From positions 16,665 through 80,664 of the forward strand of contig MFYT01000002.1 in NCBI GenBank assembly GCA_001789205.1: 64,000 nucleotides of DNA, in the 5' to 3' direction. The notes beneath the pieces were generated by a model, which saw nothing but the letters and a program-made list of their open reading frames with translations, was not told the origin of the DNA and ran no database searches. The number at the start of each line of letters is the position of its first letter. Within the stretch, counting starts at the first letter, position 1. The DNA comes from Candidatus Raymondbacteria bacterium RIFOXYA2_FULL_49_16 (GTDB lineage Bacteria > Fibrobacterota > OXYB2-FULL-49-7 > XYB2-FULL-49-35). The translations under genes were made by a program, and so were the position numbers. Positions 1 to 64,000 of the stretch are shown here, piece after piece.

Positions 1-1030
1 AAATAGCGGCGCTGGCTGTTCCTGTATGCGATTCGCTCAGAAGAAACCGGGAAATGAGATAGGGGCACCTGACCGCGAATATGGCATATCCCCCAGAGGC
101 GGCCTGCAGGCCATTCTCATTCTGCGTTATTCCCGACTCTTCGTAGACTCCATCCTTATAATCCGTGGACGGAGAAGCAAGGCAAGGTTGATACGCCATG
201 ATACCTTCGCCCCAGGCGGTTTTGCCATTTGCCTGCCAAAGAGTCCAGCTGGTCCCGGTAATGACATTGGCCTGGTTCTCGATCTCCCAAAGGCGCGTGA
301 TGGATTCGCCCTGGCGCAGGGTAAAACTCATGTCATGCCCCTGCTGAAAACAATCATGGTAGGTGTACATGGAAGACAGGCTGCCGGCAATCCTGGTCCC
401 AATACCCGGGTCCTGATCAAAGAAATAATTGACCGTATTTTTTGACGTTTGTGCGTTGGGCAATGCCATATATGTGCTTGCATTGTTTCCAATCCAATCA
501 ACACTATAAACCGAACCCGAAGCGTCCGCACCCCATCCACCGAGATTGTAATCAAAATAGTGCCAGGAACTGTTATAATAGACCTCCGCAATCGAATGGC
601 CGGTAATGGCCCATCGCCGCGCTTCGTACCCGAACCCCTCGCAGAGCCCCTCCATCATGGCCGAGGCCCAACCGCAGTAACCCACGCCATATACGTTTAA
701 AAATTTTATGGCATCCCATACTCCGTCATTTTCAGCCCCAGTTGCAGTGATCGGTTCAAAAGGATTGGCGTCGCCTCCATGGAAATAATAGGTATGGTTC
801 ATATCGCCATAATCTTGCCTGCGACCATCAAAAAAGGTGTCATGGAGCTTTTTAAGCAACGCATCGTTCGATAATCCCGCAAATACTGGATCGCTCTTGA
901 GCGCTTCAAAATCATACATATTAACCCGATGCGGTGAAACAAGCCATGGGCTTTGAAATTTTGCATATAATATTGAAAAGCCTGCAAGAATAACAAATGC
1001 CATCAATAGTGTCTTTCTCCAATGTGTCAT
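1..1030 (-). CDS. Secreted transglutaminase-like protein (partial, C-terminus outside window)
   Basis: The frame is open from an ATG at 1030 to the window edge, giving at least 343 residues with no stop, so the gene is cut at its C-terminus. An AGGAG ribosome binding site lies just upstream of the start. Residues 8-23 form a signal peptide or anchor. The region GVGYCGWAS (Cys119), GHSIAEV (His145) and WHYFDYN (Asp160) matches the Cys-His-Asp triad of the transglutaminase-like superfamily, which includes cross-linking enzymes and cysteine peptidases. The substrate cannot be told from the sequence. Its promoter region carries the tandem element and the -35/-10 shared with other secreted genes here, so it is probably a member of the same regulon. 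Confidence 0.7.
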   Translation of the reverse strand, partial: MTHWRKTLLMAFVILAGFSILYAKFQSPWLVSPHRVNMYDFEALKSDPVFAGLSNDALLKKLHDTFFDGRRQDYGDMNHTYYFHGGDANPFEPITATGAENDGVWDAIKFLNVYGVGYCGWASAMMEGLCEGFGYEARRWAITGHSIAEVYYNSSWHYFDYNLGGWGADASGSVYSVDWIGNNASTYMALPNAQTSKNTVNYFFDQDPGIGTRIAGSLSSMYTYHDCFQQGHDMSFTLRQGESITRLWEIENQANVITGTSWTLWQANGKTAWGEGIMAYQPCLASPSTDYKDGVYEESGITQNENGLQAASGGYAIFAVRCPYLISRFLLSESHTGTASAAI

Positions 1031-1117
1031 AATCTACTCCTCTTTTTAGTTAGGTATTTAACTAGAATTTTAGTTAACCGATTTAACTGGTTGTCCCCCT
1101 GTTTTTCTTACTAAACT

Positions 1118-1214
1118 AATATATCACCAGATAAAACGCAATACAACCACTTAGATGAAGTTTTAATAGAAAAAAATGAATAAAAATGCGGTTTTTCTGG
1201 CGGAAAAACGGTAA
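1118..1214 (-). promoter_or_regulatory. AraC-type tandem site plus sigma-70 promoter, copy 1
   Basis: On the plus strand GCGGT (from 1188) and ACGGT (from 1208), each in an A/T-rich frame, are exactly 20 bp apart. Read on the minus strand they precede TTGTAT (1141-1146), a 17-bp spacer and TATATT (1118-1123), with the downstream gene starting at 1030. The same arrangement, including the 42-bp step from -35 to the proximal repeat, recurs at 18822-18917. Tandem half-sites about two helical turns apart upstream of -35 fit activation by an AraC-family protein; the regulator itself is inferred. Confidence 0.7.
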
Positions 1215-1253
1215 AAATGGCGCAAAGCACTAAAATTACACCAAGTATTCGAA

Positions 1254-2378
1254 TTATTCCCTATTATAAGCACTACCTTCTTCAATCATGGCAATCAGAT
1301 TATCAGAAAACGTTTTAGATATTTCGCTGGTATAGTATGTGGCGGCCGGGGATAGAATAAATCCTCGTCCGCCAGACATGGCAAGGGCCTCTCGGGTCAG
1401 CTTCCTGATTTCAACGGATGTACAGCGTTCTAGGTCTTCCATCTGTATATATCCATAAAAACAGATTTTACCACCTGTCTTTTCCTTCAGTTCCGCCAAA
1501 TCTATATCATTGGCAGGCGGAGGCTCAACGCAATTGATGCAGTCAACGCCAATCTCAAGAAAATTATTCACTTGGTCGCGCAGACGGCCATGGCAGTGAT
1601 TGTCCGCATAACACCCGGCCTGATGAATCATACTGACAAGTTCTTTATCATAGGGTACAATCCATTGCGACGCCCAATCCGGGGGCAGCATGGGAGTGGT
1701 GTATCCTTCGATATTGTGCAGGCGAAAAACCGGTCCCGCACCCTGGTCGATCAGGTAGGACAGCATCTCTTTCAGGCGCCTGAGATTTGTCTCACATATC
1801 CGCCGCATGCCCTCACCAGCGGAAATAGCATACATCAGGTAAAACTCGTAATTGCAGAGGCCTGCGGTCAGGTTGTGAGGTGAGGATATGCTGTGCATGC
1901 AAACAAGACCATTGTCGCCTATACGTTCCTGCAATGCGCGGGTTTCGGACATATCCGGCAGATAGGTAGGTAACGTAGCCAGTGAAAGCGCCTTATCCAG
2001 ATCTTCCTCGTTCTCAATAAACGCTTTTTCCTGGGCGGGTGAATTCGAAACGCGCGGGTCTTTTTTGCCAAGCGAATACAGTTCGCCTTTTGGCGTTTGC
2101 ATTGAAATACGCGAATATTCAATTACCCCTTCTTTCCTGGTTTCAGTTTTCAGTCCGCACGATTTAGGATCAATCAACAAGGGAGGCGTCCAAAACCATG
2201 AACGCACAAACGGTGTGCCATGTTTGTCAAGCGCCTTAAGTATGGGTTTGAAATGAGTGTAGGCGGGATTATTGCGGTCTATCTCGAATTCATTGATACC
2301 GAGAGGCGAAATTGGAACACTGCCGGTTTGTTCGCACCGCAGTGTCAGTAAAAGCCGTTCCTTGGGGGTCAGTTTCAT
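1254..2378 (-). CDS. Uroporphyrinogen decarboxylase-fold protein (URO-D/corrinoid methyltransferase-like)
   Basis: A protein of about 374 residues of the URO-D superfamily. The visible signature is a late HCHGR segment followed by NFLEIGVDCINCVEPPP and a GGKICFYGYI-type strand, as in MtaA/CmuA-like and uncharacterised URO-D proteins that move methyl groups between substrates and corrinoids. No haem-synthesis neighbours are present, so true HemE is unlikely. I place the start at the ATG at 2378, because an AAAGGA site lies 5-10 bases upstream; a longer version begins with TTG at 2393. No signal peptide is seen, so it should be cytoplasmic. It lies between two secreted-protein genes and its role here is unknown. 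Confidence 0.7.
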   Translation of the reverse strand: MKLTPKERLLLTLRCEQTGSVPISPLGINEFEIDRNNPAYTHFKPILKALDKHGTPFVRSWFWTPPLLIDPKSCGLKTETRKEGVIEYSRISMQTPKGELYSLGKKDPRVSNSPAQEKAFIENEEDLDKALSLATLPTYLPDMSETRALQERIGDNGLVCMHSISSPHNLTAGLCNYEFYLMYAISAGEGMRRICETNLRRLKEMLSYLIDQGAGPVFRLHNIEGYTTPMLPPDWASQWIVPYDKELVSMIHQAGCYADNHCHGRLRDQVNNFLEIGVDCINCVEPPPANDIDLAELKEKTGGKICFYGYIQMEDLERCTSVEIRKLTREALAMSGGRGFILSPAATYYTSEISKTFSDNLIAMIEEGSAYNRE

Positions 2379-2414
2379 TGCGTTTCCTTTCAATTAAAGA
2401 GCTTATGACGCTCC

Positions 2415-2711
2415 TTATCTGACGAGGACCAGTTTTTTCGAGAAAGCCATTGCGCCGACAGTCAGGTTTAAAATATAAATACCTGCTGGCCTGTCCGAGG
2501 CGTTCCAAGGTATGCTGGAAGCTGTGAATCGTGAGCCGCGAGCATCAAGCTTTTGTACAAAGTTTCCATGAATATCATAAATAATTATTTTGACTTCTTT
2601 ATCTCCAGTGAACAATTCGCCGTTCACGGCTATTCGCGTACTGGGATTAAAGGGATTGGGCACTATCGTTACTGCATCGCCAGTCTTTCCAGGACCAATG
2701 TGTTCTATCAT
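2415..2711 (-). pseudogene. Orphan C-terminal sorting domain, remnant of a secreted protein
   Basis: Some 98 residues remain, containing PNPFNPSTRI, a beta-rich IIYDIHGN segment, IPWNAS, AGIYIL and the basic end KKLVLVR. This is the complete C-terminal secretion domain of an exported protein, with no catalytic part in front. Its N-terminal side runs straight into the insertion sequence at 2719. The frame does not join the sulfatase on the other side of the element: removing the element leaves the two in different frames. It is either the tail of a lost gene or a frameshifted end of the sulfatase. There is no ribosome binding site at the first Met, so it is probably not translated. Confidence 0.6.
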
Positions 2712-2718
2712 ATCGTTA

Positions 2719-4006
2719 GTGTCTGCGATGAAATAAGTGTATCAACTTAGTGTCTTGGTCGGATCGTATAGTTCCAGTCACCATGGAAATCATTTCGAAT
2801 AAGATTGATTGTCTCCCACTCTTTTACCGTCACTTTACGACCAACTGGGTATTGACGATGATCTAATTTGCAGGAAACTTTCAATCCTGTAGTCGTTGTT
2901 GTCTTTGAAATCAGATTTACAACAGTCTCAAAATCGACCAAAGATTCTCCTCGCCAGTTTGAACTGATAAATGAGAAGAGCCGATGCTCCACCTTGTTCC
3001 ACTTGCTGGTACCGGGTGGAAAATGACAAACTGAAATAGGTAACCCTAACTCGTCTGCAAAACGCTGAAGTTCCCATTTCCACAAGCGCAATCTTGATCC
3101 ATTGCTCCCACCTGCATCCGCTGTGATTTGCAACCGTTTCGCCTTTGGATAAGCATACTTTCCTTCCGCCCGCCACCAGGCCCGAATCGAAGCAACCGCA
3201 AAAGTGGCGGTGTCATGGTCGGTTCCAACATTAACGAATCCTCTGTTGCGAGTCAACTCATAAATACCATACGGATGGGCACGCGGCACTAAAGGATCCG
3301 GAAAATCATGTCCATTTACTTTCAAGGCAGTACCTTTTTTGCGCCATTGATTCCCTCGATTGGCATAGTTACCAATGAGTTCTTTTTTCTTGGTATCCAC
3401 GGAAATAACTGGTTGGGCAACTCGTATTTCCTTTGTCACGCGTGCATTGATGTATTCAAACTGCGCATTGCGATCCGGATGTTGCTTGCCCTCGATTGTT
3501 TTGCTGTTGCCTTGGAGGCTATATCCCATGCCGTTTAAAAGTACCCCAACTATACGGCTACTGGCTGAATAACCCATCTCTTGCAACTCCCGTGAAAGAC
3601 TGCGTGTACTTTTGCAGGTCCAACGCAGAGGCGACTCCGGATCTCCGCGGGTCAATGGTTCGACCAGGCTTTCCAGCTTTTCAGGTAAGTCGGGCTTATG
3701 ATGAACAGCCGATTTGCGACCGCCACCAGACCTGCGAACTCGTCCTTCCGGCAACACTTCTTGAGTTTCTATCTCACGAAGTCCAACAAATATCGCACGC
3801 CGTGAAATATTCGTTGCACGCGCTACCAATGAAATTCCACCGTAGCCAAGAGTACTGGCTTCCGTCGCAGCCCAAATTCGTCGTGTATGCTCATTAAGAT
3901 GTGAGGAAATAAACTGATACTTCTGTTGAATTGCTGCTTCTGTTATCACACAGATAAAATAAATAATGCAAGGCTTGAGTTGCTACAGTTATTTCGTCGC
4001 AGACCC
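2719..4006 (-). mobile_element. ISAzo13-family insertion sequence, 1288 bp, apparently intact
   Basis: The ends are imperfect inverted repeats of about 30 bp: the left end starts GTGTCTGCGATGAAATAAGT and the inverted right end starts GGGTCTGCGACGAAATAACT. A TTA triplet flanks both sides (2716-2718 and 4007-4009), consistent with a 3-bp target duplication. A single transposase gene fills the element. The right-hand TTA is, on the minus strand, the TAA stop of the sulfatase gene, so insertion kept that stop intact. Confidence 0.8.
2747..3949 (-). CDS. ISAzo13-family DDE transposase
   Basis: A 400-residue transposase filling the insertion sequence. Recognisable family features are the N-terminal helix-turn-helix region (about residues 30-65, with GYGGISLVARATNISRRAI), the SVDTKKKELIGN segment holding the first catalytic Asp, the VNVGTDHDTATFAVASI block with GGSNGSR after ADAG, and the HFPPGTSKWNKVEHR block with the third acidic residue. 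These are typical of the ISAzo13 group. The start is GTG at 3949. No frameshift is present, so the element may be active. The host gene of the adjacent sorting domain was probably interrupted or left headless nearby. Confidence 0.85.
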   Translation of the reverse strand: MITEAAIQQKYQFISSHLNEHTRRIWAATEASTLGYGGISLVARATNISRRAIFVGLREIETQEVLPEGRVRRSGGGRKSAVHHKPDLPEKLESLVEPLTRGDPESPLRWTCKSTRSLSRELQEMGYSASSRIVGVLLNGMGYSLQGNSKTIEGKQHPDRNAQFEYINARVTKEIRVAQPVISVDTKKKELIGNYANRGNQWRKKGTALKVNGHDFPDPLVPRAHPYGIYELTRNRGFVNVGTDHDTATFAVASIRAWWRAEGKYAYPKAKRLQITADAGGSNGSRLRLWKWELQRFADELGLPISVCHFPPGTSKWNKVEHRLFSFISSNWRGESLVDFETVVNLISKTTTTTGLKVSCKLDHRQYPVGRKVTVKEWETINLIRNDFHGDWNYTIRPRH

Positions 4007-5575
4007 TTACACTGGCAGGGGTGTAGTATCGTTAGTTTGTTGCCGCCATTCTTGAATCCGCGTCTTCATATCGCGTACGCGACCTTTTTCGTTGGGGTCA
4101 TTAAAAAGGTTGTTCTGTTCAAAGGGATCACGGTTGAGATTATACAGTTCACACTGATCCACCGCGCTCAGGTTGAGTTTCCAACCTCGGTGGATGATGG
4201 TTCGCCAGGACTGGTTTTTTACACAATTGAGTACTTCCATGGGCGTACCGGTGGGAGCATGGGTGCCATCGTCTCCGTTCCACTCGATAAAGACAGGATT
4301 GTTCTCCAAACTTGCCCCATCGGTTAATTCACGTACACGACTGATGCCTTCGAGGTTACCAGGAATTGGCTGCCCCATGAGTTCGAGCAATGTCTGTACC
4401 AGGTCCACTTGGCTGAACGCGCCCGGTACCCGACGCATTAAATGAGACATCCAGGGAACATAGATCAGACAAGGTACGGTGAGCGCCTCTTCATACATCA
4501 CGCACTTGGCCAGAATGTGGTGATCACCCATCTGGTCGCCGTGGTCGCTGGTAAAAACGATGATGGTGTTTTCTGAAAGGCCGCATTCGGCGACCGTTTG
4601 CAGGATTCTACCTATGGCATTGTCCAGCATGGAGATCAGTCCATGATAATTGGCTCGCACTTGCCGCCAATCACGCTCTCCATTCAATGGTGAATCATAC
4701 GCCATAGCAGTATGTTGAAACCACGAGGCTATGAGCCGGTGCCGCCAGGAAGCGTTCTCTGGAGGTTGCTGAAGGAAAGTCGGGCCAACAGGTAGCGTAG
4801 TAGAATCATAAAGAGAATTTAGCGGTCCCGTGAAAGGCATGTGGGGTTCCAGCATATTCACATGCAGGAGAAAGGGCTGATCCTTGTTGGTCCGAATGAA
4901 ATTCACTGCTTCATTGGCGCAAAAAGCGGCTTTGGTGAGTTTCTCCTTCTGATTGGCGGCGAAAATACGGGAGAAAACGCGTTTGCTATCGCTCGTTTGC
5001 AAGTCCGGTTCCAGTCCATTGCGAACGAGAAAGTGGTGGTAATCGCTGAAGCGCTCAAGATCGGCAGGATTAGCGTAGAACTTCCGGTACTGATCCTCGA
5101 TGCTGCGCCAGTGTATAAATCCATGCTGGGCGGTGATTTCGCTGCCCAAGTGCCACTTACCCACGTAGCCGCGGACATACTTGGGCGAAACCATTTCTGC
5201 GATGGTCTTTGTGTCAGGATGCAATGGCGTGTTGTTGGAAACGCAACCATGCGTATGCGGATACAAGCCAGTCAGCACACTCGCACGCGAGGGCGTGCAA
5301 ACCGGTTGCGTAACATAAGCGCGGTTGAAAACAAAACTGCGTTGCGCGAGCCGGTTAAGGTTGGGCGCAGTGAGCCAGTGGTTGCCATAACATTCCAAGG
5401 TGTCGCGGCGCTGCTCATCCGTCCATAAAAAGAGCAGATTGGGTGTACGGCGGGGCATCGTAGAAGGAATGGGTGACCTTTCTCGGGAAATTGCATGTGC
5501 GCACCCTCCCAGTACGGTGGCTCCAGCGGCCATGCAAGCGCCTTGAAGAAAGTTGCGGCGACTGGTGCGATTCAT
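4007..5575 (-). CDS. Tat-exported lipoprotein sulfatase (arylsulfatase type)
   Basis: A 522-residue sulfatase that would cleave sulfate esters outside the cytoplasm. The N-terminus has a twin-arginine signal (NRTSRRNFLQ) followed by the lipobox LGGC (Cys25). CTPSR at residues 93-97 is the type I signature whose Cys is matured to formylglycine; metal-site motifs WTDEQRR, GKWHLG and SDHGDQMGDH are present. It lies 15 bp downstream of an esterase and is probably co-transcribed with it. No formylglycine-generating enzyme is seen in the window. The stop codon coincides with the target duplication of the insertion sequence. The sulfated substrate is unknown. Confidence 0.88.
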   Translation of the reverse strand: MNRTSRRNFLQGACMAAGATVLGGCAHAISRERSPIPSTMPRRTPNLLFLWTDEQRRDTLECYGNHWLTAPNLNRLAQRSFVFNRAYVTQPVCTPSRASVLTGLYPHTHGCVSNNTPLHPDTKTIAEMVSPKYVRGYVGKWHLGSEITAQHGFIHWRSIEDQYRKFYANPADLERFSDYHHFLVRNGLEPDLQTSDSKRVFSRIFAANQKEKLTKAAFCANEAVNFIRTNKDQPFLLHVNMLEPHMPFTGPLNSLYDSTTLPVGPTFLQQPPENASWRHRLIASWFQHTAMAYDSPLNGERDWRQVRANYHGLISMLDNAIGRILQTVAECGLSENTIIVFTSDHGDQMGDHHILAKCVMYEEALTVPCLIYVPWMSHLMRRVPGAFSQVDLVQTLLELMGQPIPGNLEGISRVRELTDGASLENNPVFIEWNGDDGTHAPTGTPMEVLNCVKNQSWRTIIHRGWKLNLSAVDQCELYNLNRDPFEQNNLFNDPNEKGRVRDMKTRIQEWRQQTNDTTPLPV

Positions 5576-5590
5576 TTTTTGACCTAAAAC

Positions 5591-7603
5591 TTATTTTAAT
5601 AACATAACAGTAGTGTTATAATTTTTATTACCTATTTTCAAGCAGACCATATATATACCGCTGGGAAAACCCGCGGCATTCCAGAAAATACCCGTTAAAA
5701 ACTGCTCGTTATTTGCAATTTGCCGGTGAACTATTTTACCATCTACAGAATAAACCGCTAGTGCACCGTTATTAACCGTTAACTTATTATTGCTTAAAGT
5801 TATTTTTACAACTGGATTAAACGGATTTGGCGAGACAGATAAGGCATCATCCATATCCTTGCTCTGCCTGCCTGCCACCACAGCTGAACAACCGCCGTTA
5901 CAAGTAATAATTAGTCTATTGCCCGTTTCCGACACCATCAAACTATCAACGGTAATCAGCCCATTTTCATCAGCAATGGCGATACCGGATGCTAAATTAT
6001 TTCCTGAAACCACGTCAATATTTCTCCAGTTGTATGCATCCCCGCCCCTAATAATGAAATCCTGGACCCTGCGCGGCGTAACATCTACAACCGTATTCGG
6101 TCTGCTGGACCTCATTGTTATTGAAATGGAATCAGCGCAGTCAATCAGGTCGTCGTTGGAAAGACCCATATCATGGAGAGAGGAGGTCCAATCGATATAC
6201 CCATTCATTAATCCAGCGGAATCGCATTGAAGAGCCGGCGTACCGGTAAAAACCAAATCCGAGGTGTCAGGGTCAAATTGCCCGTAATCGTCGTCCTGGG
6301 AGGCGTTTGAAAAAACAGGATACAATTCATTTTTCCTGAATCGCATATATCCGCCGCTTAAAACCGTATCAGACAAAATACTGTTGTCGTGACTTAGGTT
6401 GAACCATTTGCCCCATATGCCATGCCGTGTACCGGCGAATTTCCGGTATAAGCATCGGTGCATCCTCATGTTGCTTATGCCGTCAGTGCTTCCATGGCTA
6501 TTTACTATTGGAGGGAAGTCGCGGCCAATATTCTGCTCCGCAATCCAGGTTTCGTCCATCCAGTTGTAAATATTAACGCCATTTCGTGCGGTTAGGTTAA
6601 GGCTTTCCGGGCCATAGAAGTCGTACCAAACGCTATGATACCATGAATGGAATCCACGCGCAGCAATGTTTGGCCTTATTGCCGCCCAAATGTCCGGATT
6701 ATGAAAAGATGTATGGTACGTGCCAAAACCGCCCATGCTTCCACCGGATAAGTATATCCTGTTCGTGTCGATGGAAAATCTCGGATCATTTTTCAAAGAT
6801 TGCGTATAATATACAATGCGCATTTCATCATACCCGACAATGGTATCTCCATGCTGCAATTCATGCTCGCTATAATGATTAGAAACGCCATACCACCAGG
6901 ATTGGCAGAGGTGGTACGGAAGATTGCAATGATTTTGCAATCTCATTGTTAACCTGTCATTTTTTAAACCGGGATTTGAAGTATCATATAGAGTACTACC
7001 TGCTCCATGAAGATAGAGTTCTAAGGGAACATCCTGTTTTCCTCTTAATATAACTGCTTCTCCAACCACAAAATGGTCGCCATAATATTCGTATGCATGC
7101 GGCCAGTCGAAATAATCCATCCAGTAATAATAAAAATAATACGTATTCGAATTGTATTTTGATCTTAAAACGCCGCATGGCCATTGCCAATACTCCTCAT
7201 CTTCCGGTGAAACCAATGAATTCGTGCCGGAAATAATGTTCGTGTCTTCACTGCCGTTTGTCACGGAGGTGATCGCATAATATGCCGAGTTGTCTTGTTT
7301 GGGTGTATATACAAAAAGGCCGGTATTTGCGGAAAGCGGTTGTCCCAAGTCTTCAACAACATGGTAAAACCCGTATCGGGAATCATAACTCGAACCTTTG
7401 GGTATGTTAGCTAGCGGAGCAAGCCCATGAACATGGGCAATTTCATTTTCCGAGCGGTAAATATTATAGCTTTGTGCGCCGGAATCCTCCGTAAAGGTGA
7501 TAAATGTCTTACCTTTTCTGAATTCTGCTTTAAGGTCCGAGGGGGTAGAAAAAGAGTTGGTGAAACAAAGCAACGTAACAATCGCAGCACACATTACCCG
7601 CAT
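5591..7603 (-). CDS. Secreted alpha/beta-hydrolase esterase with C-terminal sorting domain (paralogue 1)
   Basis: About 670 residues: signal peptide, a fibronectin III-like segment (residues 20-50), a second beta region, an alpha/beta-hydrolase and a C-terminal PNPFNP sorting domain. The nucleophile elbow is GGSMGG (Ser about 289), with a likely Asp in SHGSTDG (about 374) and His in NLSHDN (about 405), in the PHB-depolymerase/feruloyl-esterase fold group. I chose ATG 7603 because GGAGG sits 5 bases before it; an upstream ATG at 7615 would put that site inside the gene. Three relatives lie in the window (7747, 13534, 21009). It probably removes acyl groups from plant polysaccharide; the ester type is not determined. 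Confidence 0.75.
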   Translation of the reverse strand: MRVMCAAIVTLLCFTNSFSTPSDLKAEFRKGKTFITFTEDSGAQSYNIYRSENEIAHVHGLAPLANIPKGSSYDSRYGFYHVVEDLGQPLSANTGLFVYTPKQDNSAYYAITSVTNGSEDTNIISGTNSLVSPEDEEYWQWPCGVLRSKYNSNTYYFYYYWMDYFDWPHAYEYYGDHFVVGEAVILRGKQDVPLELYLHGAGSTLYDTSNPGLKNDRLTMRLQNHCNLPYHLCQSWWYGVSNHYSEHELQHGDTIVGYDEMRIVYYTQSLKNDPRFSIDTNRIYLSGGSMGGFGTYHTSFHNPDIWAAIRPNIAARGFHSWYHSVWYDFYGPESLNLTARNGVNIYNWMDETWIAEQNIGRDFPPIVNSHGSTDGISNMRMHRCLYRKFAGTRHGIWGKWFNLSHDNSILSDTVLSGGYMRFRKNELYPVFSNASQDDDYGQFDPDTSDLVFTGTPALQCDSAGLMNGYIDWTSSLHDMGLSNDDLIDCADSISITMRSSRPNTVVDVTPRRVQDFIIRGGDAYNWRNIDVVSGNNLASGIAIADENGLITVDSLMVSETGNRLIITCNGGCSAVVAGRQSKDMDDALSVSPNPFNPVVKITLSNNKLTVNNGALAVYSVDGKIVHRQIANNEQFLTGIFWNAAGFPSGIYMVCLKIGNKNYNTTVMLLK

Positions 7604-7746
7604 AATTTCCTCCATATTTTAGATTCGATTCAAATACAGGCCCGTAGGCGAACGTTTAATCTTAAGAGCATCTTTATTTCATGCAAGCGACTCGTCCGTA
7701 TACTCCATCAACAATATCTACCCCGCCCTATCTTTTTGAAGGATAT

Positions 7747-9804
7747 TCATCTCAGCAAAGTAATCGTTTTTGACAGCACTTTTTTGCCAGCTTTTACCTT
7801 AATCACATATATTCCGGAAGGGCATTTGTCCGCTTTCCAAACAATTGGTGAATACGTGCGTATATTTTGAACAATGGATGTTAAATCATCAACCAACACT
7901 CCCTTGGCATTATATATCCGTATTTCTATATTTGCATTTTTCTGCTTTTCAGTAAAGTCCAATGTAACACTCGGATTAAAAGGATTGGGGAATACGGTAA
8001 TATCTATCCCTTTCCGTGAAGTCTTTCTTGCATTTTCATCTATCTTACTAAGAGTGTTATTCACGACCAATCGATTTCCAAGCATGCTGGTAAGTTGATA
8101 CTCAGTGATCGTCGCCAAATTATCATCATCAACATAAATTTCTTTATCTTGGATCGCCGTACTATCTGACAGTGCTATATTAACAGCATTAAGCATCGTT
8201 CCCGCTACCGGCAAGAACCGCTGCGGACGCCGTATGGTTATATCAACGGTAATCGGCAGCTGCAACATAGTATCCGGAATGATGTCCACTTTCCACATAT
8301 TTGAAGAATCCATTACATTCCGCCATTTAAGACCGCGATTCATGTAGCCTGCAATATCACCATTTGCAGAATCACCATTGCCCGGATCTTCATCAGCAGA
8401 ACTGCGACTGAACGCAGGATAGCTTTTGTTTAGTGCTATGTCCTCGCCGAAACCATTACAGTATGTATAAACATAAATATCATCGGGAACTAAAGGAACC
8501 GTACCGCTATGGTTGCCATTGTTCCATGCAGCAATATAACCATGCCTGCTATTATTAAGAGAATGATAAAAGGCCGGAACATTTTCCCAAGGTATACTTC
8601 CGTCATTCCTGCCGTTTACAATGACTAAATAGGGCAAATTCCTATTCCTATTATTTTCAACAAACAATGGCCCATCCATTCTGTTTTCCAGAGAGACTTG
8701 TTCGTTCGTCAATATAGACAATGGGCCGCAATAGGCGGTCAATCGCCACGCATTATTTTCATGATAAGACGGATTCGGCACATGAACGCTTATTCCCGCA
8801 AATATTTCAGGATGTCTTAACCCGAATGAAATGCCTCCGCATCCACCCATGGAACTGCCAAAAAGGTATGTTCTGTTTGTATCCGGACTGTAATACCGTT
8901 TTGCCCAATCAAGCATCCATAATAATATTCTTTCAGTATAGTTTACCGATATTCCGCTACTCATGCTGTCTGGATTTATTATTTTATTGTTATATCCATA
9001 CCAAAAGGTGTGTATGGCGGGATTTATCTTATTATATCCATCATTTGCCTCTGTGAGTATGCGCCGAATCCATGCTTGGTCATTTGGCCTGATTTTAATA
9101 TAATCTGCATATTGAGAATTTTCTACGCCGAATTTAAATGGCAATCCTTCTCTCCACCCCATAGAACTATCTCCAAATGCAAGAAAATGTTTTAAGCCGC
9201 TACCGCCTTTCGCATGCAGAAAAAGTCGTATTGTTTTTCCAACCCCGGAACCAGGTAACGGTTTATCATTAAGGCCTTCCTGCCAAATTGGCTCAATGGG
9301 CGCCACTCTCTGTTCGACAGGCTGTGTTAGTGTGTTTTGGCCAGCTGAAATAGATGAATCTATTACGCCATTAGTATCCTTAACAACAACTGAATAATAT
9401 CTGTTTCCTTCTTCATTAAAAGTTACGGTATGAACAAACAAACCATCGGCTATAATTGGCGTTCCACCATCCTCAATGATAAAACCAATAGGATAGGGTG
9501 AATCGCTTAAATATTTATCAGGATCCTTCCACCAGTCAGTAGCGGATTTTCTGCATACGTCAGAAACACGCTTAACATCCATCGCATTCAAACTGGAAAT
9601 CTGGTTTGACGAACTGTAAATTATAAAAAGGGTTCCTGAATCAACGGCGGGCTCTTTCCAGGTTATAAAAACCTGTCCGGAGCGATAAAACGCATTTAAT
9701 TCTGATATTTGCGCAGAGTCCCCTGTTTGCACAATATACACCAGAAACAATAATAACAGGCGGCACCATCTATTACCGTAAATAGACCATTTTCCTGCTT
9801 GCAT
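7747..9804 (-). CDS. Secreted alpha/beta-hydrolase esterase with C-terminal sorting domain (paralogue 2)
   Basis: A 685-residue relative of the previous gene. A hydrophobic signal segment (about residues 14-30) is followed by a fibronectin III-like stretch, the hydrolase domain and a sorting domain with NPFNPSVTL. GSSMGG (Ser318), a likely Asp in NGRNDGS (401) and His in NNGNHSG (432) make a plausible triad. The start overlaps the end of the upstream gene by 32 bp and has a perfect AGGAGG site, so the pair is translationally coupled. A 131-bp gap follows before paralogue 1. Sequence divergence between paralogues suggests different ester specificities rather than recent duplication. Confidence 0.75.
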   Translation of the reverse strand: MQAGKWSIYGNRWCRLLLLFLVYIVQTGDSAQISELNAFYRSGQVFITWKEPAVDSGTLFIIYSSSNQISSLNAMDVKRVSDVCRKSATDWWKDPDKYLSDSPYPIGFIIEDGGTPIIADGLFVHTVTFNEEGNRYYSVVVKDTNGVIDSSISAGQNTLTQPVEQRVAPIEPIWQEGLNDKPLPGSGVGKTIRLFLHAKGGSGLKHFLAFGDSSMGWREGLPFKFGVENSQYADYIKIRPNDQAWIRRILTEANDGYNKINPAIHTFWYGYNNKIINPDSMSSGISVNYTERILLWMLDWAKRYYSPDTNRTYLFGSSMGGCGGISFGLRHPEIFAGISVHVPNPSYHENNAWRLTAYCGPLSILTNEQVSLENRMDGPLFVENNRNRNLPYLVIVNGRNDGSIPWENVPAFYHSLNNSRHGYIAAWNNGNHSGTVPLVPDDIYVYTYCNGFGEDIALNKSYPAFSRSSADEDPGNGDSANGDIAGYMNRGLKWRNVMDSSNMWKVDIIPDTMLQLPITVDITIRRPQRFLPVAGTMLNAVNIALSDSTAIQDKEIYVDDDNLATITEYQLTSMLGNRLVVNNTLSKIDENARKTSRKGIDITVFPNPFNPSVTLDFTEKQKNANIEIRIYNAKGVLVDDLTSIVQNIRTYSPIVWKADKCPSGIYVIKVKAGKKVLSKTITLLR

Positions 9805-12436
9805 TTGCGCCTCCTATACATAGTTTATAAAAATAGATCCCGGAACTGACTACCATATCTTTGGAATCGCAGCCATTCCACCTAACAGTATTCACCCTTT
9901 TTAGCTTTTGAATATTGAACTTCATTATCAATTTTCCTTGAAGGTTATAAATAGACAAATACGCTGTTTGATCGCTTCCTAATCGCGTATTCATGTCAAA
10001 TGAAATTACCGTATTAGGATTAAACGGATTTGGAATGTTTTGATTTAACGTGAAAGATGCCGCGGAATGAGTATTGTTCTCCCTATCAGCCAATACCGTA
10101 TCATAATCAATTGCTTCTGGAAGAGGATTTGTGCGATAATCATCTTTATGCTTAAGATAAAAATAATAGGGCTGCAACCACGCGTTACCCATACCCCAAT
10201 GAGATACTTCCTCATTCTGACGTACAATACGAACCATTTCCGTATCACCGGTCGCGTAATAATATCCCATAAGCGCGCCCATAACACGGTAATTGGAAGC
10301 CGAGGATTCCGCATCTCCACTATCGACGCACATTGTTGGCGTACCAGGGTCGTCATAGGGAATTAATCCTCCATCACCGATAATGCACCGGAACCAGTCC
10401 TTGTGGGCATTAATAATGTCCATTTCCCTATCATTTTGAAAATCCTTCCAATTGCGCACAACACTTGCGCCCCAAATACCTTGGAAAAATGGAGACCCAG
10501 CAGGCCATCTTCCTTCTGTTGTTTGAAATTCACGGAATATGCTGTCCAGGTACATCAAACGCTCCAAATGATATGCATCTCTGCTTAATGAATAAGCGTC
10601 ATGTATATTTCGCATGGCGGCGCCAATATTCCTTCCATCACCTCCATAATCTCCTCTTCCGATAGTCTGACCGACCATATCCATGCCACGCCATTCAACC
10701 ATAGCCAAGGCGTTATCATAAGCCCGACGATCGCCTGTCAAACAATACATATCCATGGAATTCTGAATATCATTGTGCCCGGTAGTCGGACAACCCCATA
10801 TATGGTTATCCGGAAGATCCCCGCTATGCACAGGGTCTCTGCGAGGTCTCCATGTCTTGTAATAATCATAAAAACCTACAGGCATTTCATTTCCCGCATA
10901 ACGGCTGAAAAAGTAATCAAAATATCTATAACCGTCTATATGAAAAGATGAAAGATCATTCTGCAGGTTTGTAGCGGCCTCCGCAAACCTAAATTGTCTT
11001 GGATCCAAAGTCTGCAGAAAGTGGAGCCACTCGTCCTGTGGTATTTCTCCCTGTTGATCATTAAATAAATAGTCACTTAAGCCAAAACGGTCCCATCCAT
11101 CCTCATATCTCGAATGCACCCATTTCAAGGATGGGTTAATAATTGGCAAGGTGGTATCATGCGCTGTTGTTAAGGTATCGTAGACCATATCATCCAGATA
11201 AGCCCGTGTTATGCTGTACCAGGAACGGGGACAAGTCGGAAACAATTTGTGGTTGAAAGACGCAACTTTATTAAATGCTTTTGATTCTTCCGCCGATCCA
11301 GTGTGGAAATAGTAGATGACTGAGTGAGTCTTATGCTCCCTATCACCTAAAAAGTATTTGTCTCCAGCTTCATGCGGCCATAATCCCACTTCCATCACCC
11401 CACCATCCATTATTCTTATTGCTTTCGGGAAATTACTTGCCAGATCGTATACTCCTACGGAAAGGCCCCATTGGCTGTCTGAAATATCCGACCAGCCAAG
11501 ACTTCTGGACCCGCTTTGTATTGTACTGATACCGGAATAGATGTTAAAGCTATTTGAGTCGTTCTGAAAAAGATAAGCGCTATCTCCGTCGTTCAATATC
11601 CCTTTTACGGAATCGTTACCAAAAAAAGAGTAACTTTTTGTACCGCTTAAATTTAATGAAGTGACCAAACTGAAATCAGAGGTCCCAAGGGGCCCTCGCG
11701 CAATAATTTCAGGAGAATTCTTTAAGGTATAATCCACACGAACCTCGCTCTTTCCAGCCCATGCGTACATACGGCAAAGATATCCGTAATAACGGTTATC
11801 ATTTAACCCGTTCGAATGATGTCCTTCCAGGCAAATTACCGCACGAAATGGACCAGATTCTTCTATTTTTACCGACATTCCCGTATCTTTAGCGGAATAA
11901 AATACCTCAGAAGTATATAGCGCATGTAATACGGCCCCATCAAAAGGATTGGAACGCACAAGCGTGTCATTAACCTCCCCATTTTTGTCACCATCTAAAA
12001 GCACAAGATCAAACAGATTAAATCCACCGTTCTTTTTTATCCTGAATATTAAAACGCCTGTGGATACTGAGATATATTCCGATGTCTCACTTACCTCAAG
12101 ACTTGTCATCGGAATTGTCCCAGGACTATTGTCTTCCAATATATACACAGTCTCACCATGGGCCGGCACAGATGCATTAAACTGCGCTAACATCCACCGT
12201 ATAGAGCTATCAGGCCAAAACATCAGCGGATTAAAACAATAATTGTCCGCACCATCTATCTGGAAGTAACGCGTGTTCTTATATGCTCCTTTTGGAAGCG
12301 GTACACCAGTTGCCACAGGCTCTTGGATTCTCGGAACACCATGATATTCGTATACCCTTAAGGGGATATATAGACATTGTACAGTTATTGCGGTAATAAG
12401 GGAAATGCATGCTGCATATATCGTTGACCGTCTCAT
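9773..12436 (-). CDS. Secreted YetA/rhamnogalacturonan-exolyase-like protein with sorting domain
   Basis: An 887-residue exported protein with an N-terminal signal, an N-terminal beta-barrel-like region with the segments GVPLPKGAY and FWPDSSIRWMLAQFN, a long helix-rich middle (about residues 400-800, with repeated Trp/Tyr/Gly patterns as in alpha/alpha toroids) and a sorting domain with IPNPFNPNTVI. This order resembles the PcRGLX/YetA group (PL26-type rhamnogalacturonan exolyases). I cannot confirm catalytic residues, so the call is by architecture. It lies between esterases and a carbohydrate-binding-like protein, which fits pectin breakdown. An AAGGAAT site precedes the ATG. Confidence 0.55.
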   Translation of the reverse strand: MRRSTIYAACISLITAITVQCLYIPLRVYEYHGVPRIQEPVATGVPLPKGAYKNTRYFQIDGADNYCFNPLMFWPDSSIRWMLAQFNASVPAHGETVYILEDNSPGTIPMTSLEVSETSEYISVSTGVLIFRIKKNGGFNLFDLVLLDGDKNGEVNDTLVRSNPFDGAVLHALYTSEVFYSAKDTGMSVKIEESGPFRAVICLEGHHSNGLNDNRYYGYLCRMYAWAGKSEVRVDYTLKNSPEIIARGPLGTSDFSLVTSLNLSGTKSYSFFGNDSVKGILNDGDSAYLFQNDSNSFNIYSGISTIQSGSRSLGWSDISDSQWGLSVGVYDLASNFPKAIRIMDGGVMEVGLWPHEAGDKYFLGDREHKTHSVIYYFHTGSAEESKAFNKVASFNHKLFPTCPRSWYSITRAYLDDMVYDTLTTAHDTTLPIINPSLKWVHSRYEDGWDRFGLSDYLFNDQQGEIPQDEWLHFLQTLDPRQFRFAEAATNLQNDLSSFHIDGYRYFDYFFSRYAGNEMPVGFYDYYKTWRPRRDPVHSGDLPDNHIWGCPTTGHNDIQNSMDMYCLTGDRRAYDNALAMVEWRGMDMVGQTIGRGDYGGDGRNIGAAMRNIHDAYSLSRDAYHLERLMYLDSIFREFQTTEGRWPAGSPFFQGIWGASVVRNWKDFQNDREMDIINAHKDWFRCIIGDGGLIPYDDPGTPTMCVDSGDAESSASNYRVMGALMGYYYATGDTEMVRIVRQNEEVSHWGMGNAWLQPYYFYLKHKDDYRTNPLPEAIDYDTVLADRENNTHSAASFTLNQNIPNPFNPNTVISFDMNTRLGSDQTAYLSIYNLQGKLIMKFNIQKLKRVNTVRWNGCDSKDMVVSSGIYFYKLCIGGANASRKMVYLR

Positions 12437-12481
12437 ATTTTATTCCTTGATAGAGGTATCATACGCAAAAAATGTTCTTAA

Positions 12482-13474
12482 CTATTTAACTACAGAGAGC
12501 TTTTTCATATAGTTTGCTTCGTTAATCGAAGCCTTAAGCATGTATATACCCGAATGAACGCTGATATTTCGGCTGTCTTTGCCATCCCAGGTAATGGCAT
12601 ATGTTCCGGGCTGCTGCTGCGCGTTGACCAGCGAACGTACCAGTTTTCCTTCTGTACTGTACACGTTCATGACAACGCGTGCATGAGCAGGGAGGTTGTA
12701 CCGCAGTATAGTGTTACAGTTGAACGGATTTGGAAAAGCGGATATGGCGGACAATGTTTTAGTGTCGGTTTTGTCTTCAACTGCCGTGGGATCGTAAAAT
12801 ACCCACAGTTCGGTCCAGCCACGGGGGTTGGCGCCTTTATAAAAAAACCACTGGCTCCATCCGTTCGCAGTGGCGTCCCAGCCCCAAACGCATATTCCAT
12901 GCGCATTGCCTTCAAGCAAATCCTTTGCCGTATTTTTATCGATATCAATGATCATATATGGATACTGGTAATTCGTAGAATCGGAAACAATCGGTTTTTT
13001 GCCAAAGTTAACCACTGTTCCAAGGCTGGCAAACCCATTTTTCCATTTCACAGAAGGACTGCGCGCATACAGAAAGCTCGGTTCACCCTCTGGAGGCGCA
13101 ACAGTATAGTTTTGCTGGGTTCCCTGTATCCAGGATAAATCCGAACGGATGATGTTATAATACATGCCCGCAGTACCGCGATAGCTGTTCTCCGGCTTCA
13201 TTACAAGCTGCACACCCACAATTTGTGCAAACGGCGGTACTGTTGAAACATCAAAATCCACAGTGAAATAGTTTTGATTATTGGTCTTGAAAAAACCGAA
13301 TTCCGGGTTACTGTAGTTGCCCACCTGTTCTGCTCCAGATGAGCTGAAAGACCCGTCGATCGTACGGATAAGCGTGACCTTCTGATATCCTCTATAGTTG
13401 ATAGGACCAGCAAAAAGGCCTTGAGAAAAAAAGTAAAGAGCACAAAATCCGAGGATTTTTATTAAATTTGACAT
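12482..13474 (-). CDS. Secreted CBM96/DNRLRE-like protein with sorting domain
   Basis: A 330-residue protein: signal peptide, one beta-sandwich domain of about 200 residues and a C-terminal sorting domain (AFPNPFNCNTILRY, WDGKDS, SGIYML). The segment reading FTVDFDVSTVPPFAQIVGVQLVM, followed by DIDKNTAKDLLEG and GICVWGWD, follows the pattern of DNRLRE/CBM96-type modules, which bind polysaccharide or act as adhesins. There is no catalytic motif. The start has a GGAGG site at close spacing. The gene follows a strong hairpin after paralogue 3. Probable role: surface binding of the polymer attacked by its neighbours (inference). Confidence 0.55.
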   Translation of the reverse strand: MSNLIKILGFCALYFFSQGLFAGPINYRGYQKVTLIRTIDGSFSSSGAEQVGNYSNPEFGFFKTNNQNYFTVDFDVSTVPPFAQIVGVQLVMKPENSYRGTAGMYYNIIRSDLSWIQGTQQNYTVAPPEGEPSFLYARSPSVKWKNGFASLGTVVNFGKKPIVSDSTNYQYPYMIIDIDKNTAKDLLEGNAHGICVWGWDATANGWSQWFFYKGANPRGWTELWVFYDPTAVEDKTDTKTLSAISAFPNPFNCNTILRYNLPAHARVVMNVYSTEGKLVRSLVNAQQQPGTYAITWDGKDSRNISVHSGIYMLKASINEANYMKKLSVVK

Positions 13475-13490
13475 AAGCCTCCAAAAAGGT

Positions 13491-13523
13491 GGCGCGCAAG
13501 GAAAAAAGTCTTCCTTGCGCGCC
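13491..13523 (-). terminator. Strong intergenic hairpin, possible attenuator
   Basis: GGCGCGCAAGGA and its exact complement form a 12-bp stem with a 9-base loop in the 59-bp gap between two minus-strand genes. On that strand the stem is followed by ACCTTTTTGG, a short U-run, and then the ribosome binding site of the next gene. It could terminate part of the transcripts or protect the 3' end of the upstream message. Confidence 0.6.
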
Positions 13524-13533
13524 GGGGGGGGTG

Positions 13534-15717
13534 CTATTTCATGAATATAATTCTTTTTAATAGTTTCTGATCACCTGCACTTATTTTAACTACATATAGG
13601 CCTGAGGGATATAGGGTAGCATCCCAGGCATATCGCAAAGGAACCGCGGACTGAATACGCAGAGGCAATGAATGATGCACGAGGACGCCTTTAGCGTTAA
13701 ATATTCTCACAATAACATTCAGGCTTTGCGTTGTTGGCCCATGATTTACTATAGAGATTATCGTTGCCGGATTAAATGGGTTTGGATAGCATTTCATCGA
13801 TAGATTACCGGCAATACTCTCCCTGTTACAGGACACTCCAGATACAAAATTAAGGGGAACGACAATCAATCTGCTCCCTCCGCTGTTTTTATCACCAGCT
13901 TTTACCTCAAAACCCTTGAACGTCAATAACCCAAGGCTGTCCGCAGTCAGAGTGTCCACTTGGAATACAGTGTTTAAATCATTAACCGCGGTATTCCTGG
14001 CAATATATTCTTCCCCTGGTGTTACCACAAATTTCTGGAGTCTTCGGGGAGTAATATCCGCAATATTATCGCCATTCCTGGAGACCAAAACAATTTCGTA
14101 TCTGTTGACGCTGTCGATCTGGTCTTGATAGCCTCCAACACGGTAATAAGGGGTGCTCCAGTTGAACTGAGTATTAAAGGAATAATAGATCGAGTCTGGT
14201 GAATCGGGAACCGGAAGGCCGGGATTTCCCGAGACATTTGAAAACGCGACAAATGAATTATTCTTTCTTATTGTTGTGGTCTGGTCATCATTTCCATTTG
14301 GAATCGCAAATAATACACCTGAGCAATAGTGTCCGGAAGCTCCGTCGCATCCTCCGCTCCAGCCACGCCTGGTTGAATCCAGGTTTGTATAATAGTTCCG
14401 GCCCTGCTGCGGCCAGTTAACACTTCCGTCTGTACCGCCATGACATATGAATATCCACGGCATTTCAACGCGTTCCATTTTAAAGAGCATGTTTTCCTGG
14501 TTTAAAAAGGTATGCAGAGTCATTCCTCCGAAAGATTCATTCAGCCATTCACTCCTCCAGCCGGTAAATTTTACCTGCATGGTATCATTGGTATGGGAAC
14601 CCCATCGCGTTTCGCACTGACGAAGCCAAGACCAATCAGTTTCCAGATAATTTGTAACAGCGGTTTTGGCTATTCCATAGGCAAAAAAATCAGGATAATG
14701 GTGCATAAACTGCAATGTGCCACTTCCACCCATTGAAGCCCCTGTTGTGAAAATCCGGTTAGTATCAATACGTGTAGAATAATACGGTTCCCGCAGTATC
14801 ATCCATTTTAAGAAATTCATATACCGGGCTTCGGTAAAATTTACTACTGGACCATCTTCCCTGATCGCACCTGAATTGCAGCAGGTTGGCACTATAACAC
14901 TGGTATCATACACCGCTGTCTGACTATAACCAAACCACCAATTTCCGGTTTCGTGCGTCTTGCACTCGATTCCTTGGCTGTTCCAACTATATGAATTACC
15001 TAGTGATGAAAGCGTTCCAGGCATGCCTGCAAGGCCCAGGCAGAGGGAAAGCTTTTCGGACGTTGTATTATATTTTGTGCCCACGCCAACCCAATACGGC
15101 CATGCGTATTCTCCTGTGTATGTAGGGTTAAAGGAATCAACGTCTGTATACTGAAGATATATTCTCGCCTCTTTTATCCCAGACTGCCATAGCAACACAG
15201 GTGTTGGCTCTTCCACTGTTTCTTCAATCGCTCCAGTAATATTACCGTTATTTAGTGATTTATCTTCAACCCCTCCAACAACGGCTGTAATGGCATAATA
15301 ATAAGTGCCGACTGTGTGCGTTGTCAAAACTACCATCCCCGTACCATCGGCAACTTCAACAGCATTGCCAGAAGCAGTGTCGCTTAAAGGAATAATGACA
15401 TGTTTTCGTATTGAGCAGGGAGGCGTAAGGGCCATGAAACCGTTTGATTCCGGTCTATAGTCAACCAGAGAGTTAAGATGTTTGTTGTTGGCCGAACCTT
15501 GCGGGACTTCATATCGCTTGTTTAACGCGGTTAAATCCCCGGCAGAAAAGGCTGAAAGAGATCGATAAACAATATATTTTTCCGCAGATACAACCTCGTT
15601 CCAGGTAATAAAAACCTGACCCGAACGGAAAAATGCGTTTGTGTTTGTAGGCGTTTCGGCATAGCCACTTAGCATGGTAATGACAAGAATCAGAAGCAGA
15701 AGGATTGTTTGTTTCAT
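13534..15717 (-). CDS. Secreted alpha/beta-hydrolase esterase with C-terminal sorting domain (paralogue 3)
   Basis: About 727 residues when started at ATG 15717, which directly begins a good signal peptide (MKQTILLLLILV); a longer version from 15771 has no function for its extra 18 residues. A fibronectin III-like stretch (ending VFITWNEV) is followed by the hydrolase with GASMGG (Ser about 328), a likely Asp in HGGTDGS (about 430) and His in GASGHYC (about 463), then a sorting domain with YPNPFNPATI. It is the first gene of what may be one long operon running down to the sulfatase. The tandem AraC-type element, copy 2, lies about 190 bp upstream. Confidence 0.75.
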   Translation of the reverse strand: MKQTILLLLILVITMLSGYAETPTNTNAFFRSGQVFITWNEVVSAEKYIVYRSLSAFSAGDLTALNKRYEVPQGSANNKHLNSLVDYRPESNGFMALTPPCSIRKHVIIPLSDTASGNAVEVADGTGMVVLTTHTVGTYYYAITAVVGGVEDKSLNNGNITGAIEETVEEPTPVLLWQSGIKEARIYLQYTDVDSFNPTYTGEYAWPYWVGVGTKYNTTSEKLSLCLGLAGMPGTLSSLGNSYSWNSQGIECKTHETGNWWFGYSQTAVYDTSVIVPTCCNSGAIREDGPVVNFTEARYMNFLKWMILREPYYSTRIDTNRIFTTGASMGGSGTLQFMHHYPDFFAYGIAKTAVTNYLETDWSWLRQCETRWGSHTNDTMQVKFTGWRSEWLNESFGGMTLHTFLNQENMLFKMERVEMPWIFICHGGTDGSVNWPQQGRNYYTNLDSTRRGWSGGCDGASGHYCSGVLFAIPNGNDDQTTTIRKNNSFVAFSNVSGNPGLPVPDSPDSIYYSFNTQFNWSTPYYRVGGYQDQIDSVNRYEIVLVSRNGDNIADITPRRLQKFVVTPGEEYIARNTAVNDLNTVFQVDTLTADSLGLLTFKGFEVKAGDKNSGGSRLIVVPLNFVSGVSCNRESIAGNLSMKCYPNPFNPATIISIVNHGPTTQSLNVIVRIFNAKGVLVHHSLPLRIQSAVPLRYAWDATLYPSGLYVVKISAGDQKLLKRIIFMK

Positions 15718-15902
15718 ATGCGTTATATTCCTTTCATTGAATACTGATAATGTATCACTTTCTTTTGGCAAATACTTCCATTAATTTCAGGAAAGAATAA
15801 CAAAATCTTTGGGGTTGGCAACACCATGGGGGTCTGGAATTATTAAAAATGGAGGGAAAACCACAAAAACAGGCACGAATGGATGTTTATCCTGTATTAA
15901 AT

Positions 15903-15938
15903 GAATGAAAAAGCGGTTTTTTTAATGGAAAAACGGTA
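15903..15938 (-). promoter_or_regulatory. AraC-type tandem site, copy 2
   Basis: TGAATGAAAAAGCGG is followed by ACGGT with GCGGT (15913) and ACGGT (15933) exactly 20 bp apart, as in the copies near 1.2 and 18.9 kb. It is upstream of the esterase starting at 15717. The promoter part is less conserved than in the other copies; a possible TTTGTG (15862-15867) with a 17-bp spacer and AATAAT is weak. Confidence 0.6.
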
Positions 15939-15971
15939 AATATGGGAATTCAGACTATCAGGACTCTTATA

Positions 15972-17456
15972 TTACCGAATCATAAGAAACTTTTTGCAAA
16001 CAGATCTGCCTGCTACATTCAGCTTACAGATATATACTCCTGAGGAGCCCCTCGTATGACTTAGTTTAAAAGCGGATTCATTAGTTCCGAGTTTTCCGGG
16101 AAGGTTGCCCGATACCTGTTTAACTAAAGAGCCTTTGATATCGTAGAGTGAGAGGTCTACTTGAGAACTTGCAGGTAAAATATATCTGATGTTGACCGTT
16201 GACCCATCTACATGGAGGAAGGATATCTCAAATTTTCCGTTCCCATTACTTGACGTCTCTTTTTCAATTGCATTTGGATCAATCCAATCAGCCAGGTGTT
16301 GCCTGAAATTCTTCTGTGTCTTCCCATAAAAGTAATAACCAGTCTCCTCGTCATCCTGTACAACATTCGGGGAAGCGAGAAGCCTGACATATGAATCCGG
16401 ATAGGTCGGCCCTGCTGAATAACTCCAGCTTGAAACATTATTTGGGTTCTGCTTTATCATAACATGGCCACCGTAAATCACATACTCTTCCAAAGCGTTA
16501 TAGAACGCCTCAGTATTATCAAATTTGAATCCCTCGTTGATAAAAACAACCGGGTAGTTATAAAAATTAGGGATATAGTCGCCAGTAATAGATTCCCATG
16601 TATATCCCTCTTCGGCCATAGCACCGTAGAGTCTGTAATCAAAGACACTCACAGTATTTCTGGAAATATAAAGTACGTCCTTCTGGTTCTTATCATAGTA
16701 GGGGGTTGTTTGCCGCTGCATCTCGCTATAAACCACAGCAAGAAGGAGAATCTGTTGCGCAAAATATTGGTAGTTGTGCTCATTATTGTCAGTGCAGCTT
16801 ACATACCATGGGGCTATATTTAAGATAATCTCAGAAAAAATATTGGGTATCGCATCGTCCAGCCCCCATCGTACATGAGCCGTATCCAAATAGCTTTTAT
16901 AGCCGGTCATTATTTCTTGCTCCGTAAGAAGCCCGTCCCCATATTTGGTATCTATTCCTCCATACTCCCCCGCCTTTTCAGGAAATTGAAATTCAAGGAA
17001 GTGGGTCATCGCAGCGCATTTGAGCGCAATCTTATATGTATCAATAGGCTCTTCGCTAAGATCTTTTTGAATGTCTCGGATATACCAATCCCATTGATAC
17101 GATTGATGATCGCCAATATATCCAATCTCACCATGTGAAGCGGAGATCAGGTATCCGAAATCAGGCGCATTCTCAAAATTTAATACTGAAACAACATCAA
17201 GGTTCCCGTCTGATAGCAGCGGTGTGCCAGCATCTTCAATTAAATGACCATAATAATCACAGCTGTGGCCAACATGATTCACATCAGAAGGGAGATCATT
17301 GCCGAAGTAACTTAGCCTGGTTTTCAGGAGTTCCTTCAGCGGCCCTTCATTCATAAGTTCAACGCCCCATCCTGGCATAAGGTCATGAAATTCAAACCAG
17401 CAGAAACCAGGTACGCTTAATAGAATAGAAATGATTAGTGTAATTCTTAACGACAT
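15972..17456 (-). CDS. Secreted protein of unknown family, possible clan CD cysteine peptidase, with sorting domain
   Basis: A 494-residue exported protein. After the signal peptide, a hydrophobic strand ends in YLISASHGE (His108) and, 39 residues on, another strand ends in YKIALKC (Cys147). A strand closing with His-Gly, then a strand closing with Cys about 35-50 residues later, is the arrangement of clan CD peptidases (caspase, legumain, gingipain); this is a pattern match only. A sorting domain follows from about residue 415 with a less typical core and SSGVYICKL near the end. It is 13 bp downstream of the SGNH esterase with a GGGGG site, so co-transcribed. No family was recognised with certainty. 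Confidence 0.45.
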   Translation of the reverse strand: MSLRITLIISILLSVPGFCWFEFHDLMPGWGVELMNEGPLKELLKTRLSYFGNDLPSDVNHVGHSCDYYGHLIEDAGTPLLSDGNLDVVSVLNFENAPDFGYLISASHGEIGYIGDHQSYQWDWYIRDIQKDLSEEPIDTYKIALKCAAMTHFLEFQFPEKAGEYGGIDTKYGDGLLTEQEIMTGYKSYLDTAHVRWGLDDAIPNIFSEIILNIAPWYVSCTDNNEHNYQYFAQQILLLAVVYSEMQRQTTPYYDKNQKDVLYISRNTVSVFDYRLYGAMAEEGYTWESITGDYIPNFYNYPVVFINEGFKFDNTEAFYNALEEYVIYGGHVMIKQNPNNVSSWSYSAGPTYPDSYVRLLASPNVVQDDEETGYYFYGKTQKNFRQHLADWIDPNAIEKETSSNGNGKFEISFLHVDGSTVNIRYILPASSQVDLSLYDIKGSLVKQVSGNLPGKLGTNESAFKLSHTRGSSGVYICKLNVAGRSVCKKFLMIR

Positions 17457-17469
17457 TTCTGCCCCCTAA

Positions 17470-18762
17470 TTATTTCACTAAAATAGTCCTGCAGGCCTTG
17501 ATTATCTTCCCATTATTGATAATTATTGAGTAAACACCTGTTGCTACCCGCCGGTTTTCATCGTCTTTGCCATCCCAGGTTACGGAATACGTTCCAGGAG
17601 TATACATCCGGTTCGCAAGCGTCTTGACCTTCTTGCCGGAAGTGTTAAAAATCGAAATAGTAACGGCACCAGCGCTATTGTTTCCTGGTAACACAAATGA
17701 AACAATCGTTGAAGGATTGAACGGTGAAGGAGCTGTAGAGATTTCAATGTTGTCTGGTGTTGCAGAGGCTGATGCATAAACGCCCGTTGCCACAACGGTA
17801 TCGGCTTTATATATAACCTTTTGCCGCAACTCAAGCGTTGTTTCCAAAAGCATGATATTCCAGAGTCCGCACACAGGATTTAAAACCCCTTTGGCCTGGG
17901 CAAGTGGATAGAATATTACGCTATCGCTGAAATTACCCGAAGACTGCGACCTTTCTGGATGAGCGCCATCGCGGGTGCAATAATCGCTTCTGAGCGTGCA
18001 ACCGCCGATCAACGGATCAACTGCGGCACCGTACCAGTCCAAACAGGGAACCCGATACCGGGCAGCAAAGGCCCTTAACGAATCATTATATACCGGCGTT
18101 CTGCCTTCATGGTCGTACGCTGAACCGGGCTGTTCTGGATTCAGGGTTACAATAATAGGAATAACATTGCTGTCCAGAGACCGTTTCAGCAGCCTCATCC
18201 ATTCAGCCCTTCTGGTCGAATTCCAATAACAATCATCATTGTGGCCAAATTCCAGGGTAACCCACATGGGGTTGAGGTTATTCAATGCATTGCCAAGCAG
18301 AGCAAAACCCTCTGCTGTTTTTGCGCCAACCTGGTTTCCGTTGGCTGCATAATGGCAGGTGAGGTCATAGAGCCAGGGATGGTCCCGATTGCTGGCACCC
18401 CCTGGACCGCCCCATGTTTCAGTCAGAAAATTGTCCCAATACGTATTGTTGGGCCTGACGCAGTTGATAATGCCCGATCCTGTCCAACTGCCAGGCGACT
18501 GGCGGCCCTCGGATAAATCTGAAGGAAAAGGGCCATCATTAGTGATTGAATTGCCGACCAGTCCAAAACGGTATTTATTCCATCCCCGCGTTCCCTGGCT
18601 CTTCTGCCACCGGACATTCACATTGAGCATTGAATCGAGGCAATCCTGGTCGCAATGAAGATAGGGATAAAATTCAGGCCAGTAACCTGATCCTTGAAAC
18701 GCACCATTTGCTAGAACAAACCATACACAAACAGCGCTAAAAATGACTGCAGGCTTAACCAT
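17470..18762 (-). CDS. Secreted SGNH/GDSL esterase (rhamnogalacturonan acetylesterase-like) with sorting domain
   Basis: A 430-residue exported hydrolase: signal peptide, SGNH domain (about residues 60-310) and sorting domain (PSPFNPSTIV, WDGKDD, ATGVYSI). Block I reads GNSIT (Ser72) instead of the usual GDS; block III is EFGHND (173-176); block V is DGAHP (Asp265, His268). FGHND is typical of CE12 rhamnogalacturonan acetylesterases, so deacetylation of pectin is a reasonable guess. AAAGGC precedes the ATG. It heads a two-gene unit whose promoter carries the tandem AraC-type element, copy 3. Confidence 0.75.
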   Translation of the reverse strand: MVKPAVIFSAVCVWFVLANGAFQGSGYWPEFYPYLHCDQDCLDSMLNVNVRWQKSQGTRGWNKYRFGLVGNSITNDGPFPSDLSEGRQSPGSWTGSGIINCVRPNNTYWDNFLTETWGGPGGASNRDHPWLYDLTCHYAANGNQVGAKTAEGFALLGNALNNLNPMWVTLEFGHNDDCYWNSTRRAEWMRLLKRSLDSNVIPIIVTLNPEQPGSAYDHEGRTPVYNDSLRAFAARYRVPCLDWYGAAVDPLIGGCTLRSDYCTRDGAHPERSQSSGNFSDSVIFYPLAQAKGVLNPVCGLWNIMLLETTLELRQKVIYKADTVVATGVYASASATPDNIEISTAPSPFNPSTIVSFVLPGNNSAGAVTISIFNTSGKKVKTLANRMYTPGTYSVTWDGKDDENRRVATGVYSIIINNGKIIKACRTILVK

Positions 18763-18821
18763 AGAGAGCCTTTCTTTTCTATTTATAGTTTCGGTCTAAT
18801 GTTAAAATTTTCATTACTCTA

Positions 18822-18917
18822 AATATATCATCAGATAAAACGTAGTACAACCACATGGATGAAGTTTTTATTGAAAAAAATGAATGAAAAAGCGGTTTTT
18901 TTGGCTAAAAAACGGTT
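18822..18917 (-). promoter_or_regulatory. AraC-type tandem site plus sigma-70 promoter, copy 3
   Basis: GCGGT at 18892 and ACGGT at 18912 are 20 bp apart; on the minus strand they precede TTGTAC (18845-18850), a 17-bp spacer and TATATT (18822-18827), then the SGNH esterase start at 18762. The distal half-site overlaps the TAA stop of the AraC regulator gene. Much of the roughly 95-bp segment is near-identical to 1118-1214. Confidence 0.72.
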
Positions 18918-20871
18918 AATGTTTATATTTTGACCTAAAATCCCGGGGATTCATTCCTGCTATTTTATTGAAATTGCGCTGAAAAAGGCGTAAATCCGAA
19001 TATCCAACCTCATAGCCAATATCCGTGACCGATTTAACGCTTGTACGTAAAAGCTCTTTTGCTTTTTCTATCCGAATCAACATAAGTTTCTGGGTAGGGG
19101 TGATACCGGTAACCGCTTTAAATATTGCCACTGCTCTGTGTCCGGTCAATCCGAATTTCCGCCCAATGTCCTCGTTTGAAAGCTTGTGCATATGCTGCTC
19201 TAGAAGATAGGAGGTAATGTTCCGGCTGGTCTCAATCATTGCAGGCGTAATTGATTGTATCTCTTCCCTTTTTCTACGATACAACAGCAGAATACCAACA
19301 ATAAAAACACAGAAGACTAGAAAAATGCATACAGGCAACACGTATTTCTTATACGCGGGCGGTTCAAACCTGAAAAATGTGGATTGAGCTTGGTATGCCT
19401 TGCCCCCCTGTACGATAAATTGCGCGTTTATATACCATATTCCATGGGCAAGACCGGGTTTAAGCGTAAAAGCGGCGGACAAGGTATTCTTGGCATATTT
19501 CAAGCCGCTTAACCTGACAGGTAAATCAGCGGCTATCAGGCCGGGAGCACCTGTTTCTAGTTCATTTTCAGGTACCCATTTTCCATTGATTGGAATATAT
19601 AACTTTATTCCCCTGGCCAGAGAGACATTTCCGATAAAATTACGGGTTGGTTCAAAAACATTCCATCGTTTTTCCCAATCACTCGAAAAGCGTTCAGACG
19701 AAACGTTCAGCAATAGATACATGATGTTGACTTCCGCTGGCATGCCAAGGCGAATCATGACCGTATCATTCTCGTAAAACGCCCTGACTTGTGAGTCTGA
19801 TGACGAATAGCCTATGGAAATTGAGAAATTGCTGTCGGGCACAAAAAGCCTTGTATCGGGAGAGGCGATAAAGATTGATTTCCCCGTCCATGCGCTCCAA
19901 GACCCAAACACGTTTTTAGCCCTGCCGCAGACCGTATAAGCCGTATGTCCAGCAAAAGGTTCTTTAAAACAACACTTGTCCTCCACGCCAAATACACTGT
20001 CAAATCGTTCCTCTTTGTTTTCCGATACAGCAAGGACCTCGAATGAATCGGTAAAACAATCCCCCCTCAGCATAAATGAGGGTGATCGCGGTATAAAGGA
20101 TGCTCCATTACGGGGAAACAAAATGGACGGAACACGTGGATCAGGACCAGTCCGATGCGTAGCAATGGTAAAATGATCAAAAATAATGGACCGGACAGGG
20201 AGGGGTTCCCTCATATAGTCGGATCCAATGTTCACGAATTGAAACGTTTCAGCCTTTCCTTTAAGTTTGGTTTTTTGGGCGGCAATGAAATCATCGTCAA
20301 CGAACAGAGAATCGCACAGCGTATCATTGTCCAACGAGACAAATATTTCAAAGCAATGCCACTGAGAAAAATCAATGATACCTGTTGAAAAACCAGCCGG
20401 GGCAAGCCGCGGCGATGCACCGAGCGTATCACGGACGCCGATTTTTGCGGTGTATCTTTCTTCTCCGGCAGGTTCCAGGTAGATAAAAGGGTCGAATTGA
20501 GTCTTTTCATCAAGATACATGAGCGTCAATGAGAAGATCAACAATGTTTTCTGGACAAGAGCTATGGAATCATCCTGGGATACCAACTTGCAGTAGAATC
20601 GCGTGTAAAAGCCATTACGGACAATATCACTGGACTTGTGAAACATCAATTTTCTGCGGACCTGGCACGACCCCGCGCCGTGCAATTCAAGCGCACCTTT
20701 CCCGGAATACGCAACTTGAGACTGGATATGCGCGCAGGTTTCAGCACTTACGTTCCAGAAACAGAAGGCGGAATCGCTATCAAATTCCTCGGATACGATG
20801 GTTCCCGCAAAAGCAGGGAAATTGATAAGGCATGCAGCCAGCAAAAAAAGCATCTTGAATATCATTAGCAT
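18916..20871 (-). CDS. Membrane-spanning AraC-family regulator with extracytoplasmic sensor
   Basis: A 651-residue one-component regulator: signal/anchor (residues 1-22), a jelly-roll, LamG-like region (about 25-230), further beta domains including a fibronectin-like stretch with GSWSAWTGKSIF, a single membrane span (about 510-531, followed by RRKR) and a cytoplasmic AraC DNA-binding domain (about 550-651, with DIGYEVGYSDLRLFQRNF). It would sense a glycan outside and act on DNA directly at the membrane. It lies inside the secreted-enzyme locus, next to the tandem sites, and is the obvious candidate to bind them. A relative with the same layout is at 61177. Confidence 0.8.
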   Translation of the reverse strand: MLMIFKMLFLLAACLINFPAFAGTIVSEEFDSDSAFCFWNVSAETCAHIQSQVAYSGKGALELHGAGSCQVRRKLMFHKSSDIVRNGFYTRFYCKLVSQDDSIALVQKTLLIFSLTLMYLDEKTQFDPFIYLEPAGEERYTAKIGVRDTLGASPRLAPAGFSTGIIDFSQWHCFEIFVSLDNDTLCDSLFVDDDFIAAQKTKLKGKAETFQFVNIGSDYMREPLPVRSIIFDHFTIATHRTGPDPRVPSILFPRNGASFIPRSPSFMLRGDCFTDSFEVLAVSENKEERFDSVFGVEDKCCFKEPFAGHTAYTVCGRAKNVFGSWSAWTGKSIFIASPDTRLFVPDSNFSISIGYSSSDSQVRAFYENDTVMIRLGMPAEVNIMYLLLNVSSERFSSDWEKRWNVFEPTRNFIGNVSLARGIKLYIPINGKWVPENELETGAPGLIAADLPVRLSGLKYAKNTLSAAFTLKPGLAHGIWYINAQFIVQGGKAYQAQSTFFRFEPPAYKKYVLPVCIFLVFCVFIVGILLLYRRKREEIQSITPAMIETSRNITSYLLEQHMHKLSNEDIGRKFGLTGHRAVAIFKAVTGITPTQKLMLIRIEKAKELLRTSVKSVTDIGYEVGYSDLRLFQRNFNKIAGMNPRDFRSKYKH

Positions 20872-20934
20872 ACCGTTTTAAAACGTGTGTCCAGGTTAAA
20901 TATATCATATAATATATCATATTTAGTGTCAGGA

Positions 20935-20964
20935 AATATATTGGGGTATATGACAAGGGGTCAA
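20935..20964 (-). promoter_or_regulatory. Probable promoter of the AraC regulator
   Basis: On the minus strand TTGACC (20959-20964), an 18-bp spacer and TATATT (20935-20940) lie 64 bp before the start codon. Between promoter and gene are two ATATATCAT repeats, and the 12-bp palindrome CGTTTTAAAACG (20874-20885) abuts the start codon; it includes one ACCGTTTT half-site like those in the three target elements, hinting at autoregulation. Confidence 0.5.
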
Positions 20965-21008
20965 AGCCGGCATATCCAAGAACTGTCTTACCATTTTTAT
21001 CCGCACAC

Positions 21009-22712
21009 TTATTTTAAGAGAGTTACCGCTTTGCTGAATACATTCTTCCCTATACACGCCTGGACCACATAGAGCCCGCTTGGCATACCCAGCGCATCCC
21101 AAGTAACGCGACCATTGACTATGCTCGAAGTCAGATCAGCGGCGCACCGGCCATTAAGGTCGTATATCTTGAGCGAAACGCCAGGAATCGCCGCGTTGCT
21201 CCAGCCAGGGACAGTGAGGGTCACCGTTGGATTGAAAGGATTAGGTGAAACGGTGATGGTCCCTCTTGCTTGTGCGTTGTTCGAAACAGGGGGAATATCC
21301 TCAACAGCCGTGATATTGTATGGCGACTGATACCCGAAAATGGCATATTGGATAGAATCGAGTTCTTCCCACAGCAGCCGTTCGATATTGCTGCTCTGCT
21401 GAGAGCCTGCCTTGAGCGTCACTGAAATTTTCGCGGAAGGCGCGCTGTTGTACAGGGTTTCACTGCCATACATGACCACGACCGGCTGGCCCATGTTCAC
21501 CAGGGAATCGCTCAGATAAAAATCGAACCCCGTGATATTGGCACCCGCGCTATCTATGGTGATGGTATTTCCTGATACAGACACATCGAACCCGGTATTG
21601 ATGATTCCGCTGGCATTGGCCACCTTCCCATTTACCCAGAAAGCGCGGGAATAGCTGACAAGTTCCATATTGTGTTTCACCCGTTTTGGATAGGGATTAA
21701 GAACATTGCTATCGAGGAAATTCACCAGCAGGGAAAGGCTGTCCCTGAAAGGAATCGTAGGATCGTGTCCAGCGGACGGGCCCGAGGAGATGATGAACTC
21801 ATGCACCGGGCACCCATTCTCAAGCATATACCTATAGGTGGAATCCGTGTAGTAACCGTCCTGAGACCCGTGAATGAGCCTGGTGGGCGTATTGATGAGA
21901 TTGGCAAGATTGGGCCACATACCCGCATGGTTTACAGGATTGAGGTCATTGTGCACGGGAACAGAGGCGGCAAACCAATCCTGATAACGCCAGGTTACGC
22001 GTAAACACGTCTGCGCACCGAAGGAAAAACCCGTGGTATATATCCTGAAAGGATCAACATGCACATCCTTTGCCACATCGAGGATCATGGCTTTGATCGC
22101 TGCCTGAAGCTTGTTGTCGTCAAACTGGTATCCCTTTTTGAACCTGCACAGATTGATGTATCCTTCGGGCTGGAGATTCTGCCCTGGATCGTCCTGTTGG
22201 GAAATTACCAGGGGATTTGGCGTCGCATAGAGGCAGAGGTTTGGGGTAAGGAGAGTGTATTGACCCAGTGTGCCCGAGACATTGTTCCAATAGACTTTTA
22301 CCATGTTTCTTCCAGGCACAACAAAAGGGTTGCTGCCAGCTTGGAGCCTACCCAGATAGAACTTCATGTCGTTTCTCAAGGCTGAAAGACATTCCGCTGC
22401 GGTAAAATCCACACTTTGGTATTCACTGCGCGTATGGTTTAGATTATATTCGCGATAGAGGTGCAACACATTTTCCCTGACTTGGGCGGTGAATTTCTGA
22501 ACGAAAGTATTGCTTTGGTTCAACGCGGCAATCCGGGTCTGAAATGTATCGATGTCAGCGAGAATCTGAACGTCCGTTATGGAAGCAGGGGACGTTTGGA
22601 GCTTGGAGGCCAAGGAAGCAGGAACCCACTCAGCAGGCGTAACCGTTTGAGAAAAGAGCGCTGAAATGAGCAAAAGACATATAGCAGCTGTCAGGGTAAT
22701 TTTAAAAAACAT
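21009..22712 (-). CDS. Secreted alpha/beta-hydrolase esterase with sorting domain (paralogue 4), sigma-54 controlled
   Basis: About 567 residues when started at ATG 22712, which opens a clear signal peptide (MFFKITLTAAICLLL) and has GGGGGAA upstream. The hydrolase has a complete-looking triad: GFSFGA (Ser about 230), GSQDGYY (Asp about 285) and SAGHDPT (His about 316), as in PHB depolymerase/LpqC-like esterases. It ends in a sorting domain (VSPNPFNPTVTL, PSGLYVV). It differs from the other three in lacking the N-terminal fibronectin III stretch. It is divergent from a sigma-54 activator gene and has a matching sigma-54 promoter, so it is controlled separately from the AraC-linked genes. Confidence 0.78.
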   Translation of the reverse strand: MFFKITLTAAICLLLISALFSQTVTPAEWVPASLASKLQTSPASITDVQILADIDTFQTRIAALNQSNTFVQKFTAQVRENVLHLYREYNLNHTRSEYQSVDFTAAECLSALRNDMKFYLGRLQAGSNPFVVPGRNMVKVYWNNVSGTLGQYTLLTPNLCLYATPNPLVISQQDDPGQNLQPEGYINLCRFKKGYQFDDNKLQAAIKAMILDVAKDVHVDPFRIYTTGFSFGAQTCLRVTWRYQDWFAASVPVHNDLNPVNHAGMWPNLANLINTPTRLIHGSQDGYYTDSTYRYMLENGCPVHEFIISSGPSAGHDPTIPFRDSLSLLVNFLDSNVLNPYPKRVKHNMELVSYSRAFWVNGKVANASGIINTGFDVSVSGNTITIDSAGANITGFDFYLSDSLVNMGQPVVVMYGSETLYNSAPSAKISVTLKAGSQQSSNIERLLWEELDSIQYAIFGYQSPYNITAVEDIPPVSNNAQARGTITVSPNPFNPTVTLTVPGWSNAAIPGVSLKIYDLNGRCAADLTSSIVNGRVTWDALGMPSGLYVVQACIGKNVFSKAVTLLK

Positions 22713-22776
22713 AATACTTCCCCCATTCACTTGTATTGTTTAGTTGTGTCTCACTTACTGGTATTCCCAAAAGATC

Positions 22777-22791
22777 GCAATTTTTATACCA
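22777..22791 (-). promoter_or_regulatory. Sigma-54 (-24/-12) promoter of esterase paralogue 4
   Basis: On the minus strand the 15-mer TGGTATAAAAATTGC keeps the invariant GG and GC exactly 10 bases apart (GG-N10-GC), with TTGC intact. The -12 element is about 65 bp before the ATG at 22712. A sigma-54 activator gene is divergently transcribed from the same 223-bp gap. Confidence 0.7.
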
Positions 22792-22898
22792 GAATATAAG
22801 CTGTTGTTAATAAAACAAATAAACTCGTTCATTAATATACTTAAATTTACTAATAATAATAAAACATTTCTAAAGCATTTTCCACCAATTAATTATAT

Positions 22899-22918
22899 AT
22901 TTATTATTAATAATAAAT
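22899..22918. promoter_or_regulatory. 20-bp perfect AT-only palindrome before the sigma-54 activator gene
   Basis: ATTTATTATTAATAATAAAT is an exact palindrome ending 17 bp before the activator start codon and about 110 bp upstream of the sigma-54 promoter on the other strand. It could be the activator's binding site or an autoregulatory operator. The surrounding gap is very AT-rich, so chance is possible. Confidence 0.35.
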
Positions 22919-22935
22919 CGGGCTGAAGGGGGAAT

Positions 22936-25296
22936 ATGAAACTATTTAAAGACCTTAAAAAGATCCCTATTATCTCGTACGACAACGAAGGGAATATCCT
23001 GGAACAAAACGAGGGGTGCACTCTTCTTCCCTATACGCGTGAAAACCTTGAAAACCGGAATATTTTCGACATTTTAAAGCCGGTCATGGTAGATGAAAAT
23101 GATAAAGATGATCAGGAATTCAAAGAACTCTATACCATATTTTTTTCAGACCCAACCCGTGAGACACACTCTCCAGCCTCATTTTTCAGAATCACCACCC
23201 CGCCAACCCACCCCTTTAATTCCGGAAAAACAGCTGACGCATTTTTTTTCAACCATCAATATTTTCTCCATGGGATGATTGTCCAAGTCATGGTCCTATA
23301 CAAGGAAAACAACCAGTATTTCACCGCGCTTTTTCCAGCGACCGATTATTTCAACCGATGGCCCGCCCCTTATTTCGAGGACCTCTATGCACTCACCAAC
23401 CACGAGGATGCCATCTGCGCCGCAAACGACCGGTTTACTAAAAACTGCCCGGTTGAATTCGAGGGAACCCCCATTTTCGGCAAGCATATACGCCATTTTT
23501 TCCTGGAGCAATGCTGGGAAGAGTACCAGGTAAAATGCAACGCTAATATCCGTTGTCAGCTCGATGCGGCCGCAAAAAGCAACGCTGCCTGGGATCCCAT
23601 AACCGGCCTGGACCTGCCCGGACGCGCGGGCTGGGCCAACCACTGCCCGCGCCATCCGGAATGGACAATTGGGTCCTTCAGGAATATTTTTCTTCTCGAT
23701 GGAGAATGTGATTTCAGCCAATACGATTTCAGGATCGAATTCTCACTTGCCAATACAAATCCCCAATTCGGCATTTTTTTCAAAAGCAAGGACCATACTG
23801 ACGAAAACGCCTACACCCTTGTATGGGTCGAAAGTTTCGTCGACATAAAGAAGAATGGGACGCGCGCCGCACGCATTCCCGCGGAAGCAGGAGCGGACAA
23901 CTATGCGATTGAACTGGTATGCGGCCACATCCGCTTCATGGCAGAAGAGAAAACCCTGCTGACGTACACTGATCCCCTGCCAATTACAGACCCTTCCCAG
24001 TCGCGTCTTGGCGTCTTTTTTGAGAAACAGCCCTTTTCGCGGTTCCGTTTATTACGCAGAAAAACCGCTGTAGACCTGGACGATCTGCAGCGCGACGCGC
24101 TTGACGTGCGCCTGAGAAAGGATCCATCGCAGGTCTTCGAGCTCCATTCATTTCCAATTGTCCGCCCCTTTGCGCCGCAGGGGATGCATCTTTACATGTT
24201 CAAAAACATCACCCAATACCGGAGACTCGAAAATGTCTCGACCACGCTCCAGCTTAAGGTGCGTTCATTGGAAACGGAGAATGTGACACTGAGGACAAAG
24301 ATAGATTTTACCTATTACGACTTTATCACAAAAAACAAGGCTATGCTCTCTATCCTGGAAACATTGACCAGCGTGGCAAAAACCCCCGCGAACGTTCTGC
24401 TTTTAGGCGAAACCGGTACAGGCAAAGACCTGCTTGCGCGCACCATCCATAAAATATCCGACCGCGGACAGAAGGCTTTCGTCAAAGTCGACTGTTCAAC
24501 GCTCTCGGACAACCTGCTCGAAAGCGAGCTCTTTGGCCACGAGAAAGGGTCGTTTACCGGCGCAAACGAACGGAGGATCGGCAGGTTTGAGCTGGCCGAC
24601 AGGGGCTCGCTCTTCATGGATGAGGTGGGAAACCTGAACGCGCTCATGCAGATCAAACTGCTGAATGTGTTGCAAGACAGGAACTTTATGCGCGTGGGCG
24701 GAAGCGAAATGGTAAAGACCGACGTGCGCATTATTGCCGCGACCAACAGCGACCTTGAAGCTTTGATACGGTCGGGCCGGTTCAGAAACGACCTCTATTA
24801 CCGTCTTGCCGGGTTTGTGATAACCATTCTTCCCCTGCGCGAGCGGCCCGAAGACATCCCCCTGCTCGCGGAGCATTTCCTGAAATCAAAGGCGCGGTAT
24901 TACAAAAAGGAAGGGTTGGTCTACGAAGCGGACACTATCCACGCCATGGCAAACCATGACTGGCCGGGCAATGTCCGCGAAATGGAAAACGCCGTTGAAT
25001 ACGCCATTATCCGCTGCCAGGAAAAAACCATACGGCCCCTGCACCTGCCCTTTTTCAACGCCCAGAAGAAAAAGAACACCGCGCTACCTTCGATTAAAAA
25101 GGCCTCCCCGCCCTTGACGCGCAGAAATGAGATGCTTGCGCTCATCAGGAAAGAGAAGCGCTGCGGATCAAGGACCATTGAAAAAGCGCTGGGGCTTTCA
25201 CAGGCAACGGTATATAACGAACTTATGGCAATGGTTGAGACTGGTCTGATCAGGAAAGAGGGTCACGGCAAGCTGCGGCGCTACCTGCCCGTCTGA
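22936..25296 (+). CDS. Sigma-54-dependent activator with N-terminal PAS-like and LamG-like sensor regions
   Basis: A 786-residue cytoplasmic enhancer-binding protein. Residues 1-200 look like PAS-type sensor segments; 210-375 form a beta-rich, concanavalin/LamG-like region; 425-460 is a helical linker; the AAA+ domain follows with Walker A GETGTGKD (491-498), the sigma-54 contact loop as GSFTGA (538-543) and Walker B LFMDEV. The C-terminus carries a winged helix (RTIEKALGLSQATVYNEL) rather than the usual Fis-type motif. There is no receiver domain, signal peptide or membrane span. It has an AAGGGGG site. It probably drives the divergent esterase. Its 3' end overlaps the convergent peptidase gene by 47 bp. 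Confidence 0.88.
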   Translation: MKLFKDLKKIPIISYDNEGNILEQNEGCTLLPYTRENLENRNIFDILKPVMVDENDKDDQEFKELYTIFFSDPTRETHSPASFFRITTPPTHPFNSGKTADAFFFNHQYFLHGMIVQVMVLYKENNQYFTALFPATDYFNRWPAPYFEDLYALTNHEDAICAANDRFTKNCPVEFEGTPIFGKHIRHFFLEQCWEEYQVKCNANIRCQLDAAAKSNAAWDPITGLDLPGRAGWANHCPRHPEWTIGSFRNIFLLDGECDFSQYDFRIEFSLANTNPQFGIFFKSKDHTDENAYTLVWVESFVDIKKNGTRAARIPAEAGADNYAIELVCGHIRFMAEEKTLLTYTDPLPITDPSQSRLGVFFEKQPFSRFRLLRRKTAVDLDDLQRDALDVRLRKDPSQVFELHSFPIVRPFAPQGMHLYMFKNITQYRRLENVSTTLQLKVRSLETENVTLRTKIDFTYYDFITKNKAMLSILETLTSVAKTPANVLLLGETGTGKDLLARTIHKISDRGQKAFVKVDCSTLSDNLLESELFGHEKGSFTGANERRIGRFELADRGSLFMDEVGNLNALMQIKLLNVLQDRNFMRVGGSEMVKTDVRIIAATNSDLEALIRSGRFRNDLYYRLAGFVITILPLRERPEDIPLLAEHFLKSKARYYKKEGLVYEADTIHAMANHDWPGNVREMENAVEYAIIRCQEKTIRPLHLPFFNAQKKKNTALPSIKKASPPLTRRNEMLALIRKEKRCGSRTIEKALGLSQATVYNELMAMVETGLIRKEGHGKLRRYLPV

Positions 25297-26908
25297 CCAG
25301 CCCGGTTCTAAGGACAAATCGCAGCGCTTTTTTCAGGTCCGGCACCCGGTGTCCCAATTCCTTCTCGGCCAGCAGTACAATCTCGTCTATGGTACGCCTG
25401 CCATTGGCCCAGCCAAGAGCCACAACCAGCGGACCTCCCCAGCGCGGGTCAGCGAACTTTGTTCGCAGACGCTTGGGAAGAGGATCGAAGGACAACGGTC
25501 CCAGGTAACGAGGTACAATCCGTATGCCGCGCGCCCTGGGTTGAGGCGGCAACTCCGGCTTGGTGAAAAATTCCTGGGGCGCGCACGCCAGCCAATAAAG
25601 GTACACTGCCGCGTACACCGCCGCGGCCTTCATGCTCCTTTTATCGAGAATCGCAGGCGTATCAATGGTGTTGTGCCACTCGGGTCCCAGGAGATCGGGG
25701 CCAAGCCAGACAGTGGGAACGCCGATGGAGGGGTCTGCTATCAGGTTGTCGCTCATGCGGAATGGCCGGGCGCGCCATGTACGCGCGCCAAAGACCGCAG
25801 CAGCGCAGTCCTGCGCAAAAGCATCCACGGGACTGGCATTGCTTTTGGGATTCAGATATACCGCGTACTGGTTCTTTTTCCCGAACCGGTTGAACGCTGT
25901 GCCATCAAGACAGAGTCCCGCCACAGTACGTTTTATCCGGGGAAAAAACCGTTCCACGTACCCGAGCGTGCCGAAACATTCATTTGTCGCAAGATATCTG
26001 ATAGACCGCCGCGGTTGAGGCAGTTTGCCTGATTGTATAAGTTTCCGTAATACCCTGAAGGCTTCGATGCCGCAGCAGATACCCGAACCATTGTCCTTTG
26101 CGCCCTGTTCAAAAGCATGGGCAACAAGGAGCACTTCTTCATGGCCATTGCTGCCCGGCAACAGACCATCGACAACAGGAAAAGATCCTGCAAAAAGCCG
26201 GGTATCTGACCTGGCATGGACCATGACATCCGCGTGTTTCTTCAGGATGGCTCTGAGCCATGCGCCTCTTTTCGGGCTTATCACAAAGCCAAAAAGCCTG
26301 CTGTCTCCCGCCATGCAGCCCCAAGTCCCAGGATTGTCTGGAAAGGAATTATTCCAGAAAAGTTCATTGGGCAGCGATTGTTCGCCATAGCTCCAACAGG
26401 TAAGAACGCCCGCGGCGCCAAAACGGGCTGCCAGCCCCTTGACAGCGCTTGCCCTGCTTGAGGTAAAAACCACGCTACCACGAATTTTTTTTCCCTGGTA
26501 GTCACGGGTATCTGTTCCCTGGCCCACATCCACGATTCTGGCCGTAATCCCTTTTTTTGGAGTGGGGCCGCTCCACATGACCAGCGAACACGGTGTTTTC
26601 TCGTAGTCGGCAAGCACCGTACCCCCAAGGGGGTCTGGCCCGGCTATGGTAAGTGAGGCGCTGGCCGCGTCCCAGGCAAGAGGTGAACGCCACGACCCGA
26701 ACAAAGTTTTTCCATCGGCCTTGAAAAGATGCGTCTTTACTTTGGACAGGCCTGTCTGGACAAGCGTATCGCGGATAAAACGGCCGCTCTTATGAAACGC
26801 GGAATTGGTAAACCACCGTTCAATGGCGTATAACCGTACCACGGTCTCCATAATACGGCTGCTTGACGCCTCTTTTCCGACTGCGTTGACGATTTTGGGT
26901 AAGGTCAT
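25250..26908 (-). CDS. M28-family metallopeptidase with PA domain and C-terminal winged-helix-like tail
   Basis: About 552 residues from ATG 26908, chosen because it follows the upstream stop by one base; a longer version adds 19 residues inside that gene. A PA-like insert (about 140-230, IRGSVVFTSSRA ... GAAGVLTC) precedes the zinc peptidase core: HAFEQG (His264), KDNGSG (Asp272), TNECFG (Glu310) and PEWHNTID late in the chain. The last 70 residues look like a small winged helix, as in DUF2172/DUF4910-type peptidases. No signal peptide is evident, so it is probably cytoplasmic. It closes the operon with the VWA-type genes. Confidence 0.72.
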   Translation of the reverse strand: MTLPKIVNAVGKEASSSRIMETVVRLYAIERWFTNSAFHKSGRFIRDTLVQTGLSKVKTHLFKADGKTLFGSWRSPLAWDAASASLTIAGPDPLGGTVLADYEKTPCSLVMWSGPTPKKGITARIVDVGQGTDTRDYQGKKIRGSVVFTSSRASAVKGLAARFGAAGVLTCWSYGEQSLPNELFWNNSFPDNPGTWGCMAGDSRLFGFVISPKRGAWLRAILKKHADVMVHARSDTRLFAGSFPVVDGLLPGSNGHEEVLLVAHAFEQGAKDNGSGICCGIEAFRVLRKLIQSGKLPQPRRSIRYLATNECFGTLGYVERFFPRIKRTVAGLCLDGTAFNRFGKKNQYAVYLNPKSNASPVDAFAQDCAAAVFGARTWRARPFRMSDNLIADPSIGVPTVWLGPDLLGPEWHNTIDTPAILDKRSMKAAAVYAAVYLYWLACAPQEFFTKPELPPQPRARGIRIVPRYLGPLSFDPLPKRLRTKFADPRWGGPLVVALGWANGRRTIDEIVLLAEKELGHRVPDLKKALRFVLRTGLVRRAGSAAACRDPLS

Positions 26909-26909
26909 A

Positions 26910-29120
26910 CTACAACAATCCTTTCCGTTTTCGGATAAACCATTCCAGCGAGAAAAATAAAACAATTGCCGCTACCAGGAGGCGGGTATTCCATAAAGGA
27001 TAATTCTTCTTTTCAACGATCCGGGCTATCTGCAGTTCCGGCACGGTAATCGCTTTCCGCGGATCAGCTTCATCAAACCCCAGAAGCGCGCCATTGCTCT
27101 GTGCGCACAGAGCGCCAAGCATTTCCCGGTCAACGCCGCCTGCGCCAAATTCGTTCCGGGCGCTTACCGAAAAGGTCTCGGTGGCGTAGTCCTGAACAAA
27201 CCGGTCTTTGAGCAGTTCGGCCCGTACAATGTATATACCCTCGGAAAGGTCCTTGAATTCCACGGGGTAGACGCCTTTGCTGGTCCCGACAGTCTGACGG
27301 GCGACCGCCTTTCCCGAACTGTTGACCAGACTGATTACGCATACGTGGCCAGGTTTCCGCTCCTTCACCTCAACCGCGCAGGTGATGGAGGAGCCGTCAG
27401 TGTATTCCGTGCGCAGCCCTCTAATGGAAAGCGCCCCCAGGGCCGGGTCTTTGATTAACCACCGCACTGACCTACTCACAAATTCCTGGTAGGGCCTGTT
27501 GCCCACTTTTCTGCCCGCATTGATAAAATCATAATACCAGAGGCAATCGGTCGCAATGGCCATCGTGCGGCCCTTGCCAACATCCCGCACTCCGCACAGG
27601 GGCGCTTTGGCGTCGGTCTCAAGCAGGGTAAGTGTGCGCTCCCGTGCCTGACCCATGGCATTGAACCCTTCGAAAGCGATGTCTTCCAGGGATTCGATAA
27701 GCGAAGTAACCGGATGGTGCGTGCCGGTGACAGTGGGTCGCGCGCGAAAACCCTGCATCAGCGTCCCCTGTCTGCCGCCGTCAAGCGCATACGGAAGGAT
27801 GGGGTCCAGAGGCGTTCCCTGGTAGCCCCCTTCGGAAAACGAAAGGTCACCGCCGATCATAAGGAACGAGCCGCCCTTTTCAACGAATTTCCTGATATTG
27901 TCGGTATAAGCCGCGGAAAAGAAGGTCCGGTAGCTGAAATTCTGAAAGATGACAAGATCGAACGTGGACAGTTCCTCGCCAAAAAGCTGCTGATAGGGAA
28001 AGACAATAAGTGACAGCTCCTCCTCAGACACATTCATGACATCCGACGCGGTACGCAGGATGTAGAAGGCGACCAGATCAACTGCCGGGTCTTTTTTAAG
28101 CGTGTTTCTGAGGAATTTCGCGTCCCACGAAGGCCTGCCGCAAATGTGCAGAATACGGATACGGTCACGGATCACCTTGAGCGCGAATTCGCGCCGGTTG
28201 TTCGCGGTGTTGCGTTCAAAGGCATAGGGTGGAAATGAGACCGTATAGGTATAATGACCCACTTCTTCGGGCGCGAATTCCAGGGAGCACTGGTATCGCC
28301 CCTCTCCTTTTTTTACGGCAATGGTCTTTGAGGCGACAATCTCGTTCCCGCGTTTTACCCGCACAGGAATCGAGAGCGCGCCCGTGGTTTTGGCAACGAG
28401 GGAGACCTGGACCGTAAAGGGATTTTTTACATAAGCGAATTTATCGGCCTGCACCTCTTCAATGGCAATGTCCGCCACTGCGGCCTGACCGCTGCCCGGG
28501 ACAAAGGCAAAAATTGGGGGTTGCTTCCGGTCCTTGGACTGATCAAAAAGCGGCAAGCCAAGCTGACGGCGCGAAGAGAAATTATCCGAGAATATACCGT
28601 CGGAATAAAGGACAATGCCCGCTGGTTCTGGATCGCGGAGCGCTGCCAGGGCATCGCTGAACCCGGTCTGTCCATTGAATCCGGTAAGCACGGTCACGGG
28701 AAAACCCGCAAGCGAATCAAGCGAAGTGTCGGCTGAAAAAAGGGAAAAGCGAAGGTCGTAGGCAGAGGCAAGTCCGGCAAAACCAGCGCTATGCCTGCGG
28801 ATATAGGCGCAGGCGCTGTCAAACGCTCCTGATGCGCCCAAAGTTGAGGGCGACCCGTCGATAAGCACCTGGATCATGCTCTTTCTCTTCTCGGCCTTGC
28901 GCACAACAAGTACGGGCTGGAGCAAAGCAACGACAAGCAGGAAAAGGGCGATTGCCCGTGCACTGGCGATAAGCGCGCGCAGTCGCGACTGTCCCAGAAG
29001 CGCGAGCGAACGCAGGGAAAAAAAGAAAGCCAGTATTGCGGCCAGCACCGCGAGAATAAAAGGCAGGGCCTTGAACGCGCCCCATTCAACGGAGAAGAGG
29101 TTGACCGCTAGCGTGTCCAT
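26910..29120 (-). CDS. VWA/BatA-like membrane protein with glutamine-amidotransferase-like region
   Basis: A 736-residue membrane protein: two N-terminal membrane spans (about 15-70), a VWA-like domain starting QVLIDGSPST, which resembles a degenerate metal site (DxSxS), beta-sandwich segments, then a flavodoxin/amidotransferase-like region (KGGSFLMIGGDLSFSEGGY) and a C-terminal membrane span with a basic tail. Such proteins occur in MoxR-DUF58-VWA clusters known in many bacteria, with a role in envelope or complex assembly that is not well defined. It overlaps the upstream gene by 13 bp, so it is translationally coupled. Confidence 0.65.
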   Translation of the reverse strand: MDTLAVNLFSVEWGAFKALPFILAVLAAILAFFFSLRSLALLGQSRLRALIASARAIALFLLVVALLQPVLVVRKAEKRKSMIQVLIDGSPSTLGASGAFDSACAYIRRHSAGFAGLASAYDLRFSLFSADTSLDSLAGFPVTVLTGFNGQTGFSDALAALRDPEPAGIVLYSDGIFSDNFSSRRQLGLPLFDQSKDRKQPPIFAFVPGSGQAAVADIAIEEVQADKFAYVKNPFTVQVSLVAKTTGALSIPVRVKRGNEIVASKTIAVKKGEGRYQCSLEFAPEEVGHYTYTVSFPPYAFERNTANNRREFALKVIRDRIRILHICGRPSWDAKFLRNTLKKDPAVDLVAFYILRTASDVMNVSEEELSLIVFPYQQLFGEELSTFDLVIFQNFSYRTFFSAAYTDNIRKFVEKGGSFLMIGGDLSFSEGGYQGTPLDPILPYALDGGRQGTLMQGFRARPTVTGTHHPVTSLIESLEDIAFEGFNAMGQARERTLTLLETDAKAPLCGVRDVGKGRTMAIATDCLWYYDFINAGRKVGNRPYQEFVSRSVRWLIKDPALGALSIRGLRTEYTDGSSITCAVEVKERKPGHVCVISLVNSSGKAVARQTVGTSKGVYPVEFKDLSEGIYIVRAELLKDRFVQDYATETFSVSARNEFGAGGVDREMLGALCAQSNGALLGFDEADPRKAITVPELQIARIVEKKNYPLWNTRLLVAAIVLFFSLEWFIRKRKGLL

Positions 29121-29872
29121 GGCAGTTTCCTGTATTTGCCCCGCTCCATAAGGGCCTTCACGTGCACCGCGTCCTTCTTGTAATTGGCGGTCAGGGCGTA
29201 GAGGACTGCGTTTACCCCGAAGTTGAAGGCGATCTGGCGCTGCCGTTCGCCGCCGGGAATAACGTCGTAGAGAAACCTGGCGTCATTTCCCTTTGCCCAG
29301 GCGCCCGCGGCATCGTTGAGCGAGTAGACCACGGGTGTTGCGTCGTCAATAGTGATGCCCTCCAGGTAGGGCGCGGTACGCACCCTGCCGCCGAAATACT
29401 CCTCCCGCATTAGATAAAACGAACGGTAGATGGAATGGTCCAGGGGAAGCAGGGAAAGGGTATTGTCGGGGAAAAACGCGGCGAGCTCGCGCCGCACGCT
29501 CCGGTCAAAAGGACCATCCTTGGCGCCTTCGCTGTTGTCAATGAGCAAAAAACCGCCCTGGTCCAGAAAGAGTCTGAGACGCTCGCGTTCCTGTTTCGAG
29601 AAAGGCGCGAAAGGACCTTGTCCGGTCATCAGAATAAAGGGATAAAAGAAAAGATCGTTATCTAAGAGCGACACTGTACGCGGCAGCAGGGCGGCATTGA
29701 TGCTGGTCCGGTTCATGAGCTCGATGATCAGCTGCTTTGTGGCTTCGGGACGGGGGTTCCAGTCGCCGGAAAAGGAAAGCTGGGCAATGATAAATTTTTC
29801 ACCAGGGTAGCGGCCCGCTGTCACAGGCAGCGCGAGCAATATGCACGCGAAAATGGAGCAAAGCAGATTCAT
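29108..29872 (-). CDS. DUF4159 exported protein
   Basis: A 254-residue protein with a cleavable signal (MNLLCSIFACILLALPVTAG). The pattern EKFIIAQLSFSGDWNPRPEA near the start, LLDNDLFFYPFILMTGQG, RLFLDQGGFLLIDNSEG and the late RLFYDV-like segment are typical of DUF4159, a Rossmann-like domain found beside BatA/VWA genes. Its molecular function is unknown. It lies 8 bp after the BatA-like gene and overlaps the next gene, so the four genes form one operon. Confidence 0.75.
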   Translation of the reverse strand: MNLLCSIFACILLALPVTAGRYPGEKFIIAQLSFSGDWNPRPEATKQLIIELMNRTSINAALLPRTVSLLDNDLFFYPFILMTGQGPFAPFSKQERERLRLFLDQGGFLLIDNSEGAKDGPFDRSVRRELAAFFPDNTLSLLPLDHSIYRSFYLMREEYFGGRVRTAPYLEGITIDDATPVVYSLNDAAGAWAKGNDARFLYDVIPGGERQRQIAFNFGVNAVLYALTANYKKDAVHVKALMERGKYRKLPWTR

Positions 29873-29880
29873 ACTATTCT

Positions 29881-31911
29881 TTAACTCCTCCGGAGGATGA
29901 GCCCTTCAATAAGGGCAAACAGTGCGGCAAAGAGGAAAAACCAGTGCCACAACGGTTCGGGTTTGAGCGAGTCAGCGGTACCAACGCTCCTGACACTGAG
30001 ATATTGCACATGCGCGCCCCTGAAAAAAGCGCCGCGCTGGTCGCGGGAGAGCCGGGAAAGGTCGCATTCAGCAGGATCCATGTTCACGGCAAACCACTGC
30101 GCGCCTTCGCGGGCAGCGGGAACCCGGTACAGGCCCGGCACACTGGTGGCCCCAAACTTTGCGGCGCCGGCCAGTGCTGCCACGGAATGGCGCACGCCCA
30201 CTGGATCATCTACTTGAAGCGCCGCATCGGCAGGAAGGACAACGGTATCGCCCGTAAAGACCGTATCCTTGACAGCTATCCAGGTAGCGCCGGCAAGATA
30301 CTGCACAGCTTCCCGGAGAAAAGGAAGAAAAAAGGGCCGCAGGGGAAAATCGTTCCACGCCAGATCGAGCGTTGATAGATAAAGGAAAACTTTGCCTTTT
30401 CCCGCTTTATTTTCGACAAGCAGGGGTTCTCCGCTGGAAAGAGAAAGCAGAGTCGCTCCTGAAGCGCCAGGAGCCGGCTCAAGCAGAAAAAGATTGGTGA
30501 ATGAGTATTTTTCGGGTTCGTCCAGACCGGAGAGAATGCGCACCGCAGGATGGTCGGGTTCGGTTATGGAAAGACCAGCTGCCTGCGCAACATCGTGGGC
30601 AACGCCGGTTTTCCGATCGCGGAGCCAGCGGTTGAAAAGCGGCGCCAAACGCGTATTGAATTCCCCAGGGTCAACACGGTCGCCAAGACTCACGAACAGG
30701 CCCCCTCCTTTTTCGACAAAGCCCTTGATCGCTTCGGTCTGGTCCGCTGACGGCACATAGTTGCATACAAAAAGGATGTCCGTGCGGGCAAGTAACTTTG
30801 GATCGAACCCTGTAGGAGTGGTCACGCTAGCGGTGTTCCTGCCAAACCTGCGATCAGAAAGCGCCTTTTCGAGGAAAAAACTTTCAGCAGCCGTAAAATG
30901 AATGCCCTGATCGCCGTCGATAATGAGGATCCGTGGTTGCGCAGGGGCTGTGTAGACAAAATAGCGGGCGTCATCCGCCGCAAAGGAGTCCGGGGGAAGG
31001 CGCACATAGCCTGGCGCGCTCTCGTACGACCCGTCGATGACGAATTCCTTGACCGCTCCCCGCGAAGCCTCGGCCTGGACAAAGCCGTTGATGATGTTTT
31101 TCCCTCCCAAATACAACGATACCGGCACATCGGCCAGGACGCGTCCTGTATTGTTCGCCACTGTGGCCCGCACGGTCACCTCCCCACCGGCAGAGGGATC
31201 AGCGGCCAGAGCAACCGAGGAGATGCCCGTGTTGCTTCGCTCTGAATCGCCATACGCTGACGCGAGCAGCACAGGCGTCTGCAGGTGCAAAAAGAGGGAT
31301 TCGGGCACTCCAGTCCAGTCGCTGACAGCAAAGTCTGAAATGACAAGCAACCGGTCCCAGGCAGAGGCGCCCGCAAGCATGCCAGCGGCCTTTCTAAGCA
31401 CTGGACCAGCATGGCCCGCGTAAAAGGTAGGCGCAAGGGCAGCGGTCTTTGCGGCAAGTTCGCCCGCGGCAACATCAGCGTCAATGGCCTCTTGAGTACC
31501 GCATATGGTGAGAATGGTCGCGCTGCGCAGGTTTTCCCTGTCAGCATACGCGTTCAGGAATGATACCGCGGCCTCAAAGCCGGTCCGTCCCTCTTCAAGC
31601 GCTGTCATGCTGGCCGAATTATCGAACACCACGAGCGCATTGCCCGCATTTTTTCCTCCTGCGACAAACCTGCTATAGAGTACGGGCATTGCAGCACCCA
31701 TGACCACAGAGACTATGATAAGGGTGCGGATGATAAGCAGAAGGATGTATTTGAGTCTGAAGCGCCGCACTGATTCCTGGCGCGACCGCATGATGAAATC
31801 GAACGCGGCAAAAGGATGGTCAACGGCTTTGCGCCTGTTTATCAGGTGAATAATCAGGGGAATTGCGGCAAGGGCCAGGGCCCCCAAAATTCCAGCGTTG
31901 AGAAAATTCAT
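29881..31911 (-). CDS. BatA-like VWA membrane protein
   Basis: About 676 residues from ATG 31911 (a TTG at 31947 gives 12 more without a clear purpose). The N-terminus has the BatA signature MNFLNAGILGALALAAIPLI followed by HLINRRK and a second span (KYILLLIIRTLIIV). A VWA domain follows with FDNSASM, a true DxSxS metal site. The middle is a beta-rich and amidotransferase-like region (KGGGLFVSLGDRVDP) and the chain ends in a membrane span. It heads the operon with DUF4159, the second VWA protein and the M28 peptidase. The MoxR ATPase and DUF58 protein that usually accompany it are not in the window. Confidence 0.75.
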   Translation of the reverse strand: MNFLNAGILGALALAAIPLIIHLINRRKAVDHPFAAFDFIMRSRQESVRRFRLKYILLLIIRTLIIVSVVMGAAMPVLYSRFVAGGKNAGNALVVFDNSASMTALEEGRTGFEAAVSFLNAYADRENLRSATILTICGTQEAIDADVAAGELAAKTAALAPTFYAGHAGPVLRKAAGMLAGASAWDRLLVISDFAVSDWTGVPESLFLHLQTPVLLASAYGDSERSNTGISSVALAADPSAGGEVTVRATVANNTGRVLADVPVSLYLGGKNIINGFVQAEASRGAVKEFVIDGSYESAPGYVRLPPDSFAADDARYFVYTAPAQPRILIIDGDQGIHFTAAESFFLEKALSDRRFGRNTASVTTPTGFDPKLLARTDILFVCNYVPSADQTEAIKGFVEKGGGLFVSLGDRVDPGEFNTRLAPLFNRWLRDRKTGVAHDVAQAAGLSITEPDHPAVRILSGLDEPEKYSFTNLFLLEPAPGASGATLLSLSSGEPLLVENKAGKGKVFLYLSTLDLAWNDFPLRPFFLPFLREAVQYLAGATWIAVKDTVFTGDTVVLPADAALQVDDPVGVRHSVAALAGAAKFGATSVPGLYRVPAAREGAQWFAVNMDPAECDLSRLSRDQRGAFFRGAHVQYLSVRSVGTADSLKPEPLWHWFFLFAALFALIEGLILRRS

Positions 31912-31975
31912 TGGTAAAAAGATAGCTATTACCGGCAGGCCGTGCAAAGAAGGGCGCCAGTTAATTATTAATCCA

Positions 31976-32004
31976 TTGATTTTTTTTATGTGTCAAGATA
32001 TATT
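31976..32004 (+). promoter_or_regulatory. Probable sigma-70 promoter of the small secreted-protein pair
   Basis: TTGATT (31976-31981), a 17-bp spacer and TATATT (31999-32004) lie 43 bp before the ATG at 32047, in the gap that also serves the divergent BatA-like gene. Confidence 0.6.
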
Positions 32005-32046
32005 ACCTTGTATCAGAATCATCCCCGACAATAAGGATATTGGCTT

Positions 32047-32559
32047 ATGAAATGGCTGGCAGTACTCCTACTTCTTATAACACCGACTGTCTGGGCCCAG
32101 ACATACCTTGAACTTAACTACACCAGTGGGTCGCTTGAATACTTTGAACTCGATTCGATTTCCTCTATTGCCTTCTCAGACTCTACCATGCTCGTAAACG
32201 ATCTTGGTCGCACCTTTTCAATCCACGAAATTCGTTCAATGCGATTTATGGACCAGACAACCAGTACAGAAGCGAACATAGGCGTAAATCATTGTGTCTC
32301 TATTTTTCCAAATCCAGCCAACCCTTCAGTTTCAATCACAATAAACCTGGCTTTAAAGGGCCAAACGAGTATTGCTCTATTCACCGTTGGTGGCCAGGCT
32401 GTAAAAACTCTGGTCAATGGTGTTAAAAATAAAGGGATGCAAAAGGTTGTATGGGATGGTACGGATGCACTCGGCAGACAGGTAGCTTCAGGACATTATA
32501 TTGTCTGCATTACTATTAAAAACAAGACCATTGTCCGGAAAATATCCATAGTACGATAA
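32047..32559 (+). CDS. Small secreted protein with C-terminal sorting domain
   Basis: A 170-residue protein: signal peptide (MKWLAVLLLLITPTVWAQ), a short N-terminal beta region (SLEYFELDSISSIAFSDS), and a sorting domain with FPNPANPSVSI, WDGTDA, ASGHYIV and a basic tail. The N-terminal segment resembles the short 'L-dsI-sI-F' repeat seen at the start of many exported proteins of this group, so most of the protein is targeting sequence; it may be a surface tag or the remnant of a longer protein. AAGGAT lies before the start. It is 13 bp from the next gene, which shares the N-terminal DIDSMYFVD motif. Confidence 0.6.
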   Translation: MKWLAVLLLLITPTVWAQTYLELNYTSGSLEYFELDSISSIAFSDSTMLVNDLGRTFSIHEIRSMRFMDQTTSTEANIGVNHCVSIFPNPANPSVSITINLALKGQTSIALFTVGGQAVKTLVNGVKNKGMQKVVWDGTDALGRQVASGHYIVCITIKNKTIVRKISIVR

Positions 32560-32572
32560 AAGGAGCTCTGCC

Positions 32573-33856
32573 GTGAAAACCTTATTGATGCTGTGCTTCA
32601 CTCTTAGCTTTGTTTTTACAATACCTGCTGAACGGTATCTTGCCATAAGCAAATCAGGAAACCGCTCTTTGGTAAAACTAACTGATATAGACAGCATGTA
32701 TTTTGTAGACACAACAGGGCTTATTCGGGGTTCTGTGCTGGCAACAAAGGCGTTTTATCATAAGGTTGGTGAATTTAACACAATAACAATTACAACAGGG
32801 ATCGCTGATAATGGTTATGGAGCTGACGGCACAGACCATTCAGGGGTGCCAGCCAGCATAGGTAATCTTGCGACAGATCTCGCATTTACAGCATCAGTAA
32901 AACTGACAGACCTTTGCAACGGGGATGGATACAACCTGGGTATCCAAACAGATGATACCTTGTATATAAATGCAACCATACGAGATTTCGGGGGAAATCC
33001 AGAAACAATTCTGGCGTGTTTCACAGTGATCGAAAATCCAGCAGCTGCCATAAAAATAACTGATACTAATTTCCGTGGCGCAACCCTCTCTCAATTTCTC
33101 AAGTGCATGCAGGATTTTTTAACCGGGACAGCTTGGAATATGGGAGGCGGTTCAAATGCAACAGGAACGCGCGTTGCAGTAATGCCTGATGGTAAAACTC
33201 GTATTGAAAATCTTGGGGTGGCAGATGGAGGAACCAGTACACAGGATCTGAAGGACCTTACCATTACCAGCAGCCGTCCATATTCTTCACCATACGTCTC
33301 AAGTGCTTTTTCATTCTCTCCAACTATATATTACGCAAGTAGCCAGGGTCCCAATTACTCAGATACACCCCAGCGCATGTTGCAGCCTGCAAAATCAGAC
33401 GACTATCTCTTTGGGTATAATCTTTTCGATAACACCGGCTTGGGTACGGGATCATCTGAAATGCAGATTTTTGACAACAATGGTATATCTCTCGATTTCA
33501 TGAATAACGACACCCTTGTTGTTTCCGCTACTGTAGGTGCTACGGCCAAGCTGGCAGCGGACTTTGCCATTGACAGTGGTTCTGTTCTAATTAATACATC
33601 AACTACTCTACAGGAAATGTGCGATGCAATTAGAGCTGCACTCGGACTGCCCCTTTTGGACAATACACCTGATAACAATCCATCAGTGGCAATTGACGGC
33701 AGCAGTACAGACGATGTCTTGATCCAGAATGGCACGATTGTTATCCGCGGTCAGCCCATACCAGGCGCTGAGATTACAAACATGACCATTACTGTGCGCA
33801 ACGGTGCAACTGCTCGTACAGGATTCAATGCAAATGCAGTGTTGACTGAATTTTAG
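32573..33856 (+). CDS. Secreted protein, possibly flagellar-hook-like extracellular protein
   Basis: A 427-residue exported protein starting at GTG with AAGGAG in front. After the signal peptide it has KLTDIDSMYFVDT, as in its upstream neighbour, then a beta-rich body. Segments such as TDTNFRGATLSQFLKCMQ and INTSTTLQEMCDAIRAALG resemble the 'start-index' repeats of flagellar hook proteins (FlgE-like), where short helices follow a threonine-rich turn. It lacks the sorting domain. No flagellar genes are nearby, so the likeness may mean a hook-derived surface fibre or may be accidental. Confidence 0.45.
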   Translation: MKTLLMLCFTLSFVFTIPAERYLAISKSGNRSLVKLTDIDSMYFVDTTGLIRGSVLATKAFYHKVGEFNTITITTGIADNGYGADGTDHSGVPASIGNLATDLAFTASVKLTDLCNGDGYNLGIQTDDTLYINATIRDFGGNPETILACFTVIENPAAAIKITDTNFRGATLSQFLKCMQDFLTGTAWNMGGGSNATGTRVAVMPDGKTRIENLGVADGGTSTQDLKDLTITSSRPYSSPYVSSAFSFSPTIYYASSQGPNYSDTPQRMLQPAKSDDYLFGYNLFDNTGLGTGSSEMQIFDNNGISLDFMNNDTLVVSATVGATAKLAADFAIDSGSVLINTSTTLQEMCDAIRAALGLPLLDNTPDNNPSVAIDGSSTDDVLIQNGTIVIRGQPIPGAEITNMTITVRNGATARTGFNANAVLTEF

Positions 33857-33915
33857 CCAAACATTATTCTTGTTCTTTAAAACCTGCGGCTTAGTATTAT
33901 ATATTAACGATCCCT

Positions 33916-34323
33916 ATGGCACACAAAAAACCGCACCTTACAATACTTGGCTCAGCGCATACGGCCTATCCCACCAGTCCGGACAAGGCCAGGCTCGAAG
34001 CTATACCGTTTAACAATCAGGGCAACCATACCACGGTGACCCTCTCGACCGACGAATTCACGTCTCTCTGCCCAGTCACCGGGCAACCCGATTTCGGGGA
34101 GATCGTTATTGAATATGTTCCGGAAAAACTGCTCGTTGAAAGTAAAAGCCTGAAATTATATCTGTTCAGCTTCAGAAACCTGGGCATATTTCAGGAAGAG
34201 ATCGTAAATCGAATTTTGAATGACCTGAAAAAGGCGCTGAAACCGCGCTCAATAAAAGTTACCGGCCGTTTCAAGGCGCGCGGCGGCATTGTCATTGCCC
34301 CGGTAGCGCAATGGAACCGCTAA
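33916..34323 (+). CDS. queF: NADPH-dependent 7-cyano-7-deazaguanine reductase QueF
   Basis: A 135-residue protein of the short, unimodular QueF type, which reduces preQ0 to preQ1 in queuosine synthesis. The catalytic Cys is in SLCPVTGQPDF (Cys52), and the substrate-binding ESKSLKLYLFSFRN (from residue 75) is intact. The length is close to the usual 120-165. It stands alone: no queC, queD, queE or tgt is in the window, and no preQ1 riboswitch was recognised in the 59 bp before it. Confidence 0.9.
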   Translation: MAHKKPHLTILGSAHTAYPTSPDKARLEAIPFNNQGNHTTVTLSTDEFTSLCPVTGQPDFGEIVIEYVPEKLLVESKSLKLYLFSFRNLGIFQEEIVNRILNDLKKALKPRSIKVTGRFKARGGIVIAPVAQWNR

Positions 34324-34335
34324 ATTCCCTGTCTT

Positions 34336-35364
34336 TTATTTCAGGATAAGAACGCGCCGCGTAATGCTTTTTGACCCGCTCTCAAGCTTCATGATATAGG
34401 ATCCGTTGGGGAGATTCGCATTGCCAGAGACCGGTGACCACGAAGCCGCATTCCATCCCGGCTTTCCCGGCAAGACTCCTGCGTAGTGCAGCTTTCCCGA
34501 TACATCAAAAACCTTGAGCATTGCCGAAGATGATGCCAGATCACGGGGAATATAATAACTGAGGCTGGCATTCATATGCAAAGGGTTGGGAGAAACCGAG
34601 AGATCCAGATATTGCCTATTCAGGACCAACGGTGCTTCATCGACGTAAACATCGTTTGTGATGAGTATCATATTGCTGTCGCTGTAAGCATTAAAGATGC
34701 TGGACCCCAAGCTTCCCGCATCCAGGTTCCGCGAGTCGAACCCGACAAAATATCCCAGGGCAAAGGAATCGAGCGTACTTCCGGCGCTGACATTGAGTTT
34801 AACAATACAAGCCATATACTTGAGATAAAGGCTGTCCACTGTGCCCGATGTATCTTCAGTGAGCGTATCCATATGCGTGCCCGCAGGTACGTTGAGCCCC
34901 ACATTTCCCGCATAGGAGAGAAACTGGTCTTTGGTATTGGCGCTATCGCAAAAAGCCTGCAGGTCAGCGTCATACGAGGCGGCACGGCTGCACGTGCGGC
35001 CCTTGCCAGCCACAATCAGGGAATCGAGCATATGGTTGAAGAGGGTTGTGTCCGGAGTCAATGCTTCAATATTAAGATTGTTCATTGTATGATAAAAATT
35101 CTGGTCAATGGCATATGCGGCTGAATTGACGCTCCAGCCAGAGGGAAGCGCGGCTGCAACCACAGTGCTGTCGGTTACTATGCTGTGGTTGAGCACAGCG
35201 ACCGTATCGTAAATCAAAATAACGTCAAAGATATATACGTTAAAACTTGATGAAGGCAGGGCTTTTTCAGGCTGAGACACCTCGGCAATATTAGAAACAG
35301 TGCATCCGGTCATTAAAGCAAAGGCTGCAATCACAACAAGCAATAAAAAGGCTTTCCGTACCAT
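34336..35364 (-). CDS. Lipoprotein of unknown function with C-terminal sorting-like domain
   Basis: About 342 residues from ATG 35364, which has AAAGGAG upstream; a longer form from 35388 adds eight residues. A lipoprotein signal ends in ALMTGC. The body (about residues 25-260) is not recognised. The end carries SVSPNPLHMNASLSY, a beta segment KVFDVSGKL, NGSYIMKL and VLILK, a variant of the sorting domain with NPL in place of NPF. Having both a lipid anchor and a sorting tail is unusual. It is convergent with queF. Confidence 0.6.
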   Translation of the reverse strand: MVRKAFLLLVVIAAFALMTGCTVSNIAEVSQPEKALPSSSFNVYIFDVILIYDTVAVLNHSIVTDSTVVAAALPSGWSVNSAAYAIDQNFYHTMNNLNIEALTPDTTLFNHMLDSLIVAGKGRTCSRAASYDADLQAFCDSANTKDQFLSYAGNVGLNVPAGTHMDTLTEDTSGTVDSLYLKYMACIVKLNVSAGSTLDSFALGYFVGFDSRNLDAGSLGSSIFNAYSDSNMILITNDVYVDEAPLVLNRQYLDLSVSPNPLHMNASLSYYIPRDLASSSAMLKVFDVSGKLHYAGVLPGKPGWNAASWSPVSGNANLPNGSYIMKLESGSKSITRRVLILK

Positions 35365-35400
35365 ACTAAACTCCTTTGGATAGTTCATCTATAAGTATTA

Positions 35401-36267
35401 TTAATGCCTAAGGCAAAAAACAAGAGTTTGGGCCAATCGCTTGTCGTTCCTGACAATATAGTGCATTTTATGTTTCTTCTCGATAAAACCTGGCAGGTCA
35501 GAGGTTATCATCTGTTTCCCGCGCGCAATGCATTGGTGAAAAATACCAGCATGTTCACCTGATTCATAGGGTAAAACAACTACCCTGGCTGCATCAATAA
35601 AATTCAAGAACTGCTTCTCTGAAAAGAGCCTGTTTTTCAATACAATACGGTTTCTGACCGATGAACGCCTAATCGCTTCAAAAAAGTCCCGTTTATAGAT
35701 GCTCCATGCGCCCTTGCTAAAGGCGCCTGCAATAAGCAGTTGTGCGTCAGGGACTTTTTTAACAACCTCGGGAAAGAGCGCAACCACGCGATGAAACCCT
35801 TTTGTTGGCCTGAAAAACCCGCACAACAATACAGTCTTTCCCTTGCGATTATTTTTTTTCTTTTTTTCCGCCTCTGCCGGGTATGTGATAACTTCAATAT
35901 TCGGCTGCTTTCCCAGGTATTTTTGGATAATTGCACGTTGATATTTGAAATGGACGCACAAACAGTCGCATTCCTTTCCAACCGCTTTAATGAAACCTTC
36001 CTGTTCGCGCGTAAGAACATGATTCAGCGAATGCAGAGTGATAAAAACAGAAACGCCTTTTTTTCTCACCGCCTTGATTCGCTTCAGCAAGGCCTTGTCG
36101 TTGTATCCAAAAACATGCTGAACATGCAGCAGGTCGCAGACACATGATACTGTGTGCGTGATAAATGACTTTATACCTTGTTCTGCCAACTCCCGTATGA
36201 GCGTGCGCGTATAATAAAAAAGCCCGCTGTCCCGGGAATTTGTCGAAAGCAAAAAAGCGATTATCAT
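35401..36267 (-). CDS. Glycosyltransferase, GT4-like
   Basis: About 288 residues when started at ATG 36267, which begins the usual N-terminal strand (MIIAFLLSTN) with SRDSGLFYYTRTLI for the sugar-acceptor side; a longer form from 36327 would overlap the divergent gene. The C-terminal half has KTVLLCGFFRPTKGFHRVVALF, VLPYESGEHAGIFHQCIARGK and SDLPGF, the order seen in GT4-type retaining glycosyltransferases. It is shorter than usual (about 350-400). The donor and acceptor are unknown; it probably adds a sugar to a lipid or surface glycan in the cytoplasm. Confidence 0.68.
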   Translation of the reverse strand: MIIAFLLSTNSRDSGLFYYTRTLIRELAEQGIKSFITHTVSCVCDLLHVQHVFGYNDKALLKRIKAVRKKGVSVFITLHSLNHVLTREQEGFIKAVGKECDCLCVHFKYQRAIIQKYLGKQPNIEVITYPAEAEKKKKNNRKGKTVLLCGFFRPTKGFHRVVALFPEVVKKVPDAQLLIAGAFSKGAWSIYKRDFFEAIRRSSVRNRIVLKNRLFSEKQFLNFIDAARVVVLPYESGEHAGIFHQCIARGKQMITSDLPGFIEKKHKMHYIVRNDKRLAQTLVFCLRH

Positions 36268-36318
36268 GGCCTTTGGTAAAATAATATATTGTTGTAAGGA
36301 GTCATAATAAGTATAATC

Positions 36319-37065
36319 ATGCCACATACGATTCTAATTCTATTTGCCGCCATAGGCGTTCTTTACGCAGAGCCCGGTCCTGCGGCCCGGCGTCCCGCGG
36401 CCATACTCAGCACATCACCCTGGTTTGGGTGCATCAGTTTTTCCATGGGCACCGTGAAAGTGACTGATTACCAGGAAGTAAAAAGCCTGACAGGATATAA
36501 ACCTGAAGGATCAATGCCATGGAACGACTTTAAAGCCAGCGTTGTCCGTAAACTGACACCGCACTGGTCCCTGCGCATGCTGGTTGCACTGGGTTTTGCC
36601 GATCGTGACAGAACTGTAAACAGCGCATTGCTCGTCATTGACGATCAGATCGAAGCGCACGACCTCTTGTATTCCTACTCCTATAAAAACATCGGGTTCT
36701 CGGCGGAAGCGCTCTATTCCATTCTCGATTCAGGGACTGTGCTTCCTTATGTTTTTGCAGGACCCGGAATTAATGTCTCGACCCGGGAGAAAAGCGCTTT
36801 TATCCAGGATGCTTCCATCTACAATGGCGCAGGTCTCGATGTGGGCGACGAAAAATCCATGGGAACAACGTGCTTGGATTTTTCGTGCGGGGCCGGACTT
36901 AGGATCGCCATGAGCCGGAACACCTTTATCTTCGGTCAATACCGTTTTACCTATTGGAACCCTGTGGAACAGAGCTGGATCGAGAGCGTGGACAATTTTA
37001 CCTATTCCAAATGGGAAAACCATTTGGTCCACAGCGGTGAAGCAGGCATAGGCATAAGGTTTTAA
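36319..37065 (+). CDS. Outer-membrane beta-barrel protein
   Basis: A 248-residue exported protein. After the signal (to about residue 20) the chain alternates in short strands with aromatic ends (WSLRMLVALGFADRD, NIGFSAEALYSI, CGAGLRIAMSRNTFIFGQYR) and closes with EAGIGIRF, ending in Phe, as in small outer-membrane barrels. No enzymatic motif is seen. It is followed after 2 bp by the peptidase lipoprotein and is probably co-transcribed with it. Confidence 0.7.
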   Translation: MPHTILILFAAIGVLYAEPGPAARRPAAILSTSPWFGCISFSMGTVKVTDYQEVKSLTGYKPEGSMPWNDFKASVVRKLTPHWSLRMLVALGFADRDRTVNSALLVIDDQIEAHDLLYSYSYKNIGFSAEALYSILDSGTVLPYVFAGPGINVSTREKSAFIQDASIYNGAGLDVGDEKSMGTTCLDFSCGAGLRIAMSRNTFIFGQYRFTYWNPVEQSWIESVDNFTYSKWENHLVHSGEAGIGIRF

Positions 37066-37067
37066 CC

Positions 37068-38348
37068 ATGATGAATAAAATACTTGCTCCGGTCGTGCTG
37101 TGCGCCTTGTTGGGACTTCTCGCGGGCTGCAGCAACAATCCCGCCCGGCCCATGGACCAGGCTGACGAATATATCTTTGCCTGGCAGGCGCTGAAAATAT
37201 TCTACATTTTTCAGAGCGACTTGCCGTCAGATCCTTTTACCTTCGACGGTCCGGCAGATCTCTACGCAAGCTTGGATGAGCGCTGGACAAAGTATTACAC
37301 GCCCCGGGAAGCGAACAAGCTGCTTTCGCTTTTTACCACGGAAAGCTCTGCGGGTATCGGCATCTTCTTTGATTTCGAAGGCGACACGCTCTTCATCCGT
37401 CATGTGATTGAGAACTCCCCTGCCGAGGATGCAGGCCTCAGAAAAGGCGATACGCTCCTTGCGGCAGATGGTATAAGTCTTGTGGGGATATCGACCGACT
37501 CTCTTTTCTCCGTGCTATCGGGTGATTCAGCCCAGCCAATCACTTTCACTGTGCTCAGGGGCGCCAGCCATCTTGAAATAACCGTGTATCGGGGATATTT
37601 CGTTGCGCCCACAGTGATCACAGATACGCTCGACGATGTGGCAGCCCATATTTCCCTCTTTGAATTCCTCGACAGCACCACCTATCCCGCGGGAACGGAA
37701 CAGGAACTCCGCGTTGCCCTTGCCCAGACCGCCGCCTTTCCGGTAACTATTCTTAATATGCGGTCAAACCCAGGCGGTCTAGTTGATCAGTGCGTCAAAG
37801 TTGCCAATCAATTTCTTGCCAATGGCGACATTATCATTTGTTCCACCATGCGTGAATACGACCAGACACTCGGGACCGGCGCTACCGTTGACTTCATTTA
37901 CCGCGATACCAGCGCCGCGGGCACTGGTACGCGAAAATTCATTATTCTCGTTGATGGGTATACCGCAAGCGCGGCCGAGGTAGTGACCTCAGCGATCAAG
38001 GACAACCTTGCTTCGTGCAGGATCATGGGATCAAACACTTATGGCAAGGCGCGCGGCCAGATACTCATGGGTACCACGGCAGGCGGGCTGGTGAAAATAA
38101 CGAGCATGACCTTCACCACTTCCCATGGTATTGACTACAATCTGCATGGCCTTGCCCCGCATGTCCAGCTCAATTACGACGTTGACTGGATCAAGGCTGC
38201 GCAGGACAGCGCGCACATAATGGCGGGAATACCTAAACGTGCGCTCAAAGCGCCTGCGCATGGGCCAACACGCGCACAAGTCATTGAACTGAACCGGAAG
38301 ATGCGCGGCATTCCCAGAATGGAACGGATCGCAGTGGTGAAAAAGTAA
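37068..38348 (+). CDS. S41-family C-terminal processing peptidase, lipoprotein
   Basis: A 426-residue peptidase anchored by a lipobox (LLAGC, Cys21). A PDZ domain lies at about 95-180 (GDTLFIRHVIENSPAEDAGL), followed by the S41 core with NMRSNPGGLVDQ, the nucleophile Ser301 in YTASAAEV and the general base Lys327 in TYGKARG. This is the Ser-Lys dyad of CtpA/tail-specific proteases. It lies next to an outer-membrane barrel and probably processes envelope proteins. A second Met follows the first directly; either start is possible. Confidence 0.87.
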   Translation: MMNKILAPVVLCALLGLLAGCSNNPARPMDQADEYIFAWQALKIFYIFQSDLPSDPFTFDGPADLYASLDERWTKYYTPREANKLLSLFTTESSAGIGIFFDFEGDTLFIRHVIENSPAEDAGLRKGDTLLAADGISLVGISTDSLFSVLSGDSAQPITFTVLRGASHLEITVYRGYFVAPTVITDTLDDVAAHISLFEFLDSTTYPAGTEQELRVALAQTAAFPVTILNMRSNPGGLVDQCVKVANQFLANGDIIICSTMREYDQTLGTGATVDFIYRDTSAAGTGTRKFIILVDGYTASAAEVVTSAIKDNLASCRIMGSNTYGKARGQILMGTTAGGLVKITSMTFTTSHGIDYNLHGLAPHVQLNYDVDWIKAAQDSAHIMAGIPKRALKAPAHGPTRAQVIELNRKMRGIPRMERIAVVKK

Positions 38349-38388
38349 CGAATGCGCAAACACAAATTCTGCAAAATAGTATTGAAAA

Positions 38389-40077
38389 CTATTCGACGAT
38401 AAATCCGCCGGGCAGAGGCTCGTTTGTCTGTTCCTGCAATCCATTGACGCCAGCCGGCGCAGCGGATTTTCCCTTTTCCAGCGTCTCTCCGCCGCCGCCC
38501 AAATCGTCGGCATTGTACGACCGCTCTTCGCCTTCACGTATTGCACGCGCGGCCTTCTTCCTCTCAGTGATATATGACCCTGCCTTCTGCCGCTCCTCGC
38601 CTATAGAATAGACTTCAATCGCGGACCTGCCTGCCACAGGACAACGGTTTTCGCACAGACCGCAACCAATGCACCGGTCCTCATCAACAAAGGGGCGCTT
38701 GAAGGGCCCGGTATAGTAGTCCACCACGCGAAACTCAATGGCGTCGGTTGGACAGATCTCGTCGCAGATAAGACAAAGTTTGTTCTGCTCCCAGGCAATA
38801 CATCGCTCTTTGTCGATGACAGCGGTACCCATTTTAACGAATTTTTTCTCATTGAGCGGCAGCGCCCGGATTGCCTGGGTGGGGCACACGTGGCCGCACA
38901 TATTGCACATGTCCTCGCACCCGCCCATACGGCCAGAAAGACGGGGTGTCCACAGACCATCCAGACCCTGTTCCCAAAGCGAAGGTTGGAGCCCATTGGT
39001 CTTGCATACTTTCATGCATTCGCCGCAGCGTATGCAGCGAGCGAGAAAATCAGCCTCGGGAAGGGAACCAGGCGGCCGTATCAGTTGTCCATTAATGTTT
39101 CTGCTCGCTGAAACAGATCCTTTAATAAGAGAAGCAGAGGCCAGACCGCCGAAGAGTGAGTAGAAAAAGCTCCTGCGGCTGGTCAAAAGAGTACTGTTTT
39201 CATTGGAAAAACCAAGACCAGTAATCCCGATGGTAGTACCGTGTTGCTTACACCCCTCGATACAATCGCCACAAAGCGTGCACTCGGAAAGGACCGTATG
39301 GCGTGGATCAGCATCAATTGCGCGCATGTCGCACTTCATAGCACACGCACGGCATTCATCACACGACGCGCCCTGAACCTTGCGTTTGAAAATACCGAAC
39401 CGGGAAACAAGACTCAAAAAAGCGCCTGTGGGACAGACATACCTGCACCAGAAACGGCGTCGCCAATGGTTTGCGATGATTATAAAAGCGAACAGCAGGA
39501 AAGTGCCCGCTGCCGCGTCAAAATAGAGCCGCTTCAGGGAAAGCTGCACCAGATTGTCGAATCCTGCCCACGAGAAAAAGGGCCGTACCAGATCAATGCC
39601 CGTATTCCCAAGCCACACCAGGGGTGGATACACAAGCAGCGTCATAACTCGCGGGGCTATTGCCATGGGGCTGAAAAAATGGAGCAGGTTGGCTCCTGCG
39701 AGCGATGCCGCGACCACACCTCCAAGAATAAAATATTTTATGTTTCGGTTTGGTTTTGCCTGAGGATCTTCGCGCCGGTGATTTTTCTTGAATAAAATAC
39801 GGTCGAAAAAATCGATTAGAGTTCCCAGCGGGCATATGTACCCGCAGAAAAAACGGCCCACAACCAGCGTGAGCACAAGAAGCAGGCCAGACCAAAGCAT
39901 GGTAATAATAATATCGCGTGAAGCGACCATGCTGACCAGAGCGACCAGAGGATCAAGGCGCAGAAAGATATCGACCGGTATTTTTTCAGGATAGGGGAAG
40001 ATGGTGAGAAAGAATAACCCTGCAAAAACCAGAAAGGCGACTGCCTGAGAAATACGGCGGAATGTTTTTAGTTTCAT
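38389..40077 (-). CDS. Membrane polyferredoxin, NapH-like and NapG-like fusion
   Basis: A 562-residue iron-sulfur protein. The N-terminal part has about five membrane spans with FFCGYICPLG and CRYVCPTGAF, the NapH/NosR-type motifs, then two 4Fe-4S clusters (CDECRACAMKCD, CTLCGDCIEGCK). A second half begins with a Tat-like SRRSFFYSLFGGLA segment and carries further ferredoxin motifs (CIRCGECMKVCK, CGLCENRCP), as in NapG/MauM. It would move electrons through the inner membrane. No NapA or other terminal reductase lies near; the neighbours are DUF362 proteins, a known frequent pairing. Confidence 0.8.
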   Translation of the reverse strand: MKLKTFRRISQAVAFLVFAGLFFLTIFPYPEKIPVDIFLRLDPLVALVSMVASRDIIITMLWSGLLLVLTLVVGRFFCGYICPLGTLIDFFDRILFKKNHRREDPQAKPNRNIKYFILGGVVAASLAGANLLHFFSPMAIAPRVMTLLVYPPLVWLGNTGIDLVRPFFSWAGFDNLVQLSLKRLYFDAAAGTFLLFAFIIIANHWRRRFWCRYVCPTGAFLSLVSRFGIFKRKVQGASCDECRACAMKCDMRAIDADPRHTVLSECTLCGDCIEGCKQHGTTIGITGLGFSNENSTLLTSRRSFFYSLFGGLASASLIKGSVSASRNINGQLIRPPGSLPEADFLARCIRCGECMKVCKTNGLQPSLWEQGLDGLWTPRLSGRMGGCEDMCNMCGHVCPTQAIRALPLNEKKFVKMGTAVIDKERCIAWEQNKLCLICDEICPTDAIEFRVVDYYTGPFKRPFVDEDRCIGCGLCENRCPVAGRSAIEVYSIGEERQKAGSYITERKKAARAIREGEERSYNADDLGGGGETLEKGKSAAPAGVNGLQEQTNEPLPGGFIVE

Positions 40078-40172
40078 AGTGGGTTGAAGGTATTTTTTTG
40101 CTCAAAGGGGCAAAGGTAGCTTCGAAGGATAACTTTGACCCTTTGTACCTTTGACCCCTCAGGACCTTTTCC

Positions 40173-41075
40173 TTAAATAATCCTCACATCCATTTTCTCA
40201 ATATCAATTTCACCAAAACCCAGTTCATTGGCAATTTTCAGATGTTTCACCTGACTGCCTTTGAATTCCCTGTTGTACCAGCGCGCAAGGCCCACTGTGT
40301 ACGAGTCCGCGGCAACAGGGTCAGCGCTGGCCACTATGGTCCCCAGCTTCTCTACCTTGCCCGGTCCGCTTGGACCGTTGGTAATGAGCGCATTCATGGC
40401 GTCTATTATGGTCAGCTTTGGTTTAATGACATACAGTTGTTCGGCAATGGCCCGGTTGAGCTCCATCTGTTCGTGGAACACCTGACGGTTCCAGACCAAT
40501 CCCATGAGGCCCTTAATGCTAAGGGAAACGCCGGTTGCCGAGTGCGATTTAGCGACTGGAACACAGATGAGAACATCGGCCTTGAGCACTTCCTTGGCCA
40601 CCGCGGTTTTTTTTAGTTCCTGCGCGCCGGGCACGGAAACCTCGTCGTAAAATTTGGGATCGTCGGGAAAGGCGACAATCGCCTGTTTGACATCCTTGAG
40701 CATGTCGGCAATGCCCGTGCGCGCCTTGCATATTTCAGCGTCGCGCAGGGGATGGTCCATGACAATAACGCGTCGCGCGCCCGCTTCAATGCAAAGATCG
40801 ACAACAATTTTGACAACCTCGGGATTGGTGGTGGTGGCCCATTCCGGTGGATTGGGAAAACCCATGTTTGGTTTGATGACAACGCGCGCGCCCTTTTGTA
40901 CGAATGCACCCATACCGCCTAATGCATCGACCGCTTTTCGTACCGCGTCGGCTGCCGCGCCCTTGGCCACCGCAACAACGGGTTTTGCTGTTTGGGCGGA
41001 AAGAAGCGATGGGGCGACCACTGTCGAAGAAACAGCGGCAGCGCCGGCGCCAAGAAAACGCCTGCGAGAAATCAT
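40173..41075 (-). CDS. DUF362 protein with Tat signal (1)
   Basis: A 300-residue protein with a twin-arginine signal (SRRRFLGAGAAAV). The DUF362 core shows VVIKPNMGFPNPP, NPEVVKIVVDLCIEAGA, VPVAKSHSATGVSLSIKGLMG and IIDAMNALI. DUF362 proteins are often linked with ferredoxins and may bind an iron-sulfur cluster or take part in redox maturation, but their role is not settled. The start has GTGGAG upstream. It lies 95 bp from the polyferredoxin fusion on the same strand and is divergent from a second DUF362 gene. Confidence 0.8.
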   Translation of the reverse strand: MISRRRFLGAGAAAVSSTVVAPSLLSAQTAKPVVAVAKGAAADAVRKAVDALGGMGAFVQKGARVVIKPNMGFPNPPEWATTTNPEVVKIVVDLCIEAGARRVIVMDHPLRDAEICKARTGIADMLKDVKQAIVAFPDDPKFYDEVSVPGAQELKKTAVAKEVLKADVLICVPVAKSHSATGVSLSIKGLMGLVWNRQVFHEQMELNRAIAEQLYVIKPKLTIIDAMNALITNGPSGPGKVEKLGTIVASADPVAADSYTVGLARWYNREFKGSQVKHLKIANELGFGEIDIEKMDVRII

Positions 41076-41195
41076 GACAACTCCACGGTTAAAAAAGTTC
41101 TCCCCTTAAATAAAAAATAGAAAAATAGCAGATACCCGCACAATGGCTGCAATTTAGTATTTTATTGAGGTAACAATTATCATACGGAGGAATCC

Positions 41196-42278
41196 ATGCG
41201 TTCCCTTTCCCGCAGGGAGTTTGTCAAAGTCAGCGCAACAGCAGCGGCGGCCGCAGCCACCCTTCCCATTCACGCCGCACCAACGGCAGCGCCCGCTTTC
41301 AGTAAGCTGAACCAATGGCCGGGCCGATGCGTCGTCAATTTCAATAAAGGCGCCGCCACAGCCATGGTTGCCAATGAAAAAACCATTGGCGCCATGGTCA
41401 ACGAATCCATTGCCCTGCTCACGGGAAAAAAGAAAACCAGCGCTGCATGGGCTTCACTCTTTCCCAAAATTACCCAGACCACGAAAATCGCCATCAAAGT
41501 AAATATTCTGAACAATGAAGTGCCTTCAAACCCCATGCTCGTTAAAAGCATTGTCGCTGGGCTCAAACAGATGGAAATAGAAGGGAAGAATTTTCCTGCC
41601 TCGAATATTTTTATTTACGACGCCAATAACCAGAATTCGCTTGAAAGCGCGGGTTTCACTGCCGAGGATTTTCCCGGCATCACACTCAGGCACCATGGCC
41701 GGGATTTCAAGGACTTTGGCGATGGTTCACACGGCAATCAACCCTATACTGAAACCATGAAAGAGTGTGATTACCTCATCAATGTCCCGGGACTCAGAGG
41801 TCATGGCGCTGCCGCGGGCCGGGTAACCCTTGGATTTAAAAGCCATTATGGCACCTATCCAGCTCTGTATCACGATGCGGAGAAAATGCCCGGCTACCTT
41901 GCGGACATGAACTGCACCGGACCTGTATACAATAAAACGGTCCTTACTGTTTTCAGCGCGATCATAGGTCTGAAACAGGGCCATGGACCCAAAGGTTCGC
42001 CCGACTCGTACGAAACATACGTAAAAACAATTGATCCTTCGTCAACCAGCCCGAATCCAAGCACTATTATCATGAGCACGGATCCGATTGCGGCCGAATT
42101 TCAGGCAATTAAAATCATGCGCATCCGCGATAACGAACCTTATACAATTAATTCCCTGCCAGCCTATCTAAAAGGTTCAGCTGGTATCCAGGGTGCGCTT
42201 GCCACAACGTACAATATCGGCATTCTCGACGAGACAAAAATGGACATCATCAAAGTAATCAACGGAGAAAAGGTATAA
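41196..42278 (+). CDS. DUF362 protein with Tat signal (2)
   Basis: A 360-residue protein with a twin-arginine signal (LSRREFVKVSATAAA). It keeps the DUF362 pattern: TKIAIKVNILNNEVPSNP, an N-rich loop, CDYLINVPGLRGHGAAAG and TLGFKSHYG. It is not close to its divergent neighbour despite sharing the fold, so the pair is unlikely to be a recent duplication. GGAGG lies before the start. It is four bases from the amidohydrolase gene and forms an operon with it. Confidence 0.8.
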   Translation: MRSLSRREFVKVSATAAAAAATLPIHAAPTAAPAFSKLNQWPGRCVVNFNKGAATAMVANEKTIGAMVNESIALLTGKKKTSAAWASLFPKITQTTKIAIKVNILNNEVPSNPMLVKSIVAGLKQMEIEGKNFPASNIFIYDANNQNSLESAGFTAEDFPGITLRHHGRDFKDFGDGSHGNQPYTETMKECDYLINVPGLRGHGAAAGRVTLGFKSHYGTYPALYHDAEKMPGYLADMNCTGPVYNKTVLTVFSAIIGLKQGHGPKGSPDSYETYVKTIDPSSTSPNPSTIIMSTDPIAAEFQAIKIMRIRDNEPYTINSLPAYLKGSAGIQGALATTYNIGILDETKMDIIKVINGEKV

Positions 42279-42282
42279 CACT

Positions 42283-43140
42283 ATGCTGGATGGACACATT
42301 CACACTACAGGTGATGACAAAGACCCAAAACTCCTGCTAAAAAGCCTGAAAATGGCGGGCATGGACGGCGGCATGGTCATCTCCCGCCACCCCCAATCCT
42401 TCCCTTTGCTCGGAAAATCAAAGGACCCAGAGCAGCGTTTGCGCGACATCCTCGCTTATACCCGCGGACACACACGGCTCTTTCCCTGCTTCTGGATAGA
42501 TCCGCTTGAGAAGAACGCGTTGAAACAGGTCGATGTCGCATGTAAAAGCGGAATTAACGCCTTTAAAATAATCTGCAACCGTTTTTACCCTTCTGATCCA
42601 AGGGCCATGAAGATCTATTCGGCGATCGCTGCGCGGAAAAAGCCGATCCTGTTCCATTCAGGCATTCTCTGGGACGGTCAGGTCTCGTCAAAATTCAATC
42701 GGCCCCTGGAGTTTGAAGCCCTGCTTTCAATTCGCGGCATTGTCTTCTCACTGGCGCATATAAGCTGGCCCTGGTGCGACGAACTCATCGCGGTCTACGG
42801 CAAATTCCTGAATGCTTATTCAATAGATCCGGAATGGTCCGCGCGTCTGTATATAGACCTCACTCCCGGAACGCCTGTTTTGTACCGCGAGGACACGTTG
42901 CGAAAAGTTTTCACCGTTGGGTACGACGTCGCCCACAACGTCATTTTTGGCACAGATTGCAGCACCGCCGCATACAATGTGAAGTGGGCGCATGAGTGGG
43001 TGGATCGCGACACGGCCATTTACAAAAAACTCAAGGTGGACGCCCCTACCCGCGAGTCCGTCTTTGGATGCAACCTTGAACGGTTCCTGGGGCTTCGCGT
43101 TGCTAATGAAAAACCGAAAAAACTTCTGATGGGTGAATAA
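42283..43140 (+). CDS. Amidohydrolase 2-type TIM-barrel metal-dependent hydrolase
   Basis: A 285-residue cytoplasmic protein that opens with LDGHIHTTG, the HxH metal motif of the amidohydrolase-2 family. Further barrel strands carry KPILFHSGILWDG and GIVFSLAHISWPW, with the last metal-site residue probably in FGTDCST. Such enzymes act as hydrolases or decarboxylases on small molecules; the substrate cannot be told. It follows the DUF362 gene by four bases. The adjacent carbohydrate genes suggest a link to sugar or aromatic breakdown (inference). Confidence 0.75.
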   Translation: MLDGHIHTTGDDKDPKLLLKSLKMAGMDGGMVISRHPQSFPLLGKSKDPEQRLRDILAYTRGHTRLFPCFWIDPLEKNALKQVDVACKSGINAFKIICNRFYPSDPRAMKIYSAIAARKKPILFHSGILWDGQVSSKFNRPLEFEALLSIRGIVFSLAHISWPWCDELIAVYGKFLNAYSIDPEWSARLYIDLTPGTPVLYREDTLRKVFTVGYDVAHNVIFGTDCSTAAYNVKWAHEWVDRDTAIYKKLKVDAPTRESVFGCNLERFLGLRVANEKPKKLLMGE

Positions 43141-43157
43141 ACGGACGTACAAGACTG

Positions 43158-45170
43158 CTATGGCAGCATGGTCTGCAGGCGTTTCCGGATGATATCAATC
43201 TGCGCCGGATCATGGAGCCACGCGCCCTGTTTTCCCATGGCAGCGTTAAAATCCTCCCAACCGTCATCAAGGGCCCGGGGAACCACGCTGCGCACAATGC
43301 TGTCGGCCCTGACGCTGTTTCCATCCTTTTGCGCAAGCAGCCAGAGATATTCGTAATCCTGCTCTCCCCTGCGCATGGATTTGAGCCTGATACTATGAAT
43401 GGGTTCGTCAGGAATGCCTATGTATCTACCGTTGTAGATGAGTCCCTGTATATTATAATACCCAAAGCAATCGCCGCCCTCCTGTTCCATCCAGCCATCG
43501 CCATGCCAGCCTGAAAAGGCCTTTTCCCATCCGGTTGCGCCATCCCTGCCCCCCCAGACCATGATGTCCCAGTGCAATCCGCCGCGCAGTCCATAGCGCC
43601 ATGAAATCCAGCTCCAAAGCGCATAGCCATTAGTTTCCATGTCGAGCATGGCCGGTGGAAAGGCGGGTTCGCCCGACGTACAGGAGAAATAGAACATGGC
43701 TTGTTTCTTGTGTTTATTTACATAGTCGGCCATATATTTTACCGGAAAATATTTCGGGCTTGCACAAATATTAAAAATATCGGTAATTGGACCTATCATG
43801 GAAAAGATTGAATCAAGGTTCCAACCGGGTATCCATTCACCCACACTTTTCACATCGCCCAGATCGTTCCGGAACAAGACCCATTTCCGATCCTTGAGTC
43901 CGGCTTGGTTTATGGTTTCTCCCATCCATCTGATAAAGGAATACCCACCGTGCCTGTCGCCATCCGGAGATATCCATAGGTCGCGGCCGCGCGGTTCATC
44001 GAGAAAGTTATTCACGAACAAAATGGCCTGGGTCTGGGTCCAGCCCTTTTCCCTGAAATGTTTTTCAAAATCGCGAAGAATTTTCTGGAAAGCCTGGACA
44101 AATGCCCTGTTTTCAAGTGGCGGTTTACCCTTGGAGGGAAGATAGAAGGGAGCCGGCGGATAACAATCGCCAAGTACCGAATCCTTTTGTGTTGGAACAT
44201 GAAAAGGCAATAGAAACTGTTCAAATGGAACACCCTGATTGGGACCAAAATACCCATATTTTTCAGTAAAAAGCGACCCATCGAGCACGGGCCCCATGAC
44301 TTTGTCGAAATTGAAAGCGGAATCGTTTACCGGACTCCAGATCAATTCGCCATTGACCCATGGCGGGGCCATTCCAGTCGGTTCGAACTGGATACGGTGC
44401 TGTTTGGCAATGGAAAAGAGCCGCTGGGGATAGTACGGACCCATACGGGAAAGCCACCTGCCGCCGTACGTCATACCGCCAACCATGACATGATTAACGG
44501 ACGGAATCGTATAGTTCAAAACGGTAAACTCTATAGGAATTTTTTTGCTCGCTATTCCCTGGGCCTTGATTGTTACCGTTGCTGTGTATTCTCCAACGGA
44601 CGTATTCTCTGGAACAAACAGATCGACCCAAAATCCCTGCACACGCTGTTCATTACCGATTTTATTGACTTCTGAAGGAATATCAACAGGAAAGAGAAAA
44701 TTTTTATCAACCGCCGGGTTATCCAAAGGAACAAGCGGATCAGGATACCATCCATTGCCAAAAGAATGAAAATATTTGAACGTTTTTTGAATTGAAGGCT
44801 CTTTGACCTGCAGGTACCATTGTCTGAACAAGGCAATATACTTTGAGCGCGTGAGGATATTTCCGTTCTTTCCGGTCAGATCTGATATTTCGATAACAAG
44901 CCCTTTAACCGCCGGTTCCTTTTCCCGTTCAACAATGATCTGAAACGACGCCGCTTCATTGCGGCCCGCCTGGAGCGAAACCCGTTTGCCATTCCATACC
45001 GCATTTACTTTTTTATAATCACCAGAGAGGGGATCCGGATATATTGGCCCTGCCTCAAAGGCCTTGCCTGTCACAGCATCGACCCTAAAGCCATCGCCCG
45101 CAAACCAGACCGTGAACCCATGACTGGGAACCCCGGCTAAAAGAAGAAAGAGAATCAGGATGAATGTCAC
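43158..45170 (-). CDS. Secreted DUF4091/GH123-like protein
   Basis: A 670-residue exported protein, starting at GTG, with signal MTFILILFLLLAGVPSHG. A beta-sandwich (about 50-230, with LQAGRNEAASFQIIVE and FVPENTSVGEYTATVTI) is followed by a TIM-barrel-like domain and a DUF4091 C-terminus with SMRRGEQDYEYLWLLA. The domain order is that of GH123-like glycosidases; the acid pair needed for N-acetylgalactosaminidase activity was not confirmed. There is no sorting domain, unlike most exported enzymes here. It is divergent from the arabinose operon over a 38-bp gap. Confidence 0.72.
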   Translation of the reverse strand: MTFILILFLLLAGVPSHGFTVWFAGDGFRVDAVTGKAFEAGPIYPDPLSGDYKKVNAVWNGKRVSLQAGRNEAASFQIIVEREKEPAVKGLVIEISDLTGKNGNILTRSKYIALFRQWYLQVKEPSIQKTFKYFHSFGNGWYPDPLVPLDNPAVDKNFLFPVDIPSEVNKIGNEQRVQGFWVDLFVPENTSVGEYTATVTIKAQGIASKKIPIEFTVLNYTIPSVNHVMVGGMTYGGRWLSRMGPYYPQRLFSIAKQHRIQFEPTGMAPPWVNGELIWSPVNDSAFNFDKVMGPVLDGSLFTEKYGYFGPNQGVPFEQFLLPFHVPTQKDSVLGDCYPPAPFYLPSKGKPPLENRAFVQAFQKILRDFEKHFREKGWTQTQAILFVNNFLDEPRGRDLWISPDGDRHGGYSFIRWMGETINQAGLKDRKWVLFRNDLGDVKSVGEWIPGWNLDSIFSMIGPITDIFNICASPKYFPVKYMADYVNKHKKQAMFYFSCTSGEPAFPPAMLDMETNGYALWSWISWRYGLRGGLHWDIMVWGGRDGATGWEKAFSGWHGDGWMEQEGGDCFGYYNIQGLIYNGRYIGIPDEPIHSIRLKSMRRGEQDYEYLWLLAQKDGNSVRADSIVRSVVPRALDDGWEDFNAAMGKQGAWLHDPAQIDIIRKRLQTMLP

Positions 45171-45175
45171 GGGAA

Positions 45176-45195
45176 TAATATAAATTATTATATTA
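45176..45195. promoter_or_regulatory. AT-only inverted repeat between the DUF4091 gene and araB
   Basis: TAATATAA, four bases, then TTATATTA: an 8-bp perfect arm pair in the 38-bp divergent gap, 13 bp before the araB start. It could serve both genes as an operator or overlap their -10 elements. AT-richness makes chance possible. Confidence 0.3.
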
Positions 45196-45208
45196 CCTTA
45201 ATTCATAT

Positions 45209-46900
45209 ATGGAAAATCCCATGAAAAGTTTCACCATAGGCATAGATTACGGGACCAATTCCGTACGCGCCATTGTAGTCGACTGCGAAACCGGCAACGA
45301 AATTGCCTCTTCTGTATTCAATTATCCAACTGGCCGCCAGGGTATTATTCTAGATCCCAGGGACCATAATCTTGCGCGCCAAAACCCCGTTGATTACCTT
45401 AAAGGACTTGAAAAAACCGTAACAGACGCGCTGGAAAAGGCGCGATCGCGCAAGGGTTTCTGCCCGGCAAAGGTCATTGGCCTTGGGGTTGACACCACCG
45501 GTTCAACTCCTATTCCCGTGGACAAAAATAACAGACCGCTTGCCCTTGATCCGAAATTTAAAAACAATCCCAATGCGCACGCCTGGCTCTGGAAGGACCA
45601 TACCAGCGCGGATGAGGCGGTTGAAATCACCCGCATTGCACGCAAAGTGCGGCCCAAATTCCTGGCAAAATGCGGCGGCGTCTATTCGTCCGAATGGTTC
45701 TGGTCAAAGGTATGGCACTGCCTCAAAATTGACAGTGCTGTGTTTAACGCCGCATATAGCTGGGTCGAATGCGCTGATTTTATTCCCGCGGTACTGGCAG
45801 GGATCACAAAACCTGAAGAAATCAAACGGGGCGTCTGCCCCGCGGGCCACAAGGCCATGTACTGCGAGGAATGGGGCGGTCTTCCGGACAAAAAATTCCT
45901 GGCGCTGCTAGACAGACGGCTATCCAGCCTGCGCGACCGTCTTTTCCACAAAGCCCATAGCGCTGATACCGCTGCGGGAGCGCTCTGCACCGTCTGGGCA
46001 AATAAACTGGGGCTTCCAACGGGCATTCCCATTGCAATCGGCGCCTTTGACGCGCATTATGGCGCAATTGGCGCAGGCATTTCAACAGGGACCCTGGTCA
46101 AAATCATTGGCACTTCAACCTGCGACTGCATTGTTTCTCCAAAGGCAAAAAAACTCAAGGACATTCCCGGCATCTGCGGCATTGTGGACAGCTCAATCCT
46201 TCCTGGATACTATGGCCTTGAGGCGGGCCAGTCCGCGGTAGGTGACATTTTCAAATGGTGGGTCGAAGTCATCTGCGAAGGTGATGGTGCCACCCACGCA
46301 CGGCTGATGTCCACGGCCGCGCGCCTGAAACCAGGCCAGAGTGGCCTGCTTGCCCTTGACTGGAACAACGGCAACAGAACAATATTGGTCGATCCAAAGC
46401 TGACCGGTCTGCTGGTGGGACAAACTCTCCATACAACCCAGGCCGAGGTCTACCGGGCGCTCATTGAGGCAACGGCCTTTGGCGCACGCGCCATCATCGA
46501 ACGTATCAAGAAGCACGGCGTTCCCATAACCCGGATAACAAACTGCGGCGGCATTGCGGAAAAGAACCCCATGCTCATGCAGATCTACGCTGATATCACT
46601 GGCTGCGCCATGTATATCTCAGGATCGTCACAGACCTGCGCGCTTGGCTCGGCCATTGCGGCGGCTGTGGCCGCAGGAGCAAAAACAGGCGGATACAATT
46701 CGTTTGAAAAAGCGCAAAAGGCAATGACCTCTGTGAAAAAAACCGTATACCGGCCAAACCCGGCCGCGAAAAAGATCTACGACAAACTCTATTCCCTGTA
46801 CATGCGGCTCCATGATGCATTCGGCGGCGTTAAAAAGTTCGCTGAGCTGGGGCCGATCATGAAAGAATTGCTCGATATCAAAACTGTACAGAATAAATAA
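45209..46900 (+). CDS. araB: Ribulokinase
   Basis: A 563-residue FGGY-family kinase that phosphorylates L-ribulose to L-ribulose 5-phosphate. Its N-terminal phosphate-binding loop is FTIGIDYGTNSVRA; AraB-specific features include VDTTGSTPIPVD, WLWKDHTS, FDAHYGAIGAG and the TNCGGIAEKNPMLMQIYAD block near the C-terminus. The length is that of AraB (about 560) rather than xylulokinase (about 490). The start could also be the Met at 45221; neither has a strong ribosome binding site. It heads a three-gene operon with an isomerase and AraD. Confidence 0.88.
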   Translation: MENPMKSFTIGIDYGTNSVRAIVVDCETGNEIASSVFNYPTGRQGIILDPRDHNLARQNPVDYLKGLEKTVTDALEKARSRKGFCPAKVIGLGVDTTGSTPIPVDKNNRPLALDPKFKNNPNAHAWLWKDHTSADEAVEITRIARKVRPKFLAKCGGVYSSEWFWSKVWHCLKIDSAVFNAAYSWVECADFIPAVLAGITKPEEIKRGVCPAGHKAMYCEEWGGLPDKKFLALLDRRLSSLRDRLFHKAHSADTAAGALCTVWANKLGLPTGIPIAIGAFDAHYGAIGAGISTGTLVKIIGTSTCDCIVSPKAKKLKDIPGICGIVDSSILPGYYGLEAGQSAVGDIFKWWVEVICEGDGATHARLMSTAARLKPGQSGLLALDWNNGNRTILVDPKLTGLLVGQTLHTTQAEVYRALIEATAFGARAIIERIKKHGVPITRITNCGGIAEKNPMLMQIYADITGCAMYISGSSQTCALGSAIAAAVAAGAKTGGYNSFEKAQKAMTSVKKTVYRPNPAAKKIYDKLYSLYMRLHDAFGGVKKFAELGPIMKELLDIKTVQNK

Positions 46901-46913
46901 TCCGGAGGAATCC

Positions 46914-48410
46914 ATGTACCTGCCTCTTGGCAAATTCTCGCCTGACGTGAAAATCGGATTTGTGTCCGCGTCCCGCAACTGTTTTCCACGGTCGCTTGCC
47001 GAAGAACGGAGCAAACGCCTGCTTGCGGCAATTAAAAAGACCGGAATTAAAGTGGTAGTGCCCAAAGGCGACTGCTGGATAGTCGAGACGCGCGCGCACG
47101 CGCACGAAGCGGCCAAACAACTTGTACAAGCAGGATGCCACGGCGCAGTGCTCTATCTGGGCAATTTTTCGCCTGAAATAGAGGACGCGGCCTTTGTAAA
47201 AGCGTTCAACGCTCCGACAATGGTGCTCGCCGCGGCGGAAGAAGCGGCAACCACGCTCGCAAGCAAGCGCGGGGACGCGCTCTGCGGCCTGCTCTCCTGC
47301 ATGCTCGATATACGGAAGCGCGGCAAGAACAGCCTGGTGCACCTTCCCGAACATCCCGTTGTAAATGCCGTGGAAGGCGCACGCGAGGTCCAGCATTTCG
47401 CAAAAGTACTCAAAGTCTATGTAGGCGCTTCCAACGCCACCATTGGCCTATTTGGCCCGCGGCCGCGCGATTTCGAAACCGTGAACTACAACATGGCCTC
47501 CCTTGCATCAATTGGCGTCGAGGTCGAGGAACTGGCCCTCGTTGATGTCGCCAACATGGTCGAAACGATCAAAGCCAGCGGCAATGTATCGTCGATCATC
47601 AAGAAAATGAAAGAAGAAGTGGGAAGCGCATACGGCGAAGACTTTATGAAACGCCTTGCCGTGTACGAAAAGGCGCTGCTCCACTTCCGCGATACGCTCA
47701 AGCTTTCGGGTATGGCCTCGCAATGCTGGCCCGAACAGGAACCGCGCTTTGGCCATGTGCCTTGCTACATTAACGCGCGCCTTGCAGCCCGGGGCTGCCC
47801 GGTAGCGTGCGAAAACGACGCCTATTCGCTGGTCGCGGAGCTCATGGGCCAATATGCGACTGACTCGGATGTGACAATTCTCGATATCAACCATAGCATT
47901 CCCAAAGACCTCGGCGCCCAGATCAAGGGACTGCCCAACGAAGACCTTGTGGGGCTTTTCCATTGCGGTAATACCAATGTAAAACGCATGAAAAAACCCG
48001 CTATGAAATACCAGGTCATCATGAAACGCCTCATGGAACCCAGCGGTCAGCCAGATATAACCCGGGGAACAATCGAAGGCCAGATCGCGGCATCGCCCTG
48101 CACTGTACTGCAGGTCCATGGCGTGGGCGATGCTTTACGCGCTTATATTATCGAAGGTGAATTTTTAGACATTGACCCCAAAACTTTTGGCGCCACTGGC
48201 ACGGCCTATCTACCCGGCTTTTCACGGTTCTACCGCCATACATTGCTGAGCAGGTTCCACCACCATGCGGCAATCGCTTTTAACCATTGCGGCGCCGTGC
48301 TTTTTGACGCAATGAAACTCCTGGGGATCAAAGAAGTCTTTACTCCCAATCCGGAACATATCCCGTATCAAGGAGAAAATGTTTTCCGTACGGCAATTTA
48401 TAAAAAGTAA
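46914..48410 (+). CDS. L-fucose/L-arabinose isomerase-family protein, probable L-arabinose isomerase
   Basis: A 498-residue protein of the FucI/AraA superfamily. Its N-terminal domain begins KIGFVSASRNCFP and the later part has ASQCWPEQEPRFGHVPC, then CENDAY with a conserved acidic metal ligand, HCGNTN and FHHHAAIAF near the end. This looks like the fucose-isomerase-like group rather than classical AraA. Its place between araB and araD makes L-arabinose to L-ribulose the likely step, but an isomerase for a related aldose is possible. GGAGG lies before the ATG, 13 bp after araB. Confidence 0.78.
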   Translation: MYLPLGKFSPDVKIGFVSASRNCFPRSLAEERSKRLLAAIKKTGIKVVVPKGDCWIVETRAHAHEAAKQLVQAGCHGAVLYLGNFSPEIEDAAFVKAFNAPTMVLAAAEEAATTLASKRGDALCGLLSCMLDIRKRGKNSLVHLPEHPVVNAVEGAREVQHFAKVLKVYVGASNATIGLFGPRPRDFETVNYNMASLASIGVEVEELALVDVANMVETIKASGNVSSIIKKMKEEVGSAYGEDFMKRLAVYEKALLHFRDTLKLSGMASQCWPEQEPRFGHVPCYINARLAARGCPVACENDAYSLVAELMGQYATDSDVTILDINHSIPKDLGAQIKGLPNEDLVGLFHCGNTNVKRMKKPAMKYQVIMKRLMEPSGQPDITRGTIEGQIAASPCTVLQVHGVGDALRAYIIEGEFLDIDPKTFGATGTAYLPGFSRFYRHTLLSRFHHHAAIAFNHCGAVLFDAMKLLGIKEVFTPNPEHIPYQGENVFRTAIYKK

Positions 48411-48425
48411 GATCGGGGGCTGTTC

Positions 48426-49115
48426 ATGTACGAGAAACTGAAACAGGAATGCTACCAGGCCAACATGTTGCTCCAACAGCACCGGCTCATCACGCTCACC
48501 TTTGGCAATGTGAGCGTGATTGACCGGAAAGCAGGGGTTGTTGCCATTAAACCCAGCGGCGTACCCTATAAATCCATGCGGGCCGCTGACATGGTGGTTC
48601 TTGACCTGACCGGTAAACAGGTCGCAGGAAAGCTGAATCCCTCGTCAGATACGCCCACGCACCTGCGACTCTACCGCGCATTCAAGACCATTGGCGGTAT
48701 TGTGCATACCCACTCTGAATTCGCCACCGCGTTCGCCCAGGCGGGTAAACCCATCCCCTGCTTTGGGACCACCCATGCGGATTATTTCTACGGTGATGTA
48801 CCGCTCACACGAAAAATGACGCAAAAAGAAGTCAAAGGCGCATATGAGGTCGAAACCGGCAATGTGATTATCGAACGGTTTGCAGAGATTAATCCGGATA
48901 ATTTTCCCGGTGTTCTGGTACGCAACCATGGCCCATTCACGTGGGGAACAAATGGAATTAAGGCAGTAGAGAACAGTCTTGTACTTGAACTGCTGGCAAA
49001 GACGGCTTTTGTGACCATGTCAGTCAATAAAAATACCAAAGCAATTGACAAGTACCTGCTGGATAAGCATTTTCTGCGCAAACATGGGAAAAATGCGTAT
49101 TACGGGCAGAAGTAG
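48426..49115 (+). CDS. araD: L-ribulose-5-phosphate 4-epimerase
   Basis: A 229-residue class II aldolase-family protein converting L-ribulose 5-phosphate to D-xylulose 5-phosphate. TFGNVSVID and KPSGVPYKSM form the phosphate-binding loops, HTHSEFATAFAQ gives the zinc His pair, and LVRNHGPFTWG the third. The end, LDKHFLRKHGKNAYYGQ, is the hallmark of AraD and separates it from fuculose aldolases. It completes the arabinose operon; its length is the family norm. Confidence 0.92.
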   Translation: MYEKLKQECYQANMLLQQHRLITLTFGNVSVIDRKAGVVAIKPSGVPYKSMRAADMVVLDLTGKQVAGKLNPSSDTPTHLRLYRAFKTIGGIVHTHSEFATAFAQAGKPIPCFGTTHADYFYGDVPLTRKMTQKEVKGAYEVETGNVIIERFAEINPDNFPGVLVRNHGPFTWGTNGIKAVENSLVLELLAKTAFVTMSVNKNTKAIDKYLLDKHFLRKHGKNAYYGQK

Positions 49116-49224
49116 CTAAGAAAGACTCAATTATCGTTGGGCTCAAAAAACTGGCCCAGAGCATGTTCGAAGAGACTGCTTGATTTCAACGAAAAACCTT
49201 GGTTGATTTCTTACTGGAGGCTTT

Positions 49225-50871
49225 TTGGTCAATATTTCCAATGTTACCAAGCTTATGGGCGGAACGCCGCTTTATACGGACGCAAGTTTTCAAATCTACG
49301 CGGGTCAGAAAGTAGGGCTTGTAGGACCCAATGGGGCGGGTAAAACAACCTTCTTCAGGCTTATCGCGGGAGAACTCAAACCTGACAAGGGAAGCGTGAG
49401 TATCCAGAACGATGTTCATATAGCCTACTTTTCCCAGGACTCCGGAGAAATGAAGGGACGGACCGCGTTACTGGAAGTTGTTGCCGGAAATGAACGAATT
49501 GGAGAATTGGCCGGCCGCCTCAAGGCGCACGAGGAAGCGTTGAGCAATCCTGAGCTGCAGCCTGCCCAAATGGAGAGTATCCTGGAGAAACTGGGCAATG
49601 AGCAATCGGAATTTGAAAAATTGGGCGGCTATGAGATTGAAAACAACGCCCAGACAATCCTGACAGGTCTGGGAATACATCCCCGGGACCACAATACGCC
49701 GGTGGAGGATTTCAGCAGCGGATGGAAGATGCGTATAGCACTGGCAAAAGTGCTTATCAGGCTTCCTGATCTTATACTGATGGATGAGCCCACCAATTAC
49801 CTGGACATGGAAACCATTATCTGGCTCGAGGAATGGCTCAGGAGTTTTAAAGGCGCGGTCCTTATGACTACCCATGACAGAGTATTTATGAACCGGATAA
49901 TCGAAAAAGTCGTTGAGGTGGACAATGGCACGGTGACCGTGTATTCGGGAAACTATGATTTTTATGAGCAGGAAAAAGCTGTCAGGTTCAAGCAAAATGA
50001 AGCGGAATTCCGGCGCCAGCAAAGCATGCTGAAAAAAGAAGAGGAATTCATCGCCCGGTTCAAGGCGCGGGCCAGCCATGCCGCGCAGGTGCAGTCCCGG
50101 GTAAAAAAACTGGAGAAAATTGAACGGGTGGAAATCGCGGCTGACCAGCTCGAAATGAATATTGTACTCCCTGAAATTTCCCGCGGTGGAAACGATGTCA
50201 TTACCATCAAATCACTCGCCAAGGCCTGGAAAAACTCGGACAACAACGATAAACTGGTGTTCTCCGGCCTTGACGCGCATGTTCATCGCCAGGACAAAAT
50301 CGCAGTTGTGGGCGTCAATGGCGCGGGAAAATCAACGTTTCTTAAAGTTCTCTGCGGCCAGACTCCTCCGACAGAGGGTGAGGTACTGGTGGGACCGAGT
50401 ATTTCCATCGGGTATTTTGGTCAGTCAGCATTGGAAGCGCTCAATGCGGACCGGACAGTGTTCGAGGAGATCCAGGGCAGATTGCCCCTCGAAAACAATG
50501 GGGTACTGCGCAATCTGCTGGCGGCCTTTCTTTTCAGGGGAGATGATGTCCATAAGAAACTTAAGGTGCTCTCGGGCGGTGAAAAAACGCGGGTCCTTTT
50601 GGCCCATCTTCTTTTCGTGCCTCACAACTGCCTTGTGCTCGATGAACCCACGAACCATCTTGATATAAAGTCCCGGGAAATACTGCTCGACGCGCTAAAG
50701 AGATATCAGGGCACTGTCCTGCTGGTTAGCCACGACCGGTTCTTCCTGCATTCCATCGTCAATCGCGTGTTTGAGGTGGACCGGGGTGTTATCCGTGTTT
50801 ATGAAGGTGATTATTCGTATTATCTTGAGAAAAAAAGTCATGATAGAGTATCCCTCAAGGCTACACTTTAA
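49225..50871 (+). CDS. ABC-F family ATPase
   Basis: A 548-residue protein with two ATP-binding domains and no membrane part, a translation-linked ABC-F factor acting at the ribosome. Walker A motifs are GPNGAGKTT and GVNGAGKST; the signatures are VEDFSSGWKMRIALA and LSGGEKTRVLLA; both domains have DEPTN(Y/H)LD. A charged helical linker joins them. The start is TTG with GGAGG four bases ahead, which fixes it. The subgroup (Uup-, YheS- or resistance-like) was not settled. Confidence 0.88.
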   Translation: MVNISNVTKLMGGTPLYTDASFQIYAGQKVGLVGPNGAGKTTFFRLIAGELKPDKGSVSIQNDVHIAYFSQDSGEMKGRTALLEVVAGNERIGELAGRLKAHEEALSNPELQPAQMESILEKLGNEQSEFEKLGGYEIENNAQTILTGLGIHPRDHNTPVEDFSSGWKMRIALAKVLIRLPDLILMDEPTNYLDMETIIWLEEWLRSFKGAVLMTTHDRVFMNRIIEKVVEVDNGTVTVYSGNYDFYEQEKAVRFKQNEAEFRRQQSMLKKEEEFIARFKARASHAAQVQSRVKKLEKIERVEIAADQLEMNIVLPEISRGGNDVITIKSLAKAWKNSDNNDKLVFSGLDAHVHRQDKIAVVGVNGAGKSTFLKVLCGQTPPTEGEVLVGPSISIGYFGQSALEALNADRTVFEEIQGRLPLENNGVLRNLLAAFLFRGDDVHKKLKVLSGGEKTRVLLAHLLFVPHNCLVLDEPTNHLDIKSREILLDALKRYQGTVLLVSHDRFFLHSIVNRVFEVDRGVIRVYEGDYSYYLEKKSHDRVSLKATL

Positions 50872-50949
50872 AAATGCCCGCAAAGACAGCCGACGGCAAA
50901 TATCCGCCAAGAACAAGTTGTATCTTTTTTAAACCAGAACAGGGACACG

Positions 50950-51822
50950 ATGCTTAAAGAAGCCATGTTGTATGAAAAACAGGGAAAAAACTTCACTCGC
51001 TGTTTTTTATGCGCTCATCGTTGTACCATCCAACCTGGGAAATTCGGTCTTTGCGGTGTACGGGAAAACAAGGACGGAACCCTGTACACCCATACCTATG
51101 GAGACGTGATCGCTCAGCATAACGACCCCATAGAAAAAAAACCGCTCTATCATTTCATGCCCGGCACAAGGACCTACTCAATCGCTGCCGCGGGATGCAA
51201 TTTTCGGTGCACATTCTGCCAGAACTGGGAGATATCGCAACTCAATTACCGGGAAAGAAACACCTACGGGAAACACATGGCGCCCGAAAGCATTGTGGAG
51301 GCTGCCGTAAAGGAGCAATGCCAAAGCATCGCTTATACCTATACGGAACCCACCATTTTTTTCGAGTATGCCTTTGATATTGCAAAACTCGCGAAAGCGC
51401 GGGGAATAGCGAATGTCTTTGTTACCAACGGATTCATGACCAGCCAGGCATTGCAGGTAATACGGCCCTATCTGGACGCCTGCAATGTGGATCTGAAATC
51501 CTTCAGCGACGATTTTTACCAACGCTTGTGCTCCGCCCGGCTGCAACCCGTGCTCGACACCATCATGCTCGTGAAAGAACTCGGTGTGTGGGTCGAGATA
51601 ACAACGCTTCTGATCCCGGACCAAAACGACAGCGCGGAAGAAGTTTCCCGTATCGCGGAATTTATCGCATCAACCGGCAAGGACATACCCTGGCACATTT
51701 CGCGGTTTTTTCCCCGCTTCGCAATGAAAGACGCGGAACCGGCATCCGTGGATGTTTTGTATCGTGCGCAAGAGATTGGATTGAAAAAAGGCCTAAAAAA
51801 CGTGCATCTCGGAAATGTATGA
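50950..51822 (+). CDS. amrS: AmmeMemoRadiSam-type radical SAM enzyme, C-terminally short
   Basis: A 290-residue radical SAM protein. An N-terminal Cys pair region (CFLCAHRCTI, GLCGVREN) and the cluster motif CNFRCTFC (Cys83, 87, 90) followed by QNWEISQ identify the AmrS group of the AmmeMemoRadiSam system. The family usually runs on for 30-50 residues past the point where this one stops (HLGNV), including a Cys-rich end. The partner proteins (Memo-like and AMMECR1-like) are not adjacent. It may be complete but shortened, or truncated. It is convergent with the endoQ-uvrD fusion gene, 20 bp away. Confidence 0.8.
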   Translation: MLKEAMLYEKQGKNFTRCFLCAHRCTIQPGKFGLCGVRENKDGTLYTHTYGDVIAQHNDPIEKKPLYHFMPGTRTYSIAAAGCNFRCTFCQNWEISQLNYRERNTYGKHMAPESIVEAAVKEQCQSIAYTYTEPTIFFEYAFDIAKLAKARGIANVFVTNGFMTSQALQVIRPYLDACNVDLKSFSDDFYQRLCSARLQPVLDTIMLVKELGVWVEITTLLIPDQNDSAEEVSRIAEFIASTGKDIPWHISRFFPRFAMKDAEPASVDVLYRAQEIGLKKGLKNVHLGNV

Positions 51823-51842
51823 CACTGTTTGTTTTCAGCAGA

Positions 51843-54800
51843 CTAAAAAAGCGTCAACTGTTCCGCTGCTGATTTTCTTTTCCTGGGTAGGACCGGTACG
51901 CATGCCTCAACCAGATCAGAATCTATAGCATCGAGGAAACGCGAACGCACGCGTTTCTCCTTTTTACCGTGTACAACCCGCGTGTCCGCGTGTGAGACAA
52001 ACAGCTGTTCCCGCGCGCGCGTTGCACCCACATACAGAAGCCTGCGCTCCTCCGCAAGGTCCGCGTCTTTCCTCTGTGAGGGAATATATCCCTCCTCGCA
52101 CCCCACGATGAAAACCGCCCGCCATTCAAGCCCCTTTGCCGCGTGCAGGGTCATGAGCGCAACGCCTTTTGCCCGAGGATCATAGAGATCAGCGTCTGTG
52201 CCAAGGGAAACAGCGTGCAGAAACGCCTGAAAATCCTGAGCAGCCTCGGCCTTGCGTAAAATCGCTTCCCAGTTGGGCGCACGCAGCGTTTCCTCATCAA
52301 TACCCGCCATAGTGCACGTATACTGGATGAGGGCTGGCAGATTTCGGGCCTTAATTCTCGATGCCGCTGTTTCCAGGTATTCGTCGAACCTGTCCAGGGC
52401 GGTTTTTTCAGATTGTGACAAGCCGCGCGTTGATTTCATGGTCTGAATCAACGGTTTTCCCCGCGGGTCCTGCTCCTGTATCGTCTGAAAGACGAGGGCG
52501 CAGGTTTTCTTTGACAAGCCTTTGATCCCCTGTTCAAAAAGACTGCCTGCCGTATACACACTTTCGGGCCTGCCAAGAAATACCAGGTACGCCATTACCT
52601 GGTTCACGTCCCTGGAATCAAAAAGGCTTTTCCGCGCAGCACGCTGGATGGGAATACCTGATCGTTCAAACGCCTTTTCAATCACGTCTCCTGCCGCATG
52701 CACCCTGTAAAGAACGGCGATGTCGTTCAACGCCAAATCACCGCTCCCCGACCTGCCCGAATCAATGGCAAAATGGCTAGATCCGCCAATGAGCGATTCA
52801 ATGGTTTTAACAACCTGTTCTGCCTCGGCATTTTCAGTGGGCAATTGGCTGATACTAACTTTTGTCCCTCCGGGTTTAGTGCCATGCAGAGGTTGAGCGC
52901 CAAGCACGGACGCGGAAACACCGAGTATCTCTGGGGTGGACCGGTAATTTGTTTCAAGCCGCACCTGCGATGCTCCGGAAAAGTCCTGTGTAAAACCCTT
53001 AAAGAACCTTACATCAGATCCGCGAAAACCGTAAATGGCCTGATCCGGGTCGCCTATGGCAAACAAATTGGGTTTTGTTCCGCATAAAAGCTTTAGCAGC
53101 AGGTACTGTGGTTCGTTCACATCCTGGTATTCGTCCACAAAAACATACGGCCACTGTTTCCTATATTTCGCAGCCGTTGATGCGTCAGCATCGAGAAGGC
53201 CTGCGGGAATTTCTACCAGATCTGCGAAATCCAGGACTCCGTAGGCCTTTTTAAGGCGTACATACGCCGCGCCATTGTCGCCCGCCTCTTTCATGAGGCG
53301 CTGCGCCTCCTCTTCGGAGAGAACCACCTGAAGTGCGACTGACGCTTTTTCCTGCGAAAGTATCTGCAACCCAAGTTTGTGAAATGTCGTCACCGTGGGC
53401 CGCAGGGTAATTTTATTGCGTATCAAAACCGCGTCAATGCGCTCTTTCATTTCATCAGCAGCGCGGTTTGAGAATGTGAGCGCAAGGATTGACTCCGGGC
53501 CGACATTCCGCTTTAAAATGAGATGTTCTATCCGGCTGACCAAGGTATGGGTCTTTCCAGTGCCCGGGCCCGCGATAACAATAATCGGCCCGCCTGCATG
53601 TTCGATAATGCTCTTTTGTTCTGCATTCTCTTTTTTTCCGGCAGCAGAGACGCTGCCGGTTAGCCTTGCGTTGGGTCTGCTGGGGCTTGACTCGGCCAGA
53701 GACGGCCTCCTCTCCTCGTTCCTCGCGCCTCGCTTCTCTTCTTTAAACAACTTCCCCTGTTTCGTCAATCCTTTCAATTCCTCGTCAGTAAACACCCTGA
53801 TTATCCCGAATTCGCCGTCGTATCCGGGTGTTGCATGAATTTTTCCTGCACGCACCCGACTGATCGCCTCGGCTAAAATCGCAGAACCTTTTTTCTGGAT
53901 TGATTCAAGAGGGATATCCAGAATTATGGATAATTCAGGCCCTATCTCATTGAGCAGACGATCGTATTCAGCTGTTACCTTCTTACTTGCAGGCCCGGTG
54001 TCGAGTATTTCTCCGATGATTTCCTTGAGCGAAACAATGCTCCTAAACGGGAACGCGCCTTCAGGCTTTGCGCCCATGGGCCGGTCTGCCAGCTCGTGCA
54101 CGCGATACATGACTCCAAGCGTAAGCGCTCCCTTGCACACGGGACAGCGGCCGTTCAATTTTCGCGATTCGTCTGGTAAAAGCGAAACCTTGCAGTTACG
54201 GTGTCCGTCAACATGATACTTGCCCTCTTCGGGAAAAAACTCCAGCGTACCAAGGAATCCTTCGGGTGTTTTCCGTTTGAGCGAATCCATGATGGCCTGG
54301 TACGACATGCTGCAGCTGAACACATTGGCCTCGCGGCCCAGCTTTGAGGCAGAATGCGCGTCTGAATTGCTGACTAAAGTATAGCGGTCGAGTTTTGACA
54401 CACGCCAGTTCATGGGCGGGTCTGATGAAAGTCCGGTCTCGAGCGCAAAAATATGGGGCGACAGGTCGCGATAGCATTCTTCTATGGAATCAAAGCCCGA
54501 CTTTGACCCAAGGACCGAGAACCAGGGGGTCCAGATATGCGCGGGAATCAGAACCGCGTCAGAAGATGCCTCAAGTAAAATCTCAAGCAGGTCTCGCGAG
54601 TCAAGGCCCAGAATCGGTCTGCCGTCTGAACGGATATTACCTATTGATTCCAGTTTTTTATTGAATTTTTCAACACTGTCCAGGCTGGGGAAACAGACAA
54701 CATGATGTACCTTTCGTGTCTTTTCCCCATATTTATAGATAGTGCTTATCTCTCCGGTAATGATAAAATGAATACTTTCTGACTTGCACGAATCCGGCAC

Positions 54801-55022
54801 CTCAGCCGCAGGCTTGGCCTTCTTCAGACTGAGCAGCCCGCTGCCATCTTCGATAAGTTTTGCCTTCATCTCCTTGACCCATGCCGGATGCGTACAATCA
54901 CCAGTGCCTATGAGAGAAATGCCTTTTAATTGCCCCCAGAAGGCAAGTGACTCAAACGAGATGTCTTTTGCTGTTGCCCGTGAATACGATGAATGGATGT
55001 GAAAATCAGCGATAAAGGGCAT
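51843..55022 (-). CDS. Fusion of endonuclease Q (PHP nuclease) with UvrD-type helicase
   Basis: A protein of about 1059 residues from ATG 55022. The N-terminal 410 residues match endonuclease Q: PHP metal motif FHIHSSYS (His8 and His10), TGDCTHPAW, SNSDAHS, a CPVCKG zinc-binding segment and HATPGYDGEFGIIRVF. A low-complexity linker (about 430-475) leads to an SF1A helicase with Walker A GPGTGKT, VDEYQD, GDPDQAIYGFRG, MTLHAAKGLEW and YVGATRAREQLF. EndoQ is known to nick DNA at deaminated bases, so the helicase could unwind from that nick. The start is four bases after the upstream stop. The combined length and domain order are unusual for either family alone. Confidence 0.85.
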   Translation of the reverse strand: MPFIADFHIHSSYSRATAKDISFESLAFWGQLKGISLIGTGDCTHPAWVKEMKAKLIEDGSGLLSLKKAKPAAEVPDSCKSESIHFIITGEISTIYKYGEKTRKVHHVVCFPSLDSVEKFNKKLESIGNIRSDGRPILGLDSRDLLEILLEASSDAVLIPAHIWTPWFSVLGSKSGFDSIEECYRDLSPHIFALETGLSSDPPMNWRVSKLDRYTLVSNSDAHSASKLGREANVFSCSMSYQAIMDSLKRKTPEGFLGTLEFFPEEGKYHVDGHRNCKVSLLPDESRKLNGRCPVCKGALTLGVMYRVHELADRPMGAKPEGAFPFRSIVSLKEIIGEILDTGPASKKVTAEYDRLLNEIGPELSIILDIPLESIQKKGSAILAEAISRVRAGKIHATPGYDGEFGIIRVFTDEELKGLTKQGKLFKEEKRGARNEERRPSLAESSPSRPNARLTGSVSAAGKKENAEQKSIIEHAGGPIIVIAGPGTGKTHTLVSRIEHLILKRNVGPESILALTFSNRAADEMKERIDAVLIRNKITLRPTVTTFHKLGLQILSQEKASVALQVVLSEEEAQRLMKEAGDNGAAYVRLKKAYGVLDFADLVEIPAGLLDADASTAAKYRKQWPYVFVDEYQDVNEPQYLLLKLLCGTKPNLFAIGDPDQAIYGFRGSDVRFFKGFTQDFSGASQVRLETNYRSTPEILGVSASVLGAQPLHGTKPGGTKVSISQLPTENAEAEQVVKTIESLIGGSSHFAIDSGRSGSGDLALNDIAVLYRVHAAGDVIEKAFERSGIPIQRAARKSLFDSRDVNQVMAYLVFLGRPESVYTAGSLFEQGIKGLSKKTCALVFQTIQEQDPRGKPLIQTMKSTRGLSQSEKTALDRFDEYLETAASRIKARNLPALIQYTCTMAGIDEETLRAPNWEAILRKAEAAQDFQAFLHAVSLGTDADLYDPRAKGVALMTLHAAKGLEWRAVFIVGCEEGYIPSQRKDADLAEERRLLYVGATRAREQLFVSHADTRVVHGKKEKRVRSRFLDAIDSDLVEACVPVLPRKRKSAAEQLTLF

Positions 55023-55026
55023 GGGA

Positions 55027-55299
55027 TCAGGCGTCCTGTCTCTGTTTTTCAATTCTGGCATTCCTGAAATAGAGCAGAGTATCGATGCAGACCATGATCA
55101 GGTTCAGCACATAGAGAATAATGACCAGATCGAACGAATACAGAAGCTTATGGGTTATTCCGGAAACATAGCCAAAAAGAAGAATAATGAGAAAGAGAAG
55201 GCTTTTTCCCTTGGTTGACCGCGATGTGTAGGACCGGTAAATGGAAAACGGCCAGGCAGCGCCAAAGCAGACAAGCATCAAGGTTTCAAAAATACTCAC
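55027..55299 (-). CDS. Small membrane protein, PQ-loop/SemiSWEET-like
   Basis: A 90-residue protein with three likely membrane spans. FGAAWPFSIYRSYTSRSTKGKSLLF resembles the PQ-loop repeat, with the Pro in the first span and an Arg/Ser/Thr-rich turn after it, as in SemiSWEET-type sugar transporters or similar small membrane proteins. The last span ends in LLYFRNARIEKQ. It lies directly before the endoQ-uvrD gene, whose start is four bases after its stop, and is presumably co-transcribed. Its relation to repair is unclear. Confidence 0.5.
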   Translation of the reverse strand: MSIFETLMLVCFGAAWPFSIYRSYTSRSTKGKSLLFLIILLFGYVSGITHKLLYSFDLVIILYVLNLIMVCIDTLLYFRNARIEKQRQDA

Positions 55300-55456
55300 A
55301 CATCATCCCTGTTGAATGAATAGTGAAAATCGCATATGGAACGCGTTGAAATCAATAAAAAGGGCCAAGCCCAGGTGCTTCTGAGACCGGCTGCAGACGC
55401 GCCAAAGCTCACCTATCTACCCATGTTTATTTCCACCAATCTCTAAGGGACAGCGC
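55300..55456. other. Gap with one possible 36-residue ORF
   Basis: A plus-strand frame at 55336-55446 begins MERVEINKKGQ and ends FISTNL. It has no clear ribosome binding site and resembles no known family, so it may be a fragment or chance. Nothing else was seen in the gap. Confidence 0.3.
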
Positions 55457-57928
55457 TTATTTAAGCAATAGTGCCTTTTTTGACATCCTAAATTTTCCTG
55501 CAGTCAGTCTGAAAACATATAATCCCGAGGGACGGTTAACTGCGCCCCATTTGCACCGGTAAAAACCCTTATTCTGATTCTTGTTTACAACGATAGTGAC
55601 AAGTTTGCCCTGACTGTTGAAGACCTCTACCTTTACATTGGATGCAGCGGAAAGATTATACCATATTGTTATGGCAGGATTGAATGGGTTTGGTGACAAA
55701 TCAAGCGAACCGACGCCCTCGCTGCTCGAAGCAAGCTGACCGATATGTGTTATCAGGGAATCAGGCCTGAACATAACCGCATCCGCAATTACATACCCGC
55801 TTGTGCCGCTGTTTGAGATAATAACACGTCCCGAACTGCCGGAATCGAATGGAAAACCGCCGATTTTTACCCAAAGACCGTTGTCGTTCCGCATATTAAC
55901 CGTGATCGTGTCCGCGCCTCCGTTGTGGTCAACTATCACGGGAACATTGGTGGCCCTATTATCCCCTGCGGTCCAGACCAGAAAGACATCGTACTGGCCG
56001 GTTGCGGGAAGGACCGGAACATAGGCCACGCTCTTGCTCCCCTTGCCGGCATTGCCGTCATGCAGGTAGTCGGTCCCGTAATACCCCCAGGTAGAGGTGC
56101 TGGATGTCCAGCTGTCATTCACCTGGGCTTCTGTATTGTCAATAATAATAGCGTTCATCGTATCTGTAGTGTCAATGGCTTGAGGACCCATCAGGGTCTG
56201 CAAGTCTGCGAAATAGCTCTGATATATATCCCTTGGCAATGCGGAATAGGTCTTGCACAGGTGCGCTGCCATGCCCACAACCTCGCCAGCCATACCCAGA
56301 GTGCGCATGACACGCACTGATCCGAGCGCCATATGGGTAACGCTCATGCACCGGCCTGCCATAAACAGGTTGTCTATGTTTTTGGAATAGAAGCAGCGGT
56401 ATGGCACTGCCGAGGTCGGGGAAACGTTGCCTTGTAAGCAGTTGGAAATAAACGGATCAGCAGGGAAGAGGGCTGCATTCCAAGGTTCCGGATAATGCAG
56501 GTCAATTGGCCAGGTTGGTCCCACGCAACCATCGGGGAAAGCCGTTGGATTTAAGAGGTCCTGCTGGGTCATGACATAGTCCCCTATCAACCGCCGCGAT
56601 TCCCTTTTTCCGGATATATGCCCTACAAATGAAAGTTTCCAATTCGGATAGAGTCCTTTTACGTTTTTCAGGAACGACCAGTTTCCATAAATGGCGCGGA
56701 AATTGCAGTCCCTGATATATTCGCCTTCTGTGATCTGATTTCGATAAAAGCCCGTCTCCCACTGCCAGTTATTCTGCGTTGTCTCAAGAAAATTATTATA
56801 TGTGGCTTCACTGAACTGCAGGGCCCAAGGGCATACTGGAAAACCGGAAGCCGCGGTCTCCTGGACAGCATACCATCGATTGGTTACCCCCATGCACATG
56901 CTGTCCGCGGTGACTGGCGCCCCCGTCTCTCCGGTCGCAGCCCGGCTTTCACGCCCCATCATATATTCAGCGCCTGCCAAAAAACCGATAGTGCCGTCGC
57001 CGCTGCAATCGGCAAATACCCGTGCAGGAAAACGCCACTCCCGTCCGCTCATGATATGTTTGGCATAAACGGCAACTATATGAGAGCTGTCCATTTCGGC
57101 TTGGAACGCGTGCGTATTCATAAACAGTGAAATATTAGATTCGTTCAAAACAAGATTCAACTTTCCCGCGTCACCGAGCATGGTAATTTCCGCCACAATG
57201 GAGCCAAGATTGGGATAGGGATATCTGCGAATGCCACCCTCAGTTCCAACGCCCACCTCTGAACTGGCGTTGCCGCCCAACACTGGCCGGTCCTGAATCA
57301 ACGCCACCGAGCAGCCATGGCGTGCTGCTGCAATTGCCGCACTAATACCGGCAATACCTCCGCCCACGACAACCAGATCGTATATGCCCGTATCAGGAGG
57401 AATTGCCGGCAACCCGAGTAGGGACTTTCGGAGATCTGACAGAACAACACCATCATTCGGCGGAAGTAAAGCGGTCTCGCGGAACAGTATAGCGTCGCAG
57501 CGGCCTTCGAATCCTGTTGAATCCTTCAGCCGTATCTCTGTCTGGATATTACCAATTGCGACTGTTCCGCCATATTCCCATTGCCACGAGCCATCGCCCC
57601 CGACACCGAAGAGCGAGTCCGAGGCATGCCCGTCAACCAATAATCTGAATGCGCCTGGTCCGGCGGGAGCAACCCAATCCCTTGTCCTAACATATATATG
57701 AAAAACTCCCGTATTGGGAAATGTGACCGTTGTAACGGCATCTGTCACAGGGATGCCCATGCCATGCGCCAGCAGGAAGGGGGAGCCCATCTGATCCATG
57801 AACTGCTGGTCAACAGCCCATCCCCCTCTGTCTGTGAAACCTTCAGCCTCAACCAGAACATCGGAGGCGAACAGGATGTGAACTGACAAAAACAGCGCGC
57901 ATGTGAAAACCAATAAGTGAGAAATCAA
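55457..57928 (-). CDS. Secreted FAD-dependent oxidoreductase with golvesin-like and sorting domains
   Basis: An 823-residue exported protein starting at TTG with GGAGG five bases ahead. After the signal comes a beta-sandwich (25-150), then a FAD-binding core with VVVGGGIAGIS (about 186-196) and DRPVLGGNASSEVGVG, the FAD_oxidored (PF12831) pattern, a golvesin-like module (about 640-745, STSTWGYYGTDYLHDG) and a sorting domain (LSPNPFNPAITI, PSGLYVF, KKALLLK). An extracytoplasmic flavoprotein of this layout often appears near carbohydrate-active enzymes, but its substrate is unknown. It lies 22 bp after the IclR gene on the same strand and is likely co-transcribed with it. Confidence 0.75.
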   Translation of the reverse strand: MISHLLVFTCALFLSVHILFASDVLVEAEGFTDRGGWAVDQQFMDQMGSPFLLAHGMGIPVTDAVTTVTFPNTGVFHIYVRTRDWVAPAGPGAFRLLVDGHASDSLFGVGGDGSWQWEYGGTVAIGNIQTEIRLKDSTGFEGRCDAILFRETALLPPNDGVVLSDLRKSLLGLPAIPPDTGIYDLVVVGGGIAGISAAIAAARHGCSVALIQDRPVLGGNASSEVGVGTEGGIRRYPYPNLGSIVAEITMLGDAGKLNLVLNESNISLFMNTHAFQAEMDSSHIVAVYAKHIMSGREWRFPARVFADCSGDGTIGFLAGAEYMMGRESRAATGETGAPVTADSMCMGVTNRWYAVQETAASGFPVCPWALQFSEATYNNFLETTQNNWQWETGFYRNQITEGEYIRDCNFRAIYGNWSFLKNVKGLYPNWKLSFVGHISGKRESRRLIGDYVMTQQDLLNPTAFPDGCVGPTWPIDLHYPEPWNAALFPADPFISNCLQGNVSPTSAVPYRCFYSKNIDNLFMAGRCMSVTHMALGSVRVMRTLGMAGEVVGMAAHLCKTYSALPRDIYQSYFADLQTLMGPQAIDTTDTMNAIIIDNTEAQVNDSWTSSTSTWGYYGTDYLHDGNAGKGSKSVAYVPVLPATGQYDVFLVWTAGDNRATNVPVIVDHNGGADTITVNMRNDNGLWVKIGGFPFDSGSSGRVIISNSGTSGYVIADAVMFRPDSLITHIGQLASSSEGVGSLDLSPNPFNPAITIWYNLSAASNVKVEVFNSQGKLVTIVVNKNQNKGFYRCKWGAVNRPSGLYVFRLTAGKFRMSKKALLLK

Positions 57929-57950
57929 ATGAGCCTCCTTCGTTTTACTG

Positions 57951-58655
57951 TCACAAACTGAACGCCTGTCCGTCCTTTTGCATGGTCTTGACTATGGCGG
58001 ATGCTGCTTTGTGCAGCATGGTAGCAAGGCGCGGAACCTCGGCCTCTGATATTTTACCGGCAAATGCAAGTCCCGCAAACGCAGGTTCGCCTATAGCCAC
58101 ACCAAGCGAACCAGCAATTTTGTCCTTGCGTAGAAGACAATAACCTGTTTCCCTGATATCCAGTGCCGCCTTTTCATTGAATTCTTTTATATCAGCGGCA
58201 AGATCGGGCCTGAAGGCAAGTATCGCACGACCAATACTCGAATTGAGCGCAGGATAAAGGCCGTGATCGGTGATCGCACCTTCTGCGGCCATTGATGGTT
58301 CACCGTGATAAAGGTAACACACCTTGTCTTGCCATAACACCCCAAGAGCAACGTTATAATCCCTGCAGACCAGTTTTTTTATAACTGGTAAAGCAGAACG
58401 CAGAAGGCCTGAAGCTCTGAGGCTTTGTGCGGCAAGCACATGGATGCCAGGACCTGGGCGGTATTTCCGGTCCTCTGTCTGGTTAAGGTAACCCAGAAAA
58501 CAGAGCGTACCCAGAAGGCGATTGATGCGGGTTCTTTCAAGGTTTAAATGCGCGGCCACTTCAGCAGGGCCCACTGGCCTGCCTATAGAGATGACATCCT
58601 GCAGACAGCTGAGTCCATTTATAAGGCCAAGGCTTGGTTGGGCTGGTTTTTTCAT
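57951..58655 (-). CDS. IclR-family transcriptional regulator
   Basis: A 234-residue regulator: winged helix (GRPVGPAEVAAHLNLERTRINRLL, about 30-60) and an effector-binding domain with LGVLWQDKVCYLYHGEPS and IGRAILAF, then IRETGYCLLRKDKIAGSLGVAIG. The start codon lies four bases after a 21-bp inverted repeat that overlaps the start point of its own promoter, so autorepression is likely. It precedes the flavoprotein gene and probably controls it. The ligand is unknown. Confidence 0.85.
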   Translation of the reverse strand: MKKPAQPSLGLINGLSCLQDVISIGRPVGPAEVAAHLNLERTRINRLLGTLCFLGYLNQTEDRKYRPGPGIHVLAAQSLRASGLLRSALPVIKKLVCRDYNVALGVLWQDKVCYLYHGEPSMAAEGAITDHGLYPALNSSIGRAILAFRPDLAADIKEFNEKAALDIRETGYCLLRKDKIAGSLGVAIGEPAFAGLAFAGKISEAEVPRLATMLHKAASAIVKTMQKDGQAFSL

Positions 58656-58658
58656 AAT

Positions 58659-58679
58659 ATAGTGCTATTATAGCACTAT
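58659..58679. promoter_or_regulatory. Likely IclR operator
   Basis: ATAGTGCTA, three bases, TAGCACTAT: a perfect 9-bp inverted repeat between the -10 element and the IclR start codon, so a bound dimer would block transcription. Confidence 0.65.
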
Positions 58680-58683
58680 TAAT

Positions 58684-58712
58684 AATATAACGCTTTTTGG
58701 TTGAAAATGCAA
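58684..58712 (-). promoter_or_regulatory. Promoter of the IclR gene
   Basis: On the minus strand TTGCAT (58707-58712), a 17-bp spacer and TATATT (58684-58689) lie just upstream of the inverted repeat. No Shine-Dalgarno sequence lies before the ATG. Confidence 0.6.
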
Positions 58713-58791
58713 CTGGTATTTGATTGTACTAATCACACATCCATAGACGAACTAAGTTCTGCCACACTGCGGGTCATCGTATCTTGGGTGA

Positions 58792-59928
58792 TTAAAATGA
58801 CAGGTATTGTTCTGCTTTGGCAAACCGTTTATTGCGCCTTCCCAACAAGCCCAGGGATGACACCCGGCCGCCATTCCTGCGCACTGCCAAAATCGTATTC
58901 ACTGTCCTGGGCCCCAAGCCCGGGACCCTCAGCAGCTGCAGTTTTGTTGCCTTGTTGATATTGATGGGAAAAAACTCAGGATGGCGCTGCGCCCACAGCT
59001 CCTTGGGGTCTGTCTCAAGGGAAAGATGCCCATTGGCACCAAAGGGTATCTCCTGGGCCGAAAATCCGTACTTTCTCAATAAAAAGTCAGTCTGATATAA
59101 TCTGTGCTCCCGGGTCAGCATGTCGCTGTTTGAGTTTATTGAATGTTCGCCGGGCATTGATCCGTGGCCCACGCCGCGCTGATACGCGCTGAAATAAACC
59201 CGGTTTAAACCCAGCCGTTGGTACAATCCATGAGTATACGTGACAAGCTCCTGATCGGTTTCATCAGAAGCGCCAACGACAAATTGCGTGGTCACATGCT
59301 TGCCTGCAAAACGGCCGCCCTTTGCCGTGAGTTCGTGGAGCAGTTTAAGCGGTCTGATAATCTGCATGTCGTAATCCTTTCCTTTGCATACCTGGTCAAA
59401 ATGGCGTTTGCCCGGCACCTCCATGTTCAGGGAGACTGAATGTGCAAGGGAAAGGGCCTCGGAAATTGCGCCATCCGAAGCGCCGGGTATTATTTTGAGG
59501 TGCGTATATCCCCTGAAACCCCGCGTGCGCACATAGCGGGCAGAGGTAATGAGCCGCTCCATGGTTGTATCAGGATCGCGATCAACACCACTGCTCAAAA
59601 AGAGGCCACTTACCATGCGCTTACGGTAATAATCCAGAAAAAGGCTGCCAATGGCTTCCGGAGAAAGCGCACAGCGCCGCACATCGTTTCCCACGCGCAA
59701 AGGGCAGTAGAGGCAGTTGTTGACGCAGGTGTTTGCCATGAGGGTTTTAAGAAGAAAGGTCCGTGCGCCGTTAAAAAGCGTGACCGGATAAATCCACTGG
59801 TTGTCCTGCGAACGGGTCCGGTGCTCCTGCTTTGTTGTTCCGCATGAACAGGCAAGATCGTACTGGGATGCCTTGGAAAGGATTTGCAGCTTATCGACGG
59901 TTGATAGACCTGTTTGAATATATGCCAT
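58792..59928 (-). CDS. Radical SAM protein linked to uracil-DNA glycosylase (putative DNA modification/repair)
   Basis: A 378-residue protein of the rSAM_link_UDG group, normally next to a UDG-like gene. The cluster motif is CVNNCLYC (Cys68, 72, 75), preceded by an unusual CSCG at residues 27-30. The chain includes GFRGYTHLKIIPG and MEVPGKRHFD and closes with a helix-hairpin-helix motif (INKATKLQLLRVPGLG) that binds DNA. The partner glycosylase is missing from the window. The promoter has a LexA-like palindrome, which supports a repair role. Confidence 0.82.
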   Translation of the reverse strand: MAYIQTGLSTVDKLQILSKASQYDLACSCGTTKQEHRTRSQDNQWIYPVTLFNGARTFLLKTLMANTCVNNCLYCPLRVGNDVRRCALSPEAIGSLFLDYYRKRMVSGLFLSSGVDRDPDTTMERLITSARYVRTRGFRGYTHLKIIPGASDGAISEALSLAHSVSLNMEVPGKRHFDQVCKGKDYDMQIIRPLKLLHELTAKGGRFAGKHVTTQFVVGASDETDQELVTYTHGLYQRLGLNRVYFSAYQRGVGHGSMPGEHSINSNSDMLTREHRLYQTDFLLRKYGFSAQEIPFGANGHLSLETDPKELWAQRHPEFFPININKATKLQLLRVPGLGPRTVNTILAVRRNGGRVSSLGLLGRRNKRFAKAEQYLSF

Positions 59929-60182
59929 GGCTTTGTGTCGGGTTACCTGGAAAGATAGTGAACACGTGTTCAGTAGTGCAAGAGTTTTTATTCTCCTGGG
60001 ACTTGTAACTGTTCAACCTGTAATATACTCCATAAACATGCGACATTTTATAGAGCATAGTGACCGACATCCTGCTAAAATTCAGCTTTTGCTTTGATCC
60101 TCTCCAATGTTGCATTTTTAATCCATGACATATATTGCGAGGCAATGCTGTCATTGGAGACATAGCTTCTGGGGCTTTATCA
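59929..60182. other. Gap with the repair-gene promoter, otherwise empty
   Basis: The only structure seen is the promoter and GAAC-N4-GTTC box at 59952-59981. Short frames in the rest show no family, codon pattern or ribosome binding site. Confidence 0.5.
59952..59981 (-). promoter_or_regulatory. Promoter with a LexA-like box
   Basis: On the minus strand TTGCAC (59976-59981) and TATCTT (59952-59957) are 18 bp apart and enclose the perfect palindrome GAACACGTGTTC (59960-59971). GAAC-N4-GTTC is the core of the Gram-positive LexA box. The spot between -35 and -10 is where a repressor would act. Confidence 0.6.
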
Positions 60183-60550
60183 GGAACAAGCGGGTGCGTT
60201 GAGCTGGGAACTGCTGGGGAAGCTCTGTAAGGCAGCCTATGAAGTGTTCTTTGAGGCCATGGCCGCCGAGGTTGGCGACGATGTTGTTTTCCCCGGCATG
60301 GTTGCAGCGGTCCAGACCTTTGGCGACCTATCCAGAACAGGGGAACGAACTTTTCAAGTCCGGCAATCCAAGAAATTTCCAAATATTTGATCCATTAGAT
60401 TTTCTGGCTGAAGTAACCCAGCATATTCCTAACAAGGGAGAGCATCAGGTACGGTACTATGGCATGTATTCGAATAAGAAACGGGGTATGCGAGGTACGG
60501 TAGCTGAAAAAGCGGATTGAAAAACCACCAAGCATCAGACAGCGAATGAC

Positions 60551-60579
60551 GCCCGCCCTGAGCTTGCCGAAGGGTGGGC
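60551..60579. repeat. REP-like palindrome 1
   Basis: GCCCGCCCT and AGGGTGGGC form an 8-of-9 matched stem around GAGCTTGCCGA, the look of a common mobile REP-type repeat. It lies in frame within the transposase remnant. Confidence 0.5.
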
Positions 60580-60743
60580 TGTCCTTATAAAATTGATTTA
60601 TGAGATTGATCCGCTGAAATGCCCGAAATGCGGTGGCATGATGAAGATTCTAAGCTGCATAAAACAGCCCCAAGTCATAGAACATATTTTAAGGCACTGT
60701 AACCTGTGGAAAGAGGCGAAACCCCGTCCCCCACCGGAAATCT

Positions 60744-60805
60744 GCCCGCCTCGACCCGCCTTGCCCGCCGCAAGGCGAGGCAGGCTCGCTCTCGGCGAGG
60801 CGGGC
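60744..60805. repeat. REP-like palindrome 2
   Basis: A GC-rich 62-bp segment with 10-bp perfect terminal inverted repeats (GCCCGCCTCG ... CGAGGCGGGC) and an inner hairpin (CGCCTTG ... CAAGGCG). It interrupts the C-terminal part of the transposase remnant without closing the reading frame. Confidence 0.6.
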
Positions 60806-60880
60806 GTTATTTCCCCGTCCCAAGAAGACCCACTACCTGATTATACTGTCTTCGAGGACCTGCCTTCGTACGATAATTAA

Positions 60881-61176
60881 CGCTCCTGCATGAAAGCCAT
60901 GGCGGAGCTGCACCTATTTTACTTGATTGCAAGGCTGAAAGGCGGTATTTTATCTGAAAATGAACGAAACCGATCCTTTTTTCGGCCTGTATGACCAAAT
61001 CCGGGGGGCGGCAATATCGAATCCCGGAACAAATGCGCCCTGCAGCCGGCCTCTCGACACATCACGAACCGGAAAATCAAAATACTTATCAATTTTTTTC
61101 TCGACATTTTTTACAGCAATATTCCCGGATGAAGAAAAGAGCGCGGGATAAGGCAGCCGATTTCAGGGAGATTTAG
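60881..61176. other. Intergenic gap before the second AraC gene
   Basis: No gene with a recognisable product or good start was seen. The end holds an AGGGAG ribosome binding site for the regulator. Short open frames here lack support. Confidence 0.45.
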
Positions 61177-63393
61177 GTGGGATTTAACAACATGTTGATG
61201 ACTAAATTCATTTTCATTTTCGCCCTGCTTCTTCTCCCCTGCGCTTTGGTTGCCAAGGTTTACTTCCACTCCGACTTTGAGATGGGAAAAACCTGCAATG
61301 AAAATGAAGTCGAACCCGGTCAAAGAACAATCGAACTCGTCCCTAATCACCATTTAGAAGAATGGCCTTTAAATAAGGGCAGGGGAATTATTGAAGGAAA
61401 TCTGCCTGCTAAATCGGAAACCTTCACCTATGATAAAAGAGCTGATAACAAACTGAAAGGCGTACAAGGCATCAAGTACCAGCATGCCAAATGGGTGGAT
61501 ATGCGGTTTGGAAATATGAGTGAGTGGGACGTCATTGAAGGCAGCATAATAACCGACGGCCAAAAACCTATTCATGGAAACTCTAGCGCAAAAATTATCG
61601 CCAACAGCAGAACATACGATGAGATAAATAAGGAAATTCCTGAAAACTTAACGGATTTTTATATCCGTTTTTATGTTTGTTTTTCCGAAGATTTATTGGA
61701 CAGCATACGATCAGATACCCCGCTTCGCTTTATGCGGGTTTGGTACAGGAAATACCGTTTACAGTATGTTGCCCTGCTAAAAACAAAGAACGGATTCTCT
61801 TTGTGCCTGTTTAGGACATTTAAAAATGAAAAAGGGAAATCGGAAATCGTTAACGATAAAAGCATGGAAATTATTTGTAACAAAGAGATATTTCCAATGC
61901 AAAAATACAGTATTGAGTATCATTTCCGGGAAATGAGCGATTCCACGGGTAAACTTGAACTCTGGCTCGATGGTTTGCCGCAAGGTGCCGTTATTTCCGA
62001 ACATTCCCCCTGGCGGGAAGAAAACATAAACAAGCTTTTTTTTATTAAAAGCTGTAATCAACAAGGCGCATATTACATTGATGATGTTGAAATTTCTGAC
62101 GCATACGCAGGTACGATTCCTGAAAAGCCCAAGAACATATTCCTGCCCGAAAAAGACCGACTGATATTAAGAAGTTCAGGCTTTATAGATGAAAGACCTA
62201 AAAACAGGCGCGTATCAAGCCAGTGGCAGATAGGTGAACAAAATTCTTGGATTAATTTAATGTACGATAGCGGGGAAGATTTTGAACATTTGGATAGCAT
62301 CGATGTGTCCGATTATTTAACCACCTCCAATAAGTATTATTGGCGCCTTCGTCATAAAAATGATAATGGTAGCTGGAGTGATTGGAGTGAACCCACAACT
62401 TTTGTGCATTCAATGAAAACCGCGCACAACATCTCATCTGTGGCTCCACGTGTCCTGGACATAAAGATCACTGATATAAATAAAACCAAGCGATTGTCAG
62501 ATATTCAAAGAGATATATGGTACGATGTTTACATTTATCTGCAGGACCCCCAGGGGTGGTCAAATATTAGATATGCGGATTTATGGTTAAGCAGTCAATC
62601 CTATACTTTAGGTAATATTCAAAACAGAGGCGGGGATTTTAACTTAGAAAACAATTATTGGGTCAGTTATTCGATCATTTCCAATAAAATATGGGCTATA
62701 GGAAAAACAGGCCATCACAATATCACGGGGAAGCTTGGGCTATATGTGGATGACGATAATGGCGAATATGAACAGAATTCCGGACAAGGGTGGGCCAAAG
62801 CAAGGATAAAACTGCTGCCGGAAGCAAATCCAGGAATCTGGACAATAAACGCTTATGTTATAGATAAAGATACGAATCATTCAGCTATTTATAGGGGGCT
62901 TGTCCATATTACGCCATCAAGCAATATTAAAAAAGACGGAATGTTCTTTGTTTGCTTTTTAGGGGGTATTCTTCTTTTAATTGCCTTTATTGCTTATTCT
63001 TATAAGAAATGGAAAAAGAAGGCGCATCTGCAAAACGAAAAAAATCTCAATTCCTTGGTCATTTTTTCAAAACACGATAATAATATAAGAAAAGCTTTGG
63101 ACTTTATTGAAAACCACTATAAAGAAGATATTTCTTTAAAGCAGGTAGCGGAATTTGCTAATGTATCGCCTGCGTGGCTTAGCAAGATATTCAGTGATGG
63201 AACCAATATGACGATTGTGGAATATATAATCAGGCTGCGGATTGATGAATCCAAGAAATTATTGAAAAACAGCACCTTAAATATAAGTGAAATAGCTTAT
63301 AATGTGGGGTTTCAAGACCAGGCATATTTCCATAGAATCTTCAAAAAGATGGAAAAAATGACCCCAAAAGAGTATCGACGCGGCCAAGCATAA
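61177..63393 (+). CDS. Membrane-spanning AraC-family regulator with extracytoplasmic sensor (2)
   Basis: A 738-residue relative in layout of the regulator at 18916: signal peptide (about residues 8-28), a LamG-like beta region (about 60-310), a fibronectin-like WRLRHKNDNGSWSDW stretch, another beta domain, a membrane span (about 589-608, followed by KKWKKK) and an AraC DNA-binding domain (633-735) with DISLKQVAEFANVSPAWLSKIF and ISEIAYNVGFQDQAYFHRIF. The start is taken as GTG 61177 with AGGGAG ahead; ATG at 61192 is also possible. It precedes a secreted beta-helix gene and probably controls it or nearby genes to the right. Confidence 0.8.
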   Translation: MGFNNMLMTKFIFIFALLLLPCALVAKVYFHSDFEMGKTCNENEVEPGQRTIELVPNHHLEEWPLNKGRGIIEGNLPAKSETFTYDKRADNKLKGVQGIKYQHAKWVDMRFGNMSEWDVIEGSIITDGQKPIHGNSSAKIIANSRTYDEINKEIPENLTDFYIRFYVCFSEDLLDSIRSDTPLRFMRVWYRKYRLQYVALLKTKNGFSLCLFRTFKNEKGKSEIVNDKSMEIICNKEIFPMQKYSIEYHFREMSDSTGKLELWLDGLPQGAVISEHSPWREENINKLFFIKSCNQQGAYYIDDVEISDAYAGTIPEKPKNIFLPEKDRLILRSSGFIDERPKNRRVSSQWQIGEQNSWINLMYDSGEDFEHLDSIDVSDYLTTSNKYYWRLRHKNDNGSWSDWSEPTTFVHSMKTAHNISSVAPRVLDIKITDINKTKRLSDIQRDIWYDVYIYLQDPQGWSNIRYADLWLSSQSYTLGNIQNRGGDFNLENNYWVSYSIISNKIWAIGKTGHHNITGKLGLYVDDDNGEYEQNSGQGWAKARIKLLPEANPGIWTINAYVIDKDTNHSAIYRGLVHITPSSNIKKDGMFFVCFLGGILLLIAFIAYSYKKWKKKAHLQNEKNLNSLVIFSKHDNNIRKALDFIENHYKEDISLKQVAEFANVSPAWLSKIFSDGTNMTIVEYIIRLRIDESKKLLKNSTLNISEIAYNVGFQDQAYFHRIFKKMEKMTPKEYRRGQA

Positions 63394-63443
63394 AATAATC
63401 CATAAATTCGCAAAGAAAATTTATAAAGTCCGTAAAATTAAAT

Positions 63444-63477
63444 ATAGCATTTTTTTCATAAGATGCTATTTTATACT
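63444..63477 (+). terminator. Possible terminator after the AraC gene
   Basis: ATAGCAT (63444-63450) and ATGCTAT (63463-63469) can pair as a 7-bp stem, followed by TTTTATAC. The stem is AT-rich and weak. Confidence 0.35.
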
Positions 63478-63556
63478 TAGCGGTACAGGAGCGGTGATTT
63501 GGGCGCAATGCCGTTGCCGGAGTGTTTAACTTAATAAATTAAAAAGAGAGGCGGAG

Positions 63557-63928
63557 ATGAAAAAGACAATTATAATGCTGGGCGTATTGCTGTTTGTGAT
63601 TATTGCGGCAACCGCGCAGGCGGCGACGTATTATGTCTCATCAAGCGGAAGTGATAGTAACCCGGGTACATTGACTTCTCCTTGGAAGACGATAGGTAAG
63701 GCAAACAGTACTCTTCAGGCAGGTGATACTGTGTATATAAGAGTGGGAACATATTCTGGTGACTACGTTAATCCAAGCAGATCAGGAACATCAGACACAA
63801 ATCGTATAACTTACAGTAATTATAATAATGAAAAAGTTACTGTTAAAGACGCCAGTTACGGAGTTCGTATAAACGGTAAATCATATATAACGGTTAATGG
63901 GATTAGTTTTTATAATCTAGTGCTGTGA
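63557..63928 (+). CDS. Secreted parallel beta-helix (DUF1565-like) protein, truncated
   Basis: A 123-residue product: signal peptide (MKKTIIMLGVLLFVIIAATAQA) then ATYYVSSSGSDSNPGT, SPWKTIGKAN and AGDTVYIRVGTYSG, the N-terminal cap and first rungs typical of right-handed beta-helix proteins such as pectate-lyase-like or DUF1565 proteins. These normally have several hundred residues; here the frame stops after GISFYNLVL. GGCGGAG lies before the start. The cut suggests an insertion or mutation just downstream of 63915. It is probably non-functional as it stands. Confidence 0.6.
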   Translation: MKKTIIMLGVLLFVIIAATAQAATYYVSSSGSDSNPGTLTSPWKTIGKANSTLQAGDTVYIRVGTYSGDYVNPSRSGTSDTNRITYSNYNNEKVTVKDASYGVRINGKSYITVNGISFYNLVL

Positions 63929-64000
63929 CCACTTAATTTTTACACTTTTTTAATTTTCTTTTTCCGTGCTGGTTCGTTCGGCTTAGAAGCAATAAATTAT

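Follow-up and report, generated by a model that had tools for sequence, protein, structure and literature searches.

The window analysed here, a 64,000-nucleotide stretch of a Candidatus Raymondbacteria genome, carries a run of genes for secreted proteins, a predicted membrane-bound AraC-type regulator, and three copies of a tandem DNA element (Table 1). From C2:106 as far as the AraC gene and one gene beyond it, the contig is co-directional on the minus strand, and we infer the extents of three transcription units within this run from gene direction and spacing. As a preliminary description of the sequence had claimed, each copy of the element lies upstream of minus-strand genes for secreted proteins: on the minus strand, the first gene downstream of each copy encodes a protein with a signal peptide and a C-terminal domain of T9SS type or FlgD-like. 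Unit 1 exits the window on its left side and continues through seven further same-strand genes to C2:2377, which encode two phosphoesterases, an SSF symporter, an S9-type esterase, and several sorting-tail proteins. Unit 2 encodes, besides its esterase, lyase-like and sulfatase genes, a FlgD_ig protein and two further sorting-tail proteins. This gene content fits the breakdown of an acidic, esterified, sulfated polymer, a substrate suggested by the enzymes themselves. Unlike a Bacteroidetes-type polysaccharide utilization locus, the 23 genes scanned with Pfam across the locus and its left flank include no SusC/SusD pair. An IS transposase lies within the locus, a divergent sigma-54 activator gene (22936-25296) adjoins it, and the search for RNA elements gave no Rfam match in the window.

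Table 1. Positions of genes and of the proposed operator copies and core promoters in the window.
Feature	Position in window	Strand	Description
Unit 1 first gene	2..1030 (whole gene C2:14695-17694)	-	999 aa: CBM96, fn3, T9SS tail
Core promoter, copy 1	1118..1146	-	TTGTAT-N17-TATATT; ACCGT/ACCGC offsets same as copy 3
Operator copy 1	1175..1216	-	Half-sites ACCGT and ACCGC 20 bp apart (gene direction), then ATTCAT
URO-D-like protein gene	1254..2393	-	Immediately upstream of element 1
Unit 2 remaining genes	12482-13474, 9773-12436, 7747-9804, 5591-7615, 4007-5575	-	9773-12436, rhamnogalacturonan-lyase-like PcRGLX; 4007-5575, sulfatase
Unit 2 first gene	13534..15717	-	S9/esterase-like, T9SS tail; ATG start at 15717
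Operator copy 2	15899..15941	-	About 43 nt; tandem half-site block alone in common
Unit 3	15972..18762	-	GDSL-type esterase with FlgD_ig, 17470-18762; T9SS-tail protein, 15972-17456
Core promoter, copy 3	18822..18850	-	TTGTAC-N17-TATATT; ACCGT -89, ACCGC -69 from -10 hexamer
Operator copy 3	18878..18920	-	Overlaps AraC gene stop codon
Regulator (P0001)	18916..20871	-	651 aa, sensor-TM-AraC

To characterize the regulator, we combined hydropathy, Pfam, and fold comparison with an AlphaFold2 model, in which a mean pLDDT of 79.7 stands beside a pTM of 0.44, so that single domains are usable and their relative placement is not. The predicted order is a signal peptide, a jelly roll resembling those of polysaccharide lyases (residues 21-248), Ig/Fn3-like beta domains, a transmembrane helix (506-539), and an AraC domain (543-651); hydropathy likewise predicts a topology of a signal peptide and one transmembrane segment. 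HTH_18 (1.2e-15) and HTH_AraC were the sole Pfam domains found, and residues 543-651 match the fold of AraC-type domains (6swi, Z 17.3; further PDB relatives of the DNA-binding domain are 3oio, 3oou, and 2k9s), giving the protein the two-HTH DNA-binding domain of the AraC/XylS family. The predicted N-terminal extracytoplasmic sensor and transmembrane helix are joined directly to this domain, as in a membrane-bound one-component regulator. Residues 23-245 match the endo-beta-1,4-glucuronan lyase 2zzj (Z 19.1) as well as Cip1 and other carbohydrate-active jelly rolls, a likeness of fold that does not establish ligand or activity. Clostridial toxin binding domains also matched in fold; at about 10% identity these matches were put down to a widespread lectin-like jelly roll, with no bearing on toxin function, and in a second fold comparison the carbohydrate-active jelly rolls ranked above them.

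The tandem sites of the preliminary description proved exact on the sequence. GCGGT-N15-ACGGT occurs on the plus strand at 1188-1212, 15913-15937, and 18892-18916, with half-sites beginning at 1188/1208, 15913/15933, and 18892/18912, three copies where shuffled window sequence yields 0.12. The AraC gene does end inside copy 3, its stop codon (18918-18916) having one base in common with the end of the core. Genome-wide, the bare pattern is no marker of a regulon and was rejected as such, with 16 matches in the 5.43-Mb assembly versus 30 for a reversed control. The preliminary description had held that random occurrence across the genome would count against it, and by that rule the bare 10-base motif falls because its matches scatter at chance level; the extended element is confined to the locus, and to that extent the proposal stands. 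The extended core GCGGTTTTTYT-N5-AAAAACGGT occurs exactly three times in the whole assembly, each time at one of the window copies, and GCGGTTTTTYTNNNNNAAAAACGGT likewise has three exact matches genome-wide, all in the window and within 17.8 kb. Allowing up to three mismatches, GCGGTTTTTYTNNNNNAAAAACGGT gained one match within coding sequence and one elsewhere, where the genome-wide control gave two. A BLAST-type search of the assembly with the 121-nt copy-3 region gave meaningful scores for copies 1 and 2 only. Chance similarity in AT-rich intergenic DNA would account for the scatter of the bare motif; for the extended element the genome-wide search with the extended core refutes it, since the three exact occurrences in the 5.43 Mb fall inside 17.8 kb and come with shared blocks of 98 and 43 nt, which leaves this explanation scarcely credible. 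Two partial likenesses were discarded: a near-match at 24044-24068 in the sigma-54 activator coding sequence was taken as chance, the reversed control also giving two matches genome-wide, and a 22-nt match next to the AraC paralog at C39:61216 turned out to be part of a different region, one rich in palindromes.

Beside copies 1 and 3 lies the same putative promoter, TTGTAY-N17-TATATT, at the equal distance noted before: in each, 41 bases separate the -35 hexamer from GCGGT. These two copies align without gaps over 98 nt at 87% identity, a stretch bounded by the -10 hexamer and the distal half-site, while copy 2 has only the operator block of about 43 nt in common with them. At copy 2 no TTGTAY-N17-TATATT was found at the copy-1/3 distance; the nearest promoter-like pair, TTGCCA-N16-TATTCT (15821-15794), is of a kind whose matches reach chance level in the region. 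Copy 2 thus has the operator without the standard promoter, so that either the distance rule differs there or its promoter goes unrecognised, and this copy is the weak point of an operator-promoter reading. The sites themselves are visible and the direction of control is not readable from sequence, which would also suit an AraC protein that binds them as a repressor or mainly autoregulates. We consider this unlikely, given that the half-sites sit upstream of the -35 hexamer (69-89 bp from the -10) and not over the start, and that the AraC gene has no copy of the element within the 137 nt preceding it.

About 25 AraC proteins of this genome combine a large N-terminal domain with one transmembrane helix; for 25 such regulators we compared the 200 nt following the stop codon with themselves at lags of 10-60. 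The mean self-lag score peaked at 19-22 only, with a weak second rise at 42. The best lag fell within 19-22 bp for 14 of the 25 regulators, versus 2.5 +/- 1.5 in dinucleotide shuffles (maximum 6, 0/300 reaching 14), a band that was set after viewing the lag spectrum and to which the 20 bp of the preliminary description had already pointed. Where a regulator gene has at least 80 nt of intergenic DNA behind it the fraction was 14/19, versus 10/86 for the remaining intergenic regions at those loci (Mann-Whitney p=4e-7). The direct-repeat cores vary by locus, with ACCGY in the window and AGTCTC, ATGCYG, or AGMCGAA elsewhere. Operator-to-promoter distances cluster beyond those of promoter-swapped loci (six within +/-6 nt, p=0.014, with the -10 assigned by a simple score). 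When ten loci were aligned on the -10, A-tracts peaked at -92/-72/-52, with 20-bp power at p=0.001 against row shifts for these selected rows, and half-site cores placed by eye lie at -90/-70/-50 in several loci, close to the -89/-69 of ACCGT/ACCGC in the window; since rows and cores were picked after inspection, the A-tract register and the core positions are supportive, not blind.

The closest paralog (41%) lies at a locus that we call L116, where an unbiased search for repeated intergenic blocks recovered a 91-nt element that overlaps the paralog stop codon and recurs before another, distant unit; no third copy was found in the genome. Both L116 copies carry TTGTWW-N17-TATATT, and both have a ATCYAWGYGGTTG-like sequence in common with the window copies, while the L116 operator gives no 20-bp lag signal in the automatic test. 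Together, the 20-bp tandem sites after most paralog genes, the -10 register in alignable loci, and the L116 layout independently support the link between AraC protein and operator, which the preliminary description had drawn from proximity alone. They also bear on whether one promoter block was merely duplicated in a local rearrangement, in which case the likeness would reflect ancestry only and no common regulator. The long ungapped likeness of copies 1 and 3 and the IS transposase in the locus are what such a duplication might leave behind, but copy 2 retains the operator block alone, the shared stretch stops at functional borders (the -10 hexamer and the distal half-site), and independent paralogous loci follow this 20-bp tandem plan in letters of their own, which duplicating this block cannot explain. 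We regard duplication alone as distinctly improbable.

A different regulator might instead bind the tandem sites, with the AraC gene a mere neighbour; the sigma-54 activator adjoining the locus is one candidate, and ownership of the operator is indeed deduced from position. Inspection of copies 1 and 3 revealed no GG-N10-GC, so a sigma-54 promoter at these elements was rejected in favour of the TTGTAY-N17-TATATT type. Moreover, tandem sites follow AraC paralogs genome-wide, and direct repeats of 20-21 bp are a known AraC-type geometry (PMC3878776; araI1-I2, 21 bp), which makes another owner distinctly improbable.

Comparison with described systems separates what is known from what is new. Saccharophagus degradans 2-40 has 16 membrane-bound AraC regulators, 13 of them paralogs, by polysaccharide-degradation genes, and their one-component architecture is proposed to sense extracellular polymers (PMC2386152). 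Our genome resembles this in its one-component architecture and lineage-specific membrane AraC expansion, with about 25 paralogs and, where neighbours were checked, at the window locus, polysaccharide-degradation genes alongside. Unlike the S. degradans case, it belongs to a different lineage, and the sensor part has no full match in 166 other genomes of the phylum. The sampled relatives gave no full match to the regulator either, a scan of further genome contigs returned one match confined to the DNA-binding domain, and neither the 166 phylum genomes nor those contigs yielded an orthologous locus. A tandem operator follows most regulator genes here, whereas the accessible text on S. degradans describes no operators (PMC2386152). 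In the literature searched, we found nothing specific on membrane AraC regulators in Fibrobacter.

A functional parallel is the hybrid two-component system (HTCS) of Bacteroides polysaccharide utilization loci, which also couples a large periplasmic carbohydrate sensor to an AraC-type output domain. HTCS operators are direct repeats with a mean spacing of 21 bp, one motif per regulator, and the regulon is mostly the adjacent locus (PMC3878776); the spacing is 20 bp in the window and 19-22 bp at the paralogs. Unlike an HTCS, the protein described here has no histidine kinase and no receiver, its transmembrane helix leading straight into the DNA-binding domain, and the products of the locus bear T9SS-type sorting tails. 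The system works like HTCS but is not HTCS. SusR is likewise a membrane one-component regulator with a periplasmic sensor for polysaccharide genes, but it is described as having a DNA-binding domain unlike that of AraC and half-sites spaced by 67-77 bp (PMC3878776). Membrane AraC expansions (PMC2386152) and 21-bp HTCS operators (PMC3878776) are already known. New are the operator that adjoins most regulator genes at their 3' end, the locus-specific half-sites on one plan with a common promoter register in alignable loci, and a sensor family that turned up nowhere else in the collections searched.

The E. coli araI1-I2 half-sites, as read from their sequence, form a 21-bp direct repeat. E. coli AraC shares the AraC-type DNA-binding domain and is a soluble protein with its own arabinose-binding domain. 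The letters of the half-sites resemble araI1 no better than chance: the match of CCGCATTTTTATTCATT to araI1 (13/17) was rejected, as eight places in the window score at least 13.

The three copies, their confinement to the locus, the predicted architecture of the regulator, and the same layout at many paralogous loci are observations; DNA binding, ligand, and activation as the direction of control are what we infer. On sequence grounds, the copies are very probably docking sites of a membrane-embedded AraC-type regulator, and we put at roughly four in five the probability that they are cognate operators of the protein encoded beside copy 3 and that this protein activates three co-directional secreted-enzyme units. 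The local regulon proposed earlier, a polymer-degradation locus run by a membrane-spanning AraC protein, thus appears to be the best reading, backed by the paralog tandem sites and the L116 layout. Under this reading, a polymer fragment would dock on the periplasmic jelly-roll/Ig sensor on the outer side of the inner membrane, and the signal would cross via the single transmembrane helix to the cytoplasmic AraC domain. That domain would bind the 20-bp direct repeat, whose half-sites lie two helical turns apart, and activate the weak TTGTAY-N17-TATATT promoter some 70-90 bp downstream of them. The three units would then be switched on, supplying the rhamnogalacturonan-lyase-like protein, the sulfatase, the GDSL and S9-type esterases, the phosphoesterases, the carbohydrate-binding module, and the symporter.

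A broader reading we judge an even call. The proposal is that a lineage-restricted cassette, consisting of a sensor-TM-AraC gene, a tandem operator starting from its stop codon, a promoter, and a secreted-enzyme unit, went through many duplications in one bacterium, with sensor and operator letters diverging and the operator-promoter register staying fixed, to give about 25 largely insulated polymer-sensing switches. If right, one genome would hold about 25 regulator-operator pairs on one geometry, a natural data set for an AraC recognition code in which the rules of DNA choice, and how duplicated regulators become insulated, are directly testable. It would also predict the secreted-enzyme units belonging to each sensor in a phylum on whose control of polymer degradation the literature searched says little; the predicted promoter-sensor modules, in turn, might serve as polysaccharide biosensors. 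Across all loci, identity of the DNA-binding domains correlates weakly with operator similarity (Mantel p=0.06), so a general correspondence between domain identity and operator letters was rejected and only the closest trio is clear. These three most similar domains (78/58/55% identity) have a private AAAARMCGAA-type core in common, and the AAAARMCGAA tandem is limited to three sites genome-wide, of which two lie at trio regulators.

Past the stop codon of the second sensor-TM-AraC gene in the window, comparison of the downstream sequence with itself gave 21 bp as the best lag. The same comparison past the AraC stop at L146, a paralog locus in this genome (contig C30), placed the best lag at 24 bp (16, versus 12 at 20 bp), possibly a variant spacing. 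At another paralog locus, L125, the downstream block has a self-lag of 35 and differs from the putative tandem operators found 3' of regulator genes.

For the paralogs at L117 (C39:40531), L118 (C59:21290) and L121 (C79:3769), the regulator gene is not followed by any intergenic gap. At L121 a strong 20-bp tandem site, TTTCCGGAAAA, lies two genes beyond the regulator instead of directly after it. An intergenic region of L118 carries a near-identically repeated unit.

Features in the window and at paralog loci (L)
Feature	Location	Strand	Remarks
IS-type transposase, DDE_Tnp_ISAZ013	window 2747-3949	-	
Sigma-54 activator gene	window 22936-25296	+	786 aa
Second sensor-TM-AraC gene	window 61177-63393	+	738 aa, close to contig end
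Glycyl-radical (PFL-like) enzyme and radical-SAM protein genes	L116 6842-9831		
Repeated unit GTGATTGCAAAGATGGACTCGTTAACTAATGTAAGATCAGGAACTTACCG	L118 near 17300-17500 (C59)		intergenic region; copies near-identical
Palindrome-rich, AT-rich block TTATATAAACAGGCGCCTGTTTTATATAA	L125 10223-10330 = C39:61223-61330		3' of AraC paralog

Directly upstream of the closest AraC paralog (L116), and co-directional with it, are the glycyl-radical and radical-SAM genes, the latter probably encoding the activase of the former's product. Within the window, the transposase is flanked by the terminal sulfatase of unit 2 (a minus-strand run of secreted-enzyme genes) and by the URO-D-like gene, which it may have split off from that unit. 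The sigma-54 activator gene is divergently oriented relative to the AraC-side genes.
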